Below, one piece after another: positions 1 to 64,000 of a stretch of 64,000 nt of DNA. A program made the position numbers and the translations under genes. Positions within the stretch are counted from its first letter, which is position 1. Each line of letters starts with the position of its first letter. The notes beneath the pieces are model-generated. The model was not told the DNA's origin, did not search any database, and was given only the letters and a program-made list of their open reading frames with translations. Source of the stretch: an uncultured Mediterraneibacter sp. (GTDB lineage Bacteria; Bacillota; Clostridia; Lachnospirales; Lachnospiraceae); the NCBI GenBank assembly GCA_944384505.1, contig CALWTQ010000003.1, positions 50,056-114,055 of the forward strand, in the 5' to 3' direction.

Positions 1-1010
1 CGCCCATGCCGCTGCCCATTGCCAAATGGAAGCTGAACACATCTCTGGAAGCAAAATTAAACTACCGTCCCATTTCTCTTAGAAACCTCCGGGAACGGGC
101 GAGATTCCGTATTCAGGAAGGTCTTGTGAGAGGATTCAGGGATTTCCTGTACGGAGAAGGATTTACAGAGATACACACACCGAAGATAGGCGCGAAGAGC
201 GCGGAGGGCGGAGCGAACCTGTTCCGTCTGGAGTATTTCCACAGGCCGGCGGTCCTGCAGCAGAGCCCGCAGTTCTATAAGCAGATGATGGTGGGAGTGT
301 TCGACAGAGTGTTTGAGACTGCTCCGGTATTCCGCGCGGAGAAGCATAACACGAAGCGCCACCTGAATGAATATACGAGCCTTGACTTCGAGATGGGATA
401 TATCGATGGATTTGAGGACATTATGGCAATGGAGACGGGGTATCTGCAGTATGCGATGGCTCTTCTTGAAAGAGAGTACGCGCAGGAGATTAAGATGCTT
501 GGGATTGAGATCCCGAAGACGGAAGATATCCCGGCTGTGCGTTTTGATGAGATCAAGCGTCTGGTGTCAGAGGAGTACGGACGGAAGATCAGAAGCCCTT
601 ATGACCTGGAGCCGGAAGAAGAGGTACTGATCAGCAGATATGCCAAAGAGAAATGGGATGCGGACTTTGTGTTTGTCACGCATTATCCGTCCAGAAAGCG
701 CCCGTTTTATGCGATGGATGATCCGGCGGATCCCACATATACACTGAGCTTTGACCTGCTTTTCCGTGGGATGGAGATCACCACGGGCGGACAGAGAATC
801 CACGATTATAATGAACTGCTCGAAAAGATGGAGAAGAGGGGCATGACGGATGAAGGCATGGAACAGTATTTAAGCGCTTTCAAGTACGGAATGCCGCCCC
901 ACGGCGGACTGGGAATCGGGCTGGAGCGTCTGACTATGAAGCTGACCGGAGATGACAATGTCCGGGAAACCACACTGTTCCCGAGAGATATGAGCAGACT
1001 GGAGCCTTAA
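1..1010 (+). CDS. aspS: Aspartyl-tRNA synthetase, archaeal/non-discriminating type (5' end outside the window)
   Basis: Class II aminoacyl-tRNA synthetase that charges tRNA with aspartate in the cytoplasm. The visible 335 or so residues are the catalytic domain. Motif 1 lies in the segment ending FTEIHTPK, motif 2 contains FRAEKHNTKRHLNEY, and motif 3 is GIGLERLTM close to the C-terminus. The short form without the bacterial GAD insertion resembles the archaeal-type enzyme. The reading frame is open to the first base, so the N-terminal anticodon-binding OB domain is missing only because the window starts inside the gene. It lies 41 bp upstream of gatC. This order fits a non-discriminating AspRS that makes Asp-tRNA(Asn) for GatCAB to amidate. 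That tRNA specificity is inferred from family and context. Confidence 0.93.
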   Translation, partial: PMPLPIAKWKLNTSLEAKLNYRPISLRNLRERARFRIQEGLVRGFRDFLYGEGFTEIHTPKIGAKSAEGGANLFRLEYFHRPAVLQQSPQFYKQMMVGVFDRVFETAPVFRAEKHNTKRHLNEYTSLDFEMGYIDGFEDIMAMETGYLQYAMALLEREYAQEIKMLGIEIPKTEDIPAVRFDEIKRLVSEEYGRKIRSPYDLEPEEEVLISRYAKEKWDADFVFVTHYPSRKRPFYAMDDPADPTYTLSFDLLFRGMEITTGGQRIHDYNELLEKMEKRGMTDEGMEQYLSAFKYGMPPHGGLGIGLERLTMKLTGDDNVRETTLFPRDMSRLEP

Positions 1011-1051
1011 GGAAGAGTGAAATCAGACAGAGCGAGCAGGAGGAAAAAAAG

Positions 1052-1345
1052 ATGGCAAATAAGATATCAGACGAGACGTTGGACTATGTAGGCATCCTGG
1101 CGAAACTGGAACTCTCCGGTGAAGAAAGGGAGGCCGCCAGAACTGATATGGAGAAGATGCTGGATTATATAGATACTTTAAATGAACTGGATACAACAGG
1201 TGTCGAGCCTATGTCTCATGTGTTTCCCGTAAATAATGTATTCAGGGAGGATGTAGTGACAAACGGAGACGGCAGGGAGGAGACGCTTGCGAATGCGCCT
1301 CAGCGGAAGGAAGACAGTTTTGAAGTACCGAAGACCATCGGATAA
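1052..1345 (+). CDS. gatC: Asp/Glu-tRNA amidotransferase subunit C
   Basis: Small (97 aa) subunit that wraps around GatA and stabilises the GatCAB amidotransferase. It has the usual GatC pattern: an N-terminal helix (DETLDYVGILAKLELS), a second helix containing MEKMLDYIDTLNELDT, then the conserved PMSHVFPVNNVFREDVV segment and a C-terminal LANAPQRKEDSFEVPK motif. A strong AGGAGG precedes the ATG. It is followed after 14 bp by gatA, so the three subunits are probably co-transcribed with the upstream AspRS. Confidence 0.96.
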   Translation: MANKISDETLDYVGILAKLELSGEEREAARTDMEKMLDYIDTLNELDTTGVEPMSHVFPVNNVFREDVVTNGDGREETLANAPQRKEDSFEVPKTIG

Positions 1346-1359
1346 GGAAAGGCGGCAGG

Positions 1360-2850
1360 ATGATGAAGATAACAGAACTTACGGCTCTCGAGCTTGGAGC
1401 GAAGATACGGGCTGGAGAAGTCACTGTAAAAGAAGCGGTTCAGGCGGCGCTTGAACAGGCGAAAGCCGCAGAACCAATGATCAACAGTTATGTAACACTG
1501 GATGAGGAAGGGGCGTATGCTCAGGCAGAGGAGATCCAGAAGAAGATAGACGCGGGAGAACTGACAGGCCCTCTGGCGGGAGTGCCTGTGGCGGTGAAGG
1601 ATAACATGTGTATAAAGGGACAGCTGACTACATGCAGTTCAAAGATTCTCTCGAACTTTAAACCGACTTATACGGCAGAGGCGGTGGAAAACCTGAAAAA
1701 AGCAGGAATGGTAATTCTCGGAAAGACGAACATGGATGAGTTTGCCATGGGAAGCACTACGGAGACTTCCTGGTACGGTCCTACGAAGAACCCCCACAAC
1801 ACAGCTCATGTGCCAGGCGGTTCATCGGGCGGTTCCTGCGCGGCTGTGGCAGCCGGAGAATGCTTTGGCGCCCTTGGTTCCGACACAGGCGGATCGATCC
1901 GGCAGCCCAGCTCCTACTGCGGCGTTGTGGGAATGAAACCGACTTACGGAACGGTCTCCAGATATGGGCTTGTGGCTTATGGCTCATCTCTGGATCAGAT
2001 CGGGCCCATTACAAAGGATGTATCCGACTGCGCGGCATTTCTTGAAGTAATTGCATCACATGACCCGAAAGACAGCACATCCGTTGAGAGAGAGGACTAT
2101 GACTTCACCTCTGCTCTGAAGGATGACGTGCAGGGATTAAAGATTGGAATTCCCAGAGATTATCTTGGAGACGGACTGGATCCGGAAGTGAAGGAAGCGG
2201 TTCTGGCTGCGGCAAAAGTCCTGGAGAAAAGAGGTGCTGTCGTAGAACTGTTTGACCTTGGCCTTGTGAAATACGCCATCCCGGCATACTATACCATCGC
2301 GTCGGCAGAGGCCAGCTCTAACCTGGAGCGGTTCGACGGCGTGAAGTACGGATACCGTGCGGCGGAGTATGAGGGGCTTCACAACATGTACAAGAAGACA
2401 AGGTCAGAAGGATTTGGCGCGGAAGTAAAGAGAAGAATCATGCTGGGCTCTTTCGTTTTAAGCTCGGGATATTATGACGCTTACTATCTGAAAGCGCTTC
2501 GAACAAAAGCGTTGATCAAACAGGAATTTGACAAAGCTTTTGAAAAATATGACGTAATACTCGGGCCTGCAGCGCCGACCACAGCGCCGGAGCTTGGCAC
2601 CAGCCTGAGCGATCCTATTAAGATGTATCTGGGAGACATTTATACAATATCAGTAAATCTGGCAGGACTTCCAGGAATCAGCGTTCCGGTCGGAAGAGAC
2701 AAAAAAGGCCTTCCTGTAGGAATGCAGCTCATTGGCAGTGCATTTGCGGAAAAGACACTGATCCGCGCGGCATACACTTATGAGTGCGCCACGGGAAAAG
2801 CCCATGAGAAGATGGCAGAAGTCAAAGCGTCAGAAAAGGAGGTGCGCTGA
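1360..2850 (+). CDS. gatA: Asp/Glu-tRNA amidotransferase subunit A
   Basis: Amidase-signature subunit (496 aa) that hydrolyses glutamine and supplies ammonia for converting Asp-tRNA(Asn) or Glu-tRNA(Gln) to the amide forms. The Ser-cisSer-Lys triad is visible: Lys80 in VAVKDN, Ser155 in PGGSSGGS, and the nucleophile Ser179 in DTGGSIRQP. These sit one residue after the positions known in Staphylococcus GatA. Length is normal. There are two adjacent ATG codons at the start; the first is used here. It ends 2 bp before gatB, indicating translational coupling. Confidence 0.97.
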   Translation: MMKITELTALELGAKIRAGEVTVKEAVQAALEQAKAAEPMINSYVTLDEEGAYAQAEEIQKKIDAGELTGPLAGVPVAVKDNMCIKGQLTTCSSKILSNFKPTYTAEAVENLKKAGMVILGKTNMDEFAMGSTTETSWYGPTKNPHNTAHVPGGSSGGSCAAVAAGECFGALGSDTGGSIRQPSSYCGVVGMKPTYGTVSRYGLVAYGSSLDQIGPITKDVSDCAAFLEVIASHDPKDSTSVEREDYDFTSALKDDVQGLKIGIPRDYLGDGLDPEVKEAVLAAAKVLEKRGAVVELFDLGLVKYAIPAYYTIASAEASSNLERFDGVKYGYRAAEYEGLHNMYKKTRSEGFGAEVKRRIMLGSFVLSSGYYDAYYLKALRTKALIKQEFDKAFEKYDVILGPAAPTTAPELGTSLSDPIKMYLGDIYTISVNLAGLPGISVPVGRDKKGLPVGMQLIGSAFAEKTLIRAAYTYECATGKAHEKMAEVKASEKEVR

Positions 2851-2852
2851 TT

Positions 2853-4289
2853 ATGGGAAAACAGTATGAGACGGTCATTGGACTGGAAGTGCATATTGAG
2901 CTTGCGACAAAGACGAAGATCTTCTGCGGGTGCAGCACAGAATTCGGAAGCGCGCCGAACACTCATACCTGTCCGGTCTGCACCGGAATGCCGGGCTCTC
3001 TCCCTGTGCTGAACAAACAGGTGGTGGAATACGCCATGGCGCTGGGACTGGCGGCAAACTGTGAGATTACCCGGGTCTGCAAGTTCGATCGGAAGAATTA
3101 TTTCTACCCGGACAATCCCCAGAACTATCAGATATCCCAGCTCTATCTTCCCATTGCGAGAAATGGTTATCTGGAGATTGAGACGCCGTCAGGAAAGAAG
3201 AAAGTACGTATCCATGAGATGCATATGGAGGAGGACGCCGGAAAACTCGTCCATGACGAGTGGGACGATACCTCTCTGGTAGACTATAACCGAAGTGGTG
3301 TTCCACTGGTGGAGATTGTATCCGAGCCGGATATGCGTTCCGCCGATGAGGTGATCGCTTATCTGGAGAAGCTAAGGATGACAGCTCAGTATCTGGGCGT
3401 ATCTGACTGTAAGCTTCAGGAAGGGTCCATGCGTGCTGATGTGAACCTGTCCGTGAGGGAAGTGGGATCAGAAAAGTTCGGGACAAGGACAGAGATGAAA
3501 AACCTGAACTCGTTCAAGGCGATTGCGCATGCTATAGAAGGAGAGCGTCAGCGCCAGATCGAACTGCTGGAAGAAGGAAAAGATGTGATACAGGAGACAA
3601 GGCGCTGGGACGATAATAAAGAAAGCTCTTACGCTATGCGTTCCAAGGAAGACGCCCAGGATTACCGCTACTTCCCGGAGCCGGATCTGGTTCCTATTGT
3701 GATCGATGACGAGTGGATCGGCAAGATCAGGTCGCGCCAGCCAGAACTGAGGGATGAGAAGCTGAAACGGTACGAGAGTGAGTTCGACATTCCGGCTTAT
3801 GACGCCGGGCTGATCACAGAGTCAAGAAAGACCGCGGAGCTCTTTGAAAAGACTGCGGCGCTTTGCGGCAAGCCGAAGAAAGCTGCGAACTGGTTCATCG
3901 GAGAGATGTTCCGCCTGATGAAAGAGAGGGGCATGGAGCCGGAAGAACTGGCATTTTCCCCGGAGCATCTGGCTAAGCTGATCGATATGACAGAAGCCGG
4001 GACAATCAGCGCGTCTGTGGCAAAGAAAGTCTTCGAGCATATTTTTACTGAGGATGTTGATCCGGAGAAATATGTGGAAGAAAACGGTCTTAAGACAGTA
4101 AATGACGAGAGCGCGATCCGTGAAGCTGTAGAGAAGGTGATCGCGGATAATCCCCAGGCTGTGGCAGATTATAAAGGCGGAAAAGAGAAAGCCTTCGGGG
4201 CGCTGATGGGACAGAGCATGAGAGCGCTGAAAGGAAAGGCTGACGCCGGGAATGTGAGGAGCATGCTGATGGAGCTGTTGAAGAGCTGA
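2853..4289 (+). CDS. gatB: Asp/Glu-tRNA amidotransferase subunit B
   Basis: The 478-aa subunit that binds tRNA and activates the misacylated aminoacyl end as a phosphoester before amidation. It begins with the GatB signature YETVIGLEVHIEL, followed by the cysteine-rich CGCSTEF...CPVC zinc site and the SGVPLVEIVSEPD signature. The C-terminal helical and YqeY-like tail domain ends with GNVRSMLMELL. It is the last gene of the aspS-gatCAB run and is followed by a strong bidirectional terminator. With the neighbouring AspRS this gives a complete transamidation pathway, apart from the tRNA. Confidence 0.97.
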   Translation: MGKQYETVIGLEVHIELATKTKIFCGCSTEFGSAPNTHTCPVCTGMPGSLPVLNKQVVEYAMALGLAANCEITRVCKFDRKNYFYPDNPQNYQISQLYLPIARNGYLEIETPSGKKKVRIHEMHMEEDAGKLVHDEWDDTSLVDYNRSGVPLVEIVSEPDMRSADEVIAYLEKLRMTAQYLGVSDCKLQEGSMRADVNLSVREVGSEKFGTRTEMKNLNSFKAIAHAIEGERQRQIELLEEGKDVIQETRRWDDNKESSYAMRSKEDAQDYRYFPEPDLVPIVIDDEWIGKIRSRQPELRDEKLKRYESEFDIPAYDAGLITESRKTAELFEKTAALCGKPKKAANWFIGEMFRLMKERGMEPEELAFSPEHLAKLIDMTEAGTISASVAKKVFEHIFTEDVDPEKYVEENGLKTVNDESAIREAVEKVIADNPQAVADYKGGKEKAFGALMGQSMRALKGKADAGNVRSMLMELLKS

Positions 4290-4304
4290 TCCGGGAGCAT
4301 CATA

Positions 4305-4351
4305 AAAAACAGCGCTGACATCATATTTCTTAAGATGTCAGCGCTGTTTTT
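4305..4351. terminator. Bidirectional Rho-independent terminator between gatB and the alcohol dehydrogenase
   Basis: An 18-bp perfect inverted repeat (4305-4322 with 4334-4351) surrounds an 11-nt loop. The arm starts with A5 on the left and ends with T5 on the right, so each strand gives a stem followed by a U-run. The flanking genes converge here. Confidence 0.93.
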
Positions 4352-4368
4352 GTGTGCGGAAATTATCC

Positions 4369-5544
4369 TTAGCGGTAAGATTTCTTAAAGATCCCCGCGC
4401 ACTCTTCATCGGACATGGGGCAGGGATTTGCAAGGAACAGGCCGCCCATTGTCTCCCGGGCATTGACTGCCAGAGTCATAAATTCTGTGTCAGTGATTCC
4501 ATAGTCGCTCATTTTCAGATCAGCTGTGCCGCATTCTTCCTGGAGCTTGACGAGAGCGGTAATGAAGTCTTCCGGTTTATCTGCGTCTTTTATTCCCATC
4601 GCCCGTGCCATCTTGATAAACTGGCTGTCGCAGGCGTGCTTTTCGATAAAGAACTCTGCAAATGCTTTGGAAATCATGATCAGTCCCGCACCGTGGGGCA
4701 GATCATGGTGGTAAGCGCTCATGGCGTGCTCCATGGAGTGCTGAGCGGTTGTGCTTGTAAGCTGCATGGTGATGCCGGCCATTGTGCTGCCGTAGGCAAC
4801 ATGCTCCCTTGCCTCAATGTCATTTCCGTCTCTGACCGCCCGGGGCAGATATTTGGCAATATTTTCAATGGCGGAAAGCGCGATGGCTTCGCTCAAAATA
4901 TTTACGCCATTCGACATCATTACCTCTGTGTTGTGGAACAGAGCGTCAAATCCCTGGTAAGCAGTATATTTGGAAGGAACAGTTTTCATCAGTTCCGGGT
5001 CAACGATGGCAAGTCCCGGAACGAGAGAAGGATCGCCAAAACCGATCTTTTCTTTTGTCTCCAGATTGGAGATGACGCCCCAGCAGTTGACCTCAGATCC
5101 GGTTCCTGCCGTGAGAGTGATGGTGACGATGGGAAGACCGGGATTGACAAGCGGATGTCCTTTCCCTGTGCCTCCATTAACATAGTCCCAGAGATCGCCG
5201 GGATTGGTGGCCATTGCGGCAACTGCCACAGCAGAGTCAAGAACAGCGCCTCCTCCGAGAGCGACAATGAAGTCACAGCCATTCTCCCGCGCAAACGCCG
5301 CGCCTTCCATTATCATTTCTTTCACCGGGTTTTCCATAACTTTGGCAAATTCGGCTATGTCCACACCTGCCCTGTGGAGCTGCTCCACTGTGCGGTCATA
5401 TGCGCCGCTTACTTTAGCGGATCTGCCGTTGGACATCAGCAGCAGAGCTTTTTTTCCGGGTATGGGCTGGCTGCCCAGCTCATTTAACTTTCCGGTGCCG
5501 AATAAGATTCTTGTGGGATTGTTAAAATCAAAATTCATGTTCAT
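4369..5544 (-). CDS. Iron-containing (group III) alcohol dehydrogenase
   Basis: NAD(P)H-dependent alcohol/aldehyde oxidoreductase of the Fe-ADH superfamily, 391 aa, most like butanol-dehydrogenase-type enzymes. The Rossmann-like domain carries the GGGAVLDSA dinucleotide motif. The metal-binding ligands expected for the family are present: Asp and His in GFDALFHNTE, His in HSMEHAMSAYH and His in LPHGAGLIM. AAGGAGG lies 8 nt before the ATG. It follows a 77-aa protein after 13 bp and is divergent from a LysR regulator, which probably controls it. The physiological substrate cannot be read from the sequence. Confidence 0.9.
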   Translation of the reverse strand: MNMNFDFNNPTRILFGTGKLNELGSQPIPGKKALLLMSNGRSAKVSGAYDRTVEQLHRAGVDIAEFAKVMENPVKEMIMEGAAFARENGCDFIVALGGGAVLDSAVAVAAMATNPGDLWDYVNGGTGKGHPLVNPGLPIVTITLTAGTGSEVNCWGVISNLETKEKIGFGDPSLVPGLAIVDPELMKTVPSKYTAYQGFDALFHNTEVMMSNGVNILSEAIALSAIENIAKYLPRAVRDGNDIEAREHVAYGSTMAGITMQLTSTTAQHSMEHAMSAYHHDLPHGAGLIMISKAFAEFFIEKHACDSQFIKMARAMGIKDADKPEDFITALVKLQEECGTADLKMSDYGITDTEFMTLAVNARETMGGLFLANPCPMSDEECAGIFKKSYR

Positions 5545-5557
5545 AGATGGTTCCTCC

Positions 5558-5791
5558 TTAAAATTTTTCTTTCTGAATTCTGTAAATCAGATAATCAAGA
5601 CAGTCAATCTGTTTCTGGCCAAGACGCACGGTGTGAAGAAGCGTTTTCCGATAACCGGAAAGAATGGGGAGCAGTCCGCTGTAATTCCCTTCCTCAGCAA
5701 GAGCCATGCAGCTGTCAGTAATCTTTTCATCGCAGCCGGCGTCTTTTAAGTTCTGATAGATGATACCAAGTGTATCGGATGCCTCTGCCAT
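5558..5791 (-). CDS. Conserved hypothetical protein, 77 aa
   Basis: I do not recognise a named family. The protein is small, soluble and predicted mostly helical, with two cysteines (DAGCDEK and DSCMALAEEG) and a C-terminal YLIYRIQKEKF. A good AGGAGG lies about 9 nt before the ATG. It is the first gene of a two-gene unit with the Fe-ADH (13-bp gap), so a role linked to that enzyme or its regulation is possible but unproven. Confidence 0.7.
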   Translation of the reverse strand: MAEASDTLGIIYQNLKDAGCDEKITDSCMALAEEGNYSGLLPILSGYRKTLLHTVRLGQKQIDCLDYLIYRIQKEKF

Positions 5792-5859
5792 TTCTCTGTA
5801 CCTCCTGTGCCTTTACTATAGCCCTCGAAAGGCGATATGTCTAATATTTATAATTCATA

Positions 5860-5888
5860 ATATATTATTCTAAAATAGAATAATATAT
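5860..5888. promoter_or_regulatory. 29-bp near-perfect palindrome between the divergent Fe-ADH unit and LysR gene
   Basis: Two 13-nt arms (5860-5872 and 5876-5888) are perfect reverse complements around AAA. The site lies 68 bp upstream of the 77-aa gene and 170 bp upstream of the LysR start. LysR regulators usually bind A/T-rich dyads between their own gene and a divergent target, so this is the obvious candidate operator. Binding is inferred. Confidence 0.65.
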
Positions 5889-6058
5889 CTTTTCATACCA
5901 TAATTCCGGTGTTATACTTACTATAGCCGCCGGCGTGCAAGGGCCGGCACCGACGCTGGGAAATGCCAGATACTTTTATAATTAAGCGGGAGCAGTGAAA
6001 GGATGCCTGTATAATCGGACAGCATCAGTATATATCCGAATGAAAGGAAATGAAGAGA

Positions 6059-6931
6059 ATGGAGATACGGGTTTTACGATATTTTCTGGAAATTGCCAGA
6101 GAGGGAAATATGTCACGGGCCGCGGAGACGCTGCATGTCTCCCAGCCCACGTTATCTAAACAGATGAAGGAGCTGGAACAGGAACTGGGAAAGAAACTTT
6201 TTGTCAGGAACAGCGCCGGAATTACTCTGACAGACGAGGGGATGCTTCTAAGGAAGCGCGCGGAGGACATTCTGGATATGGTGGATAAAACCGCCGATGA
6301 ATTCAAAGCGCTGGATGACATCACCGGCGGTGAGGTTCATATCGGATGCGCTGAATCCTGTCAGATCAAATATCTGGCCCGGGCAATAAAGACATTTAAA
6401 GAGAGATACCCTATGTTCCGGTATCACCTGACCAGCGGGAATACAGAGCAGGTGGCGGAACGGCTGGACAGGGGACTGATCGACTTCGCGGTAATTGTCG
6501 AGCCGCCAAACCTTTCTAAATATAACTATCTGGAGATACCAGAAACGGATACCTGGGGGATGGTTATGCGAAAGGAAGATCCACTGTCAGAAAAGGACAG
6601 AATCAATGTGGAAGATCTGTCCGGACTTGATCTGATATGTTCTGCCCAAGGAATGAAATTCGATATTGCCAGGTGGTGCGGGGAAAGGGCAGATATGCTG
6701 AATCTGTCCGGAACGGTGAATCTGGCGTACAACGGTTCCGTGTTTGTAAAAGAGGGACTGGGGTATATGCTTACATTCGACCGGCTTGTAGATACCGGGG
6801 CAGACAGCGAACTGTGCTTCCGCCCGCTGGATCCGCCGCTGGAAACCAGGATGTTCGTCATATGGAAGAAATATCAGGTGTTTACGCCGATAGCAGAACT
6901 GCTGATAAAAGAACTGAAAGAGCAGCTATAA
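6059..6931 (+). CDS. LysR-family transcriptional regulator
   Basis: DNA-binding regulator with an N-terminal winged helix-turn-helix (MEIRVLRYFLEIAREG, then MSRAAETLHVSQPTLSKQM) and a C-terminal periplasmic-binding-protein-like effector domain. I start at 6059 rather than the ATG at 6050. The AAAGGAA Shine-Dalgarno ends almost on the earlier ATG, but sits about 8 nt before the later one, and LysR proteins usually begin MEIRVLRYF. It is divergent from the Fe-ADH unit, with a palindrome in between, which suggests it senses a metabolite related to that enzyme. Confidence 0.9.
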   Translation: MEIRVLRYFLEIAREGNMSRAAETLHVSQPTLSKQMKELEQELGKKLFVRNSAGITLTDEGMLLRKRAEDILDMVDKTADEFKALDDITGGEVHIGCAESCQIKYLARAIKTFKERYPMFRYHLTSGNTEQVAERLDRGLIDFAVIVEPPNLSKYNYLEIPETDTWGMVMRKEDPLSEKDRINVEDLSGLDLICSAQGMKFDIARWCGERADMLNLSGTVNLAYNGSVFVKEGLGYMLTFDRLVDTGADSELCFRPLDPPLETRMFVIWKKYQVFTPIAELLIKELKEQL

Positions 6932-6936
6932 TTCAA

Positions 6937-7096
6937 CAGATATAAAGTTCACTAACGTTCTTTGGCAAAACGTCCGAAAACAGAGATTATTTCAAAAACG
7001 TATTCTGCGGAGCCGTCCTCCTTCCCCGTAGAATCTTTCTAGAAATAGGGCTGTTTTCTGGGCTTTTCAAATCGGGAGTCAGTGCCTTTATAGCTG
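6937..7096. repeat. Hairpin repeat element A (160 bp, short form)
   Basis: Imperfect palindrome of two arms of about 70 nt. The left arm opens CAGATATAAAGTTCACTAAC and ends near ATTCTGCGG. The right arm runs from CCGTAGAAT to TATAGCTG. The arms match the outer arms of element B at 37321-37661, including CGTCCGAAAACAG and GGGCTGTTTTCTGGGCTTTTCAA. Element A lacks the central section of B. It starts 5 bp after the LysR stop and ends 9 bp before the gldA -35 box. Confidence 0.8.
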
Positions 7097-7105
7097 CCAA
7101 ATCAT

Positions 7106-7134
7106 TTGACATGGCTGCGGACAGGAGTTAAAAT
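7106..7134 (+). promoter_or_regulatory. Sigma-A promoter of gldA
   Basis: TTGACA (7106-7111), a 17-nt spacer and TAAAAT (7129-7134) make a near-consensus promoter. The start point should fall around 7141, giving a leader of about 90 nt before gldA. Confidence 0.8.
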
Positions 7135-7141
7135 ACGTATG

Positions 7142-7163
7142 TATTGTTATAAAAATAACAATA
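7142..7163. promoter_or_regulatory. Palindrome at the gldA transcription start
   Basis: Nine-nt arms TATTGTTAT (7142-7150) and ATAACAATA (7155-7163) are perfect complements around AAAA. The site lies just at or after the predicted transcription start, where a bound repressor would block gldA. The regulator is not identified. Confidence 0.6.
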
Positions 7164-7230
7164 TCAGCAGCGTCAGCGAAAGGCTGCCGCGGATAAGAGA
7201 AGACTAAAATACAGACAGGAGGATACTGCT

Positions 7231-8328
7231 ATGGCAAACATTCTGATCAGCCCGTCCAAGTATGTACAGGGCGCCGGCGAATTAAAAAAACTGGGTGAAT
7301 ACGCAGAGAAATATGGGAAGAAGGCTCTGGTTCTTATCACAGAGTCCGGTTACAGAAGATGTGGAGCTGTTGTAGAAGAAGGGTTTAAGAACAGCAGCGC
7401 GGAAATTGTATTTGATTATTTTAACGGGGAGTGCAGCAAGACGGAAATCAACCGTCTGACCGCGGTTATGGACAAAGAAGGCTGCGATATGGTGATCGGC
7501 GTCGGAGGAGGCAAGATTCTGGATACGGCAAAGGCTGTGGCATACTACAGGTCTGTCCCGGTTCTGGTGTGTCCGACGATCGCGTCCACAGACGCGCCGT
7601 GCAGCGCTCTGTCTGTAATTTATACAGATGCGGGTGTGTTTGAGGAATATCTGTTCCTTCCTGCAAATCCGAACATGGTTCTTATGGATACTGAGATTAT
7701 TGCGAAATCTCCGGTGCGTCTTACCGTATCAGGTATGGGAGACGCTCTGGCTACATATTTTGAAGCCCGTGCCTGCCAGAGAAGCGGGGCAGTGACATGT
7801 GCCGGGGGCAAAGTGACCTCTGCGGCTATGGCTCTGGCAAAGCTCTGCTTTGACACGCTGATGGATGAGGGTGTGAAGGCAAAACTGGCTCTTGAAGCAG
7901 GAGCGTGCACTCCGGCGGTAGAGAAGATTATAGAGGCAAATACACTCTTAAGCGGAATCGGTTTCGAGAGCGGCGGACTGGCCGGAGCGCATGCGATCCA
8001 CAATGGATTTACCGTGCTGGAGGAATGCCATCACATGTACCACGGGGAGAAGGTTGCGTTCGGAACGATCACTCAGCTTGTTCTTGAGAATATTCCGGCG
8101 GAGGAGCTGGAGGATATCATTGACTGGTGTATCGAACTGGGGCTTCCGGTTACGCTCAAAGAGCTGGGCATTACAGAGGTGACAGATGAGAAGCTGATGG
8201 CGGTGGCGGAGGCTGCATGCGCGGAAAGCGACACGCTCCACAATATGCCATTTGAGGTGACTCCTCAGACAGTGTGCGCCGCGATCAAAGCAGCGGATGC
8301 ATATGGAAGATATTTCCTGGGAGAATGA
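7231..8328 (+). CDS. gldA: Glycerol dehydrogenase
   Basis: NAD-dependent zinc enzyme (365 aa) interconverting glycerol and dihydroxyacetone, of the same superfold as Fe-ADH. The cofactor motif GVGGGKILDTAK is at about residues 90-101. The three zinc ligands are Asp171 (GMGDALATYFEAR), His254 (GLAGAHAIHNG) and His271 (HHMYHGEKVAFG), matching the known bacillary enzyme. AGGAGG precedes the ATG. The stop codon overlaps the start of a YczE-like membrane protein. A promoter and a palindrome lie immediately upstream. Confidence 0.95.
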   Translation: MANILISPSKYVQGAGELKKLGEYAEKYGKKALVLITESGYRRCGAVVEEGFKNSSAEIVFDYFNGECSKTEINRLTAVMDKEGCDMVIGVGGGKILDTAKAVAYYRSVPVLVCPTIASTDAPCSALSVIYTDAGVFEEYLFLPANPNMVLMDTEIIAKSPVRLTVSGMGDALATYFEARACQRSGAVTCAGGKVTSAAMALAKLCFDTLMDEGVKAKLALEAGACTPAVEKIIEANTLLSGIGFESGGLAGAHAIHNGFTVLEECHHMYHGEKVAFGTITQLVLENIPAEELEDIIDWCIELGLPVTLKELGITEVTDEKLMAVAEAACAESDTLHNMPFEVTPQTVCAAIKAADAYGRYFLGE

Positions 8329-9071
8329 CCTGTGCGATGAGGAAAACGATATTGTACCGCATTTTATTTTATGCCATCGGGCTTCTGGTTCTGGCACTGG
8401 GACTGACGCTGAATACAAAGACCGGGCTGGGCGTTTCCCCGATTATCTCTGTGGCGTACAGTATTTCCGTTATCTTTGACCACAATTTCGGCAATATGAC
8501 GCTGGCGCTGTACAGTGTTTTTGTGGTCATTGAGATGGTTCTGCACCTGATCCGGGAGAGACGTTACTCAAAAGAGGATGGAGGAGCTCTGAAAAATGCG
8601 GGCAGGAAGGATCTGAAACTGATTTTTCTGATGGATTTTCTGCAGATCCCGCTCAGTATTGTGTTTACCCGTTTTCTGAATGTATTTTCCGCTGTGATTC
8701 CGGAGCTGTATTCTGATGGGAAGAGCACGGCAGGGGAGATGGCAGTGCGAGTGATCTTTCTGATCATTGCCATTATTCTTACAGGGATCGGAGCCGCCAT
8801 GTCTCTGAACATGAGAATTGTTCCTAATCCGGGCGATGGAATCGTCCAGGCTATTGCTGACACCATGCATAAGAGCGTGGGATTTACGAAGAACTGTTTT
8901 GATCTGACGAATATTACGATAACAATTATATTAAGCTTCACTTTCGCTGGTCATCTCGAGGGAGTGGGCGCAGGGACGATTCTCGCCATGGTCGGCGTGG
9001 GGAGAACCATTGCTGTATTTAATCATTTCACTTACGAAAAGATAAGAACGCTTTCAGGAGTGGAAGAATAG
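8325..9071 (+). CDS. YczE/YitT-like integral membrane protein
   Basis: Multi-pass membrane protein of about 248 aa. Visible segments include YRILFYAIGLLVLALGLTLN, a pass ending in MVLHLI, a VIFLIIAIILTGIGAAMSL pass, and two more near ITITIILSFTFAGHL and GTILAMVGVGRTIAVF. The LGVSPIISVAYSIS and NPGDGIVQAIAD segments are typical of the YczE family, whose transported substrate is not established. I chose the ATG overlapping the gldA stop (ATGA) because of coupling; an ATG at 8337 is also possible. Position suggests co-expression with gldA. Confidence 0.8.
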   Translation: MTCAMRKTILYRILFYAIGLLVLALGLTLNTKTGLGVSPIISVAYSISVIFDHNFGNMTLALYSVFVVIEMVLHLIRERRYSKEDGGALKNAGRKDLKLIFLMDFLQIPLSIVFTRFLNVFSAVIPELYSDGKSTAGEMAVRVIFLIIAIILTGIGAAMSLNMRIVPNPGDGIVQAIADTMHKSVGFTKNCFDLTNITITIILSFTFAGHLEGVGAGTILAMVGVGRTIAVFNHFTYEKIRTLSGVEE

Positions 9072-9084
9072 CTGGAAAGAAAGC

Positions 9085-9115
9085 AGGGCCGGGATTTGTT
9101 AGGAATCCCGGCCCT
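9085..9115. terminator. Intrinsic terminator between converging yczE-like and lacI-type genes
   Basis: A 12-bp perfect GC-rich stem (9085-9096 with 9104-9115) has a 7-nt loop. The trailing T-run is weak (TTATT), but it is the only strong hairpin between the two converging units. Confidence 0.75.
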
Positions 9116-9151
9116 TATTGACTTGGAATCAGTTTATACTGATATGTGTTT

Positions 9152-10177
9152 TCACGCGGTTGTATCTCTCCGGATCAGAATCGGAGCGATGACCTTATGT
9201 ATCGGTTCTTTCAGTGGCTCCGGGCGCCGTTTCTTGCGCTCTTCCATCTGGGCGGAAAGGAGCTTCATGGCTTCATTTGCGATTACGGAGATCTGCTGGC
9301 CTACAGTGCTTGTAGGGATGACAGCCTCTCTGGAGATGGGCGAGTTATCAAACCCTATGATCTGGTAGGTATCAGGAAGTTTTCCATATTTCTGGAACAG
9401 GATGTTGAGAAGTACATTGGCATGGGTATCATTGGGCATGAAGATCCCCTTCTTTTTGTCTGGATATTTTTTCTCCAGCCGTTCTTCCAGCTGGAGGATT
9501 CCGGCTCTGTTTTCGTCAAACGTGTTTCCGATATCGGTCAGAATCAGCTCATAGGGAAGCTGGTATTCTTCGCAGATATCCACAAAGCCGCGGATACGTC
9601 CAAAGGCCGGTGAGGTATCCTGGATTTTTCCGTTTACATGAATGAGGATATCGCAGCTGCTCTTCCTTAATAGGCTGGCCGCCTGTACTCCGCCCATATA
9701 GTTGTCCGTATTGACACTGGAGATATACTGGTCCTCCCGTTCGATTCCTACGATGGGGACGTTATAAGAGGCAAGCTCCTTTGAAGGAATGGTAGGACTG
9801 AGAACGATCATTCCTTCGATGTTATAGGCGAGCAGTTCTTCAATATATTTCCGTTCAATGTCAGCTTTCGCATTGCCGGCAAAGACGAGAAACTTGTATC
9901 CGTATGTCTCATATGTGGCCAGAATCTGATTGAGCATTTCTGAATAATAGTGCATATATAGATTTGGAATAATGATTCCGACAAACTCGGTTTTCCCGCT
10001 GGCAAGGATGCGCCCCACTTTATTTTCCTTATAGTCAAGCTTTACCAGCGCGTCGGCGATCTTCTGCTGGTTCTCGAGAGTAAGAGAATCCGGATTGTTG
10101 AAGTACCGGGATATGGTTGTTTTTGAAAAACCGGTATATGACGCAATATCCGCAAATGTGACTTTCTTTGACTTCAT
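9152..10177 (-). CDS. LacI-family repressor of the sucrose/fructan locus
   Basis: LacI/GalR regulator: N-terminal helix-turn-helix VTFADIASYTGFSKTTISRYFN, hinge around residues 45-60, then a periplasmic-binding-protein-like sugar sensor containing NYMGGVQAA and GFDNSPIS. Translation should begin at 10177 (MKSKKVTF). The upstream in-frame extension lacks LacI features, and AAGGAG lies 10 nt before this ATG. It is divergent from the ABC transporter and GH32 genes, and the gap holds two ACCGGT-type operators. It probably represses that unit in the absence of sugar. Confidence 0.93.
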   Translation of the reverse strand: MKSKKVTFADIASYTGFSKTTISRYFNNPDSLTLENQQKIADALVKLDYKENKVGRILASGKTEFVGIIIPNLYMHYYSEMLNQILATYETYGYKFLVFAGNAKADIERKYIEELLAYNIEGMIVLSPTIPSKELASYNVPIVGIEREDQYISSVNTDNYMGGVQAASLLRKSSCDILIHVNGKIQDTSPAFGRIRGFVDICEEYQLPYELILTDIGNTFDENRAGILQLEERLEKKYPDKKKGIFMPNDTHANVLLNILFQKYGKLPDTYQIIGFDNSPISREAVIPTSTVGQQISVIANEAMKLLSAQMEERKKRRPEPLKEPIHKVIAPILIRRDTTA

Positions 10178-10234
10178 AGTATCTGTGCTCCTTATCCATA
10201 AACGCAGACTGCATTTATACATTTCGACAGCTAT

Positions 10235-10264
10235 AGTATATCAGAAAGAAGGCTGGATAATCAA
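10235..10264 (-). promoter_or_regulatory. Promoter of the LacI-family gene
   Basis: On the minus strand, TTGATT (10259-10264), an 18-nt spacer and TATACT (10235-10240). The adjacent AACCGGTT pair at 10271-10290 lies just upstream of the -35, consistent with autoregulation. Confidence 0.65.
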
Positions 10265-10270
10265 TAAAGT

Positions 10271-10290
10271 AACCGGTTATGAAACCGGTT
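10271..10290. promoter_or_regulatory. LacI-type operator O1
   Basis: AACCGGTT occurs twice (10271-10278 and 10283-10290), separated by ATGA. The CG-centred palindrome fits LacI/GalR operators. A similar pair recurs at 10395-10413. Confidence 0.75.
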
Positions 10291-10354
10291 TTGTGAAATG
10301 TGTACAGAAATCGTATCTTAAAAATAGGACATATGCCGAAACCGGAATTTCGTG

Positions 10355-10383
10355 TTGACACCGGGAGGTGTACAGAGTATTAT
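10355..10383 (+). promoter_or_regulatory. Promoter of the sugar ABC / GH32 unit
   Basis: TTGACA (10355-10360), 17-nt spacer and TATTAT (10378-10383): near consensus. Operator O2 begins 11 bp after the -10 box, so a repressor bound there would cover the start point. Confidence 0.85.
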
Positions 10384-10394
10384 TTTAGTAAAGG

Positions 10395-10413
10395 AACCGG
10401 TTACTTAACCGGT
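10395..10413. promoter_or_regulatory. LacI-type operator O2 over the transcription start
   Basis: AACCGGTT (10395-10402), a short ACTT spacer and AACCGGT (10407-10413) repeat the arrangement of O1. About 120 bp separates O1 and O2, which would allow looping. Confidence 0.75.
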
Positions 10414-10441
10414 AATGCAAATATAAAAAGGAGGAGACGGG

Positions 10442-11764
10442 ATGAAAAAACGACTGCTGTGCCTGCTGGGAATTGTTCTTGCCGCTGCCTGTGTTACAGG
10501 ATGCCAGCAGAAGGATCCCAAGCCGGGTGAGGTCGCCGGATACGACGAGGGGGAGGAGTACCTTTCCATATGGGTTCACTCGATTGAGGATACGGAGGAA
10601 GGCCAGGCGTACAGAGAATCGGTGGAAACTTTTAATGAGGCTTATGACGGAAAGTACTTTGCGGATATTGAGTTTGTTCCGAGAAATGACAGTGGAGGCG
10701 GTTACTCAGACAAAGTAAATGCGTCGGTTATGGCGGGCGGCCTGCCGGATGTGCTTACTGTGGACGGGCCGAATGTATCAGCCTATGCGGCCAACGGGAT
10801 CATACAGCCGCTGGCAGAATTAACAGAGGAAGAAGAAAGTGAGTATCTTCCGTCAATCATAGAACAGGGTACGGTAAATGATGAGCTATATGCCCTGGGT
10901 GTGATGGAGTCAAGTGTTGGGTTTTACTATAATAAAGATATCATAGAAGAAGCCGGAATAGAGATCCCGGACGCGGACGATCCGTGGACATGGTCCGAGT
11001 TCCTGGACATGCTGGAGGAACTCAAACCGATGATGGATGAGATGGGCGGCTATCCTCTGGATATGACCTTCCCTGTGGGAGAGACAAGTATATATTACTT
11101 CGCTCCTTTCGTGTGGTCAGGAGGAGGCGAGCTGGTCAGTGACGACGGGCTTACAGTGGACGGCTACTTCAATTCAGAGCAGACCGCGGCGGCTATGGAA
11201 TATTTCCGGACTATCGTGGAGAATGGTTATATGTCAGAGGCCCCCATTGACCATCTCTTTGAGAGTGGGAGAGCAGCTTTCAAGTTTGACGGAGCGTGGG
11301 AGGTCAACACGGTATACACCAGTTATCCGGATATTAATCTGGGAGTTGCTCCCTATATCGTCAGTGACAATTGGGAGGGAGAAGCGTATACTCCTACAGG
11401 TTCGTGGGCGTTTGCGGCTTCCTCGGAGACGAAAGACATCGAGGGCGCGACAGAGCTGGTGAAGTGGATGAGCGGCGTGGACAGCGGAATCCGGATCTGG
11501 GAGATGACGAAGAACTTCCCGTCTACATATGAGGCGTTTGAGAACATTGATGTGTTCCAGACGGATGAGAATTACAGCGCTTTGTACGAGCAGCTGAGCA
11601 ACTACGGGCATCCGAGACCGAAGACTCCGGTGTATCCGCAGGTGAGCACCTGCTTCCAGGAGGTGCTGGAGAGTGTAGCCTTAAGCGGGAAGGATGTAAA
11701 CGAAGAGCTTGACAAGGCTGTGGAACGTATTGATGCAAAACTGGAACGTTATACGAGGGAATAA
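10442..11764 (+). CDS. Sugar ABC transporter substrate-binding lipoprotein
   Basis: Extracellular family 1 sugar-binding protein (440 aa) tethered to the membrane. The signal peptide is MKKRLLCLLGIVLAAA and the lipobox is CVTGC with the lipidated Cys at 21. The mature part has the usual two-lobed pattern, with VMAGGLPDVLTVDG, VGFYYNKDIIEEAGI and GRAAFKFDGAWEV. AAGGAGG precedes the ATG. It is the first gene of a five-gene unit ending with a GH32 enzyme, so the likely ligand is sucrose or short fructo-oligosaccharides. The ligand is inferred from context. Confidence 0.93.
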   Translation: MKKRLLCLLGIVLAAACVTGCQQKDPKPGEVAGYDEGEEYLSIWVHSIEDTEEGQAYRESVETFNEAYDGKYFADIEFVPRNDSGGGYSDKVNASVMAGGLPDVLTVDGPNVSAYAANGIIQPLAELTEEEESEYLPSIIEQGTVNDELYALGVMESSVGFYYNKDIIEEAGIEIPDADDPWTWSEFLDMLEELKPMMDEMGGYPLDMTFPVGETSIYYFAPFVWSGGGELVSDDGLTVDGYFNSEQTAAAMEYFRTIVENGYMSEAPIDHLFESGRAAFKFDGAWEVNTVYTSYPDINLGVAPYIVSDNWEGEAYTPTGSWAFAASSETKDIEGATELVKWMSGVDSGIRIWEMTKNFPSTYEAFENIDVFQTDENYSALYEQLSNYGHPRPKTPVYPQVSTCFQEVLESVALSGKDVNEELDKAVERIDAKLERYTRE

Positions 11765-11767
11765 AGC

Positions 11768-12667
11768 ATGAAGAAAAAGAATTCAATTATGGGAATGGCG
11801 TTTTTCGGTCCCGCGCTGGTGCTGCTGACCATCTTCTTATTCCTGCCGATGCTGCTGACGCTGGGATTCAGCTTCACGGATTACTTCGCACTGAATCCGG
11901 AACTGACGCATTTCGTAGGACTGGAAAACTATATTAATATTTTCAAGGACGAACTGTTCGTCCAGTCATTTTTAAACACGGTTAAGTTTGTAATCATCAT
12001 TGTACCGCTCCAGTGCGGCGGGGCCCTGCTCCTGGCACTGGCAATCAACAAGGCGGCGCACTGTAAGAAATATTTCAAAGTGGCGTTTTTCGTGCCGGTG
12101 GTTATGTCCCTGGCCGTTGTATCCACTCTGTGGATGCAGATATACAGCCCGGAGGGAATCTTAAATACTCTGCTGGCAAACTTTGGAATTGACCCACAGC
12201 CCTTTATCCACAGCGCGGATCAGGCGCTGCCGTCCATCGCTATTATGAGCGTATGGCAGGGTGTCGGATACCAGATGATCATATTCCTGGGAGGACTGCA
12301 GAATATCAATCCCGCGCTGTACGAGGCGGCGGAGATGGATCATGCGAGCGGCTGGCAGAAGTTTAAGGACATCACGCTTCCGGAGCTGAAGCCACTGTGT
12401 GTCTTCGTGTTTATCACAGTGACCATCGGAGCCTTCCGTATGCTGGTTCAGCCAATGGTAATGACCGGCGGAGGCCCGGATCATTCTACATACACAATCG
12501 TGTACGATATTTACGAGACAGGCACCGTCAACTGGGAGATGGGACTTGCATCAACAATGGCAATTGTATTTACAGTATTCGTGGTGATTCTGACAATCAT
12601 CCAGAACGTACTGACAAAAGACAGGGAGGGAAGAAAGCATGTTCACAAAAAAGCAAAGGCGAATTAA
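11768..12667 (+). CDS. Sugar ABC transporter permease (MalF-like)
   Basis: Six-pass inner-membrane permease of the CUT1 sugar family, 299 aa. The conserved EAA loop, which contacts the ATPase, is EAAEMDHASGWQKFKDITLPEL. Membrane segments include GPALVLLTIFLFLPMLLTL and VAFFVPVVMSLAVVSTLW. It starts 3 bp after the binding-protein gene and overlaps the next permease by 29 bp, so the two are translated together. Confidence 0.94.
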   Translation: MKKKNSIMGMAFFGPALVLLTIFLFLPMLLTLGFSFTDYFALNPELTHFVGLENYINIFKDELFVQSFLNTVKFVIIIVPLQCGGALLLALAINKAAHCKKYFKVAFFVPVVMSLAVVSTLWMQIYSPEGILNTLLANFGIDPQPFIHSADQALPSIAIMSVWQGVGYQMIIFLGGLQNINPALYEAAEMDHASGWQKFKDITLPELKPLCVFVFITVTIGAFRMLVQPMVMTGGGPDHSTYTIVYDIYETGTVNWEMGLASTMAIVFTVFVVILTIIQNVLTKDREGRKHVHKKAKAN

Positions 12668-13490
12668 CTGGATTCTGGTAGCTGTGCTGCTGGTTCTGTC
12701 CGTATTCTTCCTGTTCCCGGTGATCTGGATGCTGGCTAATTCCTTTAAACCGGACGCGGCGATCACTGCGGATATGAACTCCATCGCGGCATTTATCCCG
12801 CCGGCGCCGGACGGAAACTTCTTTGAAAATTATGTATCAATTATAACGAATACAAGCTTCCTGAGATATATGGGAAATACTCTTCTCTACGCGGCGATCC
12901 TGATCGTCCTGAGCATCATAGTAAACGGCCTTGCAGGGTATGCTCTTGCAAAGATCAACTTCCCGTTCAGGGATCAGTGGCTTATGATTATTATTATGCT
13001 GCTGATCGTGCCGACAGAGACTGTAATCACGATTCACTTTCTGATTATTGCGAAGGCAGGACTTTTAAATACGATTGTCGGATATATTCTGCCGCTGATC
13101 GTGAACCCGTTTAATATCTACTTGTTCCGCCAGGTGTTCGTAAGCCTGCCGGATGATGTATATGAAGCGGCTCAGCTTGATTTCTGCGGACCGGTGAAAT
13201 ACTTCTTCACCATGGTTCTGCCGATGTCAAAGACAGTGGTTGCGACTGTCAGCGTATTTACATTCCTGAATGTATGGAACGACTATCTCTGGCCGTCACT
13301 GGTATTTACATCCAGCGATCTTCTGACAGCTCAGATCGGTCTGAACTCCATTACATCCAATGAGAATACGACCATGGGACAGACACTTGCGGTAATCACT
13401 CTTGTTACGATACCGGTTATTATCATCTACTCACTGTTCTCGAAACAGATTGTGGAAGGCGTAACATCAACAGGTTCAAAGGAAGGATAA
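12639..13490 (+). CDS. Sugar ABC transporter permease (MalG-like)
   Basis: Second permease of the heterodimer, 283 aa. The first helix is WILVAVLLVLSVFFLFPVIW. The EAA loop YEAAQLDFCGPVKYFFTMVLPM is in the C-terminal half. GGAGGG lies ahead of the ATG inside the end of the previous gene. It ends 4 bp before the ATPase gene. Confidence 0.94.
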   Translation: MFTKKQRRINWILVAVLLVLSVFFLFPVIWMLANSFKPDAAITADMNSIAAFIPPAPDGNFFENYVSIITNTSFLRYMGNTLLYAAILIVLSIIVNGLAGYALAKINFPFRDQWLMIIIMLLIVPTETVITIHFLIIAKAGLLNTIVGYILPLIVNPFNIYLFRQVFVSLPDDVYEAAQLDFCGPVKYFFTMVLPMSKTVVATVSVFTFLNVWNDYLWPSLVFTSSDLLTAQIGLNSITSNENTTMGQTLAVITLVTIPVIIIYSLFSKQIVEGVTSTGSKEG

Positions 13491-13494
13491 GAAG

Positions 13495-14595
13495 ATGAGT
13501 TTCATAGAATTTAAAAATGTATGTAAAATGTATCCCGGTTCAGACAAAAACACAGTGGACAATTTTAATCTGAATATAGAAGAAAAAGAGTTTATCGCCT
13601 TTGTAGGCCCCTCCGGATGCGGCAAGTCAACAACGCTGCGCATGATAGCGGGATTTGAAGAGATCACAGGCGGAGAACTCTACATAGACGGAAAGAAAGT
13701 CAATGATGTGGCGCCCAGAGACAGAGGGATCGCTATGGTATTTCAGAATTACGCCCTCTATCCGCATATGACCGTGGAGAAGAACATCGGGTACGGCCTG
13801 AAAAATATGAAGATGCCTGCAGATCAGATTAAGCAGAAAGTAGACTGGGCCATCAAGATACTTGGCCTTGAAGAATACCGGTACCGCAAGCCGAAGAACC
13901 TCTCCGGCGGACAGCGTCAGAGAGTTGCGCTGGGACGTGCCATTGTAAAGAACTCCAAAGTGTTCCTCATGGACGAGCCGCTCTCCAACCTGGACGCGAA
14001 GCTCCGTGTCAGCATGAGGACAGAGATCAGCAAACTTCACAGACAGATCGGCGCGACGACGATTTACGTTACCCATGACCAGGTGGAGGCCATGACTATG
14101 GCGGACCGCATTGTCATTATGAAAGAGGGCGTGATCCAGCAGGTAGGAAAGCCCATGGAACTTTACGACCATCCGAAGAATCAGTTCGTGGCCGGATTTA
14201 TCGGATCTCCGCAGATGAATTTCTTTGACGTGACAGTGGAGAAAGACACAGTAAGATTTACGGATGGAAGCACGCTGACCCTGTCAGAGGGAATGCTGAA
14301 AAAGCTGAACGGACGCCAGGGGGAGATGATTCTCGGAATCCGGGGCGAGGACATCAAGATGGACGCCCAGAATATGGAGATCAACAGCGCGAATAAGCAG
14401 CATGCGGTTATTACAGATACAGAAGTCATGGGAAATGAGAACAACCTGTATTTTAATTTCGGAGGAACTCAGGCAGTGGCAAGGGTTTCCAAGTACGAGA
14501 TCAGCCAGATCGGCGACAGGATCAATTTCGTGTTCATGCCGTCAAAGATGCACTTCTTTGATAAAGAAACCGGAGTAAACTATACAGAAATGTAG
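13495..14595 (+). CDS. Sugar ABC transporter ATPase (MsmK/UgpC type)
   Basis: Nucleotide-binding subunit (366 aa) that drives the MalFG-like permeases. Walker A is GPSGCGKST (about residues 38-46), the signature is LSGGQRQRVALGRA, Walker B is VFLMDEPLSNLDA, and the switch His is in YVTHDQVEAM. The C-terminal 130 residues form the regulatory OB-fold (TOBE) domain of CUT1 ATPases. In some Firmicutes one such ATPase serves several sugar systems; here it is encoded inside the operon. Confidence 0.95.
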   Translation: MSFIEFKNVCKMYPGSDKNTVDNFNLNIEEKEFIAFVGPSGCGKSTTLRMIAGFEEITGGELYIDGKKVNDVAPRDRGIAMVFQNYALYPHMTVEKNIGYGLKNMKMPADQIKQKVDWAIKILGLEEYRYRKPKNLSGGQRQRVALGRAIVKNSKVFLMDEPLSNLDAKLRVSMRTEISKLHRQIGATTIYVTHDQVEAMTMADRIVIMKEGVIQQVGKPMELYDHPKNQFVAGFIGSPQMNFFDVTVEKDTVRFTDGSTLTLSEGMLKKLNGRQGEMILGIRGEDIKMDAQNMEINSANKQHAVITDTEVMGNENNLYFNFGGTQAVARVSKYEISQIGDRINFVFMPSKMHFFDKETGVNYTEM

Positions 14596-14694
14596 TCCGG
14601 ACCGCTGCGGGAGAGATTACGCGCAGCAGCAATTCAGCCTTGCGGCATCCTGAATGGAGGAACTGTTAAGAAAACTATGAGACCTGGAGGAAGT

Positions 14695-16017
14695 ATGAAG
14701 AGACAGCGACTACACTTAAAAGCGCCGGATAACTGGGTAAACGACCCGAACGGCTTTATATACTACAAAGGATACTACCATCTGTTTTATCAGTATTTTC
14801 CATATGGACCGCGGTGGGGAACCATGCACTGGGGACATGCGGTAAGCCGGGATCTGGTAACATGGGAGCACAGAGGGATCGCACTGCATCCTTCTGTGAG
14901 AGAAGACAGGAACGGATGCTTTTCCGGAAGCGCTATTGAGGAAGACGGGAAGCTTTGCCTTGTCTATACAGGTGTGCGGTATGAAGTGGTCAATCCGGAA
15001 GATCCCCATACCTGTCTGGATGAGCAGTTTGAATCCGCTCAGCTAATGATCATTTCAGAGGACGGGGACCACTTTGACAACCAGAATGGCAAAGAGGTCA
15101 TCATCCCGCCGCTTACGGATCCGGAGATCGGAGACCGGACCCATACGAGAGATCCGAAGATCTGGCGGGGAAAGGACGGCTGGTATCTGATCCTTGGAAG
15201 CACAGTAAGAGAGCAGTACGGGGAAGTTCTGTTCTACCAGAGTAAGGATCTTCACAATTGGACCTATCGGAACAAGGCCTGGAAAGGCCCGGACTACGGA
15301 TGGATGTGGGAGTGCCCGGATCTGTTTAGGACAGCGGAAGGATATGTGCTTGTAGTTTCGCCGATGGGCCTTCTTAAGAATGGAGAAAAGGAAAAGAATC
15401 AGTCCGTATGTTTTCCGGTGGAGTTTGACGAAACGTCATGTGAAATGAGGATACCGGATGAATATCAGTTCGTGGATTACGGTCTGGATCTCTATGCGCC
15501 GCAGACTACGACGGACGCGGAAGGCAGAAGAGTTATGGAGGCGTGGATTCGTATGCCCAGGCCGACGAAAGAGGGATGGATCGGAATGTTCTGTTCACCG
15601 AGAGTAGTTGAGAGAAAAGGAGATCACATCTACTTCCATATGCATCCGAATCTGAAAAATGCCAATTCCAGAAAGATCAGTGATGTATCTGAGGCTTCCG
15701 ATGAAGGGTATATGGCAGTGTTTGACCTGGAAGAAGGGGAGACTGCGGAGATCGGCGGATTCATCATCAAGAGGGAGAATGGACGGATCATAACAGACCG
15801 CACGAACGTGTATCCTGCCTTTGAGGGGGCTCACCTCGTCTCTGAGACTCCTGAGATAAAGGATGGAAACCGCCTGGAAGTGCTGGTGGATCAGAATCTG
15901 GTGGAAGTATATATCAACGATGGAGAATACGTGATCAGCAATGCAGTGTATGGGATCGGAGAGACGATCTCAGTAAGCGGAGAAAAAGAGATACAGCTGT
16001 ATACAATGGCAGAGTGA
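14695..16017 (+). CDS. Glycoside hydrolase family 32 beta-fructosidase (sucrose/fructo-oligosaccharide hydrolase)
   Basis: Hydrolyses terminal beta-fructosyl bonds in sucrose or fructo-oligosaccharides. All three GH32 signature residues are visible: nucleophile Asp17 (WVNDPNG), transition-state stabiliser Asp153 (RDPKIW) and acid/base Glu206 (ECPDLF). A five-bladed propeller is followed by the C-terminal beta-sandwich (LEVLVDQNLVEVYIND). No signal peptide is present, so it acts on imported sugar in the cytoplasm. I start at 14695, 4 nt after GGAGG; the ATG at 14677 has a poorer site. A GH32 with an ABC importer rather than a PTS suggests unphosphorylated substrate. Confidence 0.93.
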   Translation: MKRQRLHLKAPDNWVNDPNGFIYYKGYYHLFYQYFPYGPRWGTMHWGHAVSRDLVTWEHRGIALHPSVREDRNGCFSGSAIEEDGKLCLVYTGVRYEVVNPEDPHTCLDEQFESAQLMIISEDGDHFDNQNGKEVIIPPLTDPEIGDRTHTRDPKIWRGKDGWYLILGSTVREQYGEVLFYQSKDLHNWTYRNKAWKGPDYGWMWECPDLFRTAEGYVLVVSPMGLLKNGEKEKNQSVCFPVEFDETSCEMRIPDEYQFVDYGLDLYAPQTTTDAEGRRVMEAWIRMPRPTKEGWIGMFCSPRVVERKGDHIYFHMHPNLKNANSRKISDVSEASDEGYMAVFDLEEGETAEIGGFIIKRENGRIITDRTNVYPAFEGAHLVSETPEIKDGNRLEVLVDQNLVEVYINDGEYVISNAVYGIGETISVSGEKEIQLYTMAE

Positions 16018-16045
16018 AAATGTAATCGTAATAAGGAATAAATCG

Positions 16046-16088
16046 CAGGCGCGCCGCACAGGAGAAAATCCTCAGTGCGGCGCGCCTG
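16046..16088. terminator. Intrinsic terminator shared by GH32 and the converging ABC permease gene
   Basis: A 14-bp GC-rich stem (16046-16059 with 16075-16088) has a smaller AGGA/TCCT stem in its loop. It is followed by TTTGATTT on the plus strand, with an A/T-rich flank on the other side. It lies between converging genes. Confidence 0.88.
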
Positions 16089-16094
16089 TTTGAT

Positions 16095-18641
16095 TTATTC
16101 AGAGTATCTGATGCGGTCGATAAGGCTCAGCCTGCCAAAGCCCGCCGTTACTGCGCCCGTAAGTGTCAGCTGAACTGCAAGGACAACGGCAGCCAGAAGA
16201 ACAGCCTGAAGCGCCGGGTAATGGAAAACGGTGATGTTGAGCATCCCGGTGGAGCTTGCGTACTGGTAGGCGCCGAAGCCTGCCAGGCTTCCGATTCCCA
16301 GCGAGAGGATGAGCGTGCACACGGTATAGAACAGCCCTTCTGTCTGCATCATGCGAAGCAGCTGACGTTCCGACAGGCCGATTGCCTGGAGCATGCCCAG
16401 TTCGTGTCGGCGGGTGTAGATACTGTTGATCATAGTGTTGATCAGGTTCATAATGCCGATTGCTCCGAGAATCACGAGAAAGGCGTAGCCCGCATAGCTG
16501 ATAAAGGACATTGTACCCTCCCATGTGTCAAGAAATTCTTCGTATGTGTCCAGAACGAAAAGCCCGCTGGAATCCGCCAGCTCCCGAATCCCGGCGTATG
16601 CGGCATCCTTATGCGCGGGATCCACTGTAATATCGCAGGTATCGGTTAGATTGTACGGACAGATCTGTGCCAGGACCTCCTGCGGCAGGACAAACAGGCT
16701 GCCGGAAAAACCTTCGGAGTACCGGCAGATCCCCGCCAGGGTAAATGTTCTCTCTACAGGACCGTCAGGCGTATCGAAACGGATGCGTATGGGATCTCCG
16801 ACTTCTGCTTCGGGATAAAAGACTGCAAAGCTCCATTTGGCCACAATCTGATCGCCGGAGAGCAGCTCTTCCCAGGTGAAATCTCCGTCTATAATCGTCC
16901 TTTCGAGCTCCCGGGCACGGGACGAATCAATTCCCGCGACATCTGCTCCGGAGATGATTCCGTCAGGATCCAGATCGGGAAGCTCCCCGGCAAGGTACGT
17001 GCTGGTACGGACATCTTCCACGCCGGGAACAGAGGAGAGCTGCTGCATGAATTCTTCATCCATAGGATTATTTTTCATGATCTCTGACCAGGAACGCTGT
17101 GGATTCATTTTATCTCCTTCCCAGCTGTCGATGGTGATCCGGCAGTCGGAATCAATATCTTCATGAGCCAGTTCCTTTGGGTCTGCGCAGCTGATCACTG
17201 TCGCCACGGTCATGAAGAGAATCCCGATTACGCTCAGTGTGGTGATGGTGAGGAAGGTGCGTTTTTTATTCCGGGAGAGCCCGGCCAGCGTCAGGCGGAA
17301 AAGATTCATATTCTGGTATCCTTTTCTTGACTTTCCCTTTCTGCTCTCCCCCTGATAGCGCATGGCCTCTACAGGCGAGATCTTCGACGCGATTCGCATG
17401 GGCCGGATCAGTGCCAGATATACAGTGACGAGAACCGCGGCGACGGTCAGCAGATAGATCCACCAGTGGAAGAGAGAGACCTGCCCGCTCTGAACCAGAT
17501 CCGCGCAAAGGCTGTTAAAAGCTTTTGCCGATGGATCAAGATTCGAATCACTGCCGTACAGTCCGAACATGGAGAGAATGACCGGACGGGATATGACGGA
17601 ACCCAGAAGGAGTCCCACGGGCAGAGCGGCAGCTGCGGCAATCAGCCCTTCCCGGAATACAATCTGGCGGATCTGCCTCTTTGAGGCACCCAGTGCCTTG
17701 AGCCTTCCGTATTCCCGGACTTTCGGGATCATGGACACATAGTAGATGCTGTAGATGGTCAGGATTCCGGCGAAAATAATCACAAGGATGATAGCGGCAA
17801 CGCCGGCTGTGAGTCCCGGATCCACATAGTTTGCCATAAGGTACTCGCTGTTAAATACGATATCATTTTCATTGATGCCGAATCCGGCGGCGATCTGACG
17901 AGCCTGTTCCTCGATGGCGTCAGAAGTTTTCCCTTTCGCGTCCGTAAGCCGGAACATGACCCGGTATTCCCGCTGGTCTGCCGGGATGCATTTCTTCATG
18001 TAATCCATGGAGGTCAGCACCACGAAGGTGTTCGATGAGGCCGCGGCATCTGAATTAGTCAGGAATCCGCTGATGCGGAACGTATCCTGTGTCTCATACC
18101 CCAGTCCTCCTTCTTCAAAAAGCTGGAAGGAAAGCGTAATCTCATCGCCGATATCGGCGCTTATTCCGAACTCATCCAGCATGGAGCGATAGACGGCAAT
18201 TTCTTTCTCCTCTTCCGGAAAGGATCCCTGCTCCAGCTCCGTCTTGTTGAGAGCAAGTCCTGTCTGATCCACGGACATCAGCATAATATCTGCATCGTCG
18301 GAAGAAACGTGGCCGGATGCGGCTGAACCCGCAGATGCCCCCGTATCTGAACATATATCTGCGCCTGTCACCTGTCCAAAGTCTGCCCGGAGTCCCAGTG
18401 TTTCGATGTCGTCATGAACCGCGAGAGCATCTGCGTTTTCCTGGGATACCTGCCGGAACATACAGTGATATGTGGGATAATAGGCGTTCACACCGGCGAA
18501 CTGGATGGTGAACATATTGGCGCCGATGTTGAGTACCAGGAAGATCAGAAGCGTGGTCAGCAGAATGGCAATCCCGCAGAGCACATTCCGGCTTCTGTTT
18601 TGACGGAAATTGGAAAAAGCGGTTTTTGTCACTGTTTTCAT
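16095..18641 (-). CDS. FtsX/MacB-type ABC transporter permease, 848 aa
   Basis: Large membrane protein with two FtsX permease modules. The N-terminal helix (FRQNRSRNVLCGIAILLTT) is followed by a large extracellular domain and three helices (about residues 275-425). A second extracellular domain and a C-terminal set of three helices (YAGYAFLVILGAIGIMNLIN onward) complete it. IYTRRHELGMLQAIGLSERQ is the classic FtsX motif after the second extracellular region. Its start overlaps the stop of the ATPase gene by 4 bp. Such pairs beside a two-component system often export antimicrobial peptides or sense envelope stress. That role is inferred. Confidence 0.9.
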   Translation of the reverse strand: MKTVTKTAFSNFRQNRSRNVLCGIAILLTTLLIFLVLNIGANMFTIQFAGVNAYYPTYHCMFRQVSQENADALAVHDDIETLGLRADFGQVTGADICSDTGASAGSAASGHVSSDDADIMLMSVDQTGLALNKTELEQGSFPEEEKEIAVYRSMLDEFGISADIGDEITLSFQLFEEGGLGYETQDTFRISGFLTNSDAAASSNTFVVLTSMDYMKKCIPADQREYRVMFRLTDAKGKTSDAIEEQARQIAAGFGINENDIVFNSEYLMANYVDPGLTAGVAAIILVIIFAGILTIYSIYYVSMIPKVREYGRLKALGASKRQIRQIVFREGLIAAAAALPVGLLLGSVISRPVILSMFGLYGSDSNLDPSAKAFNSLCADLVQSGQVSLFHWWIYLLTVAAVLVTVYLALIRPMRIASKISPVEAMRYQGESRKGKSRKGYQNMNLFRLTLAGLSRNKKRTFLTITTLSVIGILFMTVATVISCADPKELAHEDIDSDCRITIDSWEGDKMNPQRSWSEIMKNNPMDEEFMQQLSSVPGVEDVRTSTYLAGELPDLDPDGIISGADVAGIDSSRARELERTIIDGDFTWEELLSGDQIVAKWSFAVFYPEAEVGDPIRIRFDTPDGPVERTFTLAGICRYSEGFSGSLFVLPQEVLAQICPYNLTDTCDITVDPAHKDAAYAGIRELADSSGLFVLDTYEEFLDTWEGTMSFISYAGYAFLVILGAIGIMNLINTMINSIYTRRHELGMLQAIGLSERQLLRMMQTEGLFYTVCTLILSLGIGSLAGFGAYQYASSTGMLNITVFHYPALQAVLLAAVVLAVQLTLTGAVTAGFGRLSLIDRIRYSE

Positions 18642-19309
18642 GATCTCACCACCTTACCGTCTTCAATCACAATGATCCGGTCCGCCATCTGGGCAATGGT
18701 TTCATCGTGCGTGATCATGACTAATGTCTGTCCGTATTCCGACACACAGCTCTTTAACATGCTGATTACTTCTAACTCCGTCTTAGAGTCCAGATTCCCG
18801 GTCGGCTCATCCGCCAGTATAATCGCCGGCCGGGCCGCAAGCGCCCTGGCGACGGCGACTCTCTGCTGCTGTCCGCCGGAAAGAGTGCCGGGGAGAGCGT
18901 GGATCTTCTCCTCCATACCGATTCGGGCAAGGATCTCCCGGACAAAGTCCTGATCCACCTTCCGGCCGTCCAGTCCGATGGGAAGTACAATGTTTTCCCA
19001 TACATTAAGCGATGGGATCAGGTTGTAACTCTGGAAGATAAAGCCGATCTTACGCCTGCGGAATACAGCCAGCTTTTCATCCTTTAAGCTGAAAATGTCT
19101 TTTCCTTCGATCAGAACTTTTCCGGAATCCGGGCGGTCCAGCCCGCCCATCATATGGAGCAGCGTACTTTTCCCTGAGCCGGAGCGCCCTACTATGGAAG
19201 TGAATTTCCCTGCTTCGATCTGCAGGCTGGTGTGATCCACCGCTTTTACGACATTGTTTTGGGAACCGTAATATTTCACCAGATTTTGTGTTTCAAGTAT
19301 CTTTTTCAT
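18638..19309 (-). CDS. ABC transporter ATPase, LolD/MacB type
   Basis: ATP-binding partner (about 223 aa) of the FtsX permease. Walker A is GRSGSGKST, the signature is LSGGQQQRVAVARAL, Walker B is IILADEPTGNLDS, and the switch His is in MITHDETIA. I start at the ATG at 19309 (MKKILETQNLV). An in-frame TTG at 19321 sits only 1 nt from the GGAGG sequence, which is too close. Spacing to the ATG is 13 nt, which is long but workable. Confidence 0.92.
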   Translation of the reverse strand: MKKILETQNLVKYYGSQNNVVKAVDHTSLQIEAGKFTSIVGRSGSGKSTLLHMMGGLDRPDSGKVLIEGKDIFSLKDEKLAVFRRRKIGFIFQSYNLIPSLNVWENIVLPIGLDGRKVDQDFVREILARIGMEEKIHALPGTLSGGQQQRVAVARALAARPAIILADEPTGNLDSKTELEVISMLKSCVSEYGQTLVMITHDETIAQMADRIIVIEDGKVVRS

Positions 19310-19425
19310 GACAGATTTCAAGCCTCCCTGTTACGTTTTACTTTTGACGCCAGTATAGTCCGGCACAGTTACAGGAGGTTTACAGAAAGGATAACAGAAT
19401 TGTAAGAATTCGAAATTGTTCTGCT

Positions 19426-20586
19426 CTATTTCGGCAGCGTGAGGACGAAGCAGCTCCCGCCGCCCGGATTCGGTTTCACACAAATTGTTCCGCCCTGCTG
19501 CTCCAGAATCCTGCGCGCAAGGTAGAGTCCCACGCCGGAGCCTTCTGCGTGTTTGACCTCCGGGGCGTTTCCCCTGTAGAAGCGTTTGAAGATATTCTGA
19601 ATCTCAGAGGACGGGACTCCGATGCCCTGATCGGTAATTTCTATCATCATATAGCTTGTAAGTTCTGTGACACGGATAACGACCGCACTGCCGGAAGGTG
19701 AATATTTTACCGCGTTGTCCAGAACATTTAAGAAAACTTCGGCTGTCCAGCGGGGATCATGAGGAATGAGAACATCGGAGAATTCCTCCACAGAAAGATC
19801 AATCCCCTTTTCAAATGCTTTCATATATACACTGCCAACTGCCCGGGAGAGAGTCTCTTTCAGGCTTGCATTTTCAGGATGGAGCTCGATCATGCCGGTT
19901 TCCAGGCGCGTAAGCTGGGAAAATACACCCAGGAGAGATTCCAGCTTTGATACTTCCTCCCGTTCTTTCTGTGCAAACTCCTTCTGTTCCTCATAAGTCA
20001 GATCAGGAGAATCCGCCAGCTCATAACTCATTTTCAGAGATGCCAGAGGTGTTTTGAGCTGGTGGGAAATATCTGTGACCAGAGACTTTGTATTCTGCTC
20101 TTCCTGGCGCAGTATCCGCTCTGTGAGCTCAAAGCGGCGTCTGGAATTTTGCAGCTCTTCTTCCAGACGCTCGATTTTTGTGCGGGAGGCTTTTGACTCG
20201 GCTGCGCTTCGGATCAGATACAGGATCGTGACAGCGGCGGTTCCGGTAACGATAAGTGCTCCGGCGAGAGCGTATGTCCCGATGGGGCCGGAGTGGATGC
20301 TGTCATTTAGCGTGTAGCCATATTTGTCAAAAAGACGCAGGCCCTCTGAGAGCGCCTGAGGAGAGCTTAAGGCGGGATCAGAAGACGATTCCGCTGTTTT
20401 CCCGTTAAAGACGGCAGTAATGGCAGCTTCATTTTCGGGAAACTCTGCGGCGAGTATCCCGAGCTTTCGGGCATCCTCCCGGTATACGATGCCCCAGGTC
20501 AGATGAAGCAGGAAAAATCCAAGGGCCAGCGTAATCGCCAGGATACCGGCGCACAGCCCTATTCTTTGAAGCTTTCTTCTGTCCAT
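19426..20586 (-). CDS. Sensor histidine kinase
   Basis: Membrane kinase of 386 aa. The first helix (about residues 9-30) and second helix (about 103-125) flank an extracellular loop of some 70 residues. A coiled-coil linker leads to the HisKA domain with phosphoacceptor His175 (SHQLKTPLASL). The HATPase domain has the N box LNVLDNAVKYS and G boxes DQGIGVP and GSGVGLYLAR. It overlaps the response-regulator gene by 28 bp. Together with the adjacent FtsX/ATPase genes this resembles sensing-and-efflux modules. The signal is unknown. Confidence 0.92.
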   Translation of the reverse strand: MDRRKLQRIGLCAGILAITLALGFFLLHLTWGIVYREDARKLGILAAEFPENEAAITAVFNGKTAESSSDPALSSPQALSEGLRLFDKYGYTLNDSIHSGPIGTYALAGALIVTGTAAVTILYLIRSAAESKASRTKIERLEEELQNSRRRFELTERILRQEEQNTKSLVTDISHQLKTPLASLKMSYELADSPDLTYEEQKEFAQKEREEVSKLESLLGVFSQLTRLETGMIELHPENASLKETLSRAVGSVYMKAFEKGIDLSVEEFSDVLIPHDPRWTAEVFLNVLDNAVKYSPSGSAVVIRVTELTSYMMIEITDQGIGVPSSEIQNIFKRFYRGNAPEVKHAEGSGVGLYLARRILEQQGGTICVKPNPGGGSCFVLTLPK

Positions 20587-21260
20587 ATATAACCGATCCC
20601 CCTTACATTCTGTATATAAGATCCGCCAAGCTTCCCTTTCAGACGGCTGATGTTGACAGGCACAGTATCGTCATCCACAAACTGTCCGTCCGTATCCCAG
20701 ACATGCTCTAGAATCTGTTCTCTGCTCAGAACCTGGCGGGCATTCTCCATAAAGAATACGAGAAGCTGCAGCTCTTTCGGACTTAAGGAAAGGAGATTTT
20801 CCGCGGTGAGTACGTTTCCCGCCGCAGGCGTCCGGTACGCTTTCATTTCCGAATAAGATACGGTGATTTCCCCGGAACGTATCCTGCTTTTCGGTGCGGT
20901 GTCCGCTCTTCGCATGAAAGCATGGACTTTGGATACAAGAACCATCAGACTGAACGGTTTGGTGATATAGTCGTCCGCCCCGATATCGTAACCATTTATC
21001 ATATCAATCTCCGAATCCAGTGCGGTGAGAAAAAGGATGAATGCGTTGCTCGTCCTGCGTACTTCCGAACAGAAGTCCAGGCCGCTTCCATCCGGAAGGG
21101 TAATATCACTGATAATCATGTCCGGATTCTCTCCGGCAAAAAGCTCCCGGGCTTCCCGGACGGTAAAAGCAGAGAGGAGGTTGTAGCCCTCTCTGCTGAG
21201 CTTTAAGGAAATGCCCCTGTTTAAATTCTGATCATCTTCTAAAAGAAGTATGGTGTTCAT
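20559..21260 (-). CDS. OmpR-family response regulator
   Basis: Receiver domain with phosphoacceptor Asp52 (MIISDITLPDGSG), acidic pair ED at residues 8-9 and conserved Lys in YITKPF. A C-terminal winged helix follows (LSPKELQLLVFFMENARQVLSREQ). Translation is placed at 21260 (MNTILLLEDD), with GGAAG 6 nt upstream; the longer in-frame extension has no family support. It probably regulates the ABC pair downstream. Confidence 0.93.
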   Translation of the reverse strand: MNTILLLEDDQNLNRGISLKLSREGYNLLSAFTVREARELFAGENPDMIISDITLPDGSGLDFCSEVRRTSNAFILFLTALDSEIDMINGYDIGADDYITKPFSLMVLVSKVHAFMRRADTAPKSRIRSGEITVSYSEMKAYRTPAAGNVLTAENLLSLSPKELQLLVFFMENARQVLSREQILEHVWDTDGQFVDDDTVPVNISRLKGKLGGSYIQNVRGIGYIWTEESFKE

Positions 21261-21458
21261 GGTGTGCTTCCTTTCGTGGAGTAATTCTCTGCTCTCGATC
21301 ATAGCACAGCGGCGGAGGGATTACAACTGATACGGCATCTTACTGTATAAGGGAGGAATTAACAGCTGAATAGCTGAATCTTGCGCCCTACTTTCAAACG
21401 TAGTAAAATGAATTCAAATTCATGTCAAGTACTGCTTGTTTGGAAGGGAGGCGTTTTC

Positions 21459-23123
21459 ATGGACAGAAAACCGCTGCCGATCGGTGTAGATGACTTTAAA
21501 AAGTTGATTGATACAGGGTATTATTATGTGGATAAAACTCTTTTTATAAAAGATTTGATTGATCTGAAAGGCGAGGTTACTTTATTTACAAGACCCAGGC
21601 GCTTTGGAAAAACTCTGAATATGAGCATGGTACGTTATTTTTTTGAAAAGTCAGAGACAGATCAAACTTATTTATTTGAAGGAATGAAGATTCTGGAAGC
21701 CGGAGAAAAGTATACTGGTGAGATGGGAAAGTACCCGGTGATTACGCTATCTTTGAAATCTATGAAACAGGCAAGCTACGCGGATGCTTTTTACTGTCTG
21801 AAAGAGGAAGTGGCAAGAGAGTATAAGAGGCATCTTGTGGCGATGGAAAATCTGGAGTCAGAGGAAGACAAAGAAAAGTATTACAGGTTTGCCAACAGAA
21901 AGGCTGCCCCCGAGGAATACCTTACTGCTGTCAAGTTTTTATCTGAATGCCTTTGTGCTGTATCGGGAAGTAAAACAGTTATTTTGATTGATGAGTATGA
22001 TGTACCGCTTGAAAATGCATACTTTAATGGATTTTATGACAGGATGGCAACACTTGTCCGGTCACTGTTTGAGTCTGCATTAAAGACAAATGAAACGCTG
22101 GGATTTGCGGTTGTTACAGGCTGTCTCAGGATTAGTAAGGAATCCATTTTTACTGGGCTGAATAATCTTAGTATTGTTTCAATTATGGACAAATCTTATG
22201 CAGAGCATTTTGGTTTTACTCAAGCAGAGGTGGATCAAATATTAAACTATTATGAGTTGTATGAAAATAAGAGTTCTGTAAGGACGTGGTATGATGGATA
22301 TCAGTTTGGGGATACAGAAGTATATAATCCGTGGAGTGTCCTTAATTATGTGAATTCGTGCCATAGAGATAAGAACAGCTTTATGAAGCCGTACTGGTCA
22401 AATACTAGTTCTAACAGTATTGTCCGGACCTTGGTGGAGCAGGCTGATATTTCTGTGAAACAGGAAATAGAGGCGCTGATTGAAGGGAAGACAATCACGA
22501 AACCGATCCATGAAGATATCACTTATGACGATATGAATTCCACTCAGGATAATCTATGGAATTTCCTGTTCTTTACCGGTTATCTGAAAAAGATCAGCGA
22601 GTATCAGGAGGGGGAGACGATTTATGTTGAGATGGCTATTCCAAACAGCGAAGTACGATATGTTTATAAAAATACAGTGCTGCGCTGGTTTGAGGAAAAG
22701 ACAGAGTATAAGGAGCTTACCCCTCTCTATGAGAGCATTCTGAATGGGAACCGGGAGAAGATGGCCCAGATTTTGTCGGAGAACCTGATGGAAACGATCA
22801 GCTTCTATGATTATCAGGAGAGTTATTATCATGGATTTCTTGCAGGAATGCTGAAAAATATAGGAAACTACATCGTACTTTCCAACCGGGAGTCAGGAAA
22901 AGGCAGACCGGATATCCTGCTGAAATATCCGAGCGTCCGGGGTAAGGCAGTGATTATTGAGATTAAAGTAGCGAAAACTTATCAGGAGATGGAAGCAAAA
23001 TGCGATGAAGCTCTCCGCCAGATTGAAGAACAGAAGTACGAAGAAGAACTCAGGCAGGAAGGCTACAGTGATATCCTGAAATATGGGGTGGCATTTTACC
23101 GCAAGGAATGTATGGTAAAATAG
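21459..23123 (+). CDS. AAA-ATPase-like / PD-(D/E)XK nuclease-fold protein (DUF1703 type)
   Basis: A 554-aa protein of the AAA-ATPase_like plus PDDEXK_9 architecture, common in gut anaerobes and of unknown function. The N-terminus has PIGVDDFKKLIDTGYYYVDKT and a Walker A variant RPRRFGKTLN; a Walker B-like VILIDEYDVPL follows near residue 180. The C-terminus holds the nuclease-fold residues GRPDILL and VIIEIKVAK. I start at 21459 (MDRKPLPIG), 8 nt after GGGAGG. Such genes are usually multi-copy and may be selfish or defence-related. That role is speculative here. Confidence 0.87.
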   Translation: MDRKPLPIGVDDFKKLIDTGYYYVDKTLFIKDLIDLKGEVTLFTRPRRFGKTLNMSMVRYFFEKSETDQTYLFEGMKILEAGEKYTGEMGKYPVITLSLKSMKQASYADAFYCLKEEVAREYKRHLVAMENLESEEDKEKYYRFANRKAAPEEYLTAVKFLSECLCAVSGSKTVILIDEYDVPLENAYFNGFYDRMATLVRSLFESALKTNETLGFAVVTGCLRISKESIFTGLNNLSIVSIMDKSYAEHFGFTQAEVDQILNYYELYENKSSVRTWYDGYQFGDTEVYNPWSVLNYVNSCHRDKNSFMKPYWSNTSSNSIVRTLVEQADISVKQEIEALIEGKTITKPIHEDITYDDMNSTQDNLWNFLFFTGYLKKISEYQEGETIYVEMAIPNSEVRYVYKNTVLRWFEEKTEYKELTPLYESILNGNREKMAQILSENLMETISFYDYQESYYHGFLAGMLKNIGNYIVLSNRESGKGRPDILLKYPSVRGKAVIIEIKVAKTYQEMEAKCDEALRQIEEQKYEEELRQEGYSDILKYGVAFYRKECMVK

Positions 23124-23138
23124 AAGTGGAGGAGACAT

Positions 23139-23621
23139 ATGACAAAGTTTGAAGAATTCGAAAATATCATCGCCCGCCTGCGGGCTCCGGACGGATGTCC
23201 ATGGGACCGGGAGCAGACTCATATGAGCTTGAAAAAGCCGTGTATTGAGGAGGCGGCAGAGGTGATCTGCGGCATCAATATATTCGATAAGACAGGAGAT
23301 GCTGAGAATTTAAAAGAAGAGCTGGGAGATCTTCTTCTCCAGGTTGTCATGCACGCGCAGATTGCGAAAGAAGAAGGCCTCTTTACAATGGATGATGTGA
23401 TCCAGACAGTGATCGACAAGATGGTGCGCCGCCATCCTCATGTGTTCGGGGAGGCGGTTGTCTCGGACTCCGGGGAAGTGCTGACAAAGTGGGATGAGAT
23501 TAAGAAGCAGGAAAAAGCCGGGAAGGAATGGACAGAAAGCTATCTGCCGGAGGCATTTGAGGAGGCAAAAGAATTGATTGATAAAGCGGCGGAGAGAAAG
23601 TTTGGCCCGCGCCATTCGTAA
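23139..23621 (+). CDS. mazG: MazG-type nucleoside triphosphate pyrophosphohydrolase
   Basis: Single MazG domain protein (160 aa) that hydrolyses NTPs or dNTPs to monophosphates as housecleaning. CPWDREQTHMSLKKPCIEEAAEV gives the start of the fold. The metal-binding EExxE...ExxD pattern is visible in IEEAAEV and LKEELGDLLLQVV, followed by MVRRHPHVFG. It lies 15 bp after the AAA/nuclease gene, with a good AGGAGG. Confidence 0.9.
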   Translation: MTKFEEFENIIARLRAPDGCPWDREQTHMSLKKPCIEEAAEVICGINIFDKTGDAENLKEELGDLLLQVVMHAQIAKEEGLFTMDDVIQTVIDKMVRRHPHVFGEAVVSDSGEVLTKWDEIKKQEKAGKEWTESYLPEAFEEAKELIDKAAERKFGPRHS

Positions 23622-23709
23622 AACTGCACTTCGTGCTTATCGTGGCTGCCGCCGAATTCTTATGCAAGCATAAATTCGTTTCCTAATGAAAGCAGGCTGA
23701 ATTGTTACA

Positions 23710-23817
23710 ATGAATTCGCCAAGTATCGTTGATATTCTTGCAATAGATCAGCATATAGAGTATGATGATGCTGTGAATAGATTTTATAACTCAGAGACCT
23801 TTGAAGAACAGCAGTAA
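23710..23817 (+). other. Possible 35-aa ORF, perhaps a remnant
   Basis: ATG at 23710 opens 35 codons reading MNSPSIVDILAIDQHIEYD and ending FYNSETFEEQQ. The pattern of a helix, then DAVNRFYNSETF, recalls N-terminal parts of short clostridial proteins of unknown function that run longer. There is no convincing Shine-Dalgarno. It may be a truncated gene or chance. The rest of 23622-23833 holds small AT-rich hairpins and nothing else I can name. Confidence 0.25.
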
Positions 23818-23833
23818 AATAGGAGGTATTGTG

Positions 23834-25141
23834 ATGAAGAGAGGAAGAATCCTGCCTGTATTCCTGTTGGTTTTATCCCTTATTCTGGGAACCCAGGTGT
23901 ACGCGCAGGAAAACGATGAGGCAGGGAAAGCGGAGGTTTCCATGACAATGAGCGGGACTTCTGCGGATGGAACAGTGAACGTGGGAGACACGATGCGGTT
24001 TCATCTTACTGTAAACAATCCGGATGGCGCTGAGAACCTCGGAGGGGCAATGTTAAGATTCCAGGTCAGTGAGACAGCCGATATGTCCAGCCGCCTGGGG
24101 AGCCCGGTGCTTAGTTCGGCGAGTGCTTATCTGACAGATCCGAATAATGTAAATGGTCTTTCGTCTATACGTGTAGGTGCCGGCCTGTCTGGCGTGGCCG
24201 AAGCAGATGTTTCTTTGGAGATCACAGAGGAGATGACGGGGAAGACATTATATTTCCAGACAGATGTGCGTCCAGAAATGTCTGGAGAACCAGCCTTTGC
24301 TCAGTCTCCGGTAATGTCTGTCCAGGTTTCAGATGAGCCAGAATAGAATCCGGCGCTGGCTCTGGAGATAAACGCAGCTGTTCATACAGATCTGGCGAAG
24401 ATTGAAAAAGGAAAAGAGTTTTTGGCGGATATCACTGTGAAAAATACAGGAGATACAGCGCTGAGCTACATATACGTTCTCTCGACATACAGCAATACAG
24501 GTCTTGAGGGAGATTCTGCCGATATGCCTGCGCTTGGACAGTTTAGCTCCCTTCCGGCAGGGGTGACGCAGCCGGAGGATGGACTGGCATGTATTGAATC
24601 TCTGGATGTGGGAGAATCAGTTGTACTTTCGCAGAAGGCAGTAGTCCCTGAGTCTTTTGCAGGAGAAAAGATTGTATTTACATTTATGACACTGGCTATG
24701 GGAACAGAGGATTTCGATGAAACGGGTGCACCGCTGGCGGCTGATTTTACAGAGCTGAGCGGTCAGATACTTGCGGATACGTCTGAGAATCCCGGAACAG
24801 AGAATCCAGGGACAGATAACCCGGGAACAGAAGATCCCGGAACAGAGAATCCGGGCACAGACACCCCGGGGATTGACGATCCGGGTACAGACAATCCGAA
24901 TAAGGATACGGAAAAGCCGGTTATTACAGATCCGTCAAAGCCAGCAGATACAAAACCTGTAAAAGAGGAAACTGCAAAAACAGACAACACAAAGAAGACA
25001 GATACAAAGTCTGAGAAAAAAGACACGGCGCCAAAGACAGGTGATCCGGTTTCAGCGGCGGGAACTGTGGCGGTGATGCTCGGAGCAGCAGCGGTGCTCA
25101 GCGTTTCGGCAGGGAAAAGATCCGGTAAGTCCGGACGATAA
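23834..25141 (+). pseudogene. Sortase-type surface protein interrupted by one in-frame TAG
   Basis: One continuous frame of 436 codons is broken only by TAG at 24344-24346. The first part has a signal peptide (MKRGRILPVFLLVLSLILG, then VYAQ) and a secreted beta-rich domain, 170 aa in all. After the TAG the frame continues without shift through NPALALEINAAVH, a second domain (DITVKNTGDTALSYI), a Pro/Thr/Asp repeat stalk and a sorting signal APKTGD. That is followed by a hydrophobic stretch and a basic tail. The start at 23834 follows AGGAGG by 7 nt. Most simply this is a nonsense mutation of CAG, GAG or AAG. Readthrough cannot be excluded. TAG is an ordinary stop elsewhere in the window (14593, 9069). 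Confidence 0.8.
24788..24899 (+). repeat. Coding tandem repeat for a Pro/Thr/Asp-rich wall-spanning stalk
   Basis: About eight imperfect 15-nt units encode NPGTE, NPGTD, DPGTE and similar pentapeptides. They lie between the second domain and the sorting signal of the interrupted surface protein, as is usual for cell-wall-spanning stalks. Confidence 0.85.
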
Positions 25142-25158
25142 AAATGAAAGATTGAGTG

Positions 25159-25200
25159 AGTAAAGAAAACCCCGGAAGTGATTCTGGGGTTTTCTTTACT
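25159..25200. terminator. Bidirectional terminator between surface-protein gene and glgB
   Basis: A 15-bp perfect stem (25159-25173 with 25186-25200) has a 12-nt loop. The arms contain AAAGAAAA on one side and TTTTCTTT on the other, so both converging genes can end here. Confidence 0.9.
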
Positions 25201-25209
25201 CTTTAGTTA

Positions 25210-27045
25210 CTATTCATGGACGCTTTCAATCTGATAATATTCTGCAGAGAAGGGCCTTAGCGAAAATGTGAAAACCTCTTTTTTCCCTTCAAGAATTTCA
25301 TTGTTAAGCGAGCTTTTTCCTCCAAAGTCCGGGAGCTCGCTTTCAAAGATTCTGTAAAGTCTCAAGGCGCCGGGAATATGGATTTGAAACTCCTTCTGCG
25401 CGATACCGGAGAAGTTGAATACGGCGGCGATCCGCTCCTTGTCCGGGTGAGAGATGTCTGAGCAGGAGAAGCTGTCCGTGCTGATCCGTTCAAAGGCATA
25501 GACGCACCTGTCCTCCGCTTTGCACTCCAGCCACTGAAAACCTTTCGGATCATAGTCCATTTCATAAAAAGCGGGATGTTCCAGATAGAAATGGTTCAGC
25601 GCTTTTATAAAGCGGTGAAAGTCCTGGTGAGCAGGATGGGAAAGGAGATTCCAGTCCTGTTCTCTTTTTTCATCCCATTCTCTGAAATGTCCGATTTCAT
25701 TTCCCATAAAGTTTAACTTCTTGCCCGGGTGGGCGTACATGTACATATAGAACGCCCGCGCCTGTGGAAATTTTATCTCATAGTCGCCGAACATTTTCTG
25801 GAGAATTGTCGCCTTCCCATGGACAACTTCATCATGGGAGAGCGGCAGCAGATAACGTTCGTCGTAGTAGTAGGCCATGGAGAATGTAAGCTTGTGATAA
25901 TCCGCTCCGCGGTACAGAGGATCCGTGCGGAAATAGTTCAGCGTGTCATTCATCCAGCCCATATCCCATTTATAATCAAAGCCGAGTCCGCCCTTTTCCG
26001 GTGATTCTGTTACTTTTGGAAAACAGGTGGAATCTTCTGCGGCCAGGATCACCGAGGGGTGTAGTTTTTTTAAACCGCGGTTCATGGTTTTCAGGAATTC
26101 CACTGCATTCGAGTTCACGCCCCGTTCAGGGGTTCCCTGCCAGTAGATCGCGCGGCTGATGGCGTCCATGCGCAGTCCGTCGATATGGTATTCTGTAAGC
26201 CAGTAGTTTGCCGCAGATTGGAGGAAGCTTCTGACTTCACCCCGAGAGTGCATGAAATTACAGCTCCCCCATTCGCTCTGTCCCACTGCAGCGTGAGGAT
26301 ACTCGTACAGAGAAGTGCCGTCATAGTGAGCCAGGGCATACCAGTCTACAGCGAAATGGACTGGAACAAAATCGAGAATAATACCGATATTATTCTGATG
26401 GCAGGCATCCACAAACGCTTTTAACTGGTCAGCTGTTCCGTATCTGGAGGTGGGACTGTAAAATCCGGTCCCCTGATAGCCCCAGGATTCATCGCTGGGA
26501 TATTCGTTCAGAGGCATAATTTCCAGATAATTGTACCCGTTGTCTTTGAGGTATGGGATCAGATATTCTGCCATTTCATCATAACTGTACCAGGAGTCCG
26601 GCTCATCCGAAGGTTTTTTAAAAGATCCGAAATGGATCTCATAAATATTGAGGGGAGAACGCCGCTTATCCGTGCGCTCTTTCAGCCAGGAATTGTCATG
26701 GAAATGGTAAGCTGTCATATCGCGGATGATGGATGCTGTGCCCGGACGCAGTTCCATTCCGAAGCCGTAAGGATCGCAGTGATCTATATATTCTCCGGCA
26801 GTGTCATAAATGCGGTATTTGTACATCATTCCCGGCTGAGCCAATGGAACAGAAACTTCCCAGAAATTTCCGTCATGTACTTTCTCCATCGGGATTTCTT
26901 CCCATTTGCTGAATTCTCCGATCACGGAAATCTTTGAGGCAGACGGGGCGAAAGTGCGGAAGACGGTTCCGCCTTTGAAAAAATGGGCTCCGAGATATTT
27001 GTAGGCGTCAAAGCATTTTCCGGTATAGAAATCATAAAAATCCAT
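25210..27045 (-). CDS. glgB: 1,4-alpha-glucan branching enzyme
   Basis: GH13 enzyme forming alpha-1,6 branches in glycogen, about 611 aa. The N-terminal CBM48 domain (VFRTFAPSASKISVIGEF) precedes the barrel. Catalytic residues: nucleophile Asp in GLRMDAIS, acid/base Glu in ILAAEDST, and the third Asp in LPLSHDEVVHGK. EIHFGSF and WGYQGTGFYSPTSRYG are typical of the family. The ATG at 27045 (MDFYDFYTGK) has AGGAGG at 9 nt; the ATG at 27051 is nearer and also possible. No other glg gene is in the window, so it may not belong to a full glycogen operon. Confidence 0.93.
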   Translation of the reverse strand: MDFYDFYTGKCFDAYKYLGAHFFKGGTVFRTFAPSASKISVIGEFSKWEEIPMEKVHDGNFWEVSVPLAQPGMMYKYRIYDTAGEYIDHCDPYGFGMELRPGTASIIRDMTAYHFHDNSWLKERTDKRRSPLNIYEIHFGSFKKPSDEPDSWYSYDEMAEYLIPYLKDNGYNYLEIMPLNEYPSDESWGYQGTGFYSPTSRYGTADQLKAFVDACHQNNIGIILDFVPVHFAVDWYALAHYDGTSLYEYPHAAVGQSEWGSCNFMHSRGEVRSFLQSAANYWLTEYHIDGLRMDAISRAIYWQGTPERGVNSNAVEFLKTMNRGLKKLHPSVILAAEDSTCFPKVTESPEKGGLGFDYKWDMGWMNDTLNYFRTDPLYRGADYHKLTFSMAYYYDERYLLPLSHDEVVHGKATILQKMFGDYEIKFPQARAFYMYMYAHPGKKLNFMGNEIGHFREWDEKREQDWNLLSHPAHQDFHRFIKALNHFYLEHPAFYEMDYDPKGFQWLECKAEDRCVYAFERISTDSFSCSDISHPDKERIAAVFNFSGIAQKEFQIHIPGALRLYRIFESELPDFGGKSSLNNEILEGKKEVFTFSLRPFSAEYYQIESVHE

Positions 27046-27234
27046 AAACATTGTCCTCCTGATAATCGACACGAGTCGGTTTTTGCGGTATGATTATTGT
27101 ATCTCGGGGGAATAACAGAGTCCACCGACAATTCTGCAGAAATGACGGAAAAACAACGGTTCTGGGGAAAGTGTCGGATAAAAGAGAACCGCTGAGTAAA
27201 GGAAGCGTGTAATTATGGTGAAAGAGGGGGAAAA

Positions 27235-27771
27235 ATGGATCTCAGGATTGAAAAGACTAAGAAAGCGATCAGAAACGCATTTATAGAACTGCGCGCTAAA
27301 AAGCCGCTGGAAAAGATTACAGTAAAAGAGCTGTGCGCTCTGGCGTGTATTAATAAATCTACATTCTATTCCCATTATGAGGACGTTTATGCGCTGTCAG
27401 ACGCTATGGAGAAGGAGACCGTAGAGTCTATAATCCGCAGTATCAGTCATCTGAAAGAGTATACGCTGGACAGTCCGGATGAGTTTACGAGAGAACTCTG
27501 CCTGGCCTTTATGTCCCAGACATCACTGATAAAAATCGTATTTTCGGGGAAAGAGCAGAATCATCTTGGAAACCGGCTGGATTCGGAGCTTAAAAAACTG
27601 ATTTTTAAAAAGTATCCGGAACTGGAGCATGATATGGAGAAAAATATACTTCTCTCATACAGTATACAAGGGGCATACCACGCCTATCTGAATAATCCGG
27701 ATGCAGATATGGAAGTCTTTGTGGCAACGATTGAGAAGATAGTGAAGCAGTTAAGGCCGCTGGTGGATTGA
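27235..27771 (+). CDS. TetR/AcrR-family regulator
   Basis: 178-aa regulator. The N-terminal helix-turn-helix is visible in KAIRNAFIELRAKKPLEKIT and VKELCALACINKSTFYSHY. The C-terminal half is helical, with a DhaS-like pattern. It is divergent from glgB across 189 bp. No clear operator was identified. A GGGGG-type Shine-Dalgarno precedes the ATG. Confidence 0.88.
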   Translation: MDLRIEKTKKAIRNAFIELRAKKPLEKITVKELCALACINKSTFYSHYEDVYALSDAMEKETVESIIRSISHLKEYTLDSPDEFTRELCLAFMSQTSLIKIVFSGKEQNHLGNRLDSELKKLIFKKYPELEHDMEKNILLSYSIQGAYHAYLNNPDADMEVFVATIEKIVKQLRPLVD

Positions 27772-27954
27772 AATTTAAAGTATGATGGATTGGGCGTCAG
27801 GGGAGAAGGATGGATGGTTAGATTCGACTAAAAATAGTACTCACCTCTTGCCGTGGATTAAGGGCCTGCGATGTCAGAACTTGTACGGAAACCTTTAAGG
27901 TTACTTGATGAGAAACGAAAGATCAAGACCGCATTTTTGTTTTAGCAGATGAAT

Positions 27955-27998
27955 AACAGTGGCAGGCGTGACTCATTGGAATCACGCCTGCCACTGTT
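27955..27998. terminator. Long intrinsic terminator between TetR gene and the amino-acid ABC ATPase
   Basis: A perfect 17-bp stem (27955-27971 with 27982-27998) has a 10-nt loop. It lies between converging genes. The rest of 27772-27954 has no recognised gene. It contains one 24-codon ORF at 27871 without a ribosome-binding site. Confidence 0.85.
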
Positions 27999-28053
27999 TC
28001 GAGCTGTCTATTTCCTGGCAGCCTTTTGATATAACCGTATTTTTCCTGAATAT

Positions 28054-28779
28054 TTATAAAACCTTTGATAAAAAGTCCTGCGTCCTCTGATTCTGCGGAT
28101 TCCCGAAAAGTTCTTGTGGTGTATTCTCTTCAATAATCCTGCCTTCATCCATGAAGAGTACTCTGTCGCCAACCTCTCTTGCAAATCCCATCTCATGAGT
28201 AACGACAACCATAGTAATTCCTGATGCCGCAAGTTCTTTCATAACAGCGAGCACTTCTCCGACCATTTCGGGATCCAGCGCGGATGTGGGCTCATCGAAC
28301 AGCATGATGTCCGGTTCCATTGCCAGAGCCCGGGCAATTGCAACACGCTGCTTCTGACCGCCGGAGAGCTGATCAGGATAGCTCTGCGCTTTTTCAGACA
28401 GCCCAACTCTGTCTAACAGTTCCATGGCGCGCTTTTCCGCCTGTTCTTTCGGAACCTTTTTCGCATAGACAGGCGCAACGCACATATTTTTTAGGATGTT
28501 CATATTAGTAAAGAGGTTGAACTGCTGGAATACCATTCCCATTTTCTGACGGATTTTACTGATATTTGCGCCTTTGGCCGTGATCTCAGATCCCTCAATC
28601 AGAATACTGCCGTCATCAGGAGTTTCCAGCAGATTCAGACAGCGCAGGAACGTACTTTTTCCAGAACCGCTCGGACCGATGACAACGACCACTTCACCTT
28701 TTTCAATAGATACATCAATTCCATTGAGAACTTTAAGTTTCCCAAAGCTTTTGTGCAGATTTTTAACTTCTATTATCAC
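28054..28779 (-). CDS. Polar amino-acid ABC transporter ATPase (GlnQ-like)
   Basis: 241-aa ATPase with Walker [10 protein letters not shown], signature [14 protein letters not shown], Walker [16 protein letters not shown] and switch His in [12 protein letters not shown]. The EM after DP is characteristic of polar amino-acid importers. It overlaps the permease gene by 17 bp and is the last gene of a minus-strand unit that begins with cupin genes. Confidence 0.94.
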
Positions 28780-29422
28780 TTGCTTTTAACCTCCTCTCCA
28801 ATATGCCAACGAATTTGGTGACAATGTAAGATACTGTGAAATAGATAACAGCTACAATGATAAGAGGTTCAAACGCAAGAAATGTATTCCCGCGGATCGT
28901 ATCTGTATTATACATCAGATCGTGAATACCTATGATTGACAGCATAGATGTGTTTTTTGTAACCACGATAAATTCATTACAGAGCGCGGGAAGAATATTC
29001 TTTACAGCCTGGGGAATGACAATGAGGCGTGTTGTATGTATGTATGAAAGCCCCAGGGAGTGCGCTGCTTCGATCTGTCCCCGGTCAACGGCCTCTATTC
29101 CGGCTCTGACGATCTCTGCGACATAGGCGCCGCTGTTGATTGCAAGAGCGGCGATTCCGGCTGTGGAATCGCTCAGGCTGATGCCGAAACTATACAGTCC
29201 GAAATAGACGATATAGATTTGTACAAGAATAGGGGTGCCCCGGATAAAATTAATATACGAGACAGCTATTCCACGCAGGACTCTTAGTTTTGACAATTTC
29301 ATCAGGGCGAGCGCAACGCCCAGGATAATGCCGAAGAGAACGGAAAAGATAGCGTAGATAACTGTAATTTTGAGTCCCTCAACATAGTACATCCAATAAG
29401 TAGATAAAAATTCGAAATTCAT
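28763..29422 (-). CDS. Polar amino-acid ABC transporter permease
   Basis: 219-aa HisM/GlnP-type permease. The EAA loop [20 protein letters not shown] and the [16 protein letters not shown] segment are diagnostic. About five membrane helices are visible. It probably works as a homodimer because no second permease is present. It overlaps the ATPase gene. Confidence 0.94.
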
Positions 29423-29511
29423 AACATCCTCTTCCTTAGTTAATAATCAGCAGAATCTCTAGGTAAAGCGGACTCAGTTATCCGTTTGATTTACTGCCTG
29501 CCAAAATAAGG

Positions 29512-29537
29512 ATTGGGCAGCGGTTCTGCTGCCCAAT
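29512..29537 (-). terminator. Intercistronic hairpin after the binding-protein gene
   Basis: A 10-bp perfect stem (29512-29521 with 29528-29537) around GGTTCT lies 11 bp downstream of the binding-protein stop. The U-run is poor. Such hairpins commonly stabilise the binding-protein message or terminate partially, so that more binding protein than permease is made. Confidence 0.6.
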
Positions 29538-29547
29538 ACGCCAGAAA

Positions 29548-30432
29548 CTACTGGATATCATCCATATCCATTAACGCAATGGCATCATTCTCCCAACGCT
29601 CCAGATCGCCGTTCGCCTGGACTTCTGTGAGTACCTTATTGATGACTACAAGGAGATCTTCATTGTTGTCCTTTCTGACAAGAATACAGGAACCGGAGTC
29701 CTCTTCGTCAGTCAGTGCATACTGAATTGCGGACATTGCAAGATCGTCATTGTTCTCCGCATATAGTGTCGCGACAACATAGTCAAGAACGACTCCGTCA
29801 ACACTGCCGCTCTTCAATGCAGCGACCAGATCTGGAATTTTTCCGAGTTCGCTTGTCTTAGCGTTGGGATAACGGGTCGGGAAGGTTGTTGACTGGATGG
29901 ATCCTTTGAGGATGCCGATGGTCATTCCGGACAGGTCGCTGTCCTCTGTAACAGTGTCAACATTGTCATCCCGCATAAGCACTACCTGTATAGAACGGTG
30001 ATATGGTTCGGAGAATGACGCATTCTGCGCACGCTCCTCTGAATACGCAAGTCCCGGCAGGAAATCTACCTTTCCGGTTGCAAGTGCAGGGAGGAGGCCG
30101 TCAAACGACATATCTTCCACAACAAGCTCTACGCCGAGTTCATCTGCGATTGCCTGTCCGAGTTCGATGTCGAATCCGACGATCTCGTCTTTGCCGTCAA
30201 TTGTCTTGTGGAATTCAAATGGGGCATATGTCGCATTTACACCCATAACGATTTTGCCTTCTTCTTTGATCTTTGCCATTGTCTCGCCGTCACTGCTTTC
30301 AGAACTTTTGGCGTCAGAACTCTCACTGTTAGAACCGCTGCCGGAATTTCCGCTGCTGCCGCATGCTGCAAGGGCGGACATCATGGTAAGAGACAACAAT
30401 ACAGCTAACATTTTCACACATTTCTTTTTCAT
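29548..30432 (-). CDS. Polar amino-acid ABC transporter substrate-binding lipoprotein
   Basis: 294 aa. Signal sequence with lipobox LAAC, lipidated Cys at 24, then a Ser/Gly/Asp-rich linker and the family 3 binding-protein fold. GKIVMGVNATYAPFEFH and GFDIELGQAIADELG are the ligand-site hallmarks. It lies between two bicupins and the permease. The amino acid bound is not identifiable from sequence. Confidence 0.93.
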   Translation of the reverse strand: MKKKCVKMLAVLLSLTMMSALAACGSSGNSGSGSNSESSDAKSSESSDGETMAKIKEEGKIVMGVNATYAPFEFHKTIDGKDEIVGFDIELGQAIADELGVELVVEDMSFDGLLPALATGKVDFLPGLAYSEERAQNASFSEPYHRSIQVVLMRDDNVDTVTEDSDLSGMTIGILKGSIQSTTFPTRYPNAKTSELGKIPDLVAALKSGSVDGVVLDYVVATLYAENNDDLAMSAIQYALTDEEDSGSCILVRKDNNEDLLVVINKVLTEVQANGDLERWENDAIALMDMDDIQ

Positions 30433-30453
30433 CTTTTTTCTCCTTTTCTTTAT

Positions 30454-31197
30454 TTATACTTCTGAACCCGGGTAACCGTCTCTCCCTACAGGGAATCCCT
30501 CAGATGCGAATTTGATCCATATATAATGGATTCCTTTTCCGGGAGCGGCTTTCGCGCCGAACGGAGTACCTTTGGGAACAAAAAATGCATCGCCATTTCC
30601 TGCATTATATTCAGAGCCGTCTATCGTGTAAGTAAAGTCAGATTCTGGCAATACATAATTCCATTGTTGAAAATTGTCCTCACAGTGCTCTTTTACAAAA
30701 GCACTTTCTCCTTCACCGTCATTTATACCGGCAAACCATCTGCCAAATGCAGTGTCCAGCACCAGACGGCGGCTCTCGATCGAGGAACCGGCGCCTCCGG
30801 TATAATATTCGGTAAAGCGGAATCCTTCTGATCTCTTTCTCATATTCGGAAGGATAATGTGGTAATCGATATATTCTTTCTGGTCATAGGCATTCATAAC
30901 GCCGATCCAGTGTACGAATTTCAGATCTTCTTTCCCGGCCTCAATCCAGAAACTTTCCTTATCAAAGTTTGGGATAAAGATGCAGGGCTCTTCAATGTTC
31001 CAGGCTCTGTTCTTTGTGGCCGCATATCCGGTCGGATTAAGAAAGAAAAACATCTGCATCCTGTCAGTCAAACCGAACAGCTGCGGTTCATATCTGTGCC
31101 CGGCTTTCAGCGTGCACTCATACCATACGAATTCCGGATGACTTCCGGGGGTCAGTTCTCTTCTTGTCAATCCTTCAGTTTTTTCTAATTGTGTCAT
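30454..31197 (-). CDS. Bicupin protein 1
   Basis: 247 aa, two cupin domains. The C-terminal cupin has the region EHCEDNFQQWNYVLP and a later PKGTPFG, in place of the usual metal-binding His pattern. Overall form resembles (S)-ureidoglycine aminohydrolase-like bicupins, but the metal ligands are less complete than in bicupin 2. It lies 21 bp upstream of the binding-protein gene and 1 bp after bicupin 2. Function not assigned. A role in metabolising the imported compound is inferred. Confidence 0.75.
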   Translation of the reverse strand: MTQLEKTEGLTRRELTPGSHPEFVWYECTLKAGHRYEPQLFGLTDRMQMFFFLNPTGYAATKNRAWNIEEPCIFIPNFDKESFWIEAGKEDLKFVHWIGVMNAYDQKEYIDYHIILPNMRKRSEGFRFTEYYTGGAGSSIESRRLVLDTAFGRWFAGINDGEGESAFVKEHCEDNFQQWNYVLPESDFTYTIDGSEYNAGNGDAFFVPKGTPFGAKAAPGKGIHYIWIKFASEGFPVGRDGYPGSEV

Positions 31198-31198
31198 T

Positions 31199-31936
31199 TT
31201 ATAATTCCTCCCATGCTCTGTTTAATTCAAACCAGACATAATTGATATAGCCGTCTGCTGTGCAGCTCGAACCATGTGACGTCCCGTGGGGAGTAAAAGA
31301 GATGTCCCCGGCTCTGACAGGAATTTCCTTCCCGCCCGCGACATAATCAAACTCTGAGCCGTCCAGCATAAAATACCACTGTTCAAGCGTTGGATGCGTG
31401 TGCTGGCCGATAAAATCCGGACCTGCGCCGATATTCCATCCCATTGTATACCGTCCCAGATGCCTGCCTGCAATAATGCTGTGAGAAACTACTCTGGAAC
31501 CGGATTCCTGGGTGAATCCTTCTGTATATTCAATGGATTCGCGAAGCCTTACAAATCTTGGCAGAATATAGTGACAGTTCTCCATCTGTCTGCGATCAAC
31601 ATCCGTCATCGGGCCTGTTATACGGTAGAAACAGAGTTCATTTTCGCCCGATGTGACAGAAAGCCCGGCTCTGTCAAAATCAGGGATAAATACAGCCTGA
31701 TCGTCAATTTCATAGATGGTATTCCCATATCTTACGAAGCCGCCTGTTGTTGTGAAGAAAAGGATCTGCATTTTATCTTCTTTTGAAAATGTGCTGATTG
31801 TCTGTGTTTTCCCCGGTTTCAGCCGGCAGCTCGTAATCCGGATGCCAGGACAGGCGACGGGAACTTCAGATTGGGCAAATCCATCCTTATATGTATACAG
31901 AAGCTCTTCTGATTTAATTATTTTGATTTCCTGCAT
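31199..31936 (-). CDS. Bicupin protein 2
   Basis: About 245 aa, two cupin domains. The C-terminal cupin has a good metal site pattern: GQHTHPTLEQWYFMLDG, then TPHGTSHGSS. I start at 31936 (MQEIKIIKSEELL), which has GAGGGG about 7 nt upstream; the longer in-frame start has no support. It ends 1 bp before bicupin 1. Its C-terminal 70 residues are closely similar to the truncated copy just upstream, so the operon once had three such genes. Confidence 0.8.
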   Translation of the reverse strand: MQEIKIIKSEELLYTYKDGFAQSEVPVACPGIRITSCRLKPGKTQTISTFSKEDKMQILFFTTTGGFVRYGNTIYEIDDQAVFIPDFDRAGLSVTSGENELCFYRITGPMTDVDRRQMENCHYILPRFVRLRESIEYTEGFTQESGSRVVSHSIIAGRHLGRYTMGWNIGAGPDFIGQHTHPTLEQWYFMLDGSEFDYVAGGKEIPVRAGDISFTPHGTSHGSSCTADGYINYVWFELNRAWEEL

Positions 31937-31961
31937 ATGGCTTCCCCTCTGACTTTCTTTC

Positions 31962-32184
31962 CTATATATTATCCCAGGCACGATTCATCTCAAACCAAAG
32001 GTAATTGATTGTTCCGTCCTTTTCACAGGAAGAACCGTGAGACATGCCATGAGGGGTATAGGAGACATCTCCTTCTTTTACTGCCATGGGAGTATCTCCG
32101 GCATTGTATATAAAGTCAGCGCCGTCCAGCATAAAGTACCACTGATCGATAGTAGGATGCGTATGCTGACCGACAAAATTTCTA
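31962..32184 (-). pseudogene. Truncated third bicupin (C-terminal domain only)
   Basis: The frame encodes about 73 residues (NFVGQHTHPTIDQWYFM through HGMSHGSS to FEMNRAWDNI). This aligns with the end of bicupin 2 with only scattered changes. The N-terminal 170 or so residues are absent. Homology stops near 32184, where an unrelated sequence carrying the clpB promoter begins. The frame stays open upstream to an ATG at 32342, but that part has no cupin character. It is the first member of the minus-strand cupin/ABC unit. Confidence 0.85.
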
Positions 32185-32230
32185 CAAAATATAAAAGCAG
32201 ACAGTTGACGGGCACATGTATTTTTATAAA

Positions 32231-32257
32231 TTAGCACTCGAGGCTTGACTTGGCTAA
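32231..32257 (+). promoter_or_regulatory. CIRCE-like HrcA operator upstream of clpB
   Basis: The left half TTAGCACTC (32231-32239) is a perfect CIRCE half. After the standard 9-nt spacer the right half is CTTGGCTAA (32249-32257), which keeps GCTAA but has lost the GAGT part. The overlap with the clpB -35 box supports function. The degenerate right half makes it less certain. Confidence 0.6.
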
Positions 32258-32273
32258 CAATATCTGCTATATT
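32245..32273 (+). promoter_or_regulatory. clpB promoter
   Basis: TTGACT (32245-32250), a 17-nt spacer and TATATT (32268-32273). Start point around 32280, giving a leader of about 95 nt. Confidence 0.75.
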
Positions 32274-32375
32274 TCTACTAGAACACGAAAAGATGTGCAC
32301 CTTATGTCCGTCGGGCAGCGCTGCATTGCTTATCGGTTCCATATTGATTTATGAGATCAGAAGGAGGGAAGTACC

Positions 32376-34979
32376 ATGAATATTAATAGATTTACGCAGA
32401 ATTCACTACAGGCTGTCCAGAACTGTGAGAAGATCGCCGCAGATAATGGAAACCAGGAACTGGCGCAGGAGCATCTGCTCTACGCGCTGCTGACGCAGGA
32501 TGACAGCCTGATTTTAAAATTACTTGAGAAAATGAGTATCCAGGGCCAGCTCTTCATTAACCGTGTGGAGCAGGCGATTGCTAAGCGGCCGAAAGTCCAG
32601 GGCGGCAAGGCTTACGTAGGACAGGATCTCAACAATGCCCTTATCCACGCAGAGGATGAGGCAAAACAGATGGGAGACGAATATGTATCCGTTGAGCATT
32701 TGTTTCTTTCCCTGTTAAAATATGCAAGTAAAGATATGAAGCAGCTTTACCGGGAATTTGGCATCAGCCGTGAGGGGTTCCTTCACGCGCTGTCAACAGT
32801 CCGCGGAAATCAGCGTGTGACCAGCGACAACCCGGAGGCAACTTATGACACATTGAATAAATATGGTCAGGATCTGGTGGAAAGAGCCCGAGAGCAGAAG
32901 CTGGATCCGGTCATCGGCCGTGATGAGGAGATCCGTAATGTGATTCGGATTCTTTCTCGTAAGACGAAGAATAACCCGGTGCTTATCGGTGAGCCCGGCG
33001 TAGGTAAGACCGCAGTGGCAGAAGGGCTGGCGCAGAGGATTGTCAGCGGGGACGTTCCGGAGGGACTGAAAGATAAGACGATTTTCTCCCTTGATATGGG
33101 GGCTCTTGTGGCTGGTGCGAAGTACCGGGGTGAATTTGAGGAACGTCTGAAAGCGGTTCTCGAAGAAGTAAAGAACAGTGACGGGAAGATCATCCTGTTT
33201 ATCGATGAGCTGCATACTATTGTGGGAGCAGGCAAGACAGACGGCGCGATGGATGCGGGCAATATGTTGAAGCCTATGCTGGCAAGAGGCGAGCTGCACT
33301 GTATCGGCGCTACAACGCTGGATGAATACCGCCAGTATATTGAGAAGGATGCGGCTCTTGAGAGACGTTTTCAGCCGGTTATGGTAGATGAACCGAGCGT
33401 GGAGGATACGATTTCCATTCTCCGAGGATTAAAAGAGCGGTATGAAGTATACCATGGCGTGAAGATAACGGACAGCGCTCTTGTTGCTGCCGCAACACTT
33501 TCTAACCGTTATATCTCCGACCGGTTCCTGCCGGATAAGGCTATTGACCTGGTAGACGAAGCGTGCGCGCTGATCAAGACGGAGCTGGATTCCATGCCTA
33601 CAGAGCTGGATGAGCTCAGGAGAAAAGTGATGCAGCTGCAGATTGAAGAGGAGGCTTTGAAAAAGGAAGAAGACCGCTTAAGCCGGGAGCGTCTGGAGCA
33701 TCTTCAGGAAGAACTGGCAGGCTTGAAAGAAGAGTATGCAGGCAAGAAAGTTCAGTGGGAGAATGAGAAGAAGTCCGTAGAGCGTGTTCAGAAGATCCGT
33801 GAGGAGATCGAGCAGGTCAACAAGGACATTCAGAAAGCACAGAGAGAGTATGATCTGAATAAAGCCGCTGAACTTCAGTACGGCAAACTGCCTCAGCTGC
33901 AGAAACAGCTGGAGGAAGAGGAAGACAAGGTCAAAGAAAAGGATCTGTCCCTTGTCCATGAGGCTGTGACAGATGATGAGATCGCGCGGATCGTATCCCG
34001 CTGGACCGGAATTCCTGTGGCGAAATTAAATGAGAGTGAGAGGAATAAGACTCTTCACCTGGCAGATGAACTTCACAAGAGAGTGGTAGGCCAGGACGAG
34101 GGCGTAGAGCTCGTGACAGAGGCGATTATCCGGTCAAAGGCCGGAATCAAAGACCCGTCAAAGCCTATCGGTTCGTTCCTGTTCCTCGGACCTACCGGAG
34201 TCGGTAAGACGGAGCTTGCCAAAGCGCTGGCTCAGAGCCTGTTCGATGATGAGAACAATATGGTTCGTATCGATATGAGTGAGTATATGGAGAAATATTC
34301 CGTGTCCAGGCTGATCGGAGCGCCTCCGGGATATGTGGGCTACGATGAAGGCGGACAGCTTACTGAGGCAGTCAGAAGGAAACCGTATTCGGTTGTCCTT
34401 TTTGACGAGATCGAGAAGGCCCACCCAGATGTATTTAACGTACTTCTTCAAGTACTGGACGATGGGCGGATCACGGATTCTCAGGGAAGGACTGTGGACT
34501 TCAAGAATACGATCCTGATTATGACGTCCAATATCGGAGCGAACTACCTGCTGGAAGGAATCCACGATGACGGAACAATTGATGAAAAGTGCCAGGAGTT
34601 CGTTATGAATGATCTGAAAGCTCATTTCAGACCGGAATTTTTGAACCGTCTGGATGAAATAATTATGTTCCGGCCATTGACGAAAGAGAATATCCGTGCC
34701 ATCATAGATTTGTTGATAGCAGATGTGAACAAACGGCTCAGCGAGCGCGAGCTGAGAATCGAACTTACAGAAGCGGCGAAAGATTTCGTTGTGGAGGGAG
34801 GCTACGATCCGATGTACGGCGCGAGACCGCTTAAGCGATATCTGCAGAAGAATGTGGAGACACTGGCTGCAAGGCTGATCCTGGCAGGAAATGTAGGCCG
34901 GGGAGATACGATCCTGATCGATGCGGCGGACGGAAAGCTGACTGCGAATGTGAAAGGACAGGTCACAGCGGCGGAGTAA
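32376..34979 (+). CDS. clpB: ATP-dependent chaperone ClpB
   Basis: Hexameric disaggregase (867 aa) that extracts polypeptides from aggregates with DnaK. Order: N-terminal Clp repeat domain (1-145), first AAA+ module with Walker [14 protein letters not shown] at about 203, coiled-coil M domain (about 400-525), then the second AAA+ module with Walker [14 protein letters not shown] at about 605 and [13 protein letters not shown]. The M domain distinguishes it from ClpA and ClpC. GGAGGG precedes the ATG. The CIRCE-like site suggests HrcA control. Confidence 0.97.
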
Positions 34980-35015
34980 ACGCTAAAGAGCCAGTGTGAA
35001 AGGACGGATGCGCGG

Positions 35016-36293
35016 ATGACGCTCATTATCTTTCATATTGATGTGAATTCAGCTTACTTGAGCTGGACTGCGGTAGAACAACTGAAAAACGGCGCCAAGG
35101 TAGACTTGCGCGAGATACCGGCCATTATCGGAGGGGATCAGAAATCCCGCCACGGTGTGGTGCTCGCCAAGTCGCCTGCGGCGAAAAGATATGGCATCCG
35201 CACGGGGGAACCCGTTGCGAATGCCTTTCGTAAGTGCCCGAATCTTGCCATGTTTCCCCCGGATCATAAGATGTACCGGGAGAAAAGCAGGAAACTGATG
35301 GAGTATCTTCGGACATTTACGAAAGAGATCGAACAGGTCAGCGTGGATGAGTGCTATATGGATTTCACATCCATAGCGGACCGCTATCATTCACCTATAG
35401 ACGGCGCGGTGGAGATCAAGGACGGAATAAAGGAACACTTTGGATTCACTGTGAATATCGGGATCTCCAGCAATAAGCTCCTGGCAAAGATGGCGTCAGA
35501 CTTTGAAAAGCCGGATCGGATTCACACCCTGTTCCCGGAGGAAATCCAGGTGAAAATGTGGCCTCTGCCTATCGGAGAACTCTATATGGCAGGAAAATCC
35601 AGCGTGGAAGTATTGAAAAAGCTGGAGATCAACACCATCGGGGATTTGGCGCGTTCAGACCCGGCATTGATCACGCTCCACCTGAAAAGTCACGGGAAGA
35701 TGCTTTGGGAGTTTGCCAACGGAAGAGGGACTGACGTCGTCCGGGCTGAGCCTGAGGAGGCGAAAGGAATTGGAAACTCTACCACTCTCCGAGAGGATGC
35801 GTCTACGACGGAAGAAGTGCGCCCTGTGTTTGAGCGCCTTGCGGAAAGTGTGTCGGGAAGGCTTAAGAAGGCTGGGAAGAAAGCCGGTATGGTGAGCATG
35901 GAGATCAAATATTATGATTTCCGCACTGCATCGCATCAGGTACAGCTTGAGAAGCCTTCTAATGACAAAAATGTGCTGATGGAGACTGCATGCAGCCTTT
36001 TTCTCGAGATCTGGAGCGGGGAACCGGTGCGCCTTCTGGGAATACGAACTTCAAAGCTTGTGGATGAGACAGCGCCGGAGCAGCTCTCGATCTTTGATAT
36101 TCAGATGCCTAAAGAGCCGGACGAAAAGCATAAACGGCTTAAGAAGGCCATGGACGAGCTGAATGCGCGGTTTGGAGACGGCGCTGTTGTAAAGGCAAGC
36201 CTGATGAAGAAAAAGGCTCTGGGGAAAGAGCATCAGCCTATGGGAAAAGACTCCGGAGAAAGAGCATCAGCCTCCGGAAAGGGAAAAGTCTGA
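35016..36293 (+). CDS. dinB: Y-family DNA polymerase IV
   Basis: Translesion polymerase of 425 aa. Catalytic metal ligands: Asp9 in HIDVNSAY, and Asp111-Glu112 in SVDECYMDF; the steric-gate aromatic is Tyr14. The thumb and little-finger domains follow. A beta-clamp binding motif QLSIFDIQ lies near residue 361. The tail is rich in Lys, Gly and Ser. It lies 36 bp after clpB; no strong promoter or terminator is seen between them. Confidence 0.93.
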   Translation: MTLIIFHIDVNSAYLSWTAVEQLKNGAKVDLREIPAIIGGDQKSRHGVVLAKSPAAKRYGIRTGEPVANAFRKCPNLAMFPPDHKMYREKSRKLMEYLRTFTKEIEQVSVDECYMDFTSIADRYHSPIDGAVEIKDGIKEHFGFTVNIGISSNKLLAKMASDFEKPDRIHTLFPEEIQVKMWPLPIGELYMAGKSSVEVLKKLEINTIGDLARSDPALITLHLKSHGKMLWEFANGRGTDVVRAEPEEAKGIGNSTTLREDASTTEEVRPVFERLAESVSGRLKKAGKKAGMVSMEIKYYDFRTASHQVQLEKPSNDKNVLMETACSLFLEIWSGEPVRLLGIRTSKLVDETAPEQLSIFDIQMPKEPDEKHKRLKKAMDELNARFGDGAVVKASLMKKKALGKEHQPMGKDSGERASASGKGKV

Positions 36294-36303
36294 GAGGAAA
36301 ACT

Positions 36304-37317
36304 ATGAGAGAGAAAAATTATAATCTGGAATTGATTCGGACGATATCCTTTGTCCTTGTGATCGCAATTCATGTGACCAACTATTTTTGCCGCGCATACG
36401 GAAAGATTCCGCAGGGGGAGTATCTGTTTTCTCTTGCGCTGGATACCGCGGCCAGGGTCAGCGTGCCCTGTTTCTTCATGATATCCGGAGCCCTGCTTTT
36501 AGGGAGAGAAGAACCGGTCGGCAAACACGTAAAACGGCTGGTCCGATTTGTCATTGTACTCGTAGTCTGGAGCGCAGTATATTATTTCTGGAATATCTTC
36601 TATATGAAATCAGAGTATGACTTAAGAGACATTCTCGAAGTACCTGCAGAAGCCCATCTGTGGTATCTGTACGCTATGATCCCGATTTACCTTGCAATGC
36701 CCTTCCTCCAGGTAATGTGCCGGGGAATGAGCATGAAGCTGGAAAAAGTTTTCCTCATCGTCACCACAGGAGCGGTTCTCGTAAATTATGGGATGTGGCT
36801 GATTCATCAGGAGCCGTATTATGATTTCCCGCTGATCGGCGACAGAGTTTATGCATATTACCTGTTCGTGGGATATTACATTTATAAATATAGAAAACAT
36901 ATCCGCATCAGTCAGAGGACAGCGGCAGTCATCTGTGTTCTTTCCATGGCAGCCTCCTTTGGAATCACTCTGGCTGCGACAACTGTGCAGCAGGATCATT
37001 ACGAGGGCGCCCTGACCTATGCGGCTCCATTTGTGATCCTCTCAGCGGTGAGCTTCTTCCTGCTCATGCTGCGGATCCGCGGGGCACACTTTGTACCGAA
37101 AGAACGGACGCGCAGAGTAATAGATTTGTTTTGCGGCTGTTCCTTTGGAATCTATCTGATACATATCCTCTTTCTGGACAACTATAAGAAATATATGAAA
37201 CCATGGGATCTGTCCGCGTGGATCGCAGTGCCGGCGCTTATCCTGGGCATTGGAGCCGTATCATTCGCGTGCGTGTGGGCGATGAGGAAGCTTCGGATAG
37301 GACGGAAAATCACGTGA
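36304..37317 (+). CDS. Acyltransferase family 3 membrane protein
   Basis: 337 aa, about ten membrane helices. NLELIRTISFVLVIAIHVTN carries the conserved Arg and His of acyltransferase-3 enzymes, which transfer acetyl or other acyl groups to surface glycans. RVSVPCFFMISGALLLG is also typical. It lies 10 bp after dinB and ends against repeat element B. The acceptor is unknown. Confidence 0.85.
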   Translation: MREKNYNLELIRTISFVLVIAIHVTNYFCRAYGKIPQGEYLFSLALDTAARVSVPCFFMISGALLLGREEPVGKHVKRLVRFVIVLVVWSAVYYFWNIFYMKSEYDLRDILEVPAEAHLWYLYAMIPIYLAMPFLQVMCRGMSMKLEKVFLIVTTGAVLVNYGMWLIHQEPYYDFPLIGDRVYAYYLFVGYYIYKYRKHIRISQRTAAVICVLSMAASFGITLAATTVQQDHYEGALTYAAPFVILSAVSFFLLMLRIRGAHFVPKERTRRVIDLFCGCSFGIYLIHILFLDNYKKYMKPWDLSAWIAVPALILGIGAVSFACVWAMRKLRIGRKIT

Positions 37318-37320
37318 TGA

Positions 37321-37661
37321 CAGCTATAAAGTTCACTAACGCTCTTGTTCAAAACGTCCGAAAACAGGGGTTATTTCTGAGACGTATTCTGCGGGGATGA
37401 AGGATGGCTCTGGATTCCACTCCAGGGATATAAGTGAAACTAAGCGTTCCAGTGACGGACTAAATGCAAGGACTGACGGTGGACAACTCGCTTACGCTCA
37501 GACAATTCCACCGTCAGCCCTAACGTCCCTCACTGGAACTCTAAGCTTCACTAATACCCTTCCGAAGTCATCCATCGCCATCCTTCATCTCCGCAGAATT
37601 TTTCTTGAAATGGGGCTGTTTTCTGGGCTTTTCAATCCGGAAGTTAGTGACTATATAGCTG
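37321..37661. repeat. Hairpin repeat element B (341 bp, long form)
   Basis: The whole element is one imperfect palindrome. Outer arms 37321-37394 and 37591-37661 pair, from CAGCTATAAAG to ATTCTGCGG and back to CTATATAGCTG. Inside, GAAGGATGG pairs with CCATCCTTC, CGTTCCAGTGA with TCACTGGAACTC-type sequence, and GACGGTGGA with TCCACCGTC. The apex holds ACAACTCGCTTACGCTCAGACAAT. The outer arms match element A. It begins 3 bp after the acyltransferase stop. No gene is encoded. Confidence 0.85.
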
Positions 37662-37744
37662 TTGTAAACAGTCGGCGCGGCCGGAAAGCTTTCGTAGAGG
37701 AAAGCCCTCAAGCCGCGCCAGTTGTACGTTTCAGCCTGTTTAGG

Positions 37745-38082
37745 GCAATAACACTTCCGACAGGAAATGCGCAGGAAGCGGAGGGGATGGTTGAAGCGTA
37801 AGTTCTTGGAGAGGGGCGTGTGGGGACTGTGACTTTGGAGGAATCTGATGGAAGATCTTAGAAGTCGGAGAGCTGTTGTTAAGCGGCGCGCAGGGATTGT
37901 CTGAGCGGAGCGAGTTGCCCGGAGCACCGCTTTGCATTTAAACAGCTCTCCGACTTCTTAGATCCTTCCCCGATTCCGGAACGGAGCAGTACACACACGT
38001 CCCCTCTCCAAGAACACGTTTCAAACATCCGCTCCGCTTCCGAACGTGTTCTTCAGAAAGAGTTATTGAGCTAAATAGCTGA
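37745..38082. repeat. Hairpin repeat element C
   Basis: Large palindrome: AAGTTCTTGGAGAGGGG near 37800 pairs with CCCCTCTCCAAGAACA near 38000, and GATCTTAGAAGTCGGAGAGC (37855-37874) pairs with 37945-37963. The apex carries ATTGTCTGAGCGGAGCGAGT, the reverse complement of the apex in element D. Read on the minus strand it is homologous to element D over the available length, including CAGCTATTTAG at one end and ATTCCTCCAAAGTCAC. Between B and C (37662-37744) is one more small GC-rich hairpin (GGCGCGGC...GCCGCGCC). Confidence 0.85.
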
Positions 38083-38196
38083 AAACCCCTCTTTGGCAAA
38101 TCCGTCCCCAATCTTTAGAATTTCTTTATTTTCTCATATCAGCCTCCTTAAGATTTACGGGCTATCCTGTAAACAGTTAAAGGGGGCTGTTTTTTT

Positions 38197-38706
38197 ATGA
38201 ACATTCAGGAACTTACCAATTATTTTTTACAATACGGAGCCTTTTTTATTTATCTGATTGTGCTCCTGGAATATTTAAATCTCCCGGGTTTTCCGGCCGG
38301 CGTGATCATGCCGCTGGCAGGGATATGGGCGGCGAGAGGAGAGATCAGTTTCCCGGTCGTAATGGTGCTGACCGTGGCCGCGGGCCTTACCGGGAGCTGG
38401 GCGCTCTATCTGCTGGGAAGATTCGGCGGCGGGAAGGTGATGGGATTCTATTTTAAGAAATTTCCGAAGCACCGCCCGGTGATCGAGGAGAAGATGGCTT
38501 TCTTAAGGGAGAAGGGCTGCATCGGCGTGTTTGTGAGCAAGCTGCTCCCCATGGTAAGGACAATCATATCGATTCCTGCCGGGATGGTGAGAATGGATTT
38601 TGCGAAATACACTGTCAGCTCAGTGTGCGGGATTTTTCTCTGGAACCTGGCGTTTGTCGGGGCGGGGTATTTCTTTGGAGACGCGGCGATTAATCTGCTG
38701 GGATGA
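38197..38706 (+). CDS. DedA-family membrane protein
   Basis: 169 aa, four to five membrane helices. The conserved LLEYLNLPGFPAGVIMPLAG near the N-terminus and SKLLPMVRTIISIPAGMVRM in the second half are DedA hallmarks. The family has been linked to flipping undecaprenyl phosphate or phospholipids and to membrane homeostasis. It lies upstream of lipid-type glycosyltransferase and acyltransferase genes, which fits a membrane-lipid role. Confidence 0.88.
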   Translation: MNIQELTNYFLQYGAFFIYLIVLLEYLNLPGFPAGVIMPLAGIWAARGEISFPVVMVLTVAAGLTGSWALYLLGRFGGGKVMGFYFKKFPKHRPVIEEKMAFLREKGCIGVFVSKLLPMVRTIISIPAGMVRMDFAKYTVSSVCGIFLWNLAFVGAGYFFGDAAINLLG

Positions 38707-38767
38707 ACTGGCATAAAAGCACCAGCTCAGTTATAGAGCTGTTCAAGACAGAAAGGGGGAGGCAGTC

Positions 38768-40060
38768 ATGAAGATTGCAATGCTGACCAATAATTACAGA
38801 CCGTTTGTAGGAGGAGTTCCGATCTCTGTCGAGAGGCAGGCAGAGGAGCTGGTAAAACGAGGACATGAGGTGACTGTGTTCGCGCCCATGTATGGGGAGA
38901 ATGAAGAGGAGAGGCAGAAGGTGCTGGATACAGATCTTCATTCTCCGGAGCGGGTGATCCGCTTTGCCGCACAGAAAAGGAAGATGGACAATGGGATGGT
39001 ATATCCTTCCCTCTGCCCGATTGAAATCATGCAGACATTTGAACAAGAACGCTTTGACTGCATTCACGTACACCATCCGATGTTCGTGGGGACATGTGCT
39101 CTCTGGCTTGGGCGCAAATATGATCTTCCGGTTATTTATACATGTCATACGAGGTATGAAGATTATCTTCACTATATCCCTCTGCTTCGCGTAAACGGCC
39201 GGACCGGCCGGATGAAGCAGAGGGCGGTGAGCTGGATCCGGGAAAGAGTGATTCCGTCTTACATGAAATGGTTTGCAAACCAGTGTGATCTTGTCCTGGC
39301 CCCGTCAGCGGGAATGCGTGATATGATGCGTGAGTATGGGATGACGAGCCGGTGCGAGGTGTTCCCTACAGGTCTGGACGAGAGCTCTTATCAGAAGGAT
39401 GACCAGAGAGTGAGGGAGATCCGGGAGCAGTACGGCAGAGGCAGGAAACATCTCCTGGTTACAGTATCCCGGCTGGAGCGGGAGAAGAATTATGGCTTTC
39501 TTCTTCGGGGAATCGCGGAGATGAAACGGAAGATGGGAGATAATTTCCATGTGATGATCCTGGGCGACGGAAGCCAGAAAGGAGAACTGAAAGCGAAGGC
39601 GTCTATTTTGGGAATTTCGGATGTAGTAACCTTTCTGGGAAGTGTGCCAAACGGGCAGGTGAAAGATTATCTGGGAGCGGCGGATCTCTTCCTCTTCGCG
39701 TCTAAGTCTGAGACACAGGGCATCGTGCTGGCAGAGGCGATGGCGGCCGGGACTCCGGTGACTGCTGTTCACGCAGTGGGAGCGGACGATATTATAGAAA
39801 ACGGAGTCAACGGCTTTCTGACAGAAGAATCCGAAGAAGCATGGGCGGATCAGGTGATAAAAGCTCTGTCAGGGCAGCAGGGGCAGATGAGGGAAGCTGC
39901 GCTTCGAACTGCCGGAAATTACCGGGCGTCCAGACTTGCCATATATGAGGAGATGCTCTACAATCAATGTATCTGCGTAAAAAGAAGACCGGCAGAAGCG
40001 GTGGAGGCCGGTGCGGATATATACGCAGGTACCGGAAGACCGGGGAGGGGATATTTATGA
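38768..40060 (+). CDS. Glycosyltransferase family 4
   Basis: 430 aa, GT-B fold. N-terminal MLTNNYRPFVGGVPISVERQ and HVHHPMFVG, C-terminal VSRLEREKNYGFLL, ILGDGSQKGEL and the nucleotide-sugar site SETQGIVLAEAMAAGTPV. The set resembles diacylglycerol or glycolipid glucosyltransferases of Firmicutes. The lipid target is inferred from its neighbours: DedA and a lysophospholipid-type acyltransferase whose start overlaps its stop. Confidence 0.9.
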   Translation: MKIAMLTNNYRPFVGGVPISVERQAEELVKRGHEVTVFAPMYGENEEERQKVLDTDLHSPERVIRFAAQKRKMDNGMVYPSLCPIEIMQTFEQERFDCIHVHHPMFVGTCALWLGRKYDLPVIYTCHTRYEDYLHYIPLLRVNGRTGRMKQRAVSWIRERVIPSYMKWFANQCDLVLAPSAGMRDMMREYGMTSRCEVFPTGLDESSYQKDDQRVREIREQYGRGRKHLLVTVSRLEREKNYGFLLRGIAEMKRKMGDNFHVMILGDGSQKGELKAKASILGISDVVTFLGSVPNGQVKDYLGAADLFLFASKSETQGIVLAEAMAAGTPVTAVHAVGADDIIENGVNGFLTEESEEAWADQVIKALSGQQGQMREAALRTAGNYRASRLAIYEEMLYNQCICVKRRPAEAVEAGADIYAGTGRPGRGYL

Positions 40061-40725
40061 TTTTGAAAAGAAAAGCAGAACAGTTTCTGCAGTGGTGTTT
40101 TACCAGATATCTCAGTCTGATTGAGCGGACAGTGAAGATCCGATGGCATGAGGACAATCGTTATGGGGACAGCCAGATTTTCGGATTCTGGCATGAGGAC
40201 AGTTTCTTTATGAATGTTGTCCTGGAACAGCTTTCCGGGAAAACTACACCTGTAGACGTGATCGTAACTGCAGACGCAAGGGGAAACTATATTGAAGATA
40301 TGATAAAGCGAAGCGGAGGAAACGCACTGCGGGTTCCTGATGGATATAAAGCCTTTGGAGCGCTGAAAAAGATTGTTCAGGAATCTTATGAGAAGACGCA
40401 CTCCATCGCCGCGGCTCTGGACGGTCCGCTGGGCCCCAGACATGAGCCGAAGAAACTGGCGTTCTATCTGTCGGAGCACGCGGAGGAGGATTTTGTGGGA
40501 ATCAGCCTTTCTTACTCGTACTGTCTGCGATTGTCCGCCAGATGGGATAAATATGTTATACCGCTTCCATTTACCACCGTGGACGTGGCGGTGAAGAATT
40601 ACGGCGTGGTGAAGAAAAATGAGATTCCGGATCTGCCGGTCAATGCGGACCGGGCAGCATTGCAGGAAATAGAAATAAAAAATGAGAGAATTGAGGAGGC
40701 AGCATGGAGACAAATCACATACTGA
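40057..40725 (+). CDS. DUF374/LPLAT-like acyltransferase
   Basis: About 222 aa. Family features are FGFWHEDSFFMNVV, VTADARGNYIEDM and ALDGPLGPRHEPKK. These place it in the lysophospholipid-acyltransferase superfamily, DUF374 group. I start at 40057, overlapping the glycosyltransferase stop (ATGA), with GGAGGGG upstream; a longer in-frame start lies inside that gene. Its last codons overlap the next response-regulator gene, so five genes here may be one unit. Confidence 0.83.
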   Translation: MILKRKAEQFLQWCFTRYLSLIERTVKIRWHEDNRYGDSQIFGFWHEDSFFMNVVLEQLSGKTTPVDVIVTADARGNYIEDMIKRSGGNALRVPDGYKAFGALKKIVQESYEKTHSIAAALDGPLGPRHEPKKLAFYLSEHAEEDFVGISLSYSYCLRLSARWDKYVIPLPFTTVDVAVKNYGVVKKNEIPDLPVNADRAALQEIEIKNERIEEAAWRQITY

Positions 40726-41402
40726 TTGTAGAGGACGACAAGGAAATAAGGGAAGGCGTACAGATCTATCTGCAGAGCCAGGGCTATAAGGTGTTTCAGG
40801 CGGCAGACGGAATTGAGGGCCTGGAGATTATAGAGAAAGAGGAGATCCATCTGGCGATTGTGGATATTATGATGCCCCGGATGGATGGGATCCGCATGAC
40901 TATGAAACTGAGAGAAAAGTATGATTTCCCGGTGATTATGCTCTCTGCAAAGTCAGAGGAAGTTGACAAGATCACAGGATTGAATATCGGTGCGGATGAC
41001 TATGTGACAAAGCCGTTTACGCCGATGGAACTCATGGCAAGAGTAAATTCTCAGCTTAGGCGTTACCGCAAGTTCCTGGAAAAGCTTACTCCGAAGGAGA
41101 ACGTCCATGTGATCGGCGGACTGGAGATCAATGAGGAAGCCGTGGAAGTGACTATGGACGGCAATCCTGTGAAGCTTACGCCTATTGAGTATAAAATACT
41201 CCTTCTGCTGGCGAAGAATCCCGGCCGGGTATTCTCGGCGGAAGAAATCTATGAGAGAGTGTGGCAGGAGAAGGCTATCAATACAGATACCATAATGGTA
41301 CATGTTAGAAATATCCGTGAGAAAATAGAGATTGATCCGAAAAATCCGAAATATTTAAAGGTGGTGTGGGGAGTTGGATACAAGATTGAAAAACAGCCGT
41401 AA
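40704..41402 (+). CDS. OmpR-family response regulator
   Basis: 232 aa: receiver domain with phosphoacceptor Asp54 (AIVDIMMPRMDG), acidic residues EDD at 10-12 and Lys in VTKPFTPMEL. The winged-helix output domain contains TPIEYKILLLLAKNPGRVFS. Its start overlaps the acyltransferase and its end overlaps the kinase by 29 bp. Confidence 0.94.
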   Translation: METNHILIVEDDKEIREGVQIYLQSQGYKVFQAADGIEGLEIIEKEEIHLAIVDIMMPRMDGIRMTMKLREKYDFPVIMLSAKSEEVDKITGLNIGADDYVTKPFTPMELMARVNSQLRRYRKFLEKLTPKENVHVIGGLEINEEAVEVTMDGNPVKLTPIEYKILLLLAKNPGRVFSAEEIYERVWQEKAINTDTIMVHVRNIREKIEIDPKNPKYLKVVWGVGYKIEKQP

Positions 41403-43542
41403 ATACGGCATTGTATTTATTCTGGTTTTACTGATTGCCTGCTCGGCTGGGATGATGCTCACATATCCCAGTCTGGAAAAACAGATGACCAGACAGAGTG
41501 ATATGGATGAACTGACCGCGGAGACAGTCGTCGGAATGGGGCAGGAGCTGGCTGAGGGAAACTATATTGTCTATAATGAAGTCTCAAAGGAAACGCCACA
41601 GTCGGATGTGCTGGAAGATTTTGGCAATACGGACTTTGACCTGCTGCGGAAATATATGGACTGCGGCGTGTTTGATCAGGAAGGCGTTTCTCTTCTGGAG
41701 AGCACGGCTTCCAGGACTGCAGAGTCCCTTCTTGATGAAAGTGACGGAAATTATGCGGTGCGGATGCTCTTTGAGTTCGCGTCGGACGGCGAGCTGTCAA
41801 AGGTGCAGGTCACGGGAGACGGTTTGAGTCCGGATGAAGAGTACGGCGCGGAGCAGAGCTTTCTGCACAGTGCTGAAAACGCGGCGGATGAAATGATTTC
41901 TGATATTTCGAATCCGAACGATGTGACGATCATATACGGGATGACTGCTGAGAATCTGGAGGCATACTGCCGCATGGAGAATTCCTTCTGGGATGATACG
42001 GTGTATCTGCTTATCGACGGTACATGTACAGACTTTCAGTTTTTCAGTCTGATATTTTCTGCCATAGCGGCGGCCGGGGCGCTCCTGATTCCATGTATCG
42101 GAGGAGTCCACAGGCCGGAAGGACGGATCTTCCGGGTTCCATTTGAAGTTGTGATCTGTCTGATCATGTTTATGCCTGGTCCGCTGACAGGGATCGGATT
42201 CTTAGTATATCATACAATGAAGGGAACTCTATGGAATCATATACTGGGCGGACTGCCCACCATGGCGCTGAATTTTATTCTCTGGTTTGCGTTTTTCGCA
42301 GTGGTCTACTGGGAGGCGGCCTGCCTGAGAGAAATGTTTACCATGGGAGGCGCGTACTGGAAGGAAAGGACACTGACGGCGAAAGTAATAAGATGGATCG
42401 AGAACAGGGGCGACCAGGTTGGAGGTAAAATGAAAAGCGGAGCAGGGAAGGTAAAAACCTTTTTCGCGAAACAGTATGACGCGATGCTCCATATAGATTT
42501 TCAGAATCAGGTGAACCGCACGATTCTGAAAGTGGTGATCATAAACTTTTTCATCCTGGTGGTCGTATGTTTCTTCTGGTATTATGGAACATTCGCGCTG
42601 ATTATTTACTCCGTGCTTCTGTTCCTCCTGCTCAGGAAATACACCAGTGACCTGCAGGCAAAGTACGCGGTCCTTCTCCAGTCTACGAACCAGCTGGCGG
42701 ACGGGCATCTGGATGTGCCGATTGAAGGAGATGTGGGGATTTTCAGCCCGATTCAGGAGGAGTTAAAGAAGATCCAGAAGGGCTTCAAGAAAGCAGTGGA
42801 CGAGGAAGTGAAAAACGAGCGTATGAAGACAGAGCTTGTGACAAACGTCTCCCATGACCTGCGCACGCCGCTGACAGCAATTATCACTTATACGGATCTT
42901 TTGAAAAATGAAAGTGACGAGGAGAAACGCAAAGAATACATTGAGGTACTGGAGCGCAAGTCCCTCCGCCTGAAAGTGCTGATCGAAGATTTGTTTGAGA
43001 TCAGCAAAGCGGCAAGCAAGAACATCGTCATGCATTATATGAAAGTGGATATCGTAAATCTGATAAAAGAAGTGGAGCTGGAAAATGACAGCAAGATCAG
43101 AGAGGCAAATCTGGAATTCCGCTGGAAGCTTCCCGAGAATAAACTGGTTATGTGGCTGGACAGTCAGAAGACATATCGGATCTTTGAGAACCTGATTGTA
43201 AATATTACAAAATACGCGATGCCGCACACACGTGTGTATGTCGAGATGGAAGAGCTGGAGAACAGCGTCCACATTTCCATGAAAAATGTATCTGCAACAG
43301 AGCTGGACTTCAATGCGGATGAGATCACAGACCGGTTCGTCCGCGGGGATTCCTCCAGGAATACCGAGGGCTCCGGACTGGGACTGGCGATTGCGAAAAG
43401 CTTCGCAGAGCTGCAGCACGGGACGCTGAAGATCTCCACAGAGGCAGATCTGTTCAAGGCGGACATCACCCTGCCCAAGCTGGATATCCCGCCGGAAGAG
43501 GCGGAGAAAATGTCGGGAGACGGAGAACATACCGCGGCCTGA
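41374..43542 (+). CDS. Large multi-pass sensor histidine kinase, 722 aa
   Basis: N-terminal helix (KYGIVFILVLLIACSAGMML), an extracellular domain of about 175 residues, then several more helices between about 210 and 420. After a HAMP-like linker comes HisKA with His494 (SHDLRTPLTAIITYTDLL), then HATPase with NLIVNITKYAMP and GSGLGLAIAK. No ATG is available in the N-terminal region: the reading starts at a TTG (41374 or 41386), overlapping the response regulator. The exact start is uncertain. The extra membrane bundle suggests it senses a membrane or lipid state, perhaps linked to the lipid genes upstream. Confidence 0.88.
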   Translation: MDTRLKNSRKYGIVFILVLLIACSAGMMLTYPSLEKQMTRQSDMDELTAETVVGMGQELAEGNYIVYNEVSKETPQSDVLEDFGNTDFDLLRKYMDCGVFDQEGVSLLESTASRTAESLLDESDGNYAVRMLFEFASDGELSKVQVTGDGLSPDEEYGAEQSFLHSAENAADEMISDISNPNDVTIIYGMTAENLEAYCRMENSFWDDTVYLLIDGTCTDFQFFSLIFSAIAAAGALLIPCIGGVHRPEGRIFRVPFEVVICLIMFMPGPLTGIGFLVYHTMKGTLWNHILGGLPTMALNFILWFAFFAVVYWEAACLREMFTMGGAYWKERTLTAKVIRWIENRGDQVGGKMKSGAGKVKTFFAKQYDAMLHIDFQNQVNRTILKVVIINFFILVVVCFFWYYGTFALIIYSVLLFLLLRKYTSDLQAKYAVLLQSTNQLADGHLDVPIEGDVGIFSPIQEELKKIQKGFKKAVDEEVKNERMKTELVTNVSHDLRTPLTAIITYTDLLKNESDEEKRKEYIEVLERKSLRLKVLIEDLFEISKAASKNIVMHYMKVDIVNLIKEVELENDSKIREANLEFRWKLPENKLVMWLDSQKTYRIFENLIVNITKYAMPHTRVYVEMEELENSVHISMKNVSATELDFNADEITDRFVRGDSSRNTEGSGLGLAIAKSFAELQHGTLKISTEADLFKADITLPKLDIPPEEAEKMSGDGEHTAA

Positions 43543-43613
43543 GGGACGAAAGTCGGAAGCCTGGTGATTTCAGACGAAGGATGATAAAAATTTAGGTTCC
43601 GTGTACGGAATTA

Positions 43614-43671
43614 GGACTGACAATGAATTTGGCTATATGAATAGAGTTGTTCATTGTCAGTCCGTTTTTTT
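43614..43671 (+). terminator. Intrinsic terminator after the histidine kinase
   Basis: A 14-bp perfect stem (43614-43627 with 43650-43663) has a 22-nt loop and is followed by G and T7. The remainder of 43543-43843 holds the gntR promoter and operator. Confidence 0.92.
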
Positions 43672-43764
43672 ATGGCACCCGGCACCTGAACTCATATATT
43701 CTCCGAATATCCTCCGATGTGAGGTCAAAACCGTTACAAATATGTCTTAATATTAAGTTTTTGG

Positions 43765-43793
43765 TTGCATAATTGATATGCCTGTGCTATTAT
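43765..43793 (+). promoter_or_regulatory. Promoter of the first GntR gene
   Basis: TTGCAT (43765-43770), 17-nt spacer, TATTAT (43788-43793). The start point would be near 43800, inside the candidate operator. Confidence 0.7.
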
Positions 43794-43801
43794 GAATACA
43801 T

Positions 43802-43816
43802 AAATGTATACAAAAA
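43802..43816. promoter_or_regulatory. Candidate GntR operator, copy 1
   Basis: AAATGTATACAAAAA, containing the perfect palindrome TGTATACA, lies at the gntR start point. The same 15 bases recur exactly at 44574-44588 upstream of the permease. The GT-N-AC core fits FCD-type GntR operators. Confidence 0.7.
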
Positions 43817-43843
43817 GAACTTTTAATATGGACGGGATAGAGA

Positions 43844-44518
43844 ATGGCGGAGAAAAAAATACCTTGTTCAGAAGAGGCCTATCATAAAATCAAAGAGATG
43901 ATAATAAACTTACATTTCAGGCCGGGAGAAATAATTTATACATTAGAGTTATCAAAAGAGCTTAATATTAGCCGTACACCTACCAGAGAGGCTTTGGTTA
44001 AACTAGCCCAAGAGGGACTGCTTAATTATACGGACAGCCGGAAGTTCAGGGTTGTTGAAGTTACAGAAGAATTGGTCAGGGATATTTATGAGCTGAGACT
44101 CAGTTTTGAGATTATGGCCATGAGAGGAATTATTGACAAGATTGGAGACAGGGATATTGAATTTCTGGAATCTAATATAAGTCAAATGAAATCTGCATAC
44201 GAAGATAAGAAAGTAAAAGATTTTTTTAACCTGGATAACCAGTTCCACAATTATTACGTAAATCTGTATCATAATAATTTGATGAAGGGGTTTTTAAATC
44301 AGCTGACAGATCAGCAGCAAAGAATCCGGTATATTACTGTATACGTAGACGGAAGAATGTCCCTTACAATACCGGAACACGAAGAGATACTACATGCGTT
44401 AAAGGAGAGAAACCTGGAAAAAGTGGAAAAAGCGGTTGCCGGCCATATTAAGCATACCGAAGATACGACAATCCAATTCTTGAAAAATAAAGAAGTAGCC
44501 AAGCTTTCGCTTTTATAG
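43844..44518 (+). CDS. GntR-family (FCD) regulator 1
   Basis: 224 aa. The winged helix-turn-helix is EEAYHKIKEMIINLHFRPGE followed by LELSKELNISRTPTREALVKL. A helical FCD sensor domain follows. Two His residues (HNYYVN region and EHEEIL) match the metal-binding pattern of carboxylate-sensing FCD proteins. It stands ahead of a permease, dehydratase and aldolase unit, and the 15-bp motif found at both starts suggests it controls both. The inducer is probably a sugar acid or keto acid, by family. Confidence 0.9.
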   Translation: MAEKKIPCSEEAYHKIKEMIINLHFRPGEIIYTLELSKELNISRTPTREALVKLAQEGLLNYTDSRKFRVVEVTEELVRDIYELRLSFEIMAMRGIIDKIGDRDIEFLESNISQMKSAYEDKKVKDFFNLDNQFHNYYVNLYHNNLMKGFLNQLTDQQQRIRYITVYVDGRMSLTIPEHEEILHALKERNLEKVEKAVAGHIKHTEDTTIQFLKNKEVAKLSLL

Positions 44519-44573
44519 AAAATCATGCGGATGAGATGTTATATCTTATCTGCATGAGTAAAAATGAATTTAA

Positions 44574-44588
44574 AAATGTATACAAAAA
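44574..44588. promoter_or_regulatory. Candidate GntR operator, copy 2
   Basis: Exact repeat of the 15-bp motif at 43802-43816. A partial third copy (AAATGTATAAA) follows at 44590. It lies 36 bp upstream of two tiny ORFs and 150 bp upstream of the permease. Confidence 0.7.
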
Positions 44589-44625
44589 TAAATGTATAAA
44601 TAAATTCATAAGGAGGTGAAAAAAT

Positions 44626-44670
44626 ATGAGAGAAGTAATGAAGGCGGTTAGTATTAGAAAAACAAAGTGA
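44626..44670 (+). CDS. Leader mini-ORF 1 (14 codons)
   Basis: ATG with AAGGAGGTG 6 nt upstream opens MREVMKAVSIRKTK, then TGA. The Shine-Dalgarno is as strong as those of real genes. It lies between the operator copy and the permease. It is followed by mini-ORF 2. The function is unknown; a leader peptide is the most natural reading. Confidence 0.5.
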   Translation: MREVMKAVSIRKTK

Positions 44671-44677
44671 GGAGGTA

Positions 44678-44710
44678 ATGATGACAAAAAAGGAACAGGA
44701 CGTACAGTAA
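44678..44710 (+). CDS. Leader mini-ORF 2 (10 codons)
   Basis: GAGGAGG overlaps the stop region of mini-ORF 1 and precedes ATGATG, which opens MMTKKEQDVQ, then TAA at 44708. It ends 28 bp before the permease ATG, which has its own TTGGAGG. Two strong initiation sites in a row with tiny products suggest coupling or attenuation. Confidence 0.45.
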   Translation: MMTKKEQDVQ

Positions 44711-44738
44711 GTATAAGTGGTGTTGGAGGTTAACAGGT

Positions 44739-46082
44739 ATGGAATATGCGATAGGAATTTTTTTACTTATTACATTTTTTGGCTTTGTGGTTTATGCAAT
44801 GAGGGGGAAAAACCTGATGATGGGCCTGCTGATTATGTGCGTGCTTTGGACTGGGGCGGCATTAATAGGCAGGCATCTGGTGACGAATCCGGATTTTATA
44901 TCAGCAAATGAAGCGGCTCTCGGAGTTACTCTGCCCGATGCGCTGCAATCGGTGTTTCAGGCCGGGCCGGAGAGCTGGGGAGCAACCCTTGTTAATATCT
45001 TTTTTGGAGCTTGGTTTGGAAGAATAATGGTGGAGTTAGGAATTACATCGACTATTATCAGAAAGGCTGTAGAACTGAGCGGGGACAGGCCTTTTGTCAC
45101 AATGCTTCTCCTGTCTGTAGTCGTAAGCGTTATTTTCACATCTATGCAAGGCGCCGGGCCGGTTATAGCGATAGGTGTAATTGTGCTGCCGATTTTGCTG
45201 ACACTGGGAGTGCCGAAAGATTTGGCACTGGTATTTTATATGGGGTCAATCGGCTCGGGTCTTTATCTGAATCCGGTCATTTTTGAGCAGTATAATGCAA
45301 TTATGGCATTGGGAAAAGAAACGACGTACAGCTTTGACCAGTACTATCCGTTTGGCTTTATCTGCCTTTTGGTTCAGCTGATTATTGTAGTAATCACGTC
45401 CGGAGTTGTACTGAGAAGGCGAAAATCAAGGGAATGGGCCGCGGTTACAAATCAGGCGGCGACTCCGGAGCATGTGCCCGCAATTTCACTTATATGCATT
45501 ATTTTTCCCGTTTTGTTTGTAATTGCATTTAAACTTCCGGTTATTTTTGGGTTTATTTTCGCAAGTTTTTATGCGTTGTTTACATGCGGGAGACTTAAGA
45601 AATATGAAGAGGCGTGCGCAATATACACAAAGACATTTCATGATGGCGTCATAGATACGGCTCCTCTTATCGGCTTCTTCCTGCTGATACCGGCTTTTGG
45701 AAATGCATCTTCTTTGTGCGCACCGTATTTTCAGGCAATATTAAATAATGTGATCCCGCATTCGGCTGTCATTATCTGCGTTTTGTTTGGAATTCTGGCA
45801 CCGCTTGGCTTGTTCAGAGGCCCGCTGTCATTTGCGGGATGCGGTGCGGCAACTCTGGCAGTGCTGACCAGCGTTGGTTTTGACGCAACATTATTGTATC
45901 CCTTGATGGCGATTACGACAATTACGATGAACGTTTCCTGTTGTGTTACACAATCTTGGATCACCTGGGGGCTGGGATATGCAAAAGTAAGCAACAAGGA
46001 ATTTTTGAAACTGTCTGCCCCAATGGGATGGATTATCTGTATTATCTGTACATGTCTTGCTTGTGTCTTTGTAGTGAGATAA
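44739..46082 (+). CDS. Ion-transporter-superfamily permease 1 (putative carboxylate uptake)
   Basis: 447 aa, about 11-12 membrane helices. Re-entrant-like halves are GPVIAIGVIVLPILLTLG and GLFRGPLSFAGCGAATLAVL; SCCVTQSWITWGLGYAKVS near the C-terminus is conserved with permease 2 (54281-55630). Both copies align over their whole length (for example GATLVNIFFGAWFGR against GSTLVNVVFGAWFGR). I cannot name a characterised close family. A carboxylate or sugar acid is the likely substrate because a dehydratase and an aldolase follow. Confidence 0.8.
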   Translation: MEYAIGIFLLITFFGFVVYAMRGKNLMMGLLIMCVLWTGAALIGRHLVTNPDFISANEAALGVTLPDALQSVFQAGPESWGATLVNIFFGAWFGRIMVELGITSTIIRKAVELSGDRPFVTMLLLSVVVSVIFTSMQGAGPVIAIGVIVLPILLTLGVPKDLALVFYMGSIGSGLYLNPVIFEQYNAIMALGKETTYSFDQYYPFGFICLLVQLIIVVITSGVVLRRRKSREWAAVTNQAATPEHVPAISLICIIFPVLFVIAFKLPVIFGFIFASFYALFTCGRLKKYEEACAIYTKTFHDGVIDTAPLIGFFLLIPAFGNASSLCAPYFQAILNNVIPHSAVIICVLFGILAPLGLFRGPLSFAGCGAATLAVLTSVGFDATLLYPLMAITTITMNVSCCVTQSWITWGLGYAKVSNKEFLKLSAPMGWIICIICTCLACVFVVR

Positions 46083-46132
46083 GCGGAAAGGGCGGCGCAA
46101 GATAAAATACGAATAATAGGAGAGTGAGATTT

Positions 46133-47311
46133 ATGAAAATTATATCAGTGGAAAGTATGATTCTGTCTTACGAATATGAAAATGCTATTGCGGATGCACA
46201 GAATTATTTCAAAAGAAGAAATGCGGTGATTGTGAAGATAAACACAGATATTGGAATGGTAGGAATCGGGGAATCAGCATGCTTTGGCGGTCCGCCGGAA
46301 AGTACAAAATTTATCATTGACCACGAACTGGCGCCTATGCTGATCGGCTTGGATCCATGCAATATTGAACGGATGTGGAAGATCATGTTTGACCGTACAA
46401 GACAGCACGGAAGGCGGGGGATTATCCTGGCGGCAATGAGCGGCATAGATATTGCGCTCTGGGATATACTGGGAAAAACAGCAGGGCTTCCGATATATAA
46501 ACTGCTGGGAGGATATACAGACAGGCTGATTCCGTATGCAAGTTCCGGATTTTATAGCGAGGGGAAAGATTCGGATAAAATTGCCGAAGAGGTTTCAGGG
46601 TATTTTAAAAGTGGCTTCAAATATGCAAAAATAAAAGTAGGCAGAAATCCTGAAGTATTTATGAACCCCACCCACAATATGACGGATGGAGATAAATTGC
46701 TTTATTCCCTGGAAGAAGACCTGGAAAGGATAGAAAAGTGCTGTAAAGCGGCTGCCAGTACCGGCGGAAGGATTATGGTGGATGCGAATAATTCCTGGAC
46801 AGTTTATACAGCAGTCACTATGGGAAAAGAGTGTGAGAAACTGGGGGTATTCTGGCTGGAAGAGCCGCTCCATGTGGACAATATAGAAGGCTCGGCAGAG
46901 GTGGCAGCTGCGCTGGCAATGCCGGTAGCCGGATACGAGTCGGAGATAGGAGTATATGGGTTCAGAGATCTGATCCAGAAACGGGCCGTAGATATAGTAC
47001 AGCCAGACGTTGTGTGGTCAGGAGGATTTACGGAGTGCAGGAAAATAGCGGCTTTGGCATACGCGAATGGAATGCCTGTAAATCCACATGTATTTTCTTC
47101 CGGGGTAAGCCTTGCTGCAAATATGCACTTTCTTGCTTCATTGTCAAATGGAGGAATTTTGGAAATGGATCAGAATATCTATCCATTAAGAGATGAGCTT
47201 CTAAAAGAAAAAATCGAAGTTGCAGAGGATGGATTTGTGTATATTCCCGATAAACCAGGGCTTGGAATTGAATTAAGAGAGGACACCATAGAAAAATATC
47301 GGATAGCGTAA
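46133..47311 (+). CDS. Enolase-superfamily acid-sugar dehydratase/racemase (mandelate racemase subgroup)
   Basis: 392 aa with all mandelate-racemase-subgroup residues. The KxK base pair is Lys166/Lys168 (AKIKVG), the metal ligands are Asp217 (MVDANNSW), Glu243 (WLEEPL) and Glu269 (AGYESE), and the Asp292-His319 dyad is in PDVVWSGG and NPHVFSSG. These enzymes abstract the proton next to a carboxylate, usually dehydrating an aldonic acid to a 2-keto-3-deoxy acid. I start at the ATG at 46133, 9 nt after AGGAG, rather than the GTG at 46124 which overlaps it. The downstream HpaI-type aldolase would cleave the product. The specific sugar acid is not known. Confidence 0.9.
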   Translation: MKIISVESMILSYEYENAIADAQNYFKRRNAVIVKINTDIGMVGIGESACFGGPPESTKFIIDHELAPMLIGLDPCNIERMWKIMFDRTRQHGRRGIILAAMSGIDIALWDILGKTAGLPIYKLLGGYTDRLIPYASSGFYSEGKDSDKIAEEVSGYFKSGFKYAKIKVGRNPEVFMNPTHNMTDGDKLLYSLEEDLERIEKCCKAAASTGGRIMVDANNSWTVYTAVTMGKECEKLGVFWLEEPLHVDNIEGSAEVAAALAMPVAGYESEIGVYGFRDLIQKRAVDIVQPDVVWSGGFTECRKIAALAYANGMPVNPHVFSSGVSLAANMHFLASLSNGGILEMDQNIYPLRDELLKEKIEVAEDGFVYIPDKPGLGIELREDTIEKYRIA

Positions 47312-47345
47312 AACAACAAGGATTAAAATTTGTCAATAACTTGGA

Positions 47346-47374
47346 AGGAGGAGGTATGTAGTCTCTTTACATAC
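47346..47374 (+). promoter_or_regulatory. Split ribosome-binding site: Shine-Dalgarno, start-stop ATGTAG and hairpin before the aldolase
   Basis: A strong AAGGAGGAGG (47345-47354) lies 28 nt from the aldolase ATG (47383), and no other ribosome-binding site is closer. Between them is a 7-bp perfect hairpin (47354-47360 with 47368-47374). If it folds, the effective spacing to the ATG falls to about 8-9 nt. ATG-TAG at 47356-47361 is also a minimal start-stop ORF directly after the Shine-Dalgarno. Confidence 0.5.
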
Positions 47375-47382
47375 TAATCTAT

Positions 47383-48138
47383 ATGAATGAGAAAATGCTT
47401 GAGCAATTTCGGAAAAAGATGAAGGAACGGGCAGTAATAGGCCCCTTTATGAAGAGCTGTGATCCGGCGCTGGTTGAGACAGCAGGATATGCGGGGATGG
47501 ATTTTGTCATTCTCGATATGGAACATGGCCCTGCCGGTATGGAACGTCTGCAGGAACTGGTACGCGCTGCACAGCTTACCGGGACGTTACCCGTGGTCCG
47601 CGTGGATGAATGCAAGAATATTTCAAAAGCGCTTGATATCGGGGCGGCAGGAGTACAGGTACCGCAGGTGGCAGACGCGGAGACGGCGTTCCGGGCGGTG
47701 CGCGAGGCAAAATATTATCCGGAAGGTGAAAGGGGGATCTGCAGATTTGTAAGAGCGGCGGAATACTCCGCGAAAGAAAGGCAGGCATATTTTGAGGAGG
47801 CAAATAAATCGCTTGTTATTATCCAGGCAGAAGGATTGGAAGCCATAAAAAATCTGGATAAAATTATGGAGGTAAAAGGAGTTGACATTCTTTTTATTGG
47901 GCCATACGATCTGTCACAAAGCCTGGGAATCCCGGGACAGATCACTCATACGGAAGTAGTGCGTCAGATGAGGGAGATTATATTGAAGGCTCAGGCGAAA
48001 GGTATTCTGACGGGCGTTTTCGTCGATAGCAAAGAAAGCCTGCAGGTATGGAAAGACGCAGGGGTAAAGTATATATCCTATTCCGTGGATATGGGGATAT
48101 TCTACGATGCATGCTGCCGGATCAGGGAGGCCTTGTGA
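47383..48138 (+). CDS. HpaI/HpcH-type class II pyruvate aldolase
   Basis: 251 aa. The family cleaves 2-keto-3-deoxy or 4-hydroxy-2-keto acids to pyruvate and an aldehyde, with a divalent metal. His48 (DMEHGP) and Arg73 (VVRVDE) match the catalytic His and Arg of HpaI. The metal-binding Glu is in IIQAEG and Asp in FIGPYDLSQSLG. It follows the dehydratase, which fits a dehydrate-then-cleave pathway. The start site is unusual because of its distant ribosome-binding site. Confidence 0.9.
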   Translation: MNEKMLEQFRKKMKERAVIGPFMKSCDPALVETAGYAGMDFVILDMEHGPAGMERLQELVRAAQLTGTLPVVRVDECKNISKALDIGAAGVQVPQVADAETAFRAVREAKYYPEGERGICRFVRAAEYSAKERQAYFEEANKSLVIIQAEGLEAIKNLDKIMEVKGVDILFIGPYDLSQSLGIPGQITHTEVVRQMREIILKAQAKGILTGVFVDSKESLQVWKDAGVKYISYSVDMGIFYDACCRIREAL

Positions 48139-48257
48139 ACTGGATAAGCCAGAACCTGAAAGCAGAACTATGCAAATAGCATCACAAATTATCTGTACTT
48201 AAACGCCAGATTGTATTATACTTAAAATAATTCTTTGAGTTTATGGAGGATAAGAGT

Positions 48258-48938
48258 ATGAGATACGAGATCAAAGGCGAAACCCTTCCTGTGGTTATCT
48301 GCTATCTGGAAGACGGAGAGACAATGATTACAGAGAGCGGTTCCATGAGCTGGATGTCTCCGAACATGAAGATGGAGACAACATCCAACGGCGGAGTAGG
48401 TAAGGCGATTGGAAGGATGTTCGCGGGGGAGAAACTGTTCCAGAACCGTTATACGGCAGAGAATGGAAACGGAATGATTGCATTTGCGTCCAGCTTCCCC
48501 GGACAGATTCGGACATGGGATGTGTCTCCGGGCAACGAAGTGATTGTTCAGAAATCAGGTTTCCTGGCAGCTGAGTCGAGCGTTGAGCTGTCTGTATTCT
48601 TCCAGAAAAAGCTGGGAGCGGGCCTCTTTGGCGGAGAGGGATTCATCATGCAGAAACTCTCCGGACAGGGAACCGCATTCCTCGAGTTTGACGGGCATGT
48701 GGTAGAGTACAATCTGCAGATCGGACAGCAGATTATCGTTGATACAGGATATTTAGCTGCTATGGACGCAACCTGCAATATGGAGATCAAGAGTGTACCG
48801 GGATTGAAAAACATCGTATTTGGCGGAGAAGGCCTCTTTAACACACTGATCACCGGTCCGGGACGCGTGTGGCTTCAGACAATGCCGATTTCCAATGTGG
48901 CGGGAGAGATTCTCAGATTCATGCCGGCAGGAAAGTAA
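48258..48938 (+). CDS. AIM24-family protein (TIGR00266)
   Basis: 226 aa, beta-rich. It matches the family in TESGSMSWMSPNMKMETTS, QKSGFLAAESSVELSVFFQKK, and SGQGTAFLEFDGHVVEYNL. The biochemical role of AIM24/YlbD-type proteins in bacteria is unknown. I begin at 48258 (MRYEIKGETL), 8 nt after GGAGG. It lies between the two catabolic units but has no obvious link to them. Confidence 0.88.
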   Translation: MRYEIKGETLPVVICYLEDGETMITESGSMSWMSPNMKMETTSNGGVGKAIGRMFAGEKLFQNRYTAENGNGMIAFASSFPGQIRTWDVSPGNEVIVQKSGFLAAESSVELSVFFQKKLGAGLFGGEGFIMQKLSGQGTAFLEFDGHVVEYNLQIGQQIIVDTGYLAAMDATCNMEIKSVPGLKNIVFGGEGLFNTLITGPGRVWLQTMPISNVAGEILRFMPAGK

Positions 48939-48983
48939 GTTGAAGTTTGATTAAGCGATGAGCTGAGTAGTGGAAAATAAAAG

Positions 48984-49018
48984 GGATCTGGAAACCATTT
49001 TATATGGGGTTCAGATCC
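48984..49018 (+). terminator. Probable intrinsic terminator after the AIM24 gene
   Basis: GGATCTG (48984-48990) pairs with CAGATCC (49012-49018), with weaker pairing inside the loop. TTATTCTTTTCT follows. The stem is short, so this is moderate. Confidence 0.55.
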
Positions 49019-49066
49019 TTATTCTTTTCTAAAGTACAGTTTACAAGGGACTACACAGGGTGACGG

Positions 49067-49094
49067 TCTGACGGGAGGTGTGCCGCCCGTCAGA
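49067..49094 (+). terminator. Short hairpin with T-run, possible terminator
   Basis: A 9-bp perfect stem TCTGACGGG/CCCGTCAGA (49067-49075 with 49086-49094) is followed by TTTTCC. It lies at the left edge of the foreign-looking segment. The rest of 48939-49265 contains no convincing gene; a 60-odd-codon frame near 49100 lacks a ribosome-binding site. Confidence 0.5.
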
Positions 49095-49265
49095 TTTTCC
49101 ATGTGATGTTCAAGCTGTCGCTTGTGGCGGCAACGGTGGTAATCATCAAATCCACCCCCGCCGCTTGTCGCCGCCACCTGAAAAGCTCCCTATTTCCACG
49201 CTTTCGGAATTGTGGTAGAATGATAAGTACAGAGCGAAAAATTCGCAATTTTGCGAGGAAAAGAA

Positions 49266-49589
49266 ATGAAACTATCTGAAATTATAGACGCAATACAAGA
49301 GTGGATTGGGACTATCAAAGGAAAGTATAATGAAGAAATAAATATAGAATTTCTTGTAGAGCAAGAAGATTATTTACGATACATTATTGAGAGTGCAAAT
49401 TATCTTGCTGAATTAGTGGTTGAACCAAAAGGATTTCATCCGCATCGTTTTGTTTGGTTTGAGATTTTAAATAAAAGAAAAGATTCATTACAAGAGCCAT
49501 ACTTCTATCTGGATGGAGAAAATAGTTCCGTAGAAAGCATTTTAGAAAATCTTAATCAAGGACTATCCTATATGCTTGAACCGTCGTAA
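49266..49589 (+). CDS. Hypothetical protein, 107 aa
   Basis: A small acidic soluble protein: MKLSEIIDAIQEWIGTIKG at the start, EPKGFHPHRFVWFEILN in the middle, and a helical tail ESILENLNQGLSYMLEPS. I do not recognise a family. Codon use is more A/T-rich than the next genes. I start at 49266, about 9 nt after GAGG; the earlier in-frame start has no site. It could be an accessory or immunity-type gene, but nothing shows it. Confidence 0.6.
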   Translation: MKLSEIIDAIQEWIGTIKGKYNEEINIEFLVEQEDYLRYIIESANYLAELVVEPKGFHPHRFVWFEILNKRKDSLQEPYFYLDGENSSVESILENLNQGLSYMLEPS

Positions 49590-49735
49590 TAAAATATAAT
49601 GTATCGGAGATAAGCCAAACAGCAAATTTCCATTTACTTTTCCAGATACGAAATAGCAGTATGACTTTCTAAAATTATGGACTCCGCATTAAATTTGTAT
49701 GTATCAACAATCCGTTTGGAAAGGAGTTGCCAGCC

Positions 49736-50491
49736 ATGAACAGAAAAACCATCATCCCCACCGTAAGCACAGTTTTTGCGCTGGTCTGTGCGGCTCTGCT
49801 TTTCCTGAACTGGAACCCGGAAACCCTTTTCAAACAGGGGGATACGCCAGTCACAATGAGTGACGTGGAACAGGGTACCGCAGAAGATTTCACCGGCTCC
49901 GCAGCCGGTGAGGATATTCCACGGCTAACCGGCAAAGCGGATTTTTCAGAAATGATAAGCGGCATAGATTATGCCACGGTGGAGCCTGTTGGGATTGTCC
50001 CCACCGGCGTTTACAGCCTGAAACCGTGGGTAAGCCATTACAATACGCATACCTACAAGGGCAGGACAACAACCGGCAGCCGCCGGGCCGAGGTCAGCAC
50101 ATCCAATCTGGATATTTTGGGGGACTACAATCAATATTACCTTTTGGAGCTTCCCGACCATACCTATATACTGGCGCAGATACCACAGACAGAAGCGGAC
50201 GCAATCGCAAAAGGGGAGAGCGTCACCCTTCCCATCGGGCAGAAAGTGGGAATGACAGACACCGCTCGGAGCCATCTTGCCGCCGTCTGCGGGGAATACG
50301 GAGCCGATACAGACGGCGTATTTTATGCCTTTGACAACGAGTGGCAGGAGGAACACCATACCAGCCTGCTCCTGCTCCGCTTTGGAGCCGCCGCTCTGCT
50401 CTGGCTTGTGCTGGCCGTGGGATTGACGTTGGCCGGGAACCGAATCTTTCGAGTGGAGGAACCAACCGGCAGAAAAGGAGGTTACCCGTGA
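49736..50491 (+). CDS. Membrane-anchored protein of unknown function (DUF6709-like)
   Basis: 251 aa. One N-terminal helix (IIPTVSTVFALVCAALLFL), an extracellular domain of about 180 residues, and a second helix near the C-terminus (FGAAALLWLVLAVGLTLAG). The domain holds EPVGIVPTGVYSLKPWVSHY and YYLLELPDHTYILAQIPQ. I start at 49736, 9 nt after AAGGAG. Base composition is more GC-rich than the flanking DNA. Its stop overlaps the GTG of the next gene. Confidence 0.65.
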   Translation: MNRKTIIPTVSTVFALVCAALLFLNWNPETLFKQGDTPVTMSDVEQGTAEDFTGSAAGEDIPRLTGKADFSEMISGIDYATVEPVGIVPTGVYSLKPWVSHYNTHTYKGRTTTGSRRAEVSTSNLDILGDYNQYYLLELPDHTYILAQIPQTEADAIAKGESVTLPIGQKVGMTDTARSHLAAVCGEYGADTDGVFYAFDNEWQEEHHTSLLLLRFGAAALLWLVLAVGLTLAGNRIFRVEEPTGRKGGYP

Positions 50492-51318
50492 AAAAGGAAT
50501 GGCGTACCACTGTATCTATAACAATGCTTCTCCTGCTTTGCCTTTCCGGGTGCGGGGAACAGGCCGCAGAGAAAGCGAAAGAAAAAGCAGATGATTTTCT
50601 TGCGGAGCAGGGGGAGAAAGCAATACAGACGATTGATGACGGCCTTGAAACAATCAAAGAATATATTAAAGGACGCGGAGCCGTTGGCAGGGAACATTAC
50701 TTTGAAAACCAGAAAGAAGCCGAACAGTATCTTCTTGCCGGTCTAAAAGAACGATATGAGAAAGAGTTTGTCATTGTAGCGTCCGAATCTTATACAGAAT
50801 ACGGCCCTATTTACGGGGATGTTTATATTGCAGAGGTTGCCCCGGCGGATAACCCGGAACAAGTTTTTTATGGAAGAACCTTGCAGACAGGAGCCGTAAC
50901 AGATAGCTATGGGAAAATCATTTTTGGAGATTTATTAACCAGCGGACTGGAAACAGTCTGCGAAAGCAAGCCATATATTTTAGCCTTTTCCACAGAAGTC
51001 GAGGGCGGCTATACAGAACGAGCCTGGAAGCCGGAAGATGATGTCCATGAATTTCTTGCGGAATCAGATGGCAGTATCCGGGTAAATTTAACATTTGAAA
51101 ACGGAAAGAGCGATGAAGAATATGCTAGGTTGATTTTAGATTTCCTTGATAGTATGTATTCTTTAAAGCCAGAAGCAAGTCTTTTGATTGCTATTAGTTA
51201 CGGAGATAAAAAATACCTGTTCTTTGAAAGGATTGATATGATAGAAGGCAGCCCTCTTTTAACCACAGAAGAAATTATTGAAAGAATAAAGTACATGAAA
51301 GAAAACAGTCTCTTTTAA
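50488..51318 (+). CDS. Lipoprotein of unknown function
   Basis: 276 aa, GTG start overlapping the preceding stop (GTGA), with AGGAGG 6 nt upstream; longer in-frame starts lie inside the previous gene. The signal sequence has lipobox LSGC, followed by a helical linker (EKAKEKADDFLAEQGEKA) and a mixed alpha/beta domain (FVIVASESYTEYGPIYGD). Transport or signalling with its membrane partner is possible, but no function is recognised. Confidence 0.65.
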   Translation: MKKEWRTTVSITMLLLLCLSGCGEQAAEKAKEKADDFLAEQGEKAIQTIDDGLETIKEYIKGRGAVGREHYFENQKEAEQYLLAGLKERYEKEFVIVASESYTEYGPIYGDVYIAEVAPADNPEQVFYGRTLQTGAVTDSYGKIIFGDLLTSGLETVCESKPYILAFSTEVEGGYTERAWKPEDDVHEFLAESDGSIRVNLTFENGKSDEEYARLILDFLDSMYSLKPEASLLIAISYGDKKYLFFERIDMIEGSPLLTTEEIIERIKYMKENSLF

Positions 51319-51497
51319 AAAATAAATTTTTTGTTTCAGGATAGTAAAAGTAAAATACTTGTTTTCAATGGTATGATAATTCCCGTTTATTGGGGAGATA
51401 GCAAAGCCGGCCGAGCCGGTCAACGGTCAAGATGAACGGCGCATATAAAATGCGCCGCTGTTGACAGTCCCGCCTGTCTTTGCTAAAGGGTAATCAA

Positions 51498-51528
51498 GGC
51501 GGGGAAGCCTTAAAATGGCTTCCCCGCC
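51498..51528. terminator. Intrinsic terminator within the mobile-element remnant
   Basis: A 12-bp perfect stem GGCGGGGAAGCC/GGCTTCCCCGCC (51498-51509 with 51517-51528) is followed by CATTTCAATTTTT. On the minus strand it lies downstream of the fragment ending at 51540. Confidence 0.75.
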
Positions 51529-51539
51529 CATTTCAATTT

Positions 51540-51707
51540 TTAGGAAAGAAACGCTCCCAAAATCAGAACGGGAGCGGCCAAGCACTTTGAGGGATTGGCC
51601 GCCTTGTCCATAAGTCGGAGCGTAGGACGAGGACTTTCATATACCTGCCGCCGTTTGTTGTCAGCAGCCCGTTTCACGGTCTGCGTGTAGTTCCTTGTAA
51701 ACTGATC
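51540..51707 (-). pseudogene. 3' fragment of a mobile-element-type gene
   Basis: The minus strand reads 55 codons: DQFTRNYTQTVKRAADNKRR, later ESPRPTLRLMDKAANPSK, ending GAFLS and TAA. There is no start codon. The 5' part has been lost at about 51707, where AT-rich sequence of the next operon leader begins. From memory the ending resembles proteins carried by clostridial conjugative elements; I could not confirm this. The adjoining GC-rich palindromic stretch (51400-51480) is of the same character. Confidence 0.5.
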
Positions 51708-51750
51708 TAAATTAAGTGATAAATAAAAATATAATGTGGTTGTTAATATA

Positions 51751-51789
51751 AGTCAGACATTTAGAAGAAAATAAATGTCTGACTTTTTA
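51751..51789. terminator. Intrinsic terminator upstream of the CoA-transferase operon
   Basis: A 13-bp perfect stem (51751-51763 with 51772-51784) is followed by T5. It would stop transcription from the foreign segment before the next promoter. Its arm contains AAATGTCT, also present in the operator at 51882. Confidence 0.85.
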
Positions 51790-51839
51790 TTATGGAAAAT
51801 GTATAAAAATAAAATGAATATATTGTTAAAATATGCATA

Positions 51840-51868
51840 TTGACGGGAATTAAAGCGAGTAGTATGAT
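51840..51868 (+). promoter_or_regulatory. Promoter of the CoA-transferase operon
   Basis: TTGACG (51840-51845), 17-nt spacer, TATGAT (51863-51868). Start point about 51875, followed closely by the operator. Confidence 0.85.
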
Positions 51869-51881
51869 AAAAATACAAATC

Positions 51882-51896
51882 AAATGTCTAACATTT
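51882..51896. promoter_or_regulatory. Candidate operator for GntR regulator 2
   Basis: AAATGT-CTA-ACATTT is a perfect 6-3-6 palindrome about 8 bp downstream of the predicted start. The TGT-N3-ACA core is of FadR/FCD type. A GntR(FCD) gene lies within the same operon (57823). Confidence 0.75.
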
Positions 51897-51909
51897 AAAG
51901 GAGGAATAT

Positions 51910-53433
51910 ATGGGGAAGATTGTAAATGCAGAAGAAGCACTGGAAAAAATTCAAGATGGTCAGACAATTGCGATCCTGGGATCCGGAGGCGGGATCTGTG
52001 AGCCTACATTTCTGTTAAAGGAATTGGGGAAAAAGTACATAGAAACACATACGCCCAAAAACCTTACCCTGCTTCATGCAAATGGAATAGGGGATAAAGA
52101 AAGCTTTGGAACAGATGCGTTAGCTCACGAGGGGCTGGTGAAACGTGATATTGCCGGACATTGGGCGATGGCGCCTGCAATGGCTGAGCTGGCACTGCAG
52201 GAGAAGATAGAAGCATATAATCTTCCGCAGGGGGTGATTTCTCAGATGTATCAGTCGATAGCAGCTCATAAGCCCGGAGTAATTACGAAAACAGGTCTGA
52301 ATACATTTATTGATCCACGGCTGGAAGGCGGGAAAATGAATAATAGCGCCAAAGAGGATCTGGTGAAAGTTCTGGAGCTGGAGGGGGAAGAATGGCTGTT
52401 TTTCCCTAATATCGGGATTGATGCAGCCCTCATCAGGGGGACAACGGCAGACGAAAATGGGAACATCAGTTACGACGAAGAGGCTGCAATATTGGAGGGA
52501 ATCTCTATAGCGCAGGCTGCGAAAAACAGCGGAGGTATCGTGATCGCCCAGGTGAAAAATATCGCAAAGGCGGGAACTATAAAAGCGAAGGATGTAGTGA
52601 TCCCGGGCATATATGTGGACTATGTTGTAGTAGATCCGGATCAGGCTCAGACGTGTGAAAGAATGTATGATCCGGCTCTGGCAGGCAATATAAAGGCGCC
52701 AATGGAAAGAATTGCGCCTCTGGAACTCAACCCAAGAAAAGTTGTGGCAAGGAGAGCGGCCCAGGAACTGAAAAAGGGAATGGTAATCAATCTTGGAGTC
52801 GGTATGCCTTCCGGCATTGCAGCGGTTGCTGCAGAAGACGGATATCTGGATGATCTGAATTTTACAGTAGAACAGGGGATTATCGGAGGAATGCCGATGG
52901 GAGGGATTATTTTCGGAGTATCCTATAATCCTGATGCTATGATCGACCAGACTCTGCAGTTTAATTTTTATGACGGAGGCGGCCTTGATATCGCGTTTCT
53001 GGGAATGGCTCAGATGGACGCAGAAGGGAATGTAAATTCCAGTAAGACGGGAAGAATGCTTTCAGGCTGCGGAGGGGCGATCAATATTTCGCAGAATGCT
53101 AAAAAAGTCGTATTTTGCGGAACATTTACAGCAAAAGGGTTCCGCGCAGGCATAGGCAGGGGCAGGATCACGATTGACCAGGAAGGTTCTATCCGAAAAA
53201 TTGTAAATCATGTGGATCAGATTACGTTTAGCGGCGCTTATGCCCGGAAGATTGGACAGCCAGTGCTTTATATTACAGAGCGGGCAGTATTTGAATTGAG
53301 AGAAGAAGGCCTTGTTCTGACGGAAATCGCTCCGGGAATTGATCTTGAGAGAGATATTCTGAATCATATGGAATTCAGGCCGGTTATTGCTCCAGATTTG
53401 AAACAGATGGATGAAGCTTTTTTCAGAGACTAA
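51910..53433 (+). CDS. Family I CoA-transferase (fused alpha-beta)
   Basis: 507 aa, both halves of a class I CoA-transferase in one chain, like YdiF or propionate/acetoacetate CoA-transferases. It moves CoA from acyl-CoA to a free carboxylate. GSGGGICEPTFLLKELGKKY is the N-terminal signature and the second half has LGVGMPSGIA. Catalytic Glu321 is in FTVEQGIIGG. AAAGGAGG precedes the ATG. It is the first gene of a six-gene operon and probably activates the imported acid. Confidence 0.92.
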   Translation: MGKIVNAEEALEKIQDGQTIAILGSGGGICEPTFLLKELGKKYIETHTPKNLTLLHANGIGDKESFGTDALAHEGLVKRDIAGHWAMAPAMAELALQEKIEAYNLPQGVISQMYQSIAAHKPGVITKTGLNTFIDPRLEGGKMNNSAKEDLVKVLELEGEEWLFFPNIGIDAALIRGTTADENGNISYDEEAAILEGISIAQAAKNSGGIVIAQVKNIAKAGTIKAKDVVIPGIYVDYVVVDPDQAQTCERMYDPALAGNIKAPMERIAPLELNPRKVVARRAAQELKKGMVINLGVGMPSGIAAVAAEDGYLDDLNFTVEQGIIGGMPMGGIIFGVSYNPDAMIDQTLQFNFYDGGGLDIAFLGMAQMDAEGNVNSSKTGRMLSGCGGAINISQNAKKVVFCGTFTAKGFRAGIGRGRITIDQEGSIRKIVNHVDQITFSGAYARKIGQPVLYITERAVFELREEGLVLTEIAPGIDLERDILNHMEFRPVIAPDLKQMDEAFFRD

Positions 53434-53479
53434 AGCAAACAGGATATGTTAAAAACAAAGAATAACAGGAGGAGACAAG

Positions 53480-54256
53480 ATGGCGACACATATTAGACTG
53501 GAAGAGAAAAATAACACGGCCTATATTATTTTTTATGAAGAAGAGGAGAGGAAGCCATGCACCTTGGATTGGGATGTTCTGGCAGAATTGGAAGCGCAGA
53601 TAGACTATATTGAGAAAAGAAAGGCGGCATTTACTGCCGTAGTAGTAGAGAGCGCATCTCCAAAATCATTCATAGTTGGGGCGAATATTGCGGTATTGAA
53701 AACGCAGAATTCGTCTAATATAGGAGACTGGGTGTTGAATGGGCACAGGATTTTCGGACGGTTTCAAAAACTGGCGCAGCCGGTAATTGCAAAGGTGAAA
53801 AAATATGCATTGGGAGGCGGACTGGAGCTGGCAATGTCATGCGATATGATTATTGCCGGAGAAAATGCCAGATTTGGCCAGCCGGAAGCATCTCTCGGCG
53901 TGATGCCGGGATGGGGCGGGAGCTACAGGCTTCCAATGCTGATCGGCCCCAACCGGGCAAAAGAAGTATTTATGACTGGAAGACAGCTGGATGCGGCAAC
54001 AGCGTATGACTGGGGACTTGTTAACCATGTATGCAAAGAAGAGGAACTAGATCAATACGTATCTGAAATGGTAGAAGACATCTCCCATAATTCGCCGGAA
54101 GTGTTGGGAATGGTGAAACAGATTATATTTGATGAAACACAGGCCGGGGCTGCCCACAACAGCTTTGTTGAGGCGGTGACATCGGCAAAGTGCATGGATA
54201 CAGAAGATACTAAGGGACGGCTGAAAGCTTTCTTTGAAAGCAGAAAGAAAAAATAA
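53480..54256 (+). CDS. Enoyl-CoA hydratase/isomerase (crotonase family)
   Basis: 258 aa. Oxyanion-hole region SFIVGANIAVL and ALGGGLELAMSCD. Both catalytic glutamates of hydratases are present: Glu116 (GGGLEL) and Glu136 (GQPEASLG). So hydration of an enoyl-CoA, rather than only isomerisation, is likely. It follows the CoA-transferase by 46 bp, fitting an acyl-CoA pathway. Confidence 0.92.
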   Translation: MATHIRLEEKNNTAYIIFYEEEERKPCTLDWDVLAELEAQIDYIEKRKAAFTAVVVESASPKSFIVGANIAVLKTQNSSNIGDWVLNGHRIFGRFQKLAQPVIAKVKKYALGGGLELAMSCDMIIAGENARFGQPEASLGVMPGWGGSYRLPMLIGPNRAKEVFMTGRQLDAATAYDWGLVNHVCKEEELDQYVSEMVEDISHNSPEVLGMVKQIIFDETQAGAAHNSFVEAVTSAKCMDTEDTKGRLKAFFESRKKK

Positions 54257-54280
54257 GAAGTATACGGAAGGAGGAGAATC

Positions 54281-55630
54281 ATGGAATTAATAATAGGAAT
54301 CTTAATTCTGCTCAGCTTTTTTGGGCTGGTTTTTTATGCAATCAAAGGCGGAAACCTTGCGATTGGCATGTTGATTATGGCGCTTGTGTGGACGGTGCTG
54401 CCAATGATAGGGAATACAATACTGTCCAGTCCGGAATTTATGACAGAATATGCGGATCAGGTAACGACGAGCTGGATTGATGCATTTTCGTCTGTGTTTC
54501 AGGGCGGACCGGAAGGCTGGGGAAGCACGCTTGTAAATGTGGTTTTCGGTGCGTGGTTTGGCCGGGTGCTTCTGGAGACTGAGATCGCGTCTACTCTGAT
54601 TAAGAAAGTGACAGAGCTGGGGGGAGATCGCCCTGCAGTTACGACGATTCTGCTCGGAATCGTTACAACGGTGATTTTTTCCTCACTGTTTGGCGCAGGA
54701 GCGGTTGTGGCGATCGGGGTAATCGTACTTCCGATTCTTCTCTCAATTGGTATACCAAAAAGGCTTGCACTTTGTTCCTTTATGCTCAGCATAGGAGCGG
54801 GGATGTTCTTGAATCCAGTCCTTTTTAGTCAGTACAGTGCGTTTTTCCTTGATGCGAATGGCGATCCTACTTATACCTACAGCGGTCATGTGCAGTGGGG
54901 AATGATCGCTTTGGCTGTACAGGTTGTATTTAATATCTGCCTGGTGCTTTTCTTTACAAGGAAGAAGAAATCGAAATTCTGGGCAGTGGAAACGGACAGG
55001 CCGGTAAGGAAAAAGTTAAATTATGCACCCAACATCGCTCTTTTAACGCCTTTCATTCCGGTGGTGCTTTTGATTGTATTTGAAATACCGATTATTATGG
55101 GATTTCTGATCGGCGGATTTTATGCGATGCTTGTATGCGGACGAATGAAATCTTTCAGAGAAGTGTGCAAAATCTTTGGAAAAGATTTTTTTGACGGCGT
55201 AGTTGATACGGCCCCGCTGGTTGGATTCCTGCTGATTGTTCCGATGTTTAATAAAGCTGCTGAGCTGTGTATCCCATATTTTAACGTGATTCTCGGGAAC
55301 GTTGTTCCTCACAGTACATTTTTGATTGCGGCAGCTTTTGCAGTGCTGGCGCCGCTTGGATTGTTCCGTGGCCCGCTGACACTGTTTGGCTGCGGTGCGG
55401 CAGTGCTCGGTATTTTAAAAGGAGCCGGATTTGCAACGGCATTTTTGGCGCCGCTTTTAATCGCTACATCAACAGTTATGGAAATATCATGCTGTGTGAC
55501 ACAGTCTTGGATTGCATGGGGAATCGGATATACAAAAGTATCATCCAGAGACTTCTTGAAATTGAGTCTGCCATGTGGATGGATTATTACTGCAATTTTG
55601 GTAATGATCACATATTTTATGTTCGGATAA
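54281..55630 (+). CDS. Ion-transporter-superfamily permease 2 (putative carboxylate uptake)
   Basis: 449 aa, full-length paralogue of the permease at 44739-46082. The same landmark segments occur: EGWGSTLVNVVFGAWFGR, VVAIGVIVLPILLS, LAPLGLFRGPLTLFGCGAAV and SCCVTQSWIAWGIGYTKVS. It sits between the crotonase and HyuA-like genes, so it should import the acid that the CoA-transferase activates. The similarity of the two permeases suggests related substrates for the two units. Confidence 0.82.
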   Translation: MELIIGILILLSFFGLVFYAIKGGNLAIGMLIMALVWTVLPMIGNTILSSPEFMTEYADQVTTSWIDAFSSVFQGGPEGWGSTLVNVVFGAWFGRVLLETEIASTLIKKVTELGGDRPAVTTILLGIVTTVIFSSLFGAGAVVAIGVIVLPILLSIGIPKRLALCSFMLSIGAGMFLNPVLFSQYSAFFLDANGDPTYTYSGHVQWGMIALAVQVVFNICLVLFFTRKKKSKFWAVETDRPVRKKLNYAPNIALLTPFIPVVLLIVFEIPIIMGFLIGGFYAMLVCGRMKSFREVCKIFGKDFFDGVVDTAPLVGFLLIVPMFNKAAELCIPYFNVILGNVVPHSTFLIAAAFAVLAPLGLFRGPLTLFGCGAAVLGILKGAGFATAFLAPLLIATSTVMEISCCVTQSWIAWGIGYTKVSSRDFLKLSLPCGWIITAILVMITYFMFG

Positions 55631-55642
55631 GGAGATGCGGTT

Positions 55643-57772
55643 ATGGGAAAAAGATTAGTGCGAATGGGAATTGATGTAGGCGGAACTCATACAAAAGCAG
55701 TTGCGATTGATAATGCGACACATGAAATTATAGGAAAATCATCCGTAAAAACAACGCATGATGATAAAGACGGAGTAGCGGCTGGTGTTGTTCAGGCTTT
55801 TATGAACTGCCTTCAGGAAAATTCGATAGACCCAGAGGATGTGATTTTTGTGGCGCATAGTACGACACAGGCTACGAATGCCTTGATTGAAGGCGATGTA
55901 GCAGTTGTAGGTGTGCTTGGAATGGGCGGAAAAGGTGTAGAAAATTTTCTTGCAAAGCATCAGGTCAGTTTGAAAGATATCGATCTGGGATCAGGAAAGA
56001 AAATTCAGGTCAGAAACCGTTATTTGAACGTGAAGGAGATCACGGCGGGAAATGTCCGTAGCGCGGTAAAGGAGCTGAAAGATGAAGGAGCGCAGGTGAT
56101 CGTAGCGTCTGAGGCATTCGGAGTAGATGATATTGCAGGAGAGCAGTTTGTCTATGACATTGCCAAAGGAGAGATGGGGCTTGAGACAACAGAGGCGTCG
56201 GAGATAACAAAGCTTTATGGCCTGACCCGACGGACGAGAACAGCGATCATCAATGCAAGTATTCTGCCGAAGATGCTCAATACGGCCAATTCAACAGAAG
56301 AAAGCGTAAGGAAAGCCGGAGTTAATGTCCCGCTTATGATTATGAGAGGGGACGGCGGTGTTATGGAGATCAACGAGATGAAGAAGCGTCCTGTGCTGAC
56401 AATGCTGTCCGGTCCTGCGGCCAGCGTTATGGGATCCTTGATGTATTTGCGGGCTTCTAATGGTATCTATTTTGAAGTGGGAGGAACGACGACTAATATT
56501 GGTGTAATAAAGAATGGCCGGCCTGCAATAGACTACTCCGTTGTGGGCGGACATAGAACATATATTACATCCCTTGATGTAAGAGTACTTGGTGTTGCAG
56601 GCGGAAGTATGATCCGGGTTAATAAGAGCGGCGTGTTTGATGTAGGCCCCCGTTCTGCACATATTGCCGGATTGGATTATGCTGTGTTTACGGATCCCGC
56701 AGAAATTGTTGATCCGCAGCTTGAATTTTTTTCGCCAAAGGAAGGAGATCCTTCGGATTATGTGGCGGTCAGATGTGCGAACGGCAGACGTGTAACGATA
56801 ACGAACAGCTGTGCCGCAAATGTGCTTGGGCTTGTAAAACCGGGAGACTTTTCATATGGAAATGTGGAGGCGGCCAGGAAAGCTATGCAGCCGATTGCGG
56901 ATTATCTTGGGGTTACTGTGGAAAAGGTGGCGGAGCAGATTCTGACGCGGGCCTATGAAAAAATACGTCCAATTATTCTGGGACTGGCGGAAAAATATCA
57001 TCTGGAACAGGATCAGATATCATTGGTCGGAGTTGGCGGAGGAGCTACATCTTTGATAGGTTTCTGCGCAGATAAGATGAATGTCAGGTACAGTGTACCG
57101 GAGAATGCAGAAGTGATTTCTTCAATCGGCGTAGCGCTGGCTATGGTAAGGGATGTAGTGGAAAGAGTGGTGCCAAATCCGGGACCGGCAGAAATACAGA
57201 GTATAAAACGAGAAGCCATAGACAAAGCAGTAGAGAGTGGCGCGGCTCCGGATACAGTAGAGGTACATATTGAGATTGATTCCCAGACATCAAAAGTAAC
57301 CGCGATTGCTCTTGGCTCTACAGAGGTCAAAACAACCGATTTATTAAAGGAATGCACAGAGGAAGAAGCAAAACAGCTTGCAGCGGAGGATCTGCGTGCA
57401 AATCCTGCAGAAGTAAATCTGATTGGAAAAACAAAACATTTCTATGTATTCAATACAGAGAAGAAAGGAAAGAAACCGCTCCGCATTTTAGATAAAAAAG
57501 GATTTATTAAAGTTCAGCGCAACGACGGTGAGGTAGTGATTGCAAAAGCTGGAGCCTATCGGAATATTGTAACGAAAATGTGGGAGGAACTGGCAATTTA
57601 TAAGGCGGATACGATTCTGAGGCCGGATTATTATATTTGTGCGGGCGCACGGGTAATGGATTTTAACGGTTCTACAGAGCTGGATCAGATTCTGATGCTC
57701 ATGGATATGGATATGCAGATGCTTGACATGGGAGAAGATGTAATAATTGTTGGGGCTAAAAATCAGATTTAA
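55643..57772 (+). CDS. HyuA-like ATPase (hydantoinase/oxoprolinase N-type) without HyuB
   Basis: 709 aa. The ASKHA-type ATPase fold is clear: phosphate loop MGIDVGGTHTKAVAID, then VAHSTTQATNALIEGDVAV, VGGTTTNIGVIKNGRP and VGVGGGATSLIGF. Hydantoinase/oxoprolinase A subunits use ATP to activate an amide or ketone. No HyuB-type gene is in the window. The last 150 residues (from about VEVHIEIDSQTSKV onward, ending DVIIVGAKNQI) do not match what I know of HyuA. The reaction here is unknown. AAGGAG precedes the ATG. Confidence 0.8.
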   Translation: MGKRLVRMGIDVGGTHTKAVAIDNATHEIIGKSSVKTTHDDKDGVAAGVVQAFMNCLQENSIDPEDVIFVAHSTTQATNALIEGDVAVVGVLGMGGKGVENFLAKHQVSLKDIDLGSGKKIQVRNRYLNVKEITAGNVRSAVKELKDEGAQVIVASEAFGVDDIAGEQFVYDIAKGEMGLETTEASEITKLYGLTRRTRTAIINASILPKMLNTANSTEESVRKAGVNVPLMIMRGDGGVMEINEMKKRPVLTMLSGPAASVMGSLMYLRASNGIYFEVGGTTTNIGVIKNGRPAIDYSVVGGHRTYITSLDVRVLGVAGGSMIRVNKSGVFDVGPRSAHIAGLDYAVFTDPAEIVDPQLEFFSPKEGDPSDYVAVRCANGRRVTITNSCAANVLGLVKPGDFSYGNVEAARKAMQPIADYLGVTVEKVAEQILTRAYEKIRPIILGLAEKYHLEQDQISLVGVGGGATSLIGFCADKMNVRYSVPENAEVISSIGVALAMVRDVVERVVPNPGPAEIQSIKREAIDKAVESGAAPDTVEVHIEIDSQTSKVTAIALGSTEVKTTDLLKECTEEEAKQLAAEDLRANPAEVNLIGKTKHFYVFNTEKKGKKPLRILDKKGFIKVQRNDGEVVIAKAGAYRNIVTKMWEELAIYKADTILRPDYYICAGARVMDFNGSTELDQILMLMDMDMQMLDMGEDVIIVGAKNQI

Positions 57773-57822
57773 AATATGTTAAAATATGCGTAAACCGAAA
57801 TTTTTTACAGGGGGACGAGACT

Positions 57823-58569
57823 GTGAACGGGAAAAGCGCAAGTGATCTGGTTATAAATGCCATAAAGGAAAAGCTGATTTCAGGTGAGTGGAAACCGGGA
57901 ATGAAGATCGCGGGTGAGATTAAGATTGCTCAGGACCTTGGAGTCAGCAGGGCTTCTGTGAGAGAAGCAATGGAACAAATGGTGGCTATGGGGCTTTTTA
58001 CAAGGCGCAGAGGAGATGGAACATATGTTAATGATGTATCTTCGGCAGCTATGTTTCATCAACTTGTGCCGGATTTGATGCTGAATGGATACAGCGAGGT
58101 GGAAATACTGGATTTCAGGGAGATGCTGGAGCCGGAGTGCGTCAGAAGGTTTGTGCAGGGCAGAACAGCAGGGCGGATTGAAAAGTTAAGAGAGATGTGC
58201 TGTGTTATGGAAGAGTGTGCCGGAGATGGAACCCCCAAATTCGCAGAAGCAGATTTGAAATTCCATCTGATGCTGGTACAAGGATGCGGAAATCCTATTA
58301 TAATCAAAATAATGGATATCATAATAGATGTTCTTACATATTATCAATACAGCGCAAACGAATTAATAGGCCCTAAGACCGGTGCGGAAGAGCATAAAAG
58401 AATATTGGAAGCAATAGAAGCCGGAGATGGAGAGCTGGCGGCGCTTTTGATGAAACGTCATATCCAGCGGAGCAAGCAGGATATAGTGGACCGGCTGAAA
58501 GACGGGAGGGCATCAGTTGGAAGAAATGGACAAACAGCTGGAAGAGAAAGTCAGGATCTACCAGTTTGA
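57823..58569 (+). CDS. GntR-family (FCD) regulator 2
   Basis: 248 aa, GTG start. Winged helix-turn-helix ASDLVINAIKEKLISGEWKP, then IKIAQDLGVSRASVREAME. The FCD domain is helical, with FREMLEPECVRRF and FHLMLVQGCGNP. Encoded inside the second catabolic operon, it probably acts at the palindrome at 51882. It overlaps the flavoprotein gene by 53 bp in a different frame. Confidence 0.9.
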   Translation: MNGKSASDLVINAIKEKLISGEWKPGMKIAGEIKIAQDLGVSRASVREAMEQMVAMGLFTRRRGDGTYVNDVSSAAMFHQLVPDLMLNGYSEVEILDFREMLEPECVRRFVQGRTAGRIEKLREMCCVMEECAGDGTPKFAEADLKFHLMLVQGCGNPIIIKIMDIIIDVLTYYQYSANELIGPKTGAEEHKRILEAIEAGDGELAALLMKRHIQRSKQDIVDRLKDGRASVGRNGQTAGRESQDLPV

Positions 58570-60571
58570 TACAGTGATTGTGGGGAGCGGAGCTGCGGCG
58601 TATAACGCGGCGGACAGCCTGTTTGATCTTGGAGAGAGAAGTATTGCGGTTGTGACCGAAGGAATTAAAATGGGAACTTCCAGAAACACAGGGTCTGATA
58701 AGCAGACTTATTATAAACTTTCACTTGGAGGAAAACAGAAGGATTCTGTGTATGAGCTGGCAAAAACTTTATTTCAGGGCGGATGTATGCATGGCGATCA
58801 TGCGATGGCAGAAGCAGCGCTGTCGGCCAGATGTTTTTTTAAGCTGATACAACTCGGAGTTCCTTTCCCGTGTGACATATACGGGCAGTATGAAGGATAT
58901 AAGACAGATCATGATCCAATGCAGCGGGCTACATCAAGTGGGCCGCTGACCTCGAAATATATGACAGAATGTCTGGAAAGATCAGTTAAAAAAAAGGAAA
59001 TTCCGATTTTTGACGGATACCGTGTGCTTCGCATATTCACTGAATTCAGAGAAGAGGAACGATGGGCAGAGGGAATTTTAGCGCTCAATGTACATAGCAG
59101 GGATGATGAACCGGAGCTGGCCTGTTTTCAATGCAGGAACCTGATCTGGGCGGTAGGAGGACCGGCAGGAATGTATGGCGGCAGCGTATATCCCGCAAGC
59201 CAGACCGGAGCATCGGGAACTGCGTTTGAGGCGGGGGCCTGTGGAAATAATGTATCAGAATGGCAGTATGGGATCGCGTCTGTTAAGTTCCGCTGGAATC
59301 TGTCTGGGAGTTATCAGCAGGTGATTCCCTGTTATCTGTCCACAGATCAGAGTGGCAAGGATGAGAGGGAATTTCTGGATGAATACTTCTCCACGCCGAG
59401 TGCAATGCTGGATGCAATATTCCTGAAGGGCTATCAGTGGCCTTTTGATCCGAGGAAAATATCAGAATCGGGATCATCTCTTGTGGATCTGGCTGTATAC
59501 AATGAGATAAAGATAAAAAAGAGAAGGGTATTTCTTGACTACAGAAGAAATGCAAAAGCGTCGCTTACTGAAGGTGAATTTGATTTTTCACTGCTTGGAG
59601 AGGAAGCGTACCAATATCTGGAAAACAGTGGAGCGCTTTTGGGGACACCCATTGACCGGTTGAAAAAAATGAACAGGCCGGCATATGAACTTTACCTTGA
59701 ACATGGGATTGATCTTGCAAAGGAATGTTTGGAGATTGATGTATGTGCTCAGCATAATAATGGCGGATTAAAGGTAAATATGTGGTGGGAGTCCAATATA
59801 AAGCATCTTTTCCCTGTGGGGGAAGCGGCAGGGACACTCGGAGTATACCGCCCTGGCGGAACCGCTTTAAATTCGACTCAGGCAGGCTCCCTTCGTGCGG
59901 CACAGTACATTGTACATGAAAAATATAAATGCGTAAAAGATACTGTGTGCCAAAAAGATGCAGAAGGGCCCGGAAGCAGTCCGGTACAGGGAGAAAAAGA
60001 GAGATTCCGGGGAAAATGCCTCATGGCAGCGGCTGAATTCAGAGAAAAATACCGGCGCCTGAAAAAACCTGTGAAAGGAAAACAATCCCCGGCAAAGTGG
60101 AGAAAACAGTATCAATCAGAAATGGACATCTGTGGAGGGATCATCAGAGAACAGGCGAAGATAGAAGACCAGCTTTCGCGCATAAGAGGATACATGGATA
60201 ATTTTCTGGATGAAACGTTGGTGATGAATATCCAGGAATTCAAACAGGCAATGATAAATTGGGATATCCTGACCTCCCAGCTCGTGTATTTAAGTGGAAT
60301 GAAAGACTATATTGAACGTGGAGGATGCAGCAGAGGGTCTTATCTGATAAGAAATAAAGATGGAACCAATGCTTATTTCGAACCAGGCAGCCCATTTGCT
60401 GATTTGGTTCAGGAAACCTCATATGACAAAGATACCAGGACTGTCAAAATAGAGTATGTACCTGCCCGGCCGCTGCCGGAAGAGGAAATATGGTTCGAGG
60501 ATATATATAGGGAAATGACTGGAATAAAAAGAGATCCGGCGAATGAGGATGAAGGAAAACCTGTTTTGTAG
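58517..60571 (+). CDS. FAD-dependent oxidoreductase, fumarate-reductase/aspartate-oxidase type
   Basis: 684 aa. Rossmann motif VIVGSGAAAYNAA for FAD at about residues 20-32, TSRNTGSDKQTYYKLS, and the C-terminal NNGGLKVNMWWES and FPVGEAAGTLGVYRPGGTAL correspond to the flavin-site motifs of fumarate reductase flavoproteins. No iron-sulfur or membrane anchor subunit is adjacent. I start at the TTG at 58517, because GGAGGG sits 6 nt before it, whereas the ATG at 58526 would be 15 nt away. The start overlaps the gntR gene by 53 bp. It probably oxidises or reduces an intermediate, but the substrate is unknown. Confidence 0.83.
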   Translation: MEEMDKQLEEKVRIYQFDTVIVGSGAAAYNAADSLFDLGERSIAVVTEGIKMGTSRNTGSDKQTYYKLSLGGKQKDSVYELAKTLFQGGCMHGDHAMAEAALSARCFFKLIQLGVPFPCDIYGQYEGYKTDHDPMQRATSSGPLTSKYMTECLERSVKKKEIPIFDGYRVLRIFTEFREEERWAEGILALNVHSRDDEPELACFQCRNLIWAVGGPAGMYGGSVYPASQTGASGTAFEAGACGNNVSEWQYGIASVKFRWNLSGSYQQVIPCYLSTDQSGKDEREFLDEYFSTPSAMLDAIFLKGYQWPFDPRKISESGSSLVDLAVYNEIKIKKRRVFLDYRRNAKASLTEGEFDFSLLGEEAYQYLENSGALLGTPIDRLKKMNRPAYELYLEHGIDLAKECLEIDVCAQHNNGGLKVNMWWESNIKHLFPVGEAAGTLGVYRPGGTALNSTQAGSLRAAQYIVHEKYKCVKDTVCQKDAEGPGSSPVQGEKERFRGKCLMAAAEFREKYRRLKKPVKGKQSPAKWRKQYQSEMDICGGIIREQAKIEDQLSRIRGYMDNFLDETLVMNIQEFKQAMINWDILTSQLVYLSGMKDYIERGGCSRGSYLIRNKDGTNAYFEPGSPFADLVQETSYDKDTRTVKIEYVPARPLPEEEIWFEDIYREMTGIKRDPANEDEGKPVL

Positions 60572-60600
60572 ATTGCCGGAAGTTTGACCGACACAGAAAG

Positions 60601-60627
60601 CCGCCGTATGGGGAGCCCATACGGCGG
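60601..60627. terminator. Terminator between the flavoprotein gene and hydG
   Basis: A 12-bp perfect stem CCGCCGTATGGG/CCCATACGGCGG (60601-60612 with 60616-60627) has a GAG loop. AAGTTTATTTTC follows. The flanking genes converge. Confidence 0.88.
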
Positions 60628-60672
60628 AAGTTTATTTTCACGGATTCTCTTCGATAAATTGGACTTCGGATT

Positions 60673-62094
60673 TTAGAACCGAAAATCCCTCCGATTGTCC
60701 TGCTCGATCAGCTTTAGATTTTCAATCACTACTGCCCGCGCCTTTTCATTTGGCACGTTCAGCACTTCTTTGTCGATCAGTTTATCTCCGATTGCCTTTG
60801 TCTCCGGAGACGCGTAGTCCATCAGATACTCTTTCAGAGTCATCAGTGCGTTGGGATGGCAGCAGTTCTGGATCTGCCCGCTCTTGCACAGAGACATGAA
60901 CCGGTCTCCGGTACGGCCTTCCCTGTAACATGCGGTACAGAAGCTGGGAATATAACCCATCTCCATAAGCCAGCGGACCACCTCATCCAGGGTACGGTTA
61001 TCGCTTACATCGAACTGCTCTGAACTCTCATCTTCCGGCTCAGGCTCATAGTAGCCGCCGACGCTTGTGCGGGAGCCTCCGCTGATCTGGGAGATGCCAA
61101 GATGAAGAGCGCGCGCACGGCAGCTCTTTCCTTCTCTTGTGGAGATGATCATGCCCGTATATGGAACTGCGATTCGGATACACGCGATGATCTTTAAGAA
61201 TGTATCGTCATCAATTCCATTGTCAAATTCTTCCGGATTAATATCGTCTGCATGTTTCAGTCTCGGTACGCTGATTGTATGAGGACCGACGCCGAAAGCG
61301 GCTTCCAGATGCTCGGCGTGCATCAGAAGTCCGGCGAACTCGTAGCGGTATTTGTCCAGCCCGAAGAGTACGCCCAGGCCCACATCGTCAATGCCGCCTT
61401 CCATAGCCCGGTCCATAGCCTCGGTGTGATAGTTGTAATCGTGCTTCGGTCCCGTGGGATGAAGTTCAAGGTAACTTTCTTTGTGATAGGTCTCCTGGAA
61501 CAGGATGTAGGTTCCGATACCGGCCTCTTTTAACAGGCGGTAATTGTCAACTGTAGTTGCCGCAATATTAATATTTACGCGGCGGATTGCTCCGTTTTTA
61601 TGCTTGATGCTGTAAATGGTTTCGATGGATTTTAGATAGTAGTCCATAGTGTTGCGGACCGGATCCTCTCCGGCTTCCAGGGCGAGACGCTTGTGGCCCA
61701 TATCCTGAAGTGCAATTACTTCCCTGCGGATATCCTCCTGAGAAAGCTGTTTCCTCGGAATGTGCTTGTTCTTTGCGTGATACGGACAATATGTACAGCC
61801 GTTAATGCAGTAGTTGGACAGGTACAGCGGCGCGAACATAACGATACGGTTTCCGTAGAAGTCTTTTTTGATCTGCTCAGCCAGTTTATAGATCTCCTGG
61901 TTCTTCTCTTCGATCGGACAGGCAAGAAGAACGGACGCTTCTCTGTGGGAGAGTCCTTTGCGCTTCTTTGCCTTTTCGATAATGGAGTCAATCAGTTCCA
62001 CATTTTCTTTGTTCTCGTCAGCGTAGGCGAGGGTTGCGAGGATTTCTTCATGATTGATGAAATCATCTGCGCATTTAGAGTTTACATCATACAT
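60673..62094 (-). CDS. hydG: [FeFe]-hydrogenase maturase HydG
   Basis: Radical SAM tyrosine lyase (473 aa) producing CO and cyanide for the H-cluster. The CX3CX2C [4Fe-4S] site is Cys96, Cys100 and Cys103 (CINGCTYC). The C-terminal auxiliary-cluster region includes CTACYREGRTGDRFMSLC and the CCHPNALMTLKEYL tail. These distinguish it from ThiH. AAGGAGG precedes the ATG. It is the last gene of a three-gene unit behind HydE. Confidence 0.95.
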   Translation of the reverse strand: MYDVNSKCADDFINHEEILATLAYADENKENVELIDSIIEKAKKRKGLSHREASVLLACPIEEKNQEIYKLAEQIKKDFYGNRIVMFAPLYLSNYCINGCTYCPYHAKNKHIPRKQLSQEDIRREVIALQDMGHKRLALEAGEDPVRNTMDYYLKSIETIYSIKHKNGAIRRVNINIAATTVDNYRLLKEAGIGTYILFQETYHKESYLELHPTGPKHDYNYHTEAMDRAMEGGIDDVGLGVLFGLDKYRYEFAGLLMHAEHLEAAFGVGPHTISVPRLKHADDINPEEFDNGIDDDTFLKIIACIRIAVPYTGMIISTREGKSCRARALHLGISQISGGSRTSVGGYYEPEPEDESSEQFDVSDNRTLDEVVRWLMEMGYIPSFCTACYREGRTGDRFMSLCKSGQIQNCCHPNALMTLKEYLMDYASPETKAIGDKLIDKEVLNVPNEKARAVVIENLKLIEQDNRRDFRF

Positions 62095-62108
62095 AGTTGT
62101 CTGCCTCC

Positions 62109-63221
62109 TTAGTGTATTTCATTTCTGTTTTTTGATTCCGTCTGTGCCAGGCTTACGTTCAGGGAATCGCCCCGGCTTACTTCGATATGATAGCCGATTT
62201 TCCTCATCCGGGCTTCCAGATCTCTCAGACTTTCGGCAGCCTCATCCCCGGTACACAGCTTGTTGTCGTAGAGCAGATATTTTTCCCGCACCTGGGGAGG
62301 GGAAAGATTAGGCATTACCACATTCGCCCCGGCGAGAATCCCTTTCTCACGCCCGTCCGGCGAAATGGTGCCAAGAGCGGTTGTGGCGGGAAGAAGCACT
62401 TTCGGGAGAAGCAGGCGGATCAGTCCCAGCATGAAGATCGTCAGCTCCGCAGTTCCGGCTTCCTTATCTGCAAATGGTGTGTCGTGATGGGGAATGAAAG
62501 GTCCGATTCCCACCATCTGGGGATTCAGTTCTTTTAAAAACATCATGTCGTCGGCTAAGTTTTCCGGCGTCTGGTAAGGGGAACCCACCATAAATCCGGT
62601 TCCCACCTGGTATCCGATTTCTTTCAGATTCCAGAGACACTGCTGCCTGCTGGAGGAACTAAGCGAAGGGGGATGCAGTTTCGCGTAGTGCACGGCGTCG
62701 TAGGTTTCGTGGCGGAGCAGATATCGGTTGGCGCCTGCTTCGTACAGCCGTTGATAACTTTTGTAAGACCTCTCTCCTATGGAAAGAGTGATGGCGCAGT
62801 CCGGCCATCCTGTGCGGATAGACGAGACGATATCAGTCATGCGTTCATCCGTGAACCAGCCGTCCTCGCCGCCCTGCAGAACAAAGGTACGAAAGCCAAG
62901 TTCATAGCCGTGTCCGCAGCAGGCGAGAATCTGCTCTTTTGTGAGCCGGTATCGTTCAGCGTGCGGATTGCTTCTGCGTATACCGCAGTAATAGCAGTCA
63001 TTGGCGCAGTAGTTGGTAAATTCGATTAATCCGCGGATAAAGACGCCGTGTCCATAGTGGCGGATCCGTATCGCGCGCGCTTTCTCAAAAAGATATTCCT
63101 CCAGATCCGGCGTCCGGCCCCGGATGAGCCTGGTCCATTCCTCACGGGTAAGGAAACGGCCTGTCTCCAGCCTGTCGATTAAGTTTTTCAGATCTGCTGT
63201 ATCTGTATGCAGCGCGCTCAT
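62109..63221 (-). CDS. hydE: [FeFe]-hydrogenase maturase HydE
   Basis: Radical SAM protein (370 aa) with CX3CX2C at Cys72, Cys76 and Cys79 (CANDCYYC), then GIRRSN. It assembles the dithiolate-bridged part of the H-cluster together with HydG and HydF. VLQGGEDGWFTDERM and LRHETYD are typical of the family. It overlaps the TM1266-type gene by 4 bp and precedes hydG by 14 bp. HydF and the hydrogenase itself are not in the window. Confidence 0.94.
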   Translation of the reverse strand: MSALHTDTADLKNLIDRLETGRFLTREEWTRLIRGRTPDLEEYLFEKARAIRIRHYGHGVFIRGLIEFTNYCANDCYYCGIRRSNPHAERYRLTKEQILACCGHGYELGFRTFVLQGGEDGWFTDERMTDIVSSIRTGWPDCAITLSIGERSYKSYQRLYEAGANRYLLRHETYDAVHYAKLHPPSLSSSSRQQCLWNLKEIGYQVGTGFMVGSPYQTPENLADDMMFLKELNPQMVGIGPFIPHHDTPFADKEAGTAELTIFMLGLIRLLLPKVLLPATTALGTISPDGREKGILAGANVVMPNLSPPQVREKYLLYDNKLCTGDEAAESLRDLEARMRKIGYHIEVSRGDSLNVSLAQTESKNRNEIH

Positions 63222-63466
63222 TTGCTCTTCCCGTAGATTGTCTTTGTGCTCACTCCGGGCAGCATCCCCAGTTTGCCCGAAAGTGCGCTTATGATATTAT
63301 TTGGCGCATCCATTGCCACGCTGATGATATGGATGCCTTTTTCCCGGTAAGGGATTCCCATTCTGCCGATGACGTATTCCCCGTATTCACTCAGCAGATG
63401 GTTCAGTTCATCGACAGATTCCCGAGATTCCAGGATAATGCCGATCAGGGCGATTCTAGTTTCCAT
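63218..63466 (-). CDS. TM1266-type iron-only hydrogenase system regulator
   Basis: 82 aa, ferredoxin-like/ACT-related small protein with ALIGIILESRESVDELNHLL and IISVAMDAPNNIISALSGKL. This is the form of the putative regulators found with HydE/HydG operons. AAAGGAGGG precedes the ATG. Overlap with hydE (ATGA) indicates co-translation. Ligand unknown. Confidence 0.88.
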   Translation of the reverse strand: METRIALIGIILESRESVDELNHLLSEYGEYVIGRMGIPYREKGIHIISVAMDAPNNIISALSGKLGMLPGVSTKTIYGKSK

Positions 63467-63581
63467 CGCGGCCCTCCTTTAACTTTCACTGACACAACGA
63501 AGAAATTCAGGCTCCCTTCCTCTCTGGCGCGGTGAGATTCTCGCGGCCTTGGGCTTCACAGAAGAAAGATCCCTGTCAAAC

Positions 63582-63703
63582 AAAAAAAGCGCCGCAGGGC
63601 GCATAGATATCAAAAGAAACGGGGATCTTCCCCCGCATTTTCGGTATAAGCGCCTTATTGCTCAGGACGTCCGGGGATGCCTTTGCAGTCAGAACGTGTG
63701 TCT
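63582..63703 (-). ncRNA. Putative structured RNA or attenuator upstream of the hydEG unit
   Basis: On the minus strand a promoter (63710-63738) is followed by about 120 nt containing a GGGGA/TCCCC-type hairpin near 63620-63633. The element ends with the perfect stem GCGCC/GGCGC (63589-63593 with 63598-63602) and seven T residues on the transcribed strand (63582-63588). It ends 116 bp before the TM1266-type gene. It could be an independent small RNA or a riboswitch-type leader. I do not recognise a known RNA class. Confidence 0.5.
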
Positions 63704-63709
63704 TTCTAA

Positions 63710-63738
63710 AGTATAACACGGGGTGGCGGGAGATACAA
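63710..63738 (-). promoter_or_regulatory. Minus-strand promoter of the putative leader RNA
   Basis: TTGTAT (63733-63738), a 17-nt spacer and TATACT (63710-63715), read on the minus strand. Confidence 0.55.
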
Positions 63739-63746
63739 CGGGAAGT

Positions 63747-64000
63747 TCAGCTATTTAGTGCACTAATATTTCCTGTGACTCATGTCCGGAAGCGGAGCGG
63801 CTGGTTTGCGATACGTATTCTGTGAAAGGGGACAGCCGTGCGATGTTCCGTTCCAGAATCCGGAAAATCTAGCAGGCCGAAGAGATGTTTAAGGGCAAAG
63901 CAGCGCTCCGGGCAACTCGCTCTGCTCAGACAATCCCTGCGCGCTGCTTAACAACATCTCTTTGCCCTTCAAGATTTTCAGCGGATTCCTCCAAAGTCAC
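63747..64000. repeat. Hairpin repeat element D (cut by window end)
   Basis: Starts with TCAGCTATTTAGTGCAC and proceeds to ATTCCTCCAAAGTCAC at the window edge. It is the same element as C (37745-38082) in the opposite orientation, with the same apex GGGCAACTCGCTC-N-GCTCAGACAAT. A hairpin with GAAGAGATG (63879-63887) and CATCTCTTT (63955-63963) is visible. About 85 bp of the expected length lies beyond the window. Confidence 0.82.

Follow-up and report, generated by a model that had tools for sequence, protein, structure and literature searches.

The yfaXWVU-type L-rhamnonate operon of Escherichia coli comprises a regulator, a mandelate racemase (MR)-type dehydratase, a transporter and an HpaI-type aldolase. 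The same four kinds of gene make up the first of the two units described here, although the regulator and transporter families differ. For the second unit, a partial parallel is found in Anaerostipes, in which a CoA-transferase and an enoyl-CoA hydratase work as a pair in inositol fermentation; in the OxcT-EcdH-AcaD operon of Anaerostipes rhamnosivorans, an enzyme of the propionate-CoA-transferase group adjoins an enoyl-CoA hydratase, as in unit 2 (excerpts of PMC8355322). In contrast, the six genes of unit 2 include no acyl-CoA dehydrogenase or ETF, and those excerpts name no permease, HyuA or flavoprotein with the Anaerostipes operon, the two being likened by description. The CapA protein, from the group of CapAB, hydantoinase, 5-oxoprolinase and acetophenone carboxylase, belongs to the same family as the HyuA-like protein of unit 2 (excerpts of PMC8453981). 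Finally, an operon of Ruminococcus gnavus (FXV78_RS16940-RS16965), annotated as YhcH, hydantoinase, hypothetical "peptidase", UxuA, YiaK and a hypothetical protein, shows an 18- to 20-fold induction in response to agarooligosaccharides, which its authors propose to be a resistance response (PMC11581127). By annotation only, it resembles one of the HyuA loci analyzed below (L112: UxuA, YhcH, zincin-like, HyuA, permease and Ldh_2); unlike unit 2, it lists no CoA-transferase, crotonase or FrdA-like flavoprotein.

The window, a stretch of 64,000 nucleotides from an uncultured Mediterraneibacter sp., carries ten named genes at 43844-60571, all of them intact and in the order given below. The ORF list and family searches agree with the genes, families and coordinates of an earlier note on this DNA. 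The author of the note knew of no described pathway with this set of enzymes, and searches of the openly licensed literature found none.

Organization and control of the two units

The ten genes and the sites around them are on the forward strand unless stated otherwise. Unit 1 consists of an FCD-type GntR regulator (GntR1, 43844-44518; GntR and FCD domains in Pfam), permease 1 (44739-46082), an MR-type dehydratase (46124-47311) and an HpaI/GarL-type class II aldolase (47383-48138). In unit 2, a CoA-transferase (51910-53433), a crotonase (53480-54256), permease 2 (54281-55630) and a HyuA-like ATPase (55643-57772) are followed by a second FCD-type GntR regulator (GntR2, 57823-58569; Pfam) and a flavoprotein (58517-60571). 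The 3,771 bp between the units hold unrelated genes, namely an AIM24-family gene (48243-48938, forward strand; family match), assigned to neither unit, and three ORFs without a Pfam match. The gap also contains a GC-rich terminator-like hairpin (51498-51528; 12 pairs, 10 GC) with only a moderately T-rich tail; 26 hairpins of this kind were found in the region versus 13.9 expected. Another terminator-like hairpin, bidirectional, follows unit 2 (60601-60627; hairpin search).

A separate GntR gene and operator-like site belong to each unit, and exact genomic copies of either site lie solely beside the respective unit. The two regulators are 31% identical over 49 residues only. A putative GntR1 operator, AAATGTATACAAA, was located by pattern search 5' of gntR1 (43802-43814), with a second copy 5' of permease 1 (44574-44586). 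Sites of this type with at most one mismatch number three in the window versus 0.05 expected, and the exact pattern AAATGTATACAWA has two copies in the 3.95-Mb genome versus one for the reversed control pattern. A one-mismatch copy with a broken palindrome, AAATGTATAAAAA, lies before unit 2 (51797-51809) and runs counter to a strict separation of the units.

Unit 2 is preceded by a pair of operator-like sites, AAATGTCTGACTTTT (51773-51787) and, just 5' of the CoA-transferase gene, the putative GntR2 operator AAATGTCTAACATTT (51882-51896). The pair, presumed to act as operators, recurs at similar places (2473-2487 and 2591-2605) in locus L002 of Clostridium sp. Marseille-P2415. The upstream site overlaps a second hairpin with a T-run (51750-51785). 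The sole exact genomic match of AAATGTCNNACATTW is the 51882 site; allowing one mismatch, the GntR2-type pattern has 13 genomic matches versus 18 for the reversed control and is thus no commoner. Between the two sites lies a promoter-like TTGACG-17-TATGAT (51840-51868; 10 of 12 positions), a kind of site found 41 times in the region versus 33 expected by chance.

Unit 2 is complete in L002 (identities 61-86%; 69% for GntR2), together with a zincin-like gene, and occurs there without unit 1. Owing to the 3.8-kb gap with its unrelated genes, the separate GntR genes and sites, and the solitary unit 2 of L002, two separately controlled operons are probably a better reading than a single locus. The earlier note's treatment of both units as one system is poorly supported by the differing sites, the L002 locus and the short alignment of the regulators.

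The permeases are indeed full-length paralogues, as that note had claimed (50% identity over 439 aa). Neither reaches a Pfam family; permease 1 resembles ion-transporter-superfamily carriers, the relatives are weakly DcuC/CitMHS/GntP-like, and the profile is weakly TRAP-like. By neighbourhood and alignment, permease 2 is the partner of the HyuA-like protein. No HyuA lies beside the gene of permease 1, to which several HyuA-linked permeases elsewhere are at least as close in pairwise distance as is permease 2 (searches and alignment, 39 members).

Unit 1 is an ordinary acid-sugar operon of a known kind. Its dehydratase (MR_MLE_N/C in Pfam) carries the motifs KIK169, DAN220, EEP246, QPD293 and PH321, read from the sequence; aligned to 4ggb, 3sjn and 5olc, it has the KxK, the D/E/E and the His-Asp dyad that define the MR subgroup, to which we attribute the usual catalytic and metal-binding roles. 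Unlike an enzyme of named substrate, it falls below the cut-offs of all 15 listed curated NCBIfam substrate families (best, arabinonate dehydratase, 318.8 versus 650 bits), and its best other relative in 398 genomes of the phylum is 50% identical. The aldolase (PF03328) retains R, E and GPxDL, presumably the catalytic Arg and the metal-binding Glu and Asp, and stays below the cut-offs of four named NCBIfam equivalogs. Under the control of GntR1, permease 1 would import an aldonate- or aldarate-like acid, which the MR-type enzyme would dehydrate to a 2-keto-3-deoxy acid, to be cleaved by the aldolase into pyruvate and an aldehyde. At the level of families, this bears out the earlier proposal of import, dehydration and aldol cleavage.

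Enzymes of the second unit

The CoA-transferase belongs to family I and is of the YdiF/FadX/propionate-CoA-transferase type (Pfam, structure-database sequence match and motif). It is a single chain of fused subunits, best matched by YdiF (2ahu, E 7e-149), and its EQGIIGG motif at 321 supplies Glu321, which we take to be the catalytic residue. The crotonase-type enoyl-CoA hydratase (Pfam) has both its GGGxELA and PE motifs, with the two glutamates presumably in their usual roles.

The flavoprotein (Pfam, model and alignment) shares its fold and a substrate-side Arg with FrdA, SdhA and NadB of the fumarate reductase/L-aspartate oxidase superfamily; in contrast to these, to which it is ∼16% identical, it has its own invariant motifs and forms its own family. 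Its model matches FrdA/SdhA best and NadB at a lower rank. In the alignment of 27 sequences (the window and 26 of the best 80 loci, also used for the tree), Arg445 is invariant and aligned with NadB Arg386, presumably substrate-binding. The position of the NadB substrate His is taken by an equally invariant Gln412, adjoined by His413, such that the evidence for a retained carboxylate-binding pair covers just one of its two residues. Asn57 (27/27) stands where SdhA has a His that we assume to link FAD. No genes for Fe-S or anchor subunits lie beside the flavoprotein gene, the last before the hairpin and the opposite-strand radical SAM genes that follow. Among the best 80 loci of the family, the commoner neighbours are old-yellow-enzyme and short-chain-dehydrogenase genes, each in 38 loci and both in 24; at the window locus neither is present. 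A search of 57 further genomes of the genus gave no full-length flavoprotein match above 49% identity. An AroE-like sequence seen by eye at one flavoprotein locus (L065) raised quinate/shikimate degradation as a candidate, which was dropped; a literature search offered no support, and a gene of this kind did not come to notice in either unit of the window.

Unit 2 is a rare composite. In full, it was found in one further genome only (L002), and 2 of 45 HyuA loci have the CoA-transferase, crotonase and flavoprotein together with HyuA. Relatives of the CoA-transferase (50-56% identical) and crotonase (31-35%) do occur near the flavoprotein without HyuA, in four loci besides L002 among the best 80. 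The earlier note had singled out the CoA-transferase, HyuA and flavoprotein as a potentially conserved trio; the gene neighbourhoods speak against such a set, while permease and HyuA are conserved together.

From the observed gene content, motifs, conservation and linkage, we infer the chemistry, reaction order and kind of substrate. Under GntR2, permease 2 would import a small acid; the CoA-transferase would move CoA onto this acid or off the product; the crotonase would add or remove water at C2-C3; and the flavoprotein may make or reduce a C-C double bond or oxidize the position next to the carboxylate. These steps, in line with the previous reading of import, CoA activation, hydration and a flavin step, would rest on a core of permease and HyuA, joined in the majority of examined relatives by a zincin-like protein. 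The sequence of unit 2 offers no feature by which its substrate could be fixed.

The permease-HyuA core and its zincin-like partner

The HyuA-like ATPase matches PF01968 (Hydantoinase_A, E 8e-66) and PF05378 (Hydant_A_N, E 9e-20), shares 86% identity with the protein of L002, and belongs to a divergent subfamily (Pfam, alignment). At E 1e-100, the family search yielded 28 matches and the phylum search 24 others, which with L002 gives 53; the analysis covered 45 of these loci. HyuA is truncated in one of them (L125), some others are cut off by the end of a contig (e.g., L095 and L153), and the alignment comprises 43 members (without L125 and L158). Genomes that encode the subfamily number 20 among 200 in the window's family and 22 among 398 in the phylum, the window's own genome being counted in both.

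The phosphate-1 motif DVGGT-T is kept in all 43 members. In the phosphate-2 motif, D-x-G-G-T, Glu replaces Asp in 43/43, versus Asp in all ten other HyuA homologues (L102-L111). This position is equivalent to D295 of CapA, in which D295A leaves 0.4% conversion (PMC8453981, Table 4). The change from Asp to Glu is itself mild. The GxxPGP adenosine motif described for CapA is absent from all 43 members, as it is from seven of the ten other homologues. No HyuB (PF02538, E 0.001) was found in the 95% complete genome, whereas the same search was positive in 6 of 14 control genomes. In view of the missing HyuB and the Glu at phosphate-2, the subfamily is probably no ordinary hydantoinase; it also departs from the CapAB group in its linkage to a permease and usually to a zincin.

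The most constant neighbour counted is the permease, which adjoins HyuA in 39 of the 45 loci (exceptions: L125, L130, L149, L153, L158 and L168; L130 has its permease on the far side of the zincin-like gene). A gene for an HExxH zincin-like protein with no clear Pfam match lies within 6 kb of HyuA in 37 loci, being absent from that range in the window, L125, L149, L153, L159, L165, L166 and L176. L149 has, downstream, an ORF of 96 residues that belongs to a cluster rich in zincins. Pairwise distances correlate for HyuA and permease (r 0.86, 38 loci), HyuA and zincin (r 0.76, 36 loci) and permease and zincin (r 0.78, 33 loci), values that none of 2000 permutations reached and that still contain shared species history. 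In 14 loci, sugar-acid-type enzymes lie no more than 7 kb from the core (cluster labels checked on representatives), and 31 have no labelled sugar-acid enzyme near it; 12 lack all labelled neighbour kinds (e.g., L115, L116 and L122). As a reactivase of a particular enzyme, HyuA was considered and rejected, because none of the labelled enzymes accompanies it throughout.

The zincin-like proteins (37 members from searches) gave scattered Pfam matches at E up to 1, with EF-hand_3 in three, Zincin_1 in two (best E 0.004) and TopoV_HHH in one (E 8e-4). Three members scanned against Pfam cut-offs reached no family, four gave a single NCBIfam match (E 0.13), PDB sequences matched at E 0.1 at best, and viral contigs held no relatives. 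An AlphaFold2 model of the single L002 sequence (mean pLDDT 39) was discarded. At the window locus, tblastn gave no credible match near HyuA, and 50 bp remain between HyuA and GntR2; since the zincin-like gene is absent, the core may be impaired here. A weak match in the window at 6694-6822 (E 3e-4) was dropped because the whole-genome profile search returned solely a copy on contig C5. The genome has a further related permease-HyuA-zincin locus (L118).

Competing readings and their meaning

Our preferred reading, to which we give a probability of roughly 0.52, is that the units are operons independent of each other, both for small carboxylic acids, and that unit 2 serves fermentative acid use via CoA esters on a permease-HyuA core. 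It is decidedly unlikely that the units are instead two parts of one pathway, in which an aldehyde or acid made by unit 1 is CoA-activated and fermented further by unit 2 and the permeases import stereoisomers of one substrate. Their common strand, the short distance, the paralogous permeases, the one-mismatch site at 51797 and the related L118 locus are consistent with this, but the exact operator-like sites differ, unrelated genes and a hairpin intervene, L002 has unit 2 alone, and several HyuA-linked permeases are at least as near to permease 1 as permease 2 is. Degradation of a lactam or hydantoin by an ordinary hydantoinase, oxoprolinase or lactamase is very unlikely. The two Pfam matches and the intact phosphate-1 motif would fit such an enzyme; the lack of HyuB, the Glu at the D295 equivalent (PMC8453981) and the absent GxxPGP, though the last is shared with most other homologues, argue against it.

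The constancy of the permease, its correlation with HyuA and the 12 loci devoid of labelled neighbours would suit a transport module, in which HyuA drives or gates the carrier and the catabolic genes vary with the cargo. This, too, is unlikely: no HyuA adjoins permease 1, a member of the same family, the zincin-like protein is left unexplained and, to our knowledge, ion-transporter-superfamily carriers are ion-driven and require no ATPase. We likewise doubt a reading in which the HyuA step does not work and unit 2 is a composite, either decaying or acquired recently. The missing zincin-like gene and the lack of close flavoprotein matches in the genus point that way, yet all six genes are intact and tightly spaced, and HyuA remains 86% identical to its L002 counterpart. 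Tentatively, and as a possibility we regard as rather doubtful in its entirety, the permease, HyuA-like ATPase and HExxH protein may constitute an undescribed three-part system spread over the Bacillota. In it, a zinc hydrolase not related to HyuB would carry out the hydrolysis in an ATP-dependent ring-opening or deamidation of substrates resembling sugar acids; unit 2 would derive from such a system by loss of the zincin, with the core coupled to CoA-ester and flavin chemistry.

As for the core itself, it probably takes up substrates resembling sugar acids and prepares them in an ATP-dependent manner. Hydantoinase and oxoprolinase are the names that genes of the HyuA group tend to receive. 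For the present subfamily such a name is probably wrong, since its members usually occur alongside a carrier and a zincin-like gene, and HyuB is missing from the one genome tested. The apparently similar R. gnavus operon answers strongly to a dietary sugar, and the function is therefore testable now.

Gene content and control of the two units

All ten genes described in an earlier note on this DNA were confirmed by ORF calls and family matches at 43844-60571 on the + strand, with reading frames open throughout. Unit 1 comprises gntR1, permease 1, an MR-subgroup dehydratase and an HpaI-type aldolase, separated by 220, 41 and 71 bp, and unit 2 comprises a CoA-transferase, a crotonase, permease 2, a HyuA-like protein, gntR2 and a flavoprotein, with intergenic distances of 46, 24, 12, 50 and -53 bp. 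The dehydratase, aldolase, CoA-transferase and crotonase carry the catalytic motifs of their families, as read from the sequence, and their residues presumably play the usual catalytic roles. The two permeases share 50% identity over 439 amino acids. By families and motifs, the gene kinds of the earlier interpretation hold, while the unity of the two units and the choice of genes that form the conserved group probably do not.

Unit 1 is an ordinary operon of known architecture, its gene kinds matching the pattern of rhamnonate-type operons. The top family score of its dehydratase was for arabinonate dehydratase (319 of 650 bits, far below the cut-off), and the top-scoring relative of solved structure was 4ggb. 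No second copy was detected at E 1e-80 in 200 family genomes, including its own, and the closest relative among 398 phylum genomes was 50% identical.

The units had been proposed to form one two-unit system. The sequence AAATGTATACAAA occurs before gntR1 (43802) and before permease 1 (44574), and these are the only exact matches to AAATGTATACAWA in the 3.95-Mb genome (the reversed control pattern gave one). Ahead of the CoA-transferase, AAATGTCTAACATTT at 51882 is the sole exact match to its own pattern genome-wide; when one mismatch was allowed, 13 matches were obtained versus 18 for the reversed control, so that only the exact 51882 site and its placement carry weight. A one-mismatch variant of this site is located at 51773, and a promoter-like pair sits between the two. 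The variant overlaps a hairpin (51750-51785), whose inverted repeat of 14 bp is perfect and has T behind it, and could thus belong to a terminator. In L002, the corresponding locus of Clostridium sp. Marseille-P2415, AAATGTCGGACAT appears at 2473 and 2591, two comparable spots ahead of the CoA-transferase, but the six matches to the site pattern found in that locus at up to three mismatches are not unusual, since 11 of 100 shuffles reach six. We read the exact sites as putative operators of two separately regulated operons. Against such separate control stands a unit 1 operator-like site at 51797-51809, within the unit 2 promoter region; it has one mismatch and a broken palindrome, and may represent either chance or cross-regulation. 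Nevertheless, the exact sites differ, the 3,771 bp between the units hold unrelated genes (an AIM24-family gene and three ORFs without Pfam match) and a GC-rich hairpin, and L002 contains unit 2, with no unit 1 found within its 21.9 kb. Units 1 and 2 are therefore probably not a single system.

The three Pfam-less ORFs together span 49251-51318, and one of them has a lipoprotein-like stretch near its start. On the other side of unit 2, two radical SAM genes, of which the first encodes a BATS domain, occupy the - strand at 60673-63221; the pair resembles the HydG/HydE maturase pair.

The permease-HyuA-zincin core

The search for the HyuA subfamily yielded 53 full or partial hits, 45 of which were examined. 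The permease adjoins HyuA in 39 of the 45 loci, and in 37 a zincin-like protein is encoded within 6 kb of HyuA. The latter protein had no clear match in Pfam searches, and its HExxH motif and a downstream Glu are invariant in the 37 aligned sequences. The CoA-transferase, HyuA-like protein and flavoprotein had been put forward as a conserved trio; CoA-transferase, crotonase and flavoprotein occur near HyuA in only two of the 45 loci, the window and L002, and the actual core consists of permease, HyuA and zincin-like protein. Pairwise distances, which still contain shared species history, were correlated for HyuA versus permease (38 loci, r 0.86), HyuA versus zincin (36 loci, r 0.76) and permease versus zincin (33 loci, r 0.78), and in each case none of 2000 permutations reached the observed value.

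The zincin-like gene is absent from the window locus, where only 50 bp separate HyuA from gntR2, the position at which L002 carries it. The sole copy found in the window's own genome lies on a different contig, next to a second HyuA. After this second permease-HyuA-zincin locus (L118, contig C5, 8382-15244) come genes of the Ldh_2 and YhcH clusters and of the cyclase family. With a cut-off of E 1e-100, the HyuA subfamily was present in 20 of 200 family genomes and in 22 of 398 from the phylum; both figures count the window's own genome.

The HyuA-like protein is probably no ordinary hydantoinase, and no match to HyuB was detected in its genome (95% complete). The phosphate-2 Asp position is occupied by Glu in all 43 subfamily members, whereas the 10 other HyuA homologues that the same search retrieved all have Asp; in CapA, the Ala mutant of this Asp gave 0.4% conversion (PMC8453981). 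The GxxPGP motif is missing in 43 of 43 members, and likewise in seven of the 10 other homologues. The phosphate-1 motif DVGGT-T is invariant in the subfamily, from which nucleotide binding is likely. Among 39 permeases, weak model matches were to CitMHS (8), DcuC (6), Na/H antiporter (5) and GntP (3), and the permease profile matched TRAP DctM chains at a best E of 2e-4; on these weak matches, membership of the permeases in the ion-transporter superfamily is probable.

At least one sugar-acid-type enzyme (YhcH, Ldh_2, PfkB/KdgK, KDPG aldolase, HxlA/HxlB-like, HpaI, MR or DHDPS, by cluster labels checked on representatives) was encoded within 7 kb of the core in 14 of the 45 loci. The other 31 had no labelled sugar-acid enzyme, and 12 of the 45 had none of any labelled kind. 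A PF12831-cluster flavoprotein was located near the core in 13 loci, and is a frequent neighbour in a second HyuA-core branch (L155, L156, L163, L164 and others). The same branch often includes a ROK-type gene and a protein with faint similarity to N-acetylmannosamine-6-phosphate epimerase (E 0.0016).

One relative, L112, combines UxuA, YhcH, zincin-like, HyuA, permease and Ldh_2 genes. Mostly the same gene kinds, matched by annotation alone, make up Ruminococcus gnavus FXV78_RS16940-RS16965, annotated as YhcH, hydantoinase, hypothetical 'peptidase', mannonate dehydratase, YiaK-type dehydrogenase and hypothetical protein (PMC11581127). That cluster was the most induced by agarooligosaccharides (log2 4.1-4.4), and its authors tied the operon to carbon-source catabolism, suggesting a role in resistance in their discussion (PMC11581127).

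Unit 2 as a rare variant and its flavoprotein

Unit 2 is a rare variant built on the permease-HyuA-zincin core. The complete set was seen elsewhere only in L002, with identities, in gene order, of 82, 77, 78, 86, 69 and 61%. At E 1e-100, neither the CoA-transferase nor the flavoprotein had a relative above 53% and 50% identity, respectively, in the other 199 family genomes. Within the genus, the flavoprotein was found at 47-49% identity in three of 57 other genomes, with marginal partial matches in 11 more. The best 80 flavoprotein loci from the genome contigs include short ones; among the 80, a window-type HyuA occurs in L002 alone, and five (L002, L053, L060, L065 and L066) contain relatives of the CoA-transferase and crotonase, which points to a weak linkage of these two with the flavoprotein, without HyuA. 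Another contig of the window's genome (C26, locus L184) encodes a CoA-transferase at 45% identity, a crotonase and, named by eye, an acyl-CoA dehydrogenase and an electron-transfer flavoprotein.

The flavoprotein reached no curated NCBIfam cut-off. Its family (27 aligned, mean column identity 54%) is distant from SdhA, FrdA and NadB, and the structure nearest to the predicted model (pLDDT 82) is FrdA (Foldseek E 2.6e-28, 16% identity). Arg445 (27/27) aligns with NadB Arg386, which structure 1knp carries in altered form (R386L); where NadB has its substrate His, the family has Gln412 (27/27), with His413 adjacent, and Asn57 (27/27) replaces the FAD-linking His of SdhA. On the roles that we assume for these NadB and SdhA residues, FAD is probably not covalently bound, given Asn57. 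In the tree of the 27 proteins, those of the window and L002 pair (100/97), followed by two Lactobacillales proteins (100/99). The family is widespread (L002-L081), with members in Clostridia, Halanaerobium and Aminicenantes, among others, and its genes repeatedly neighbour those for old yellow enzyme and short-chain dehydrogenase: within 4.5 kb, each of these two was found in 38 of the best 80 loci, both in 24 and neither in 28. Unit 2 of the window has neither.

As we infer its substrate, reaction order and HyuA step, unit 2 would import a small acid by permease 2, and the CoA-transferase and crotonase would then process it via CoA esters; a comparable CoA-transferase/crotonase-type pair acts in Anaerostipes inositol fermentation (PMC8355322). 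The flavoprotein may add or remove electrons near a carboxylate, and the HyuA-like ATPase may either prepare the substrate at the expense of ATP or serve the carrier. The core, for which we found no assigned function, is what merits follow-up.
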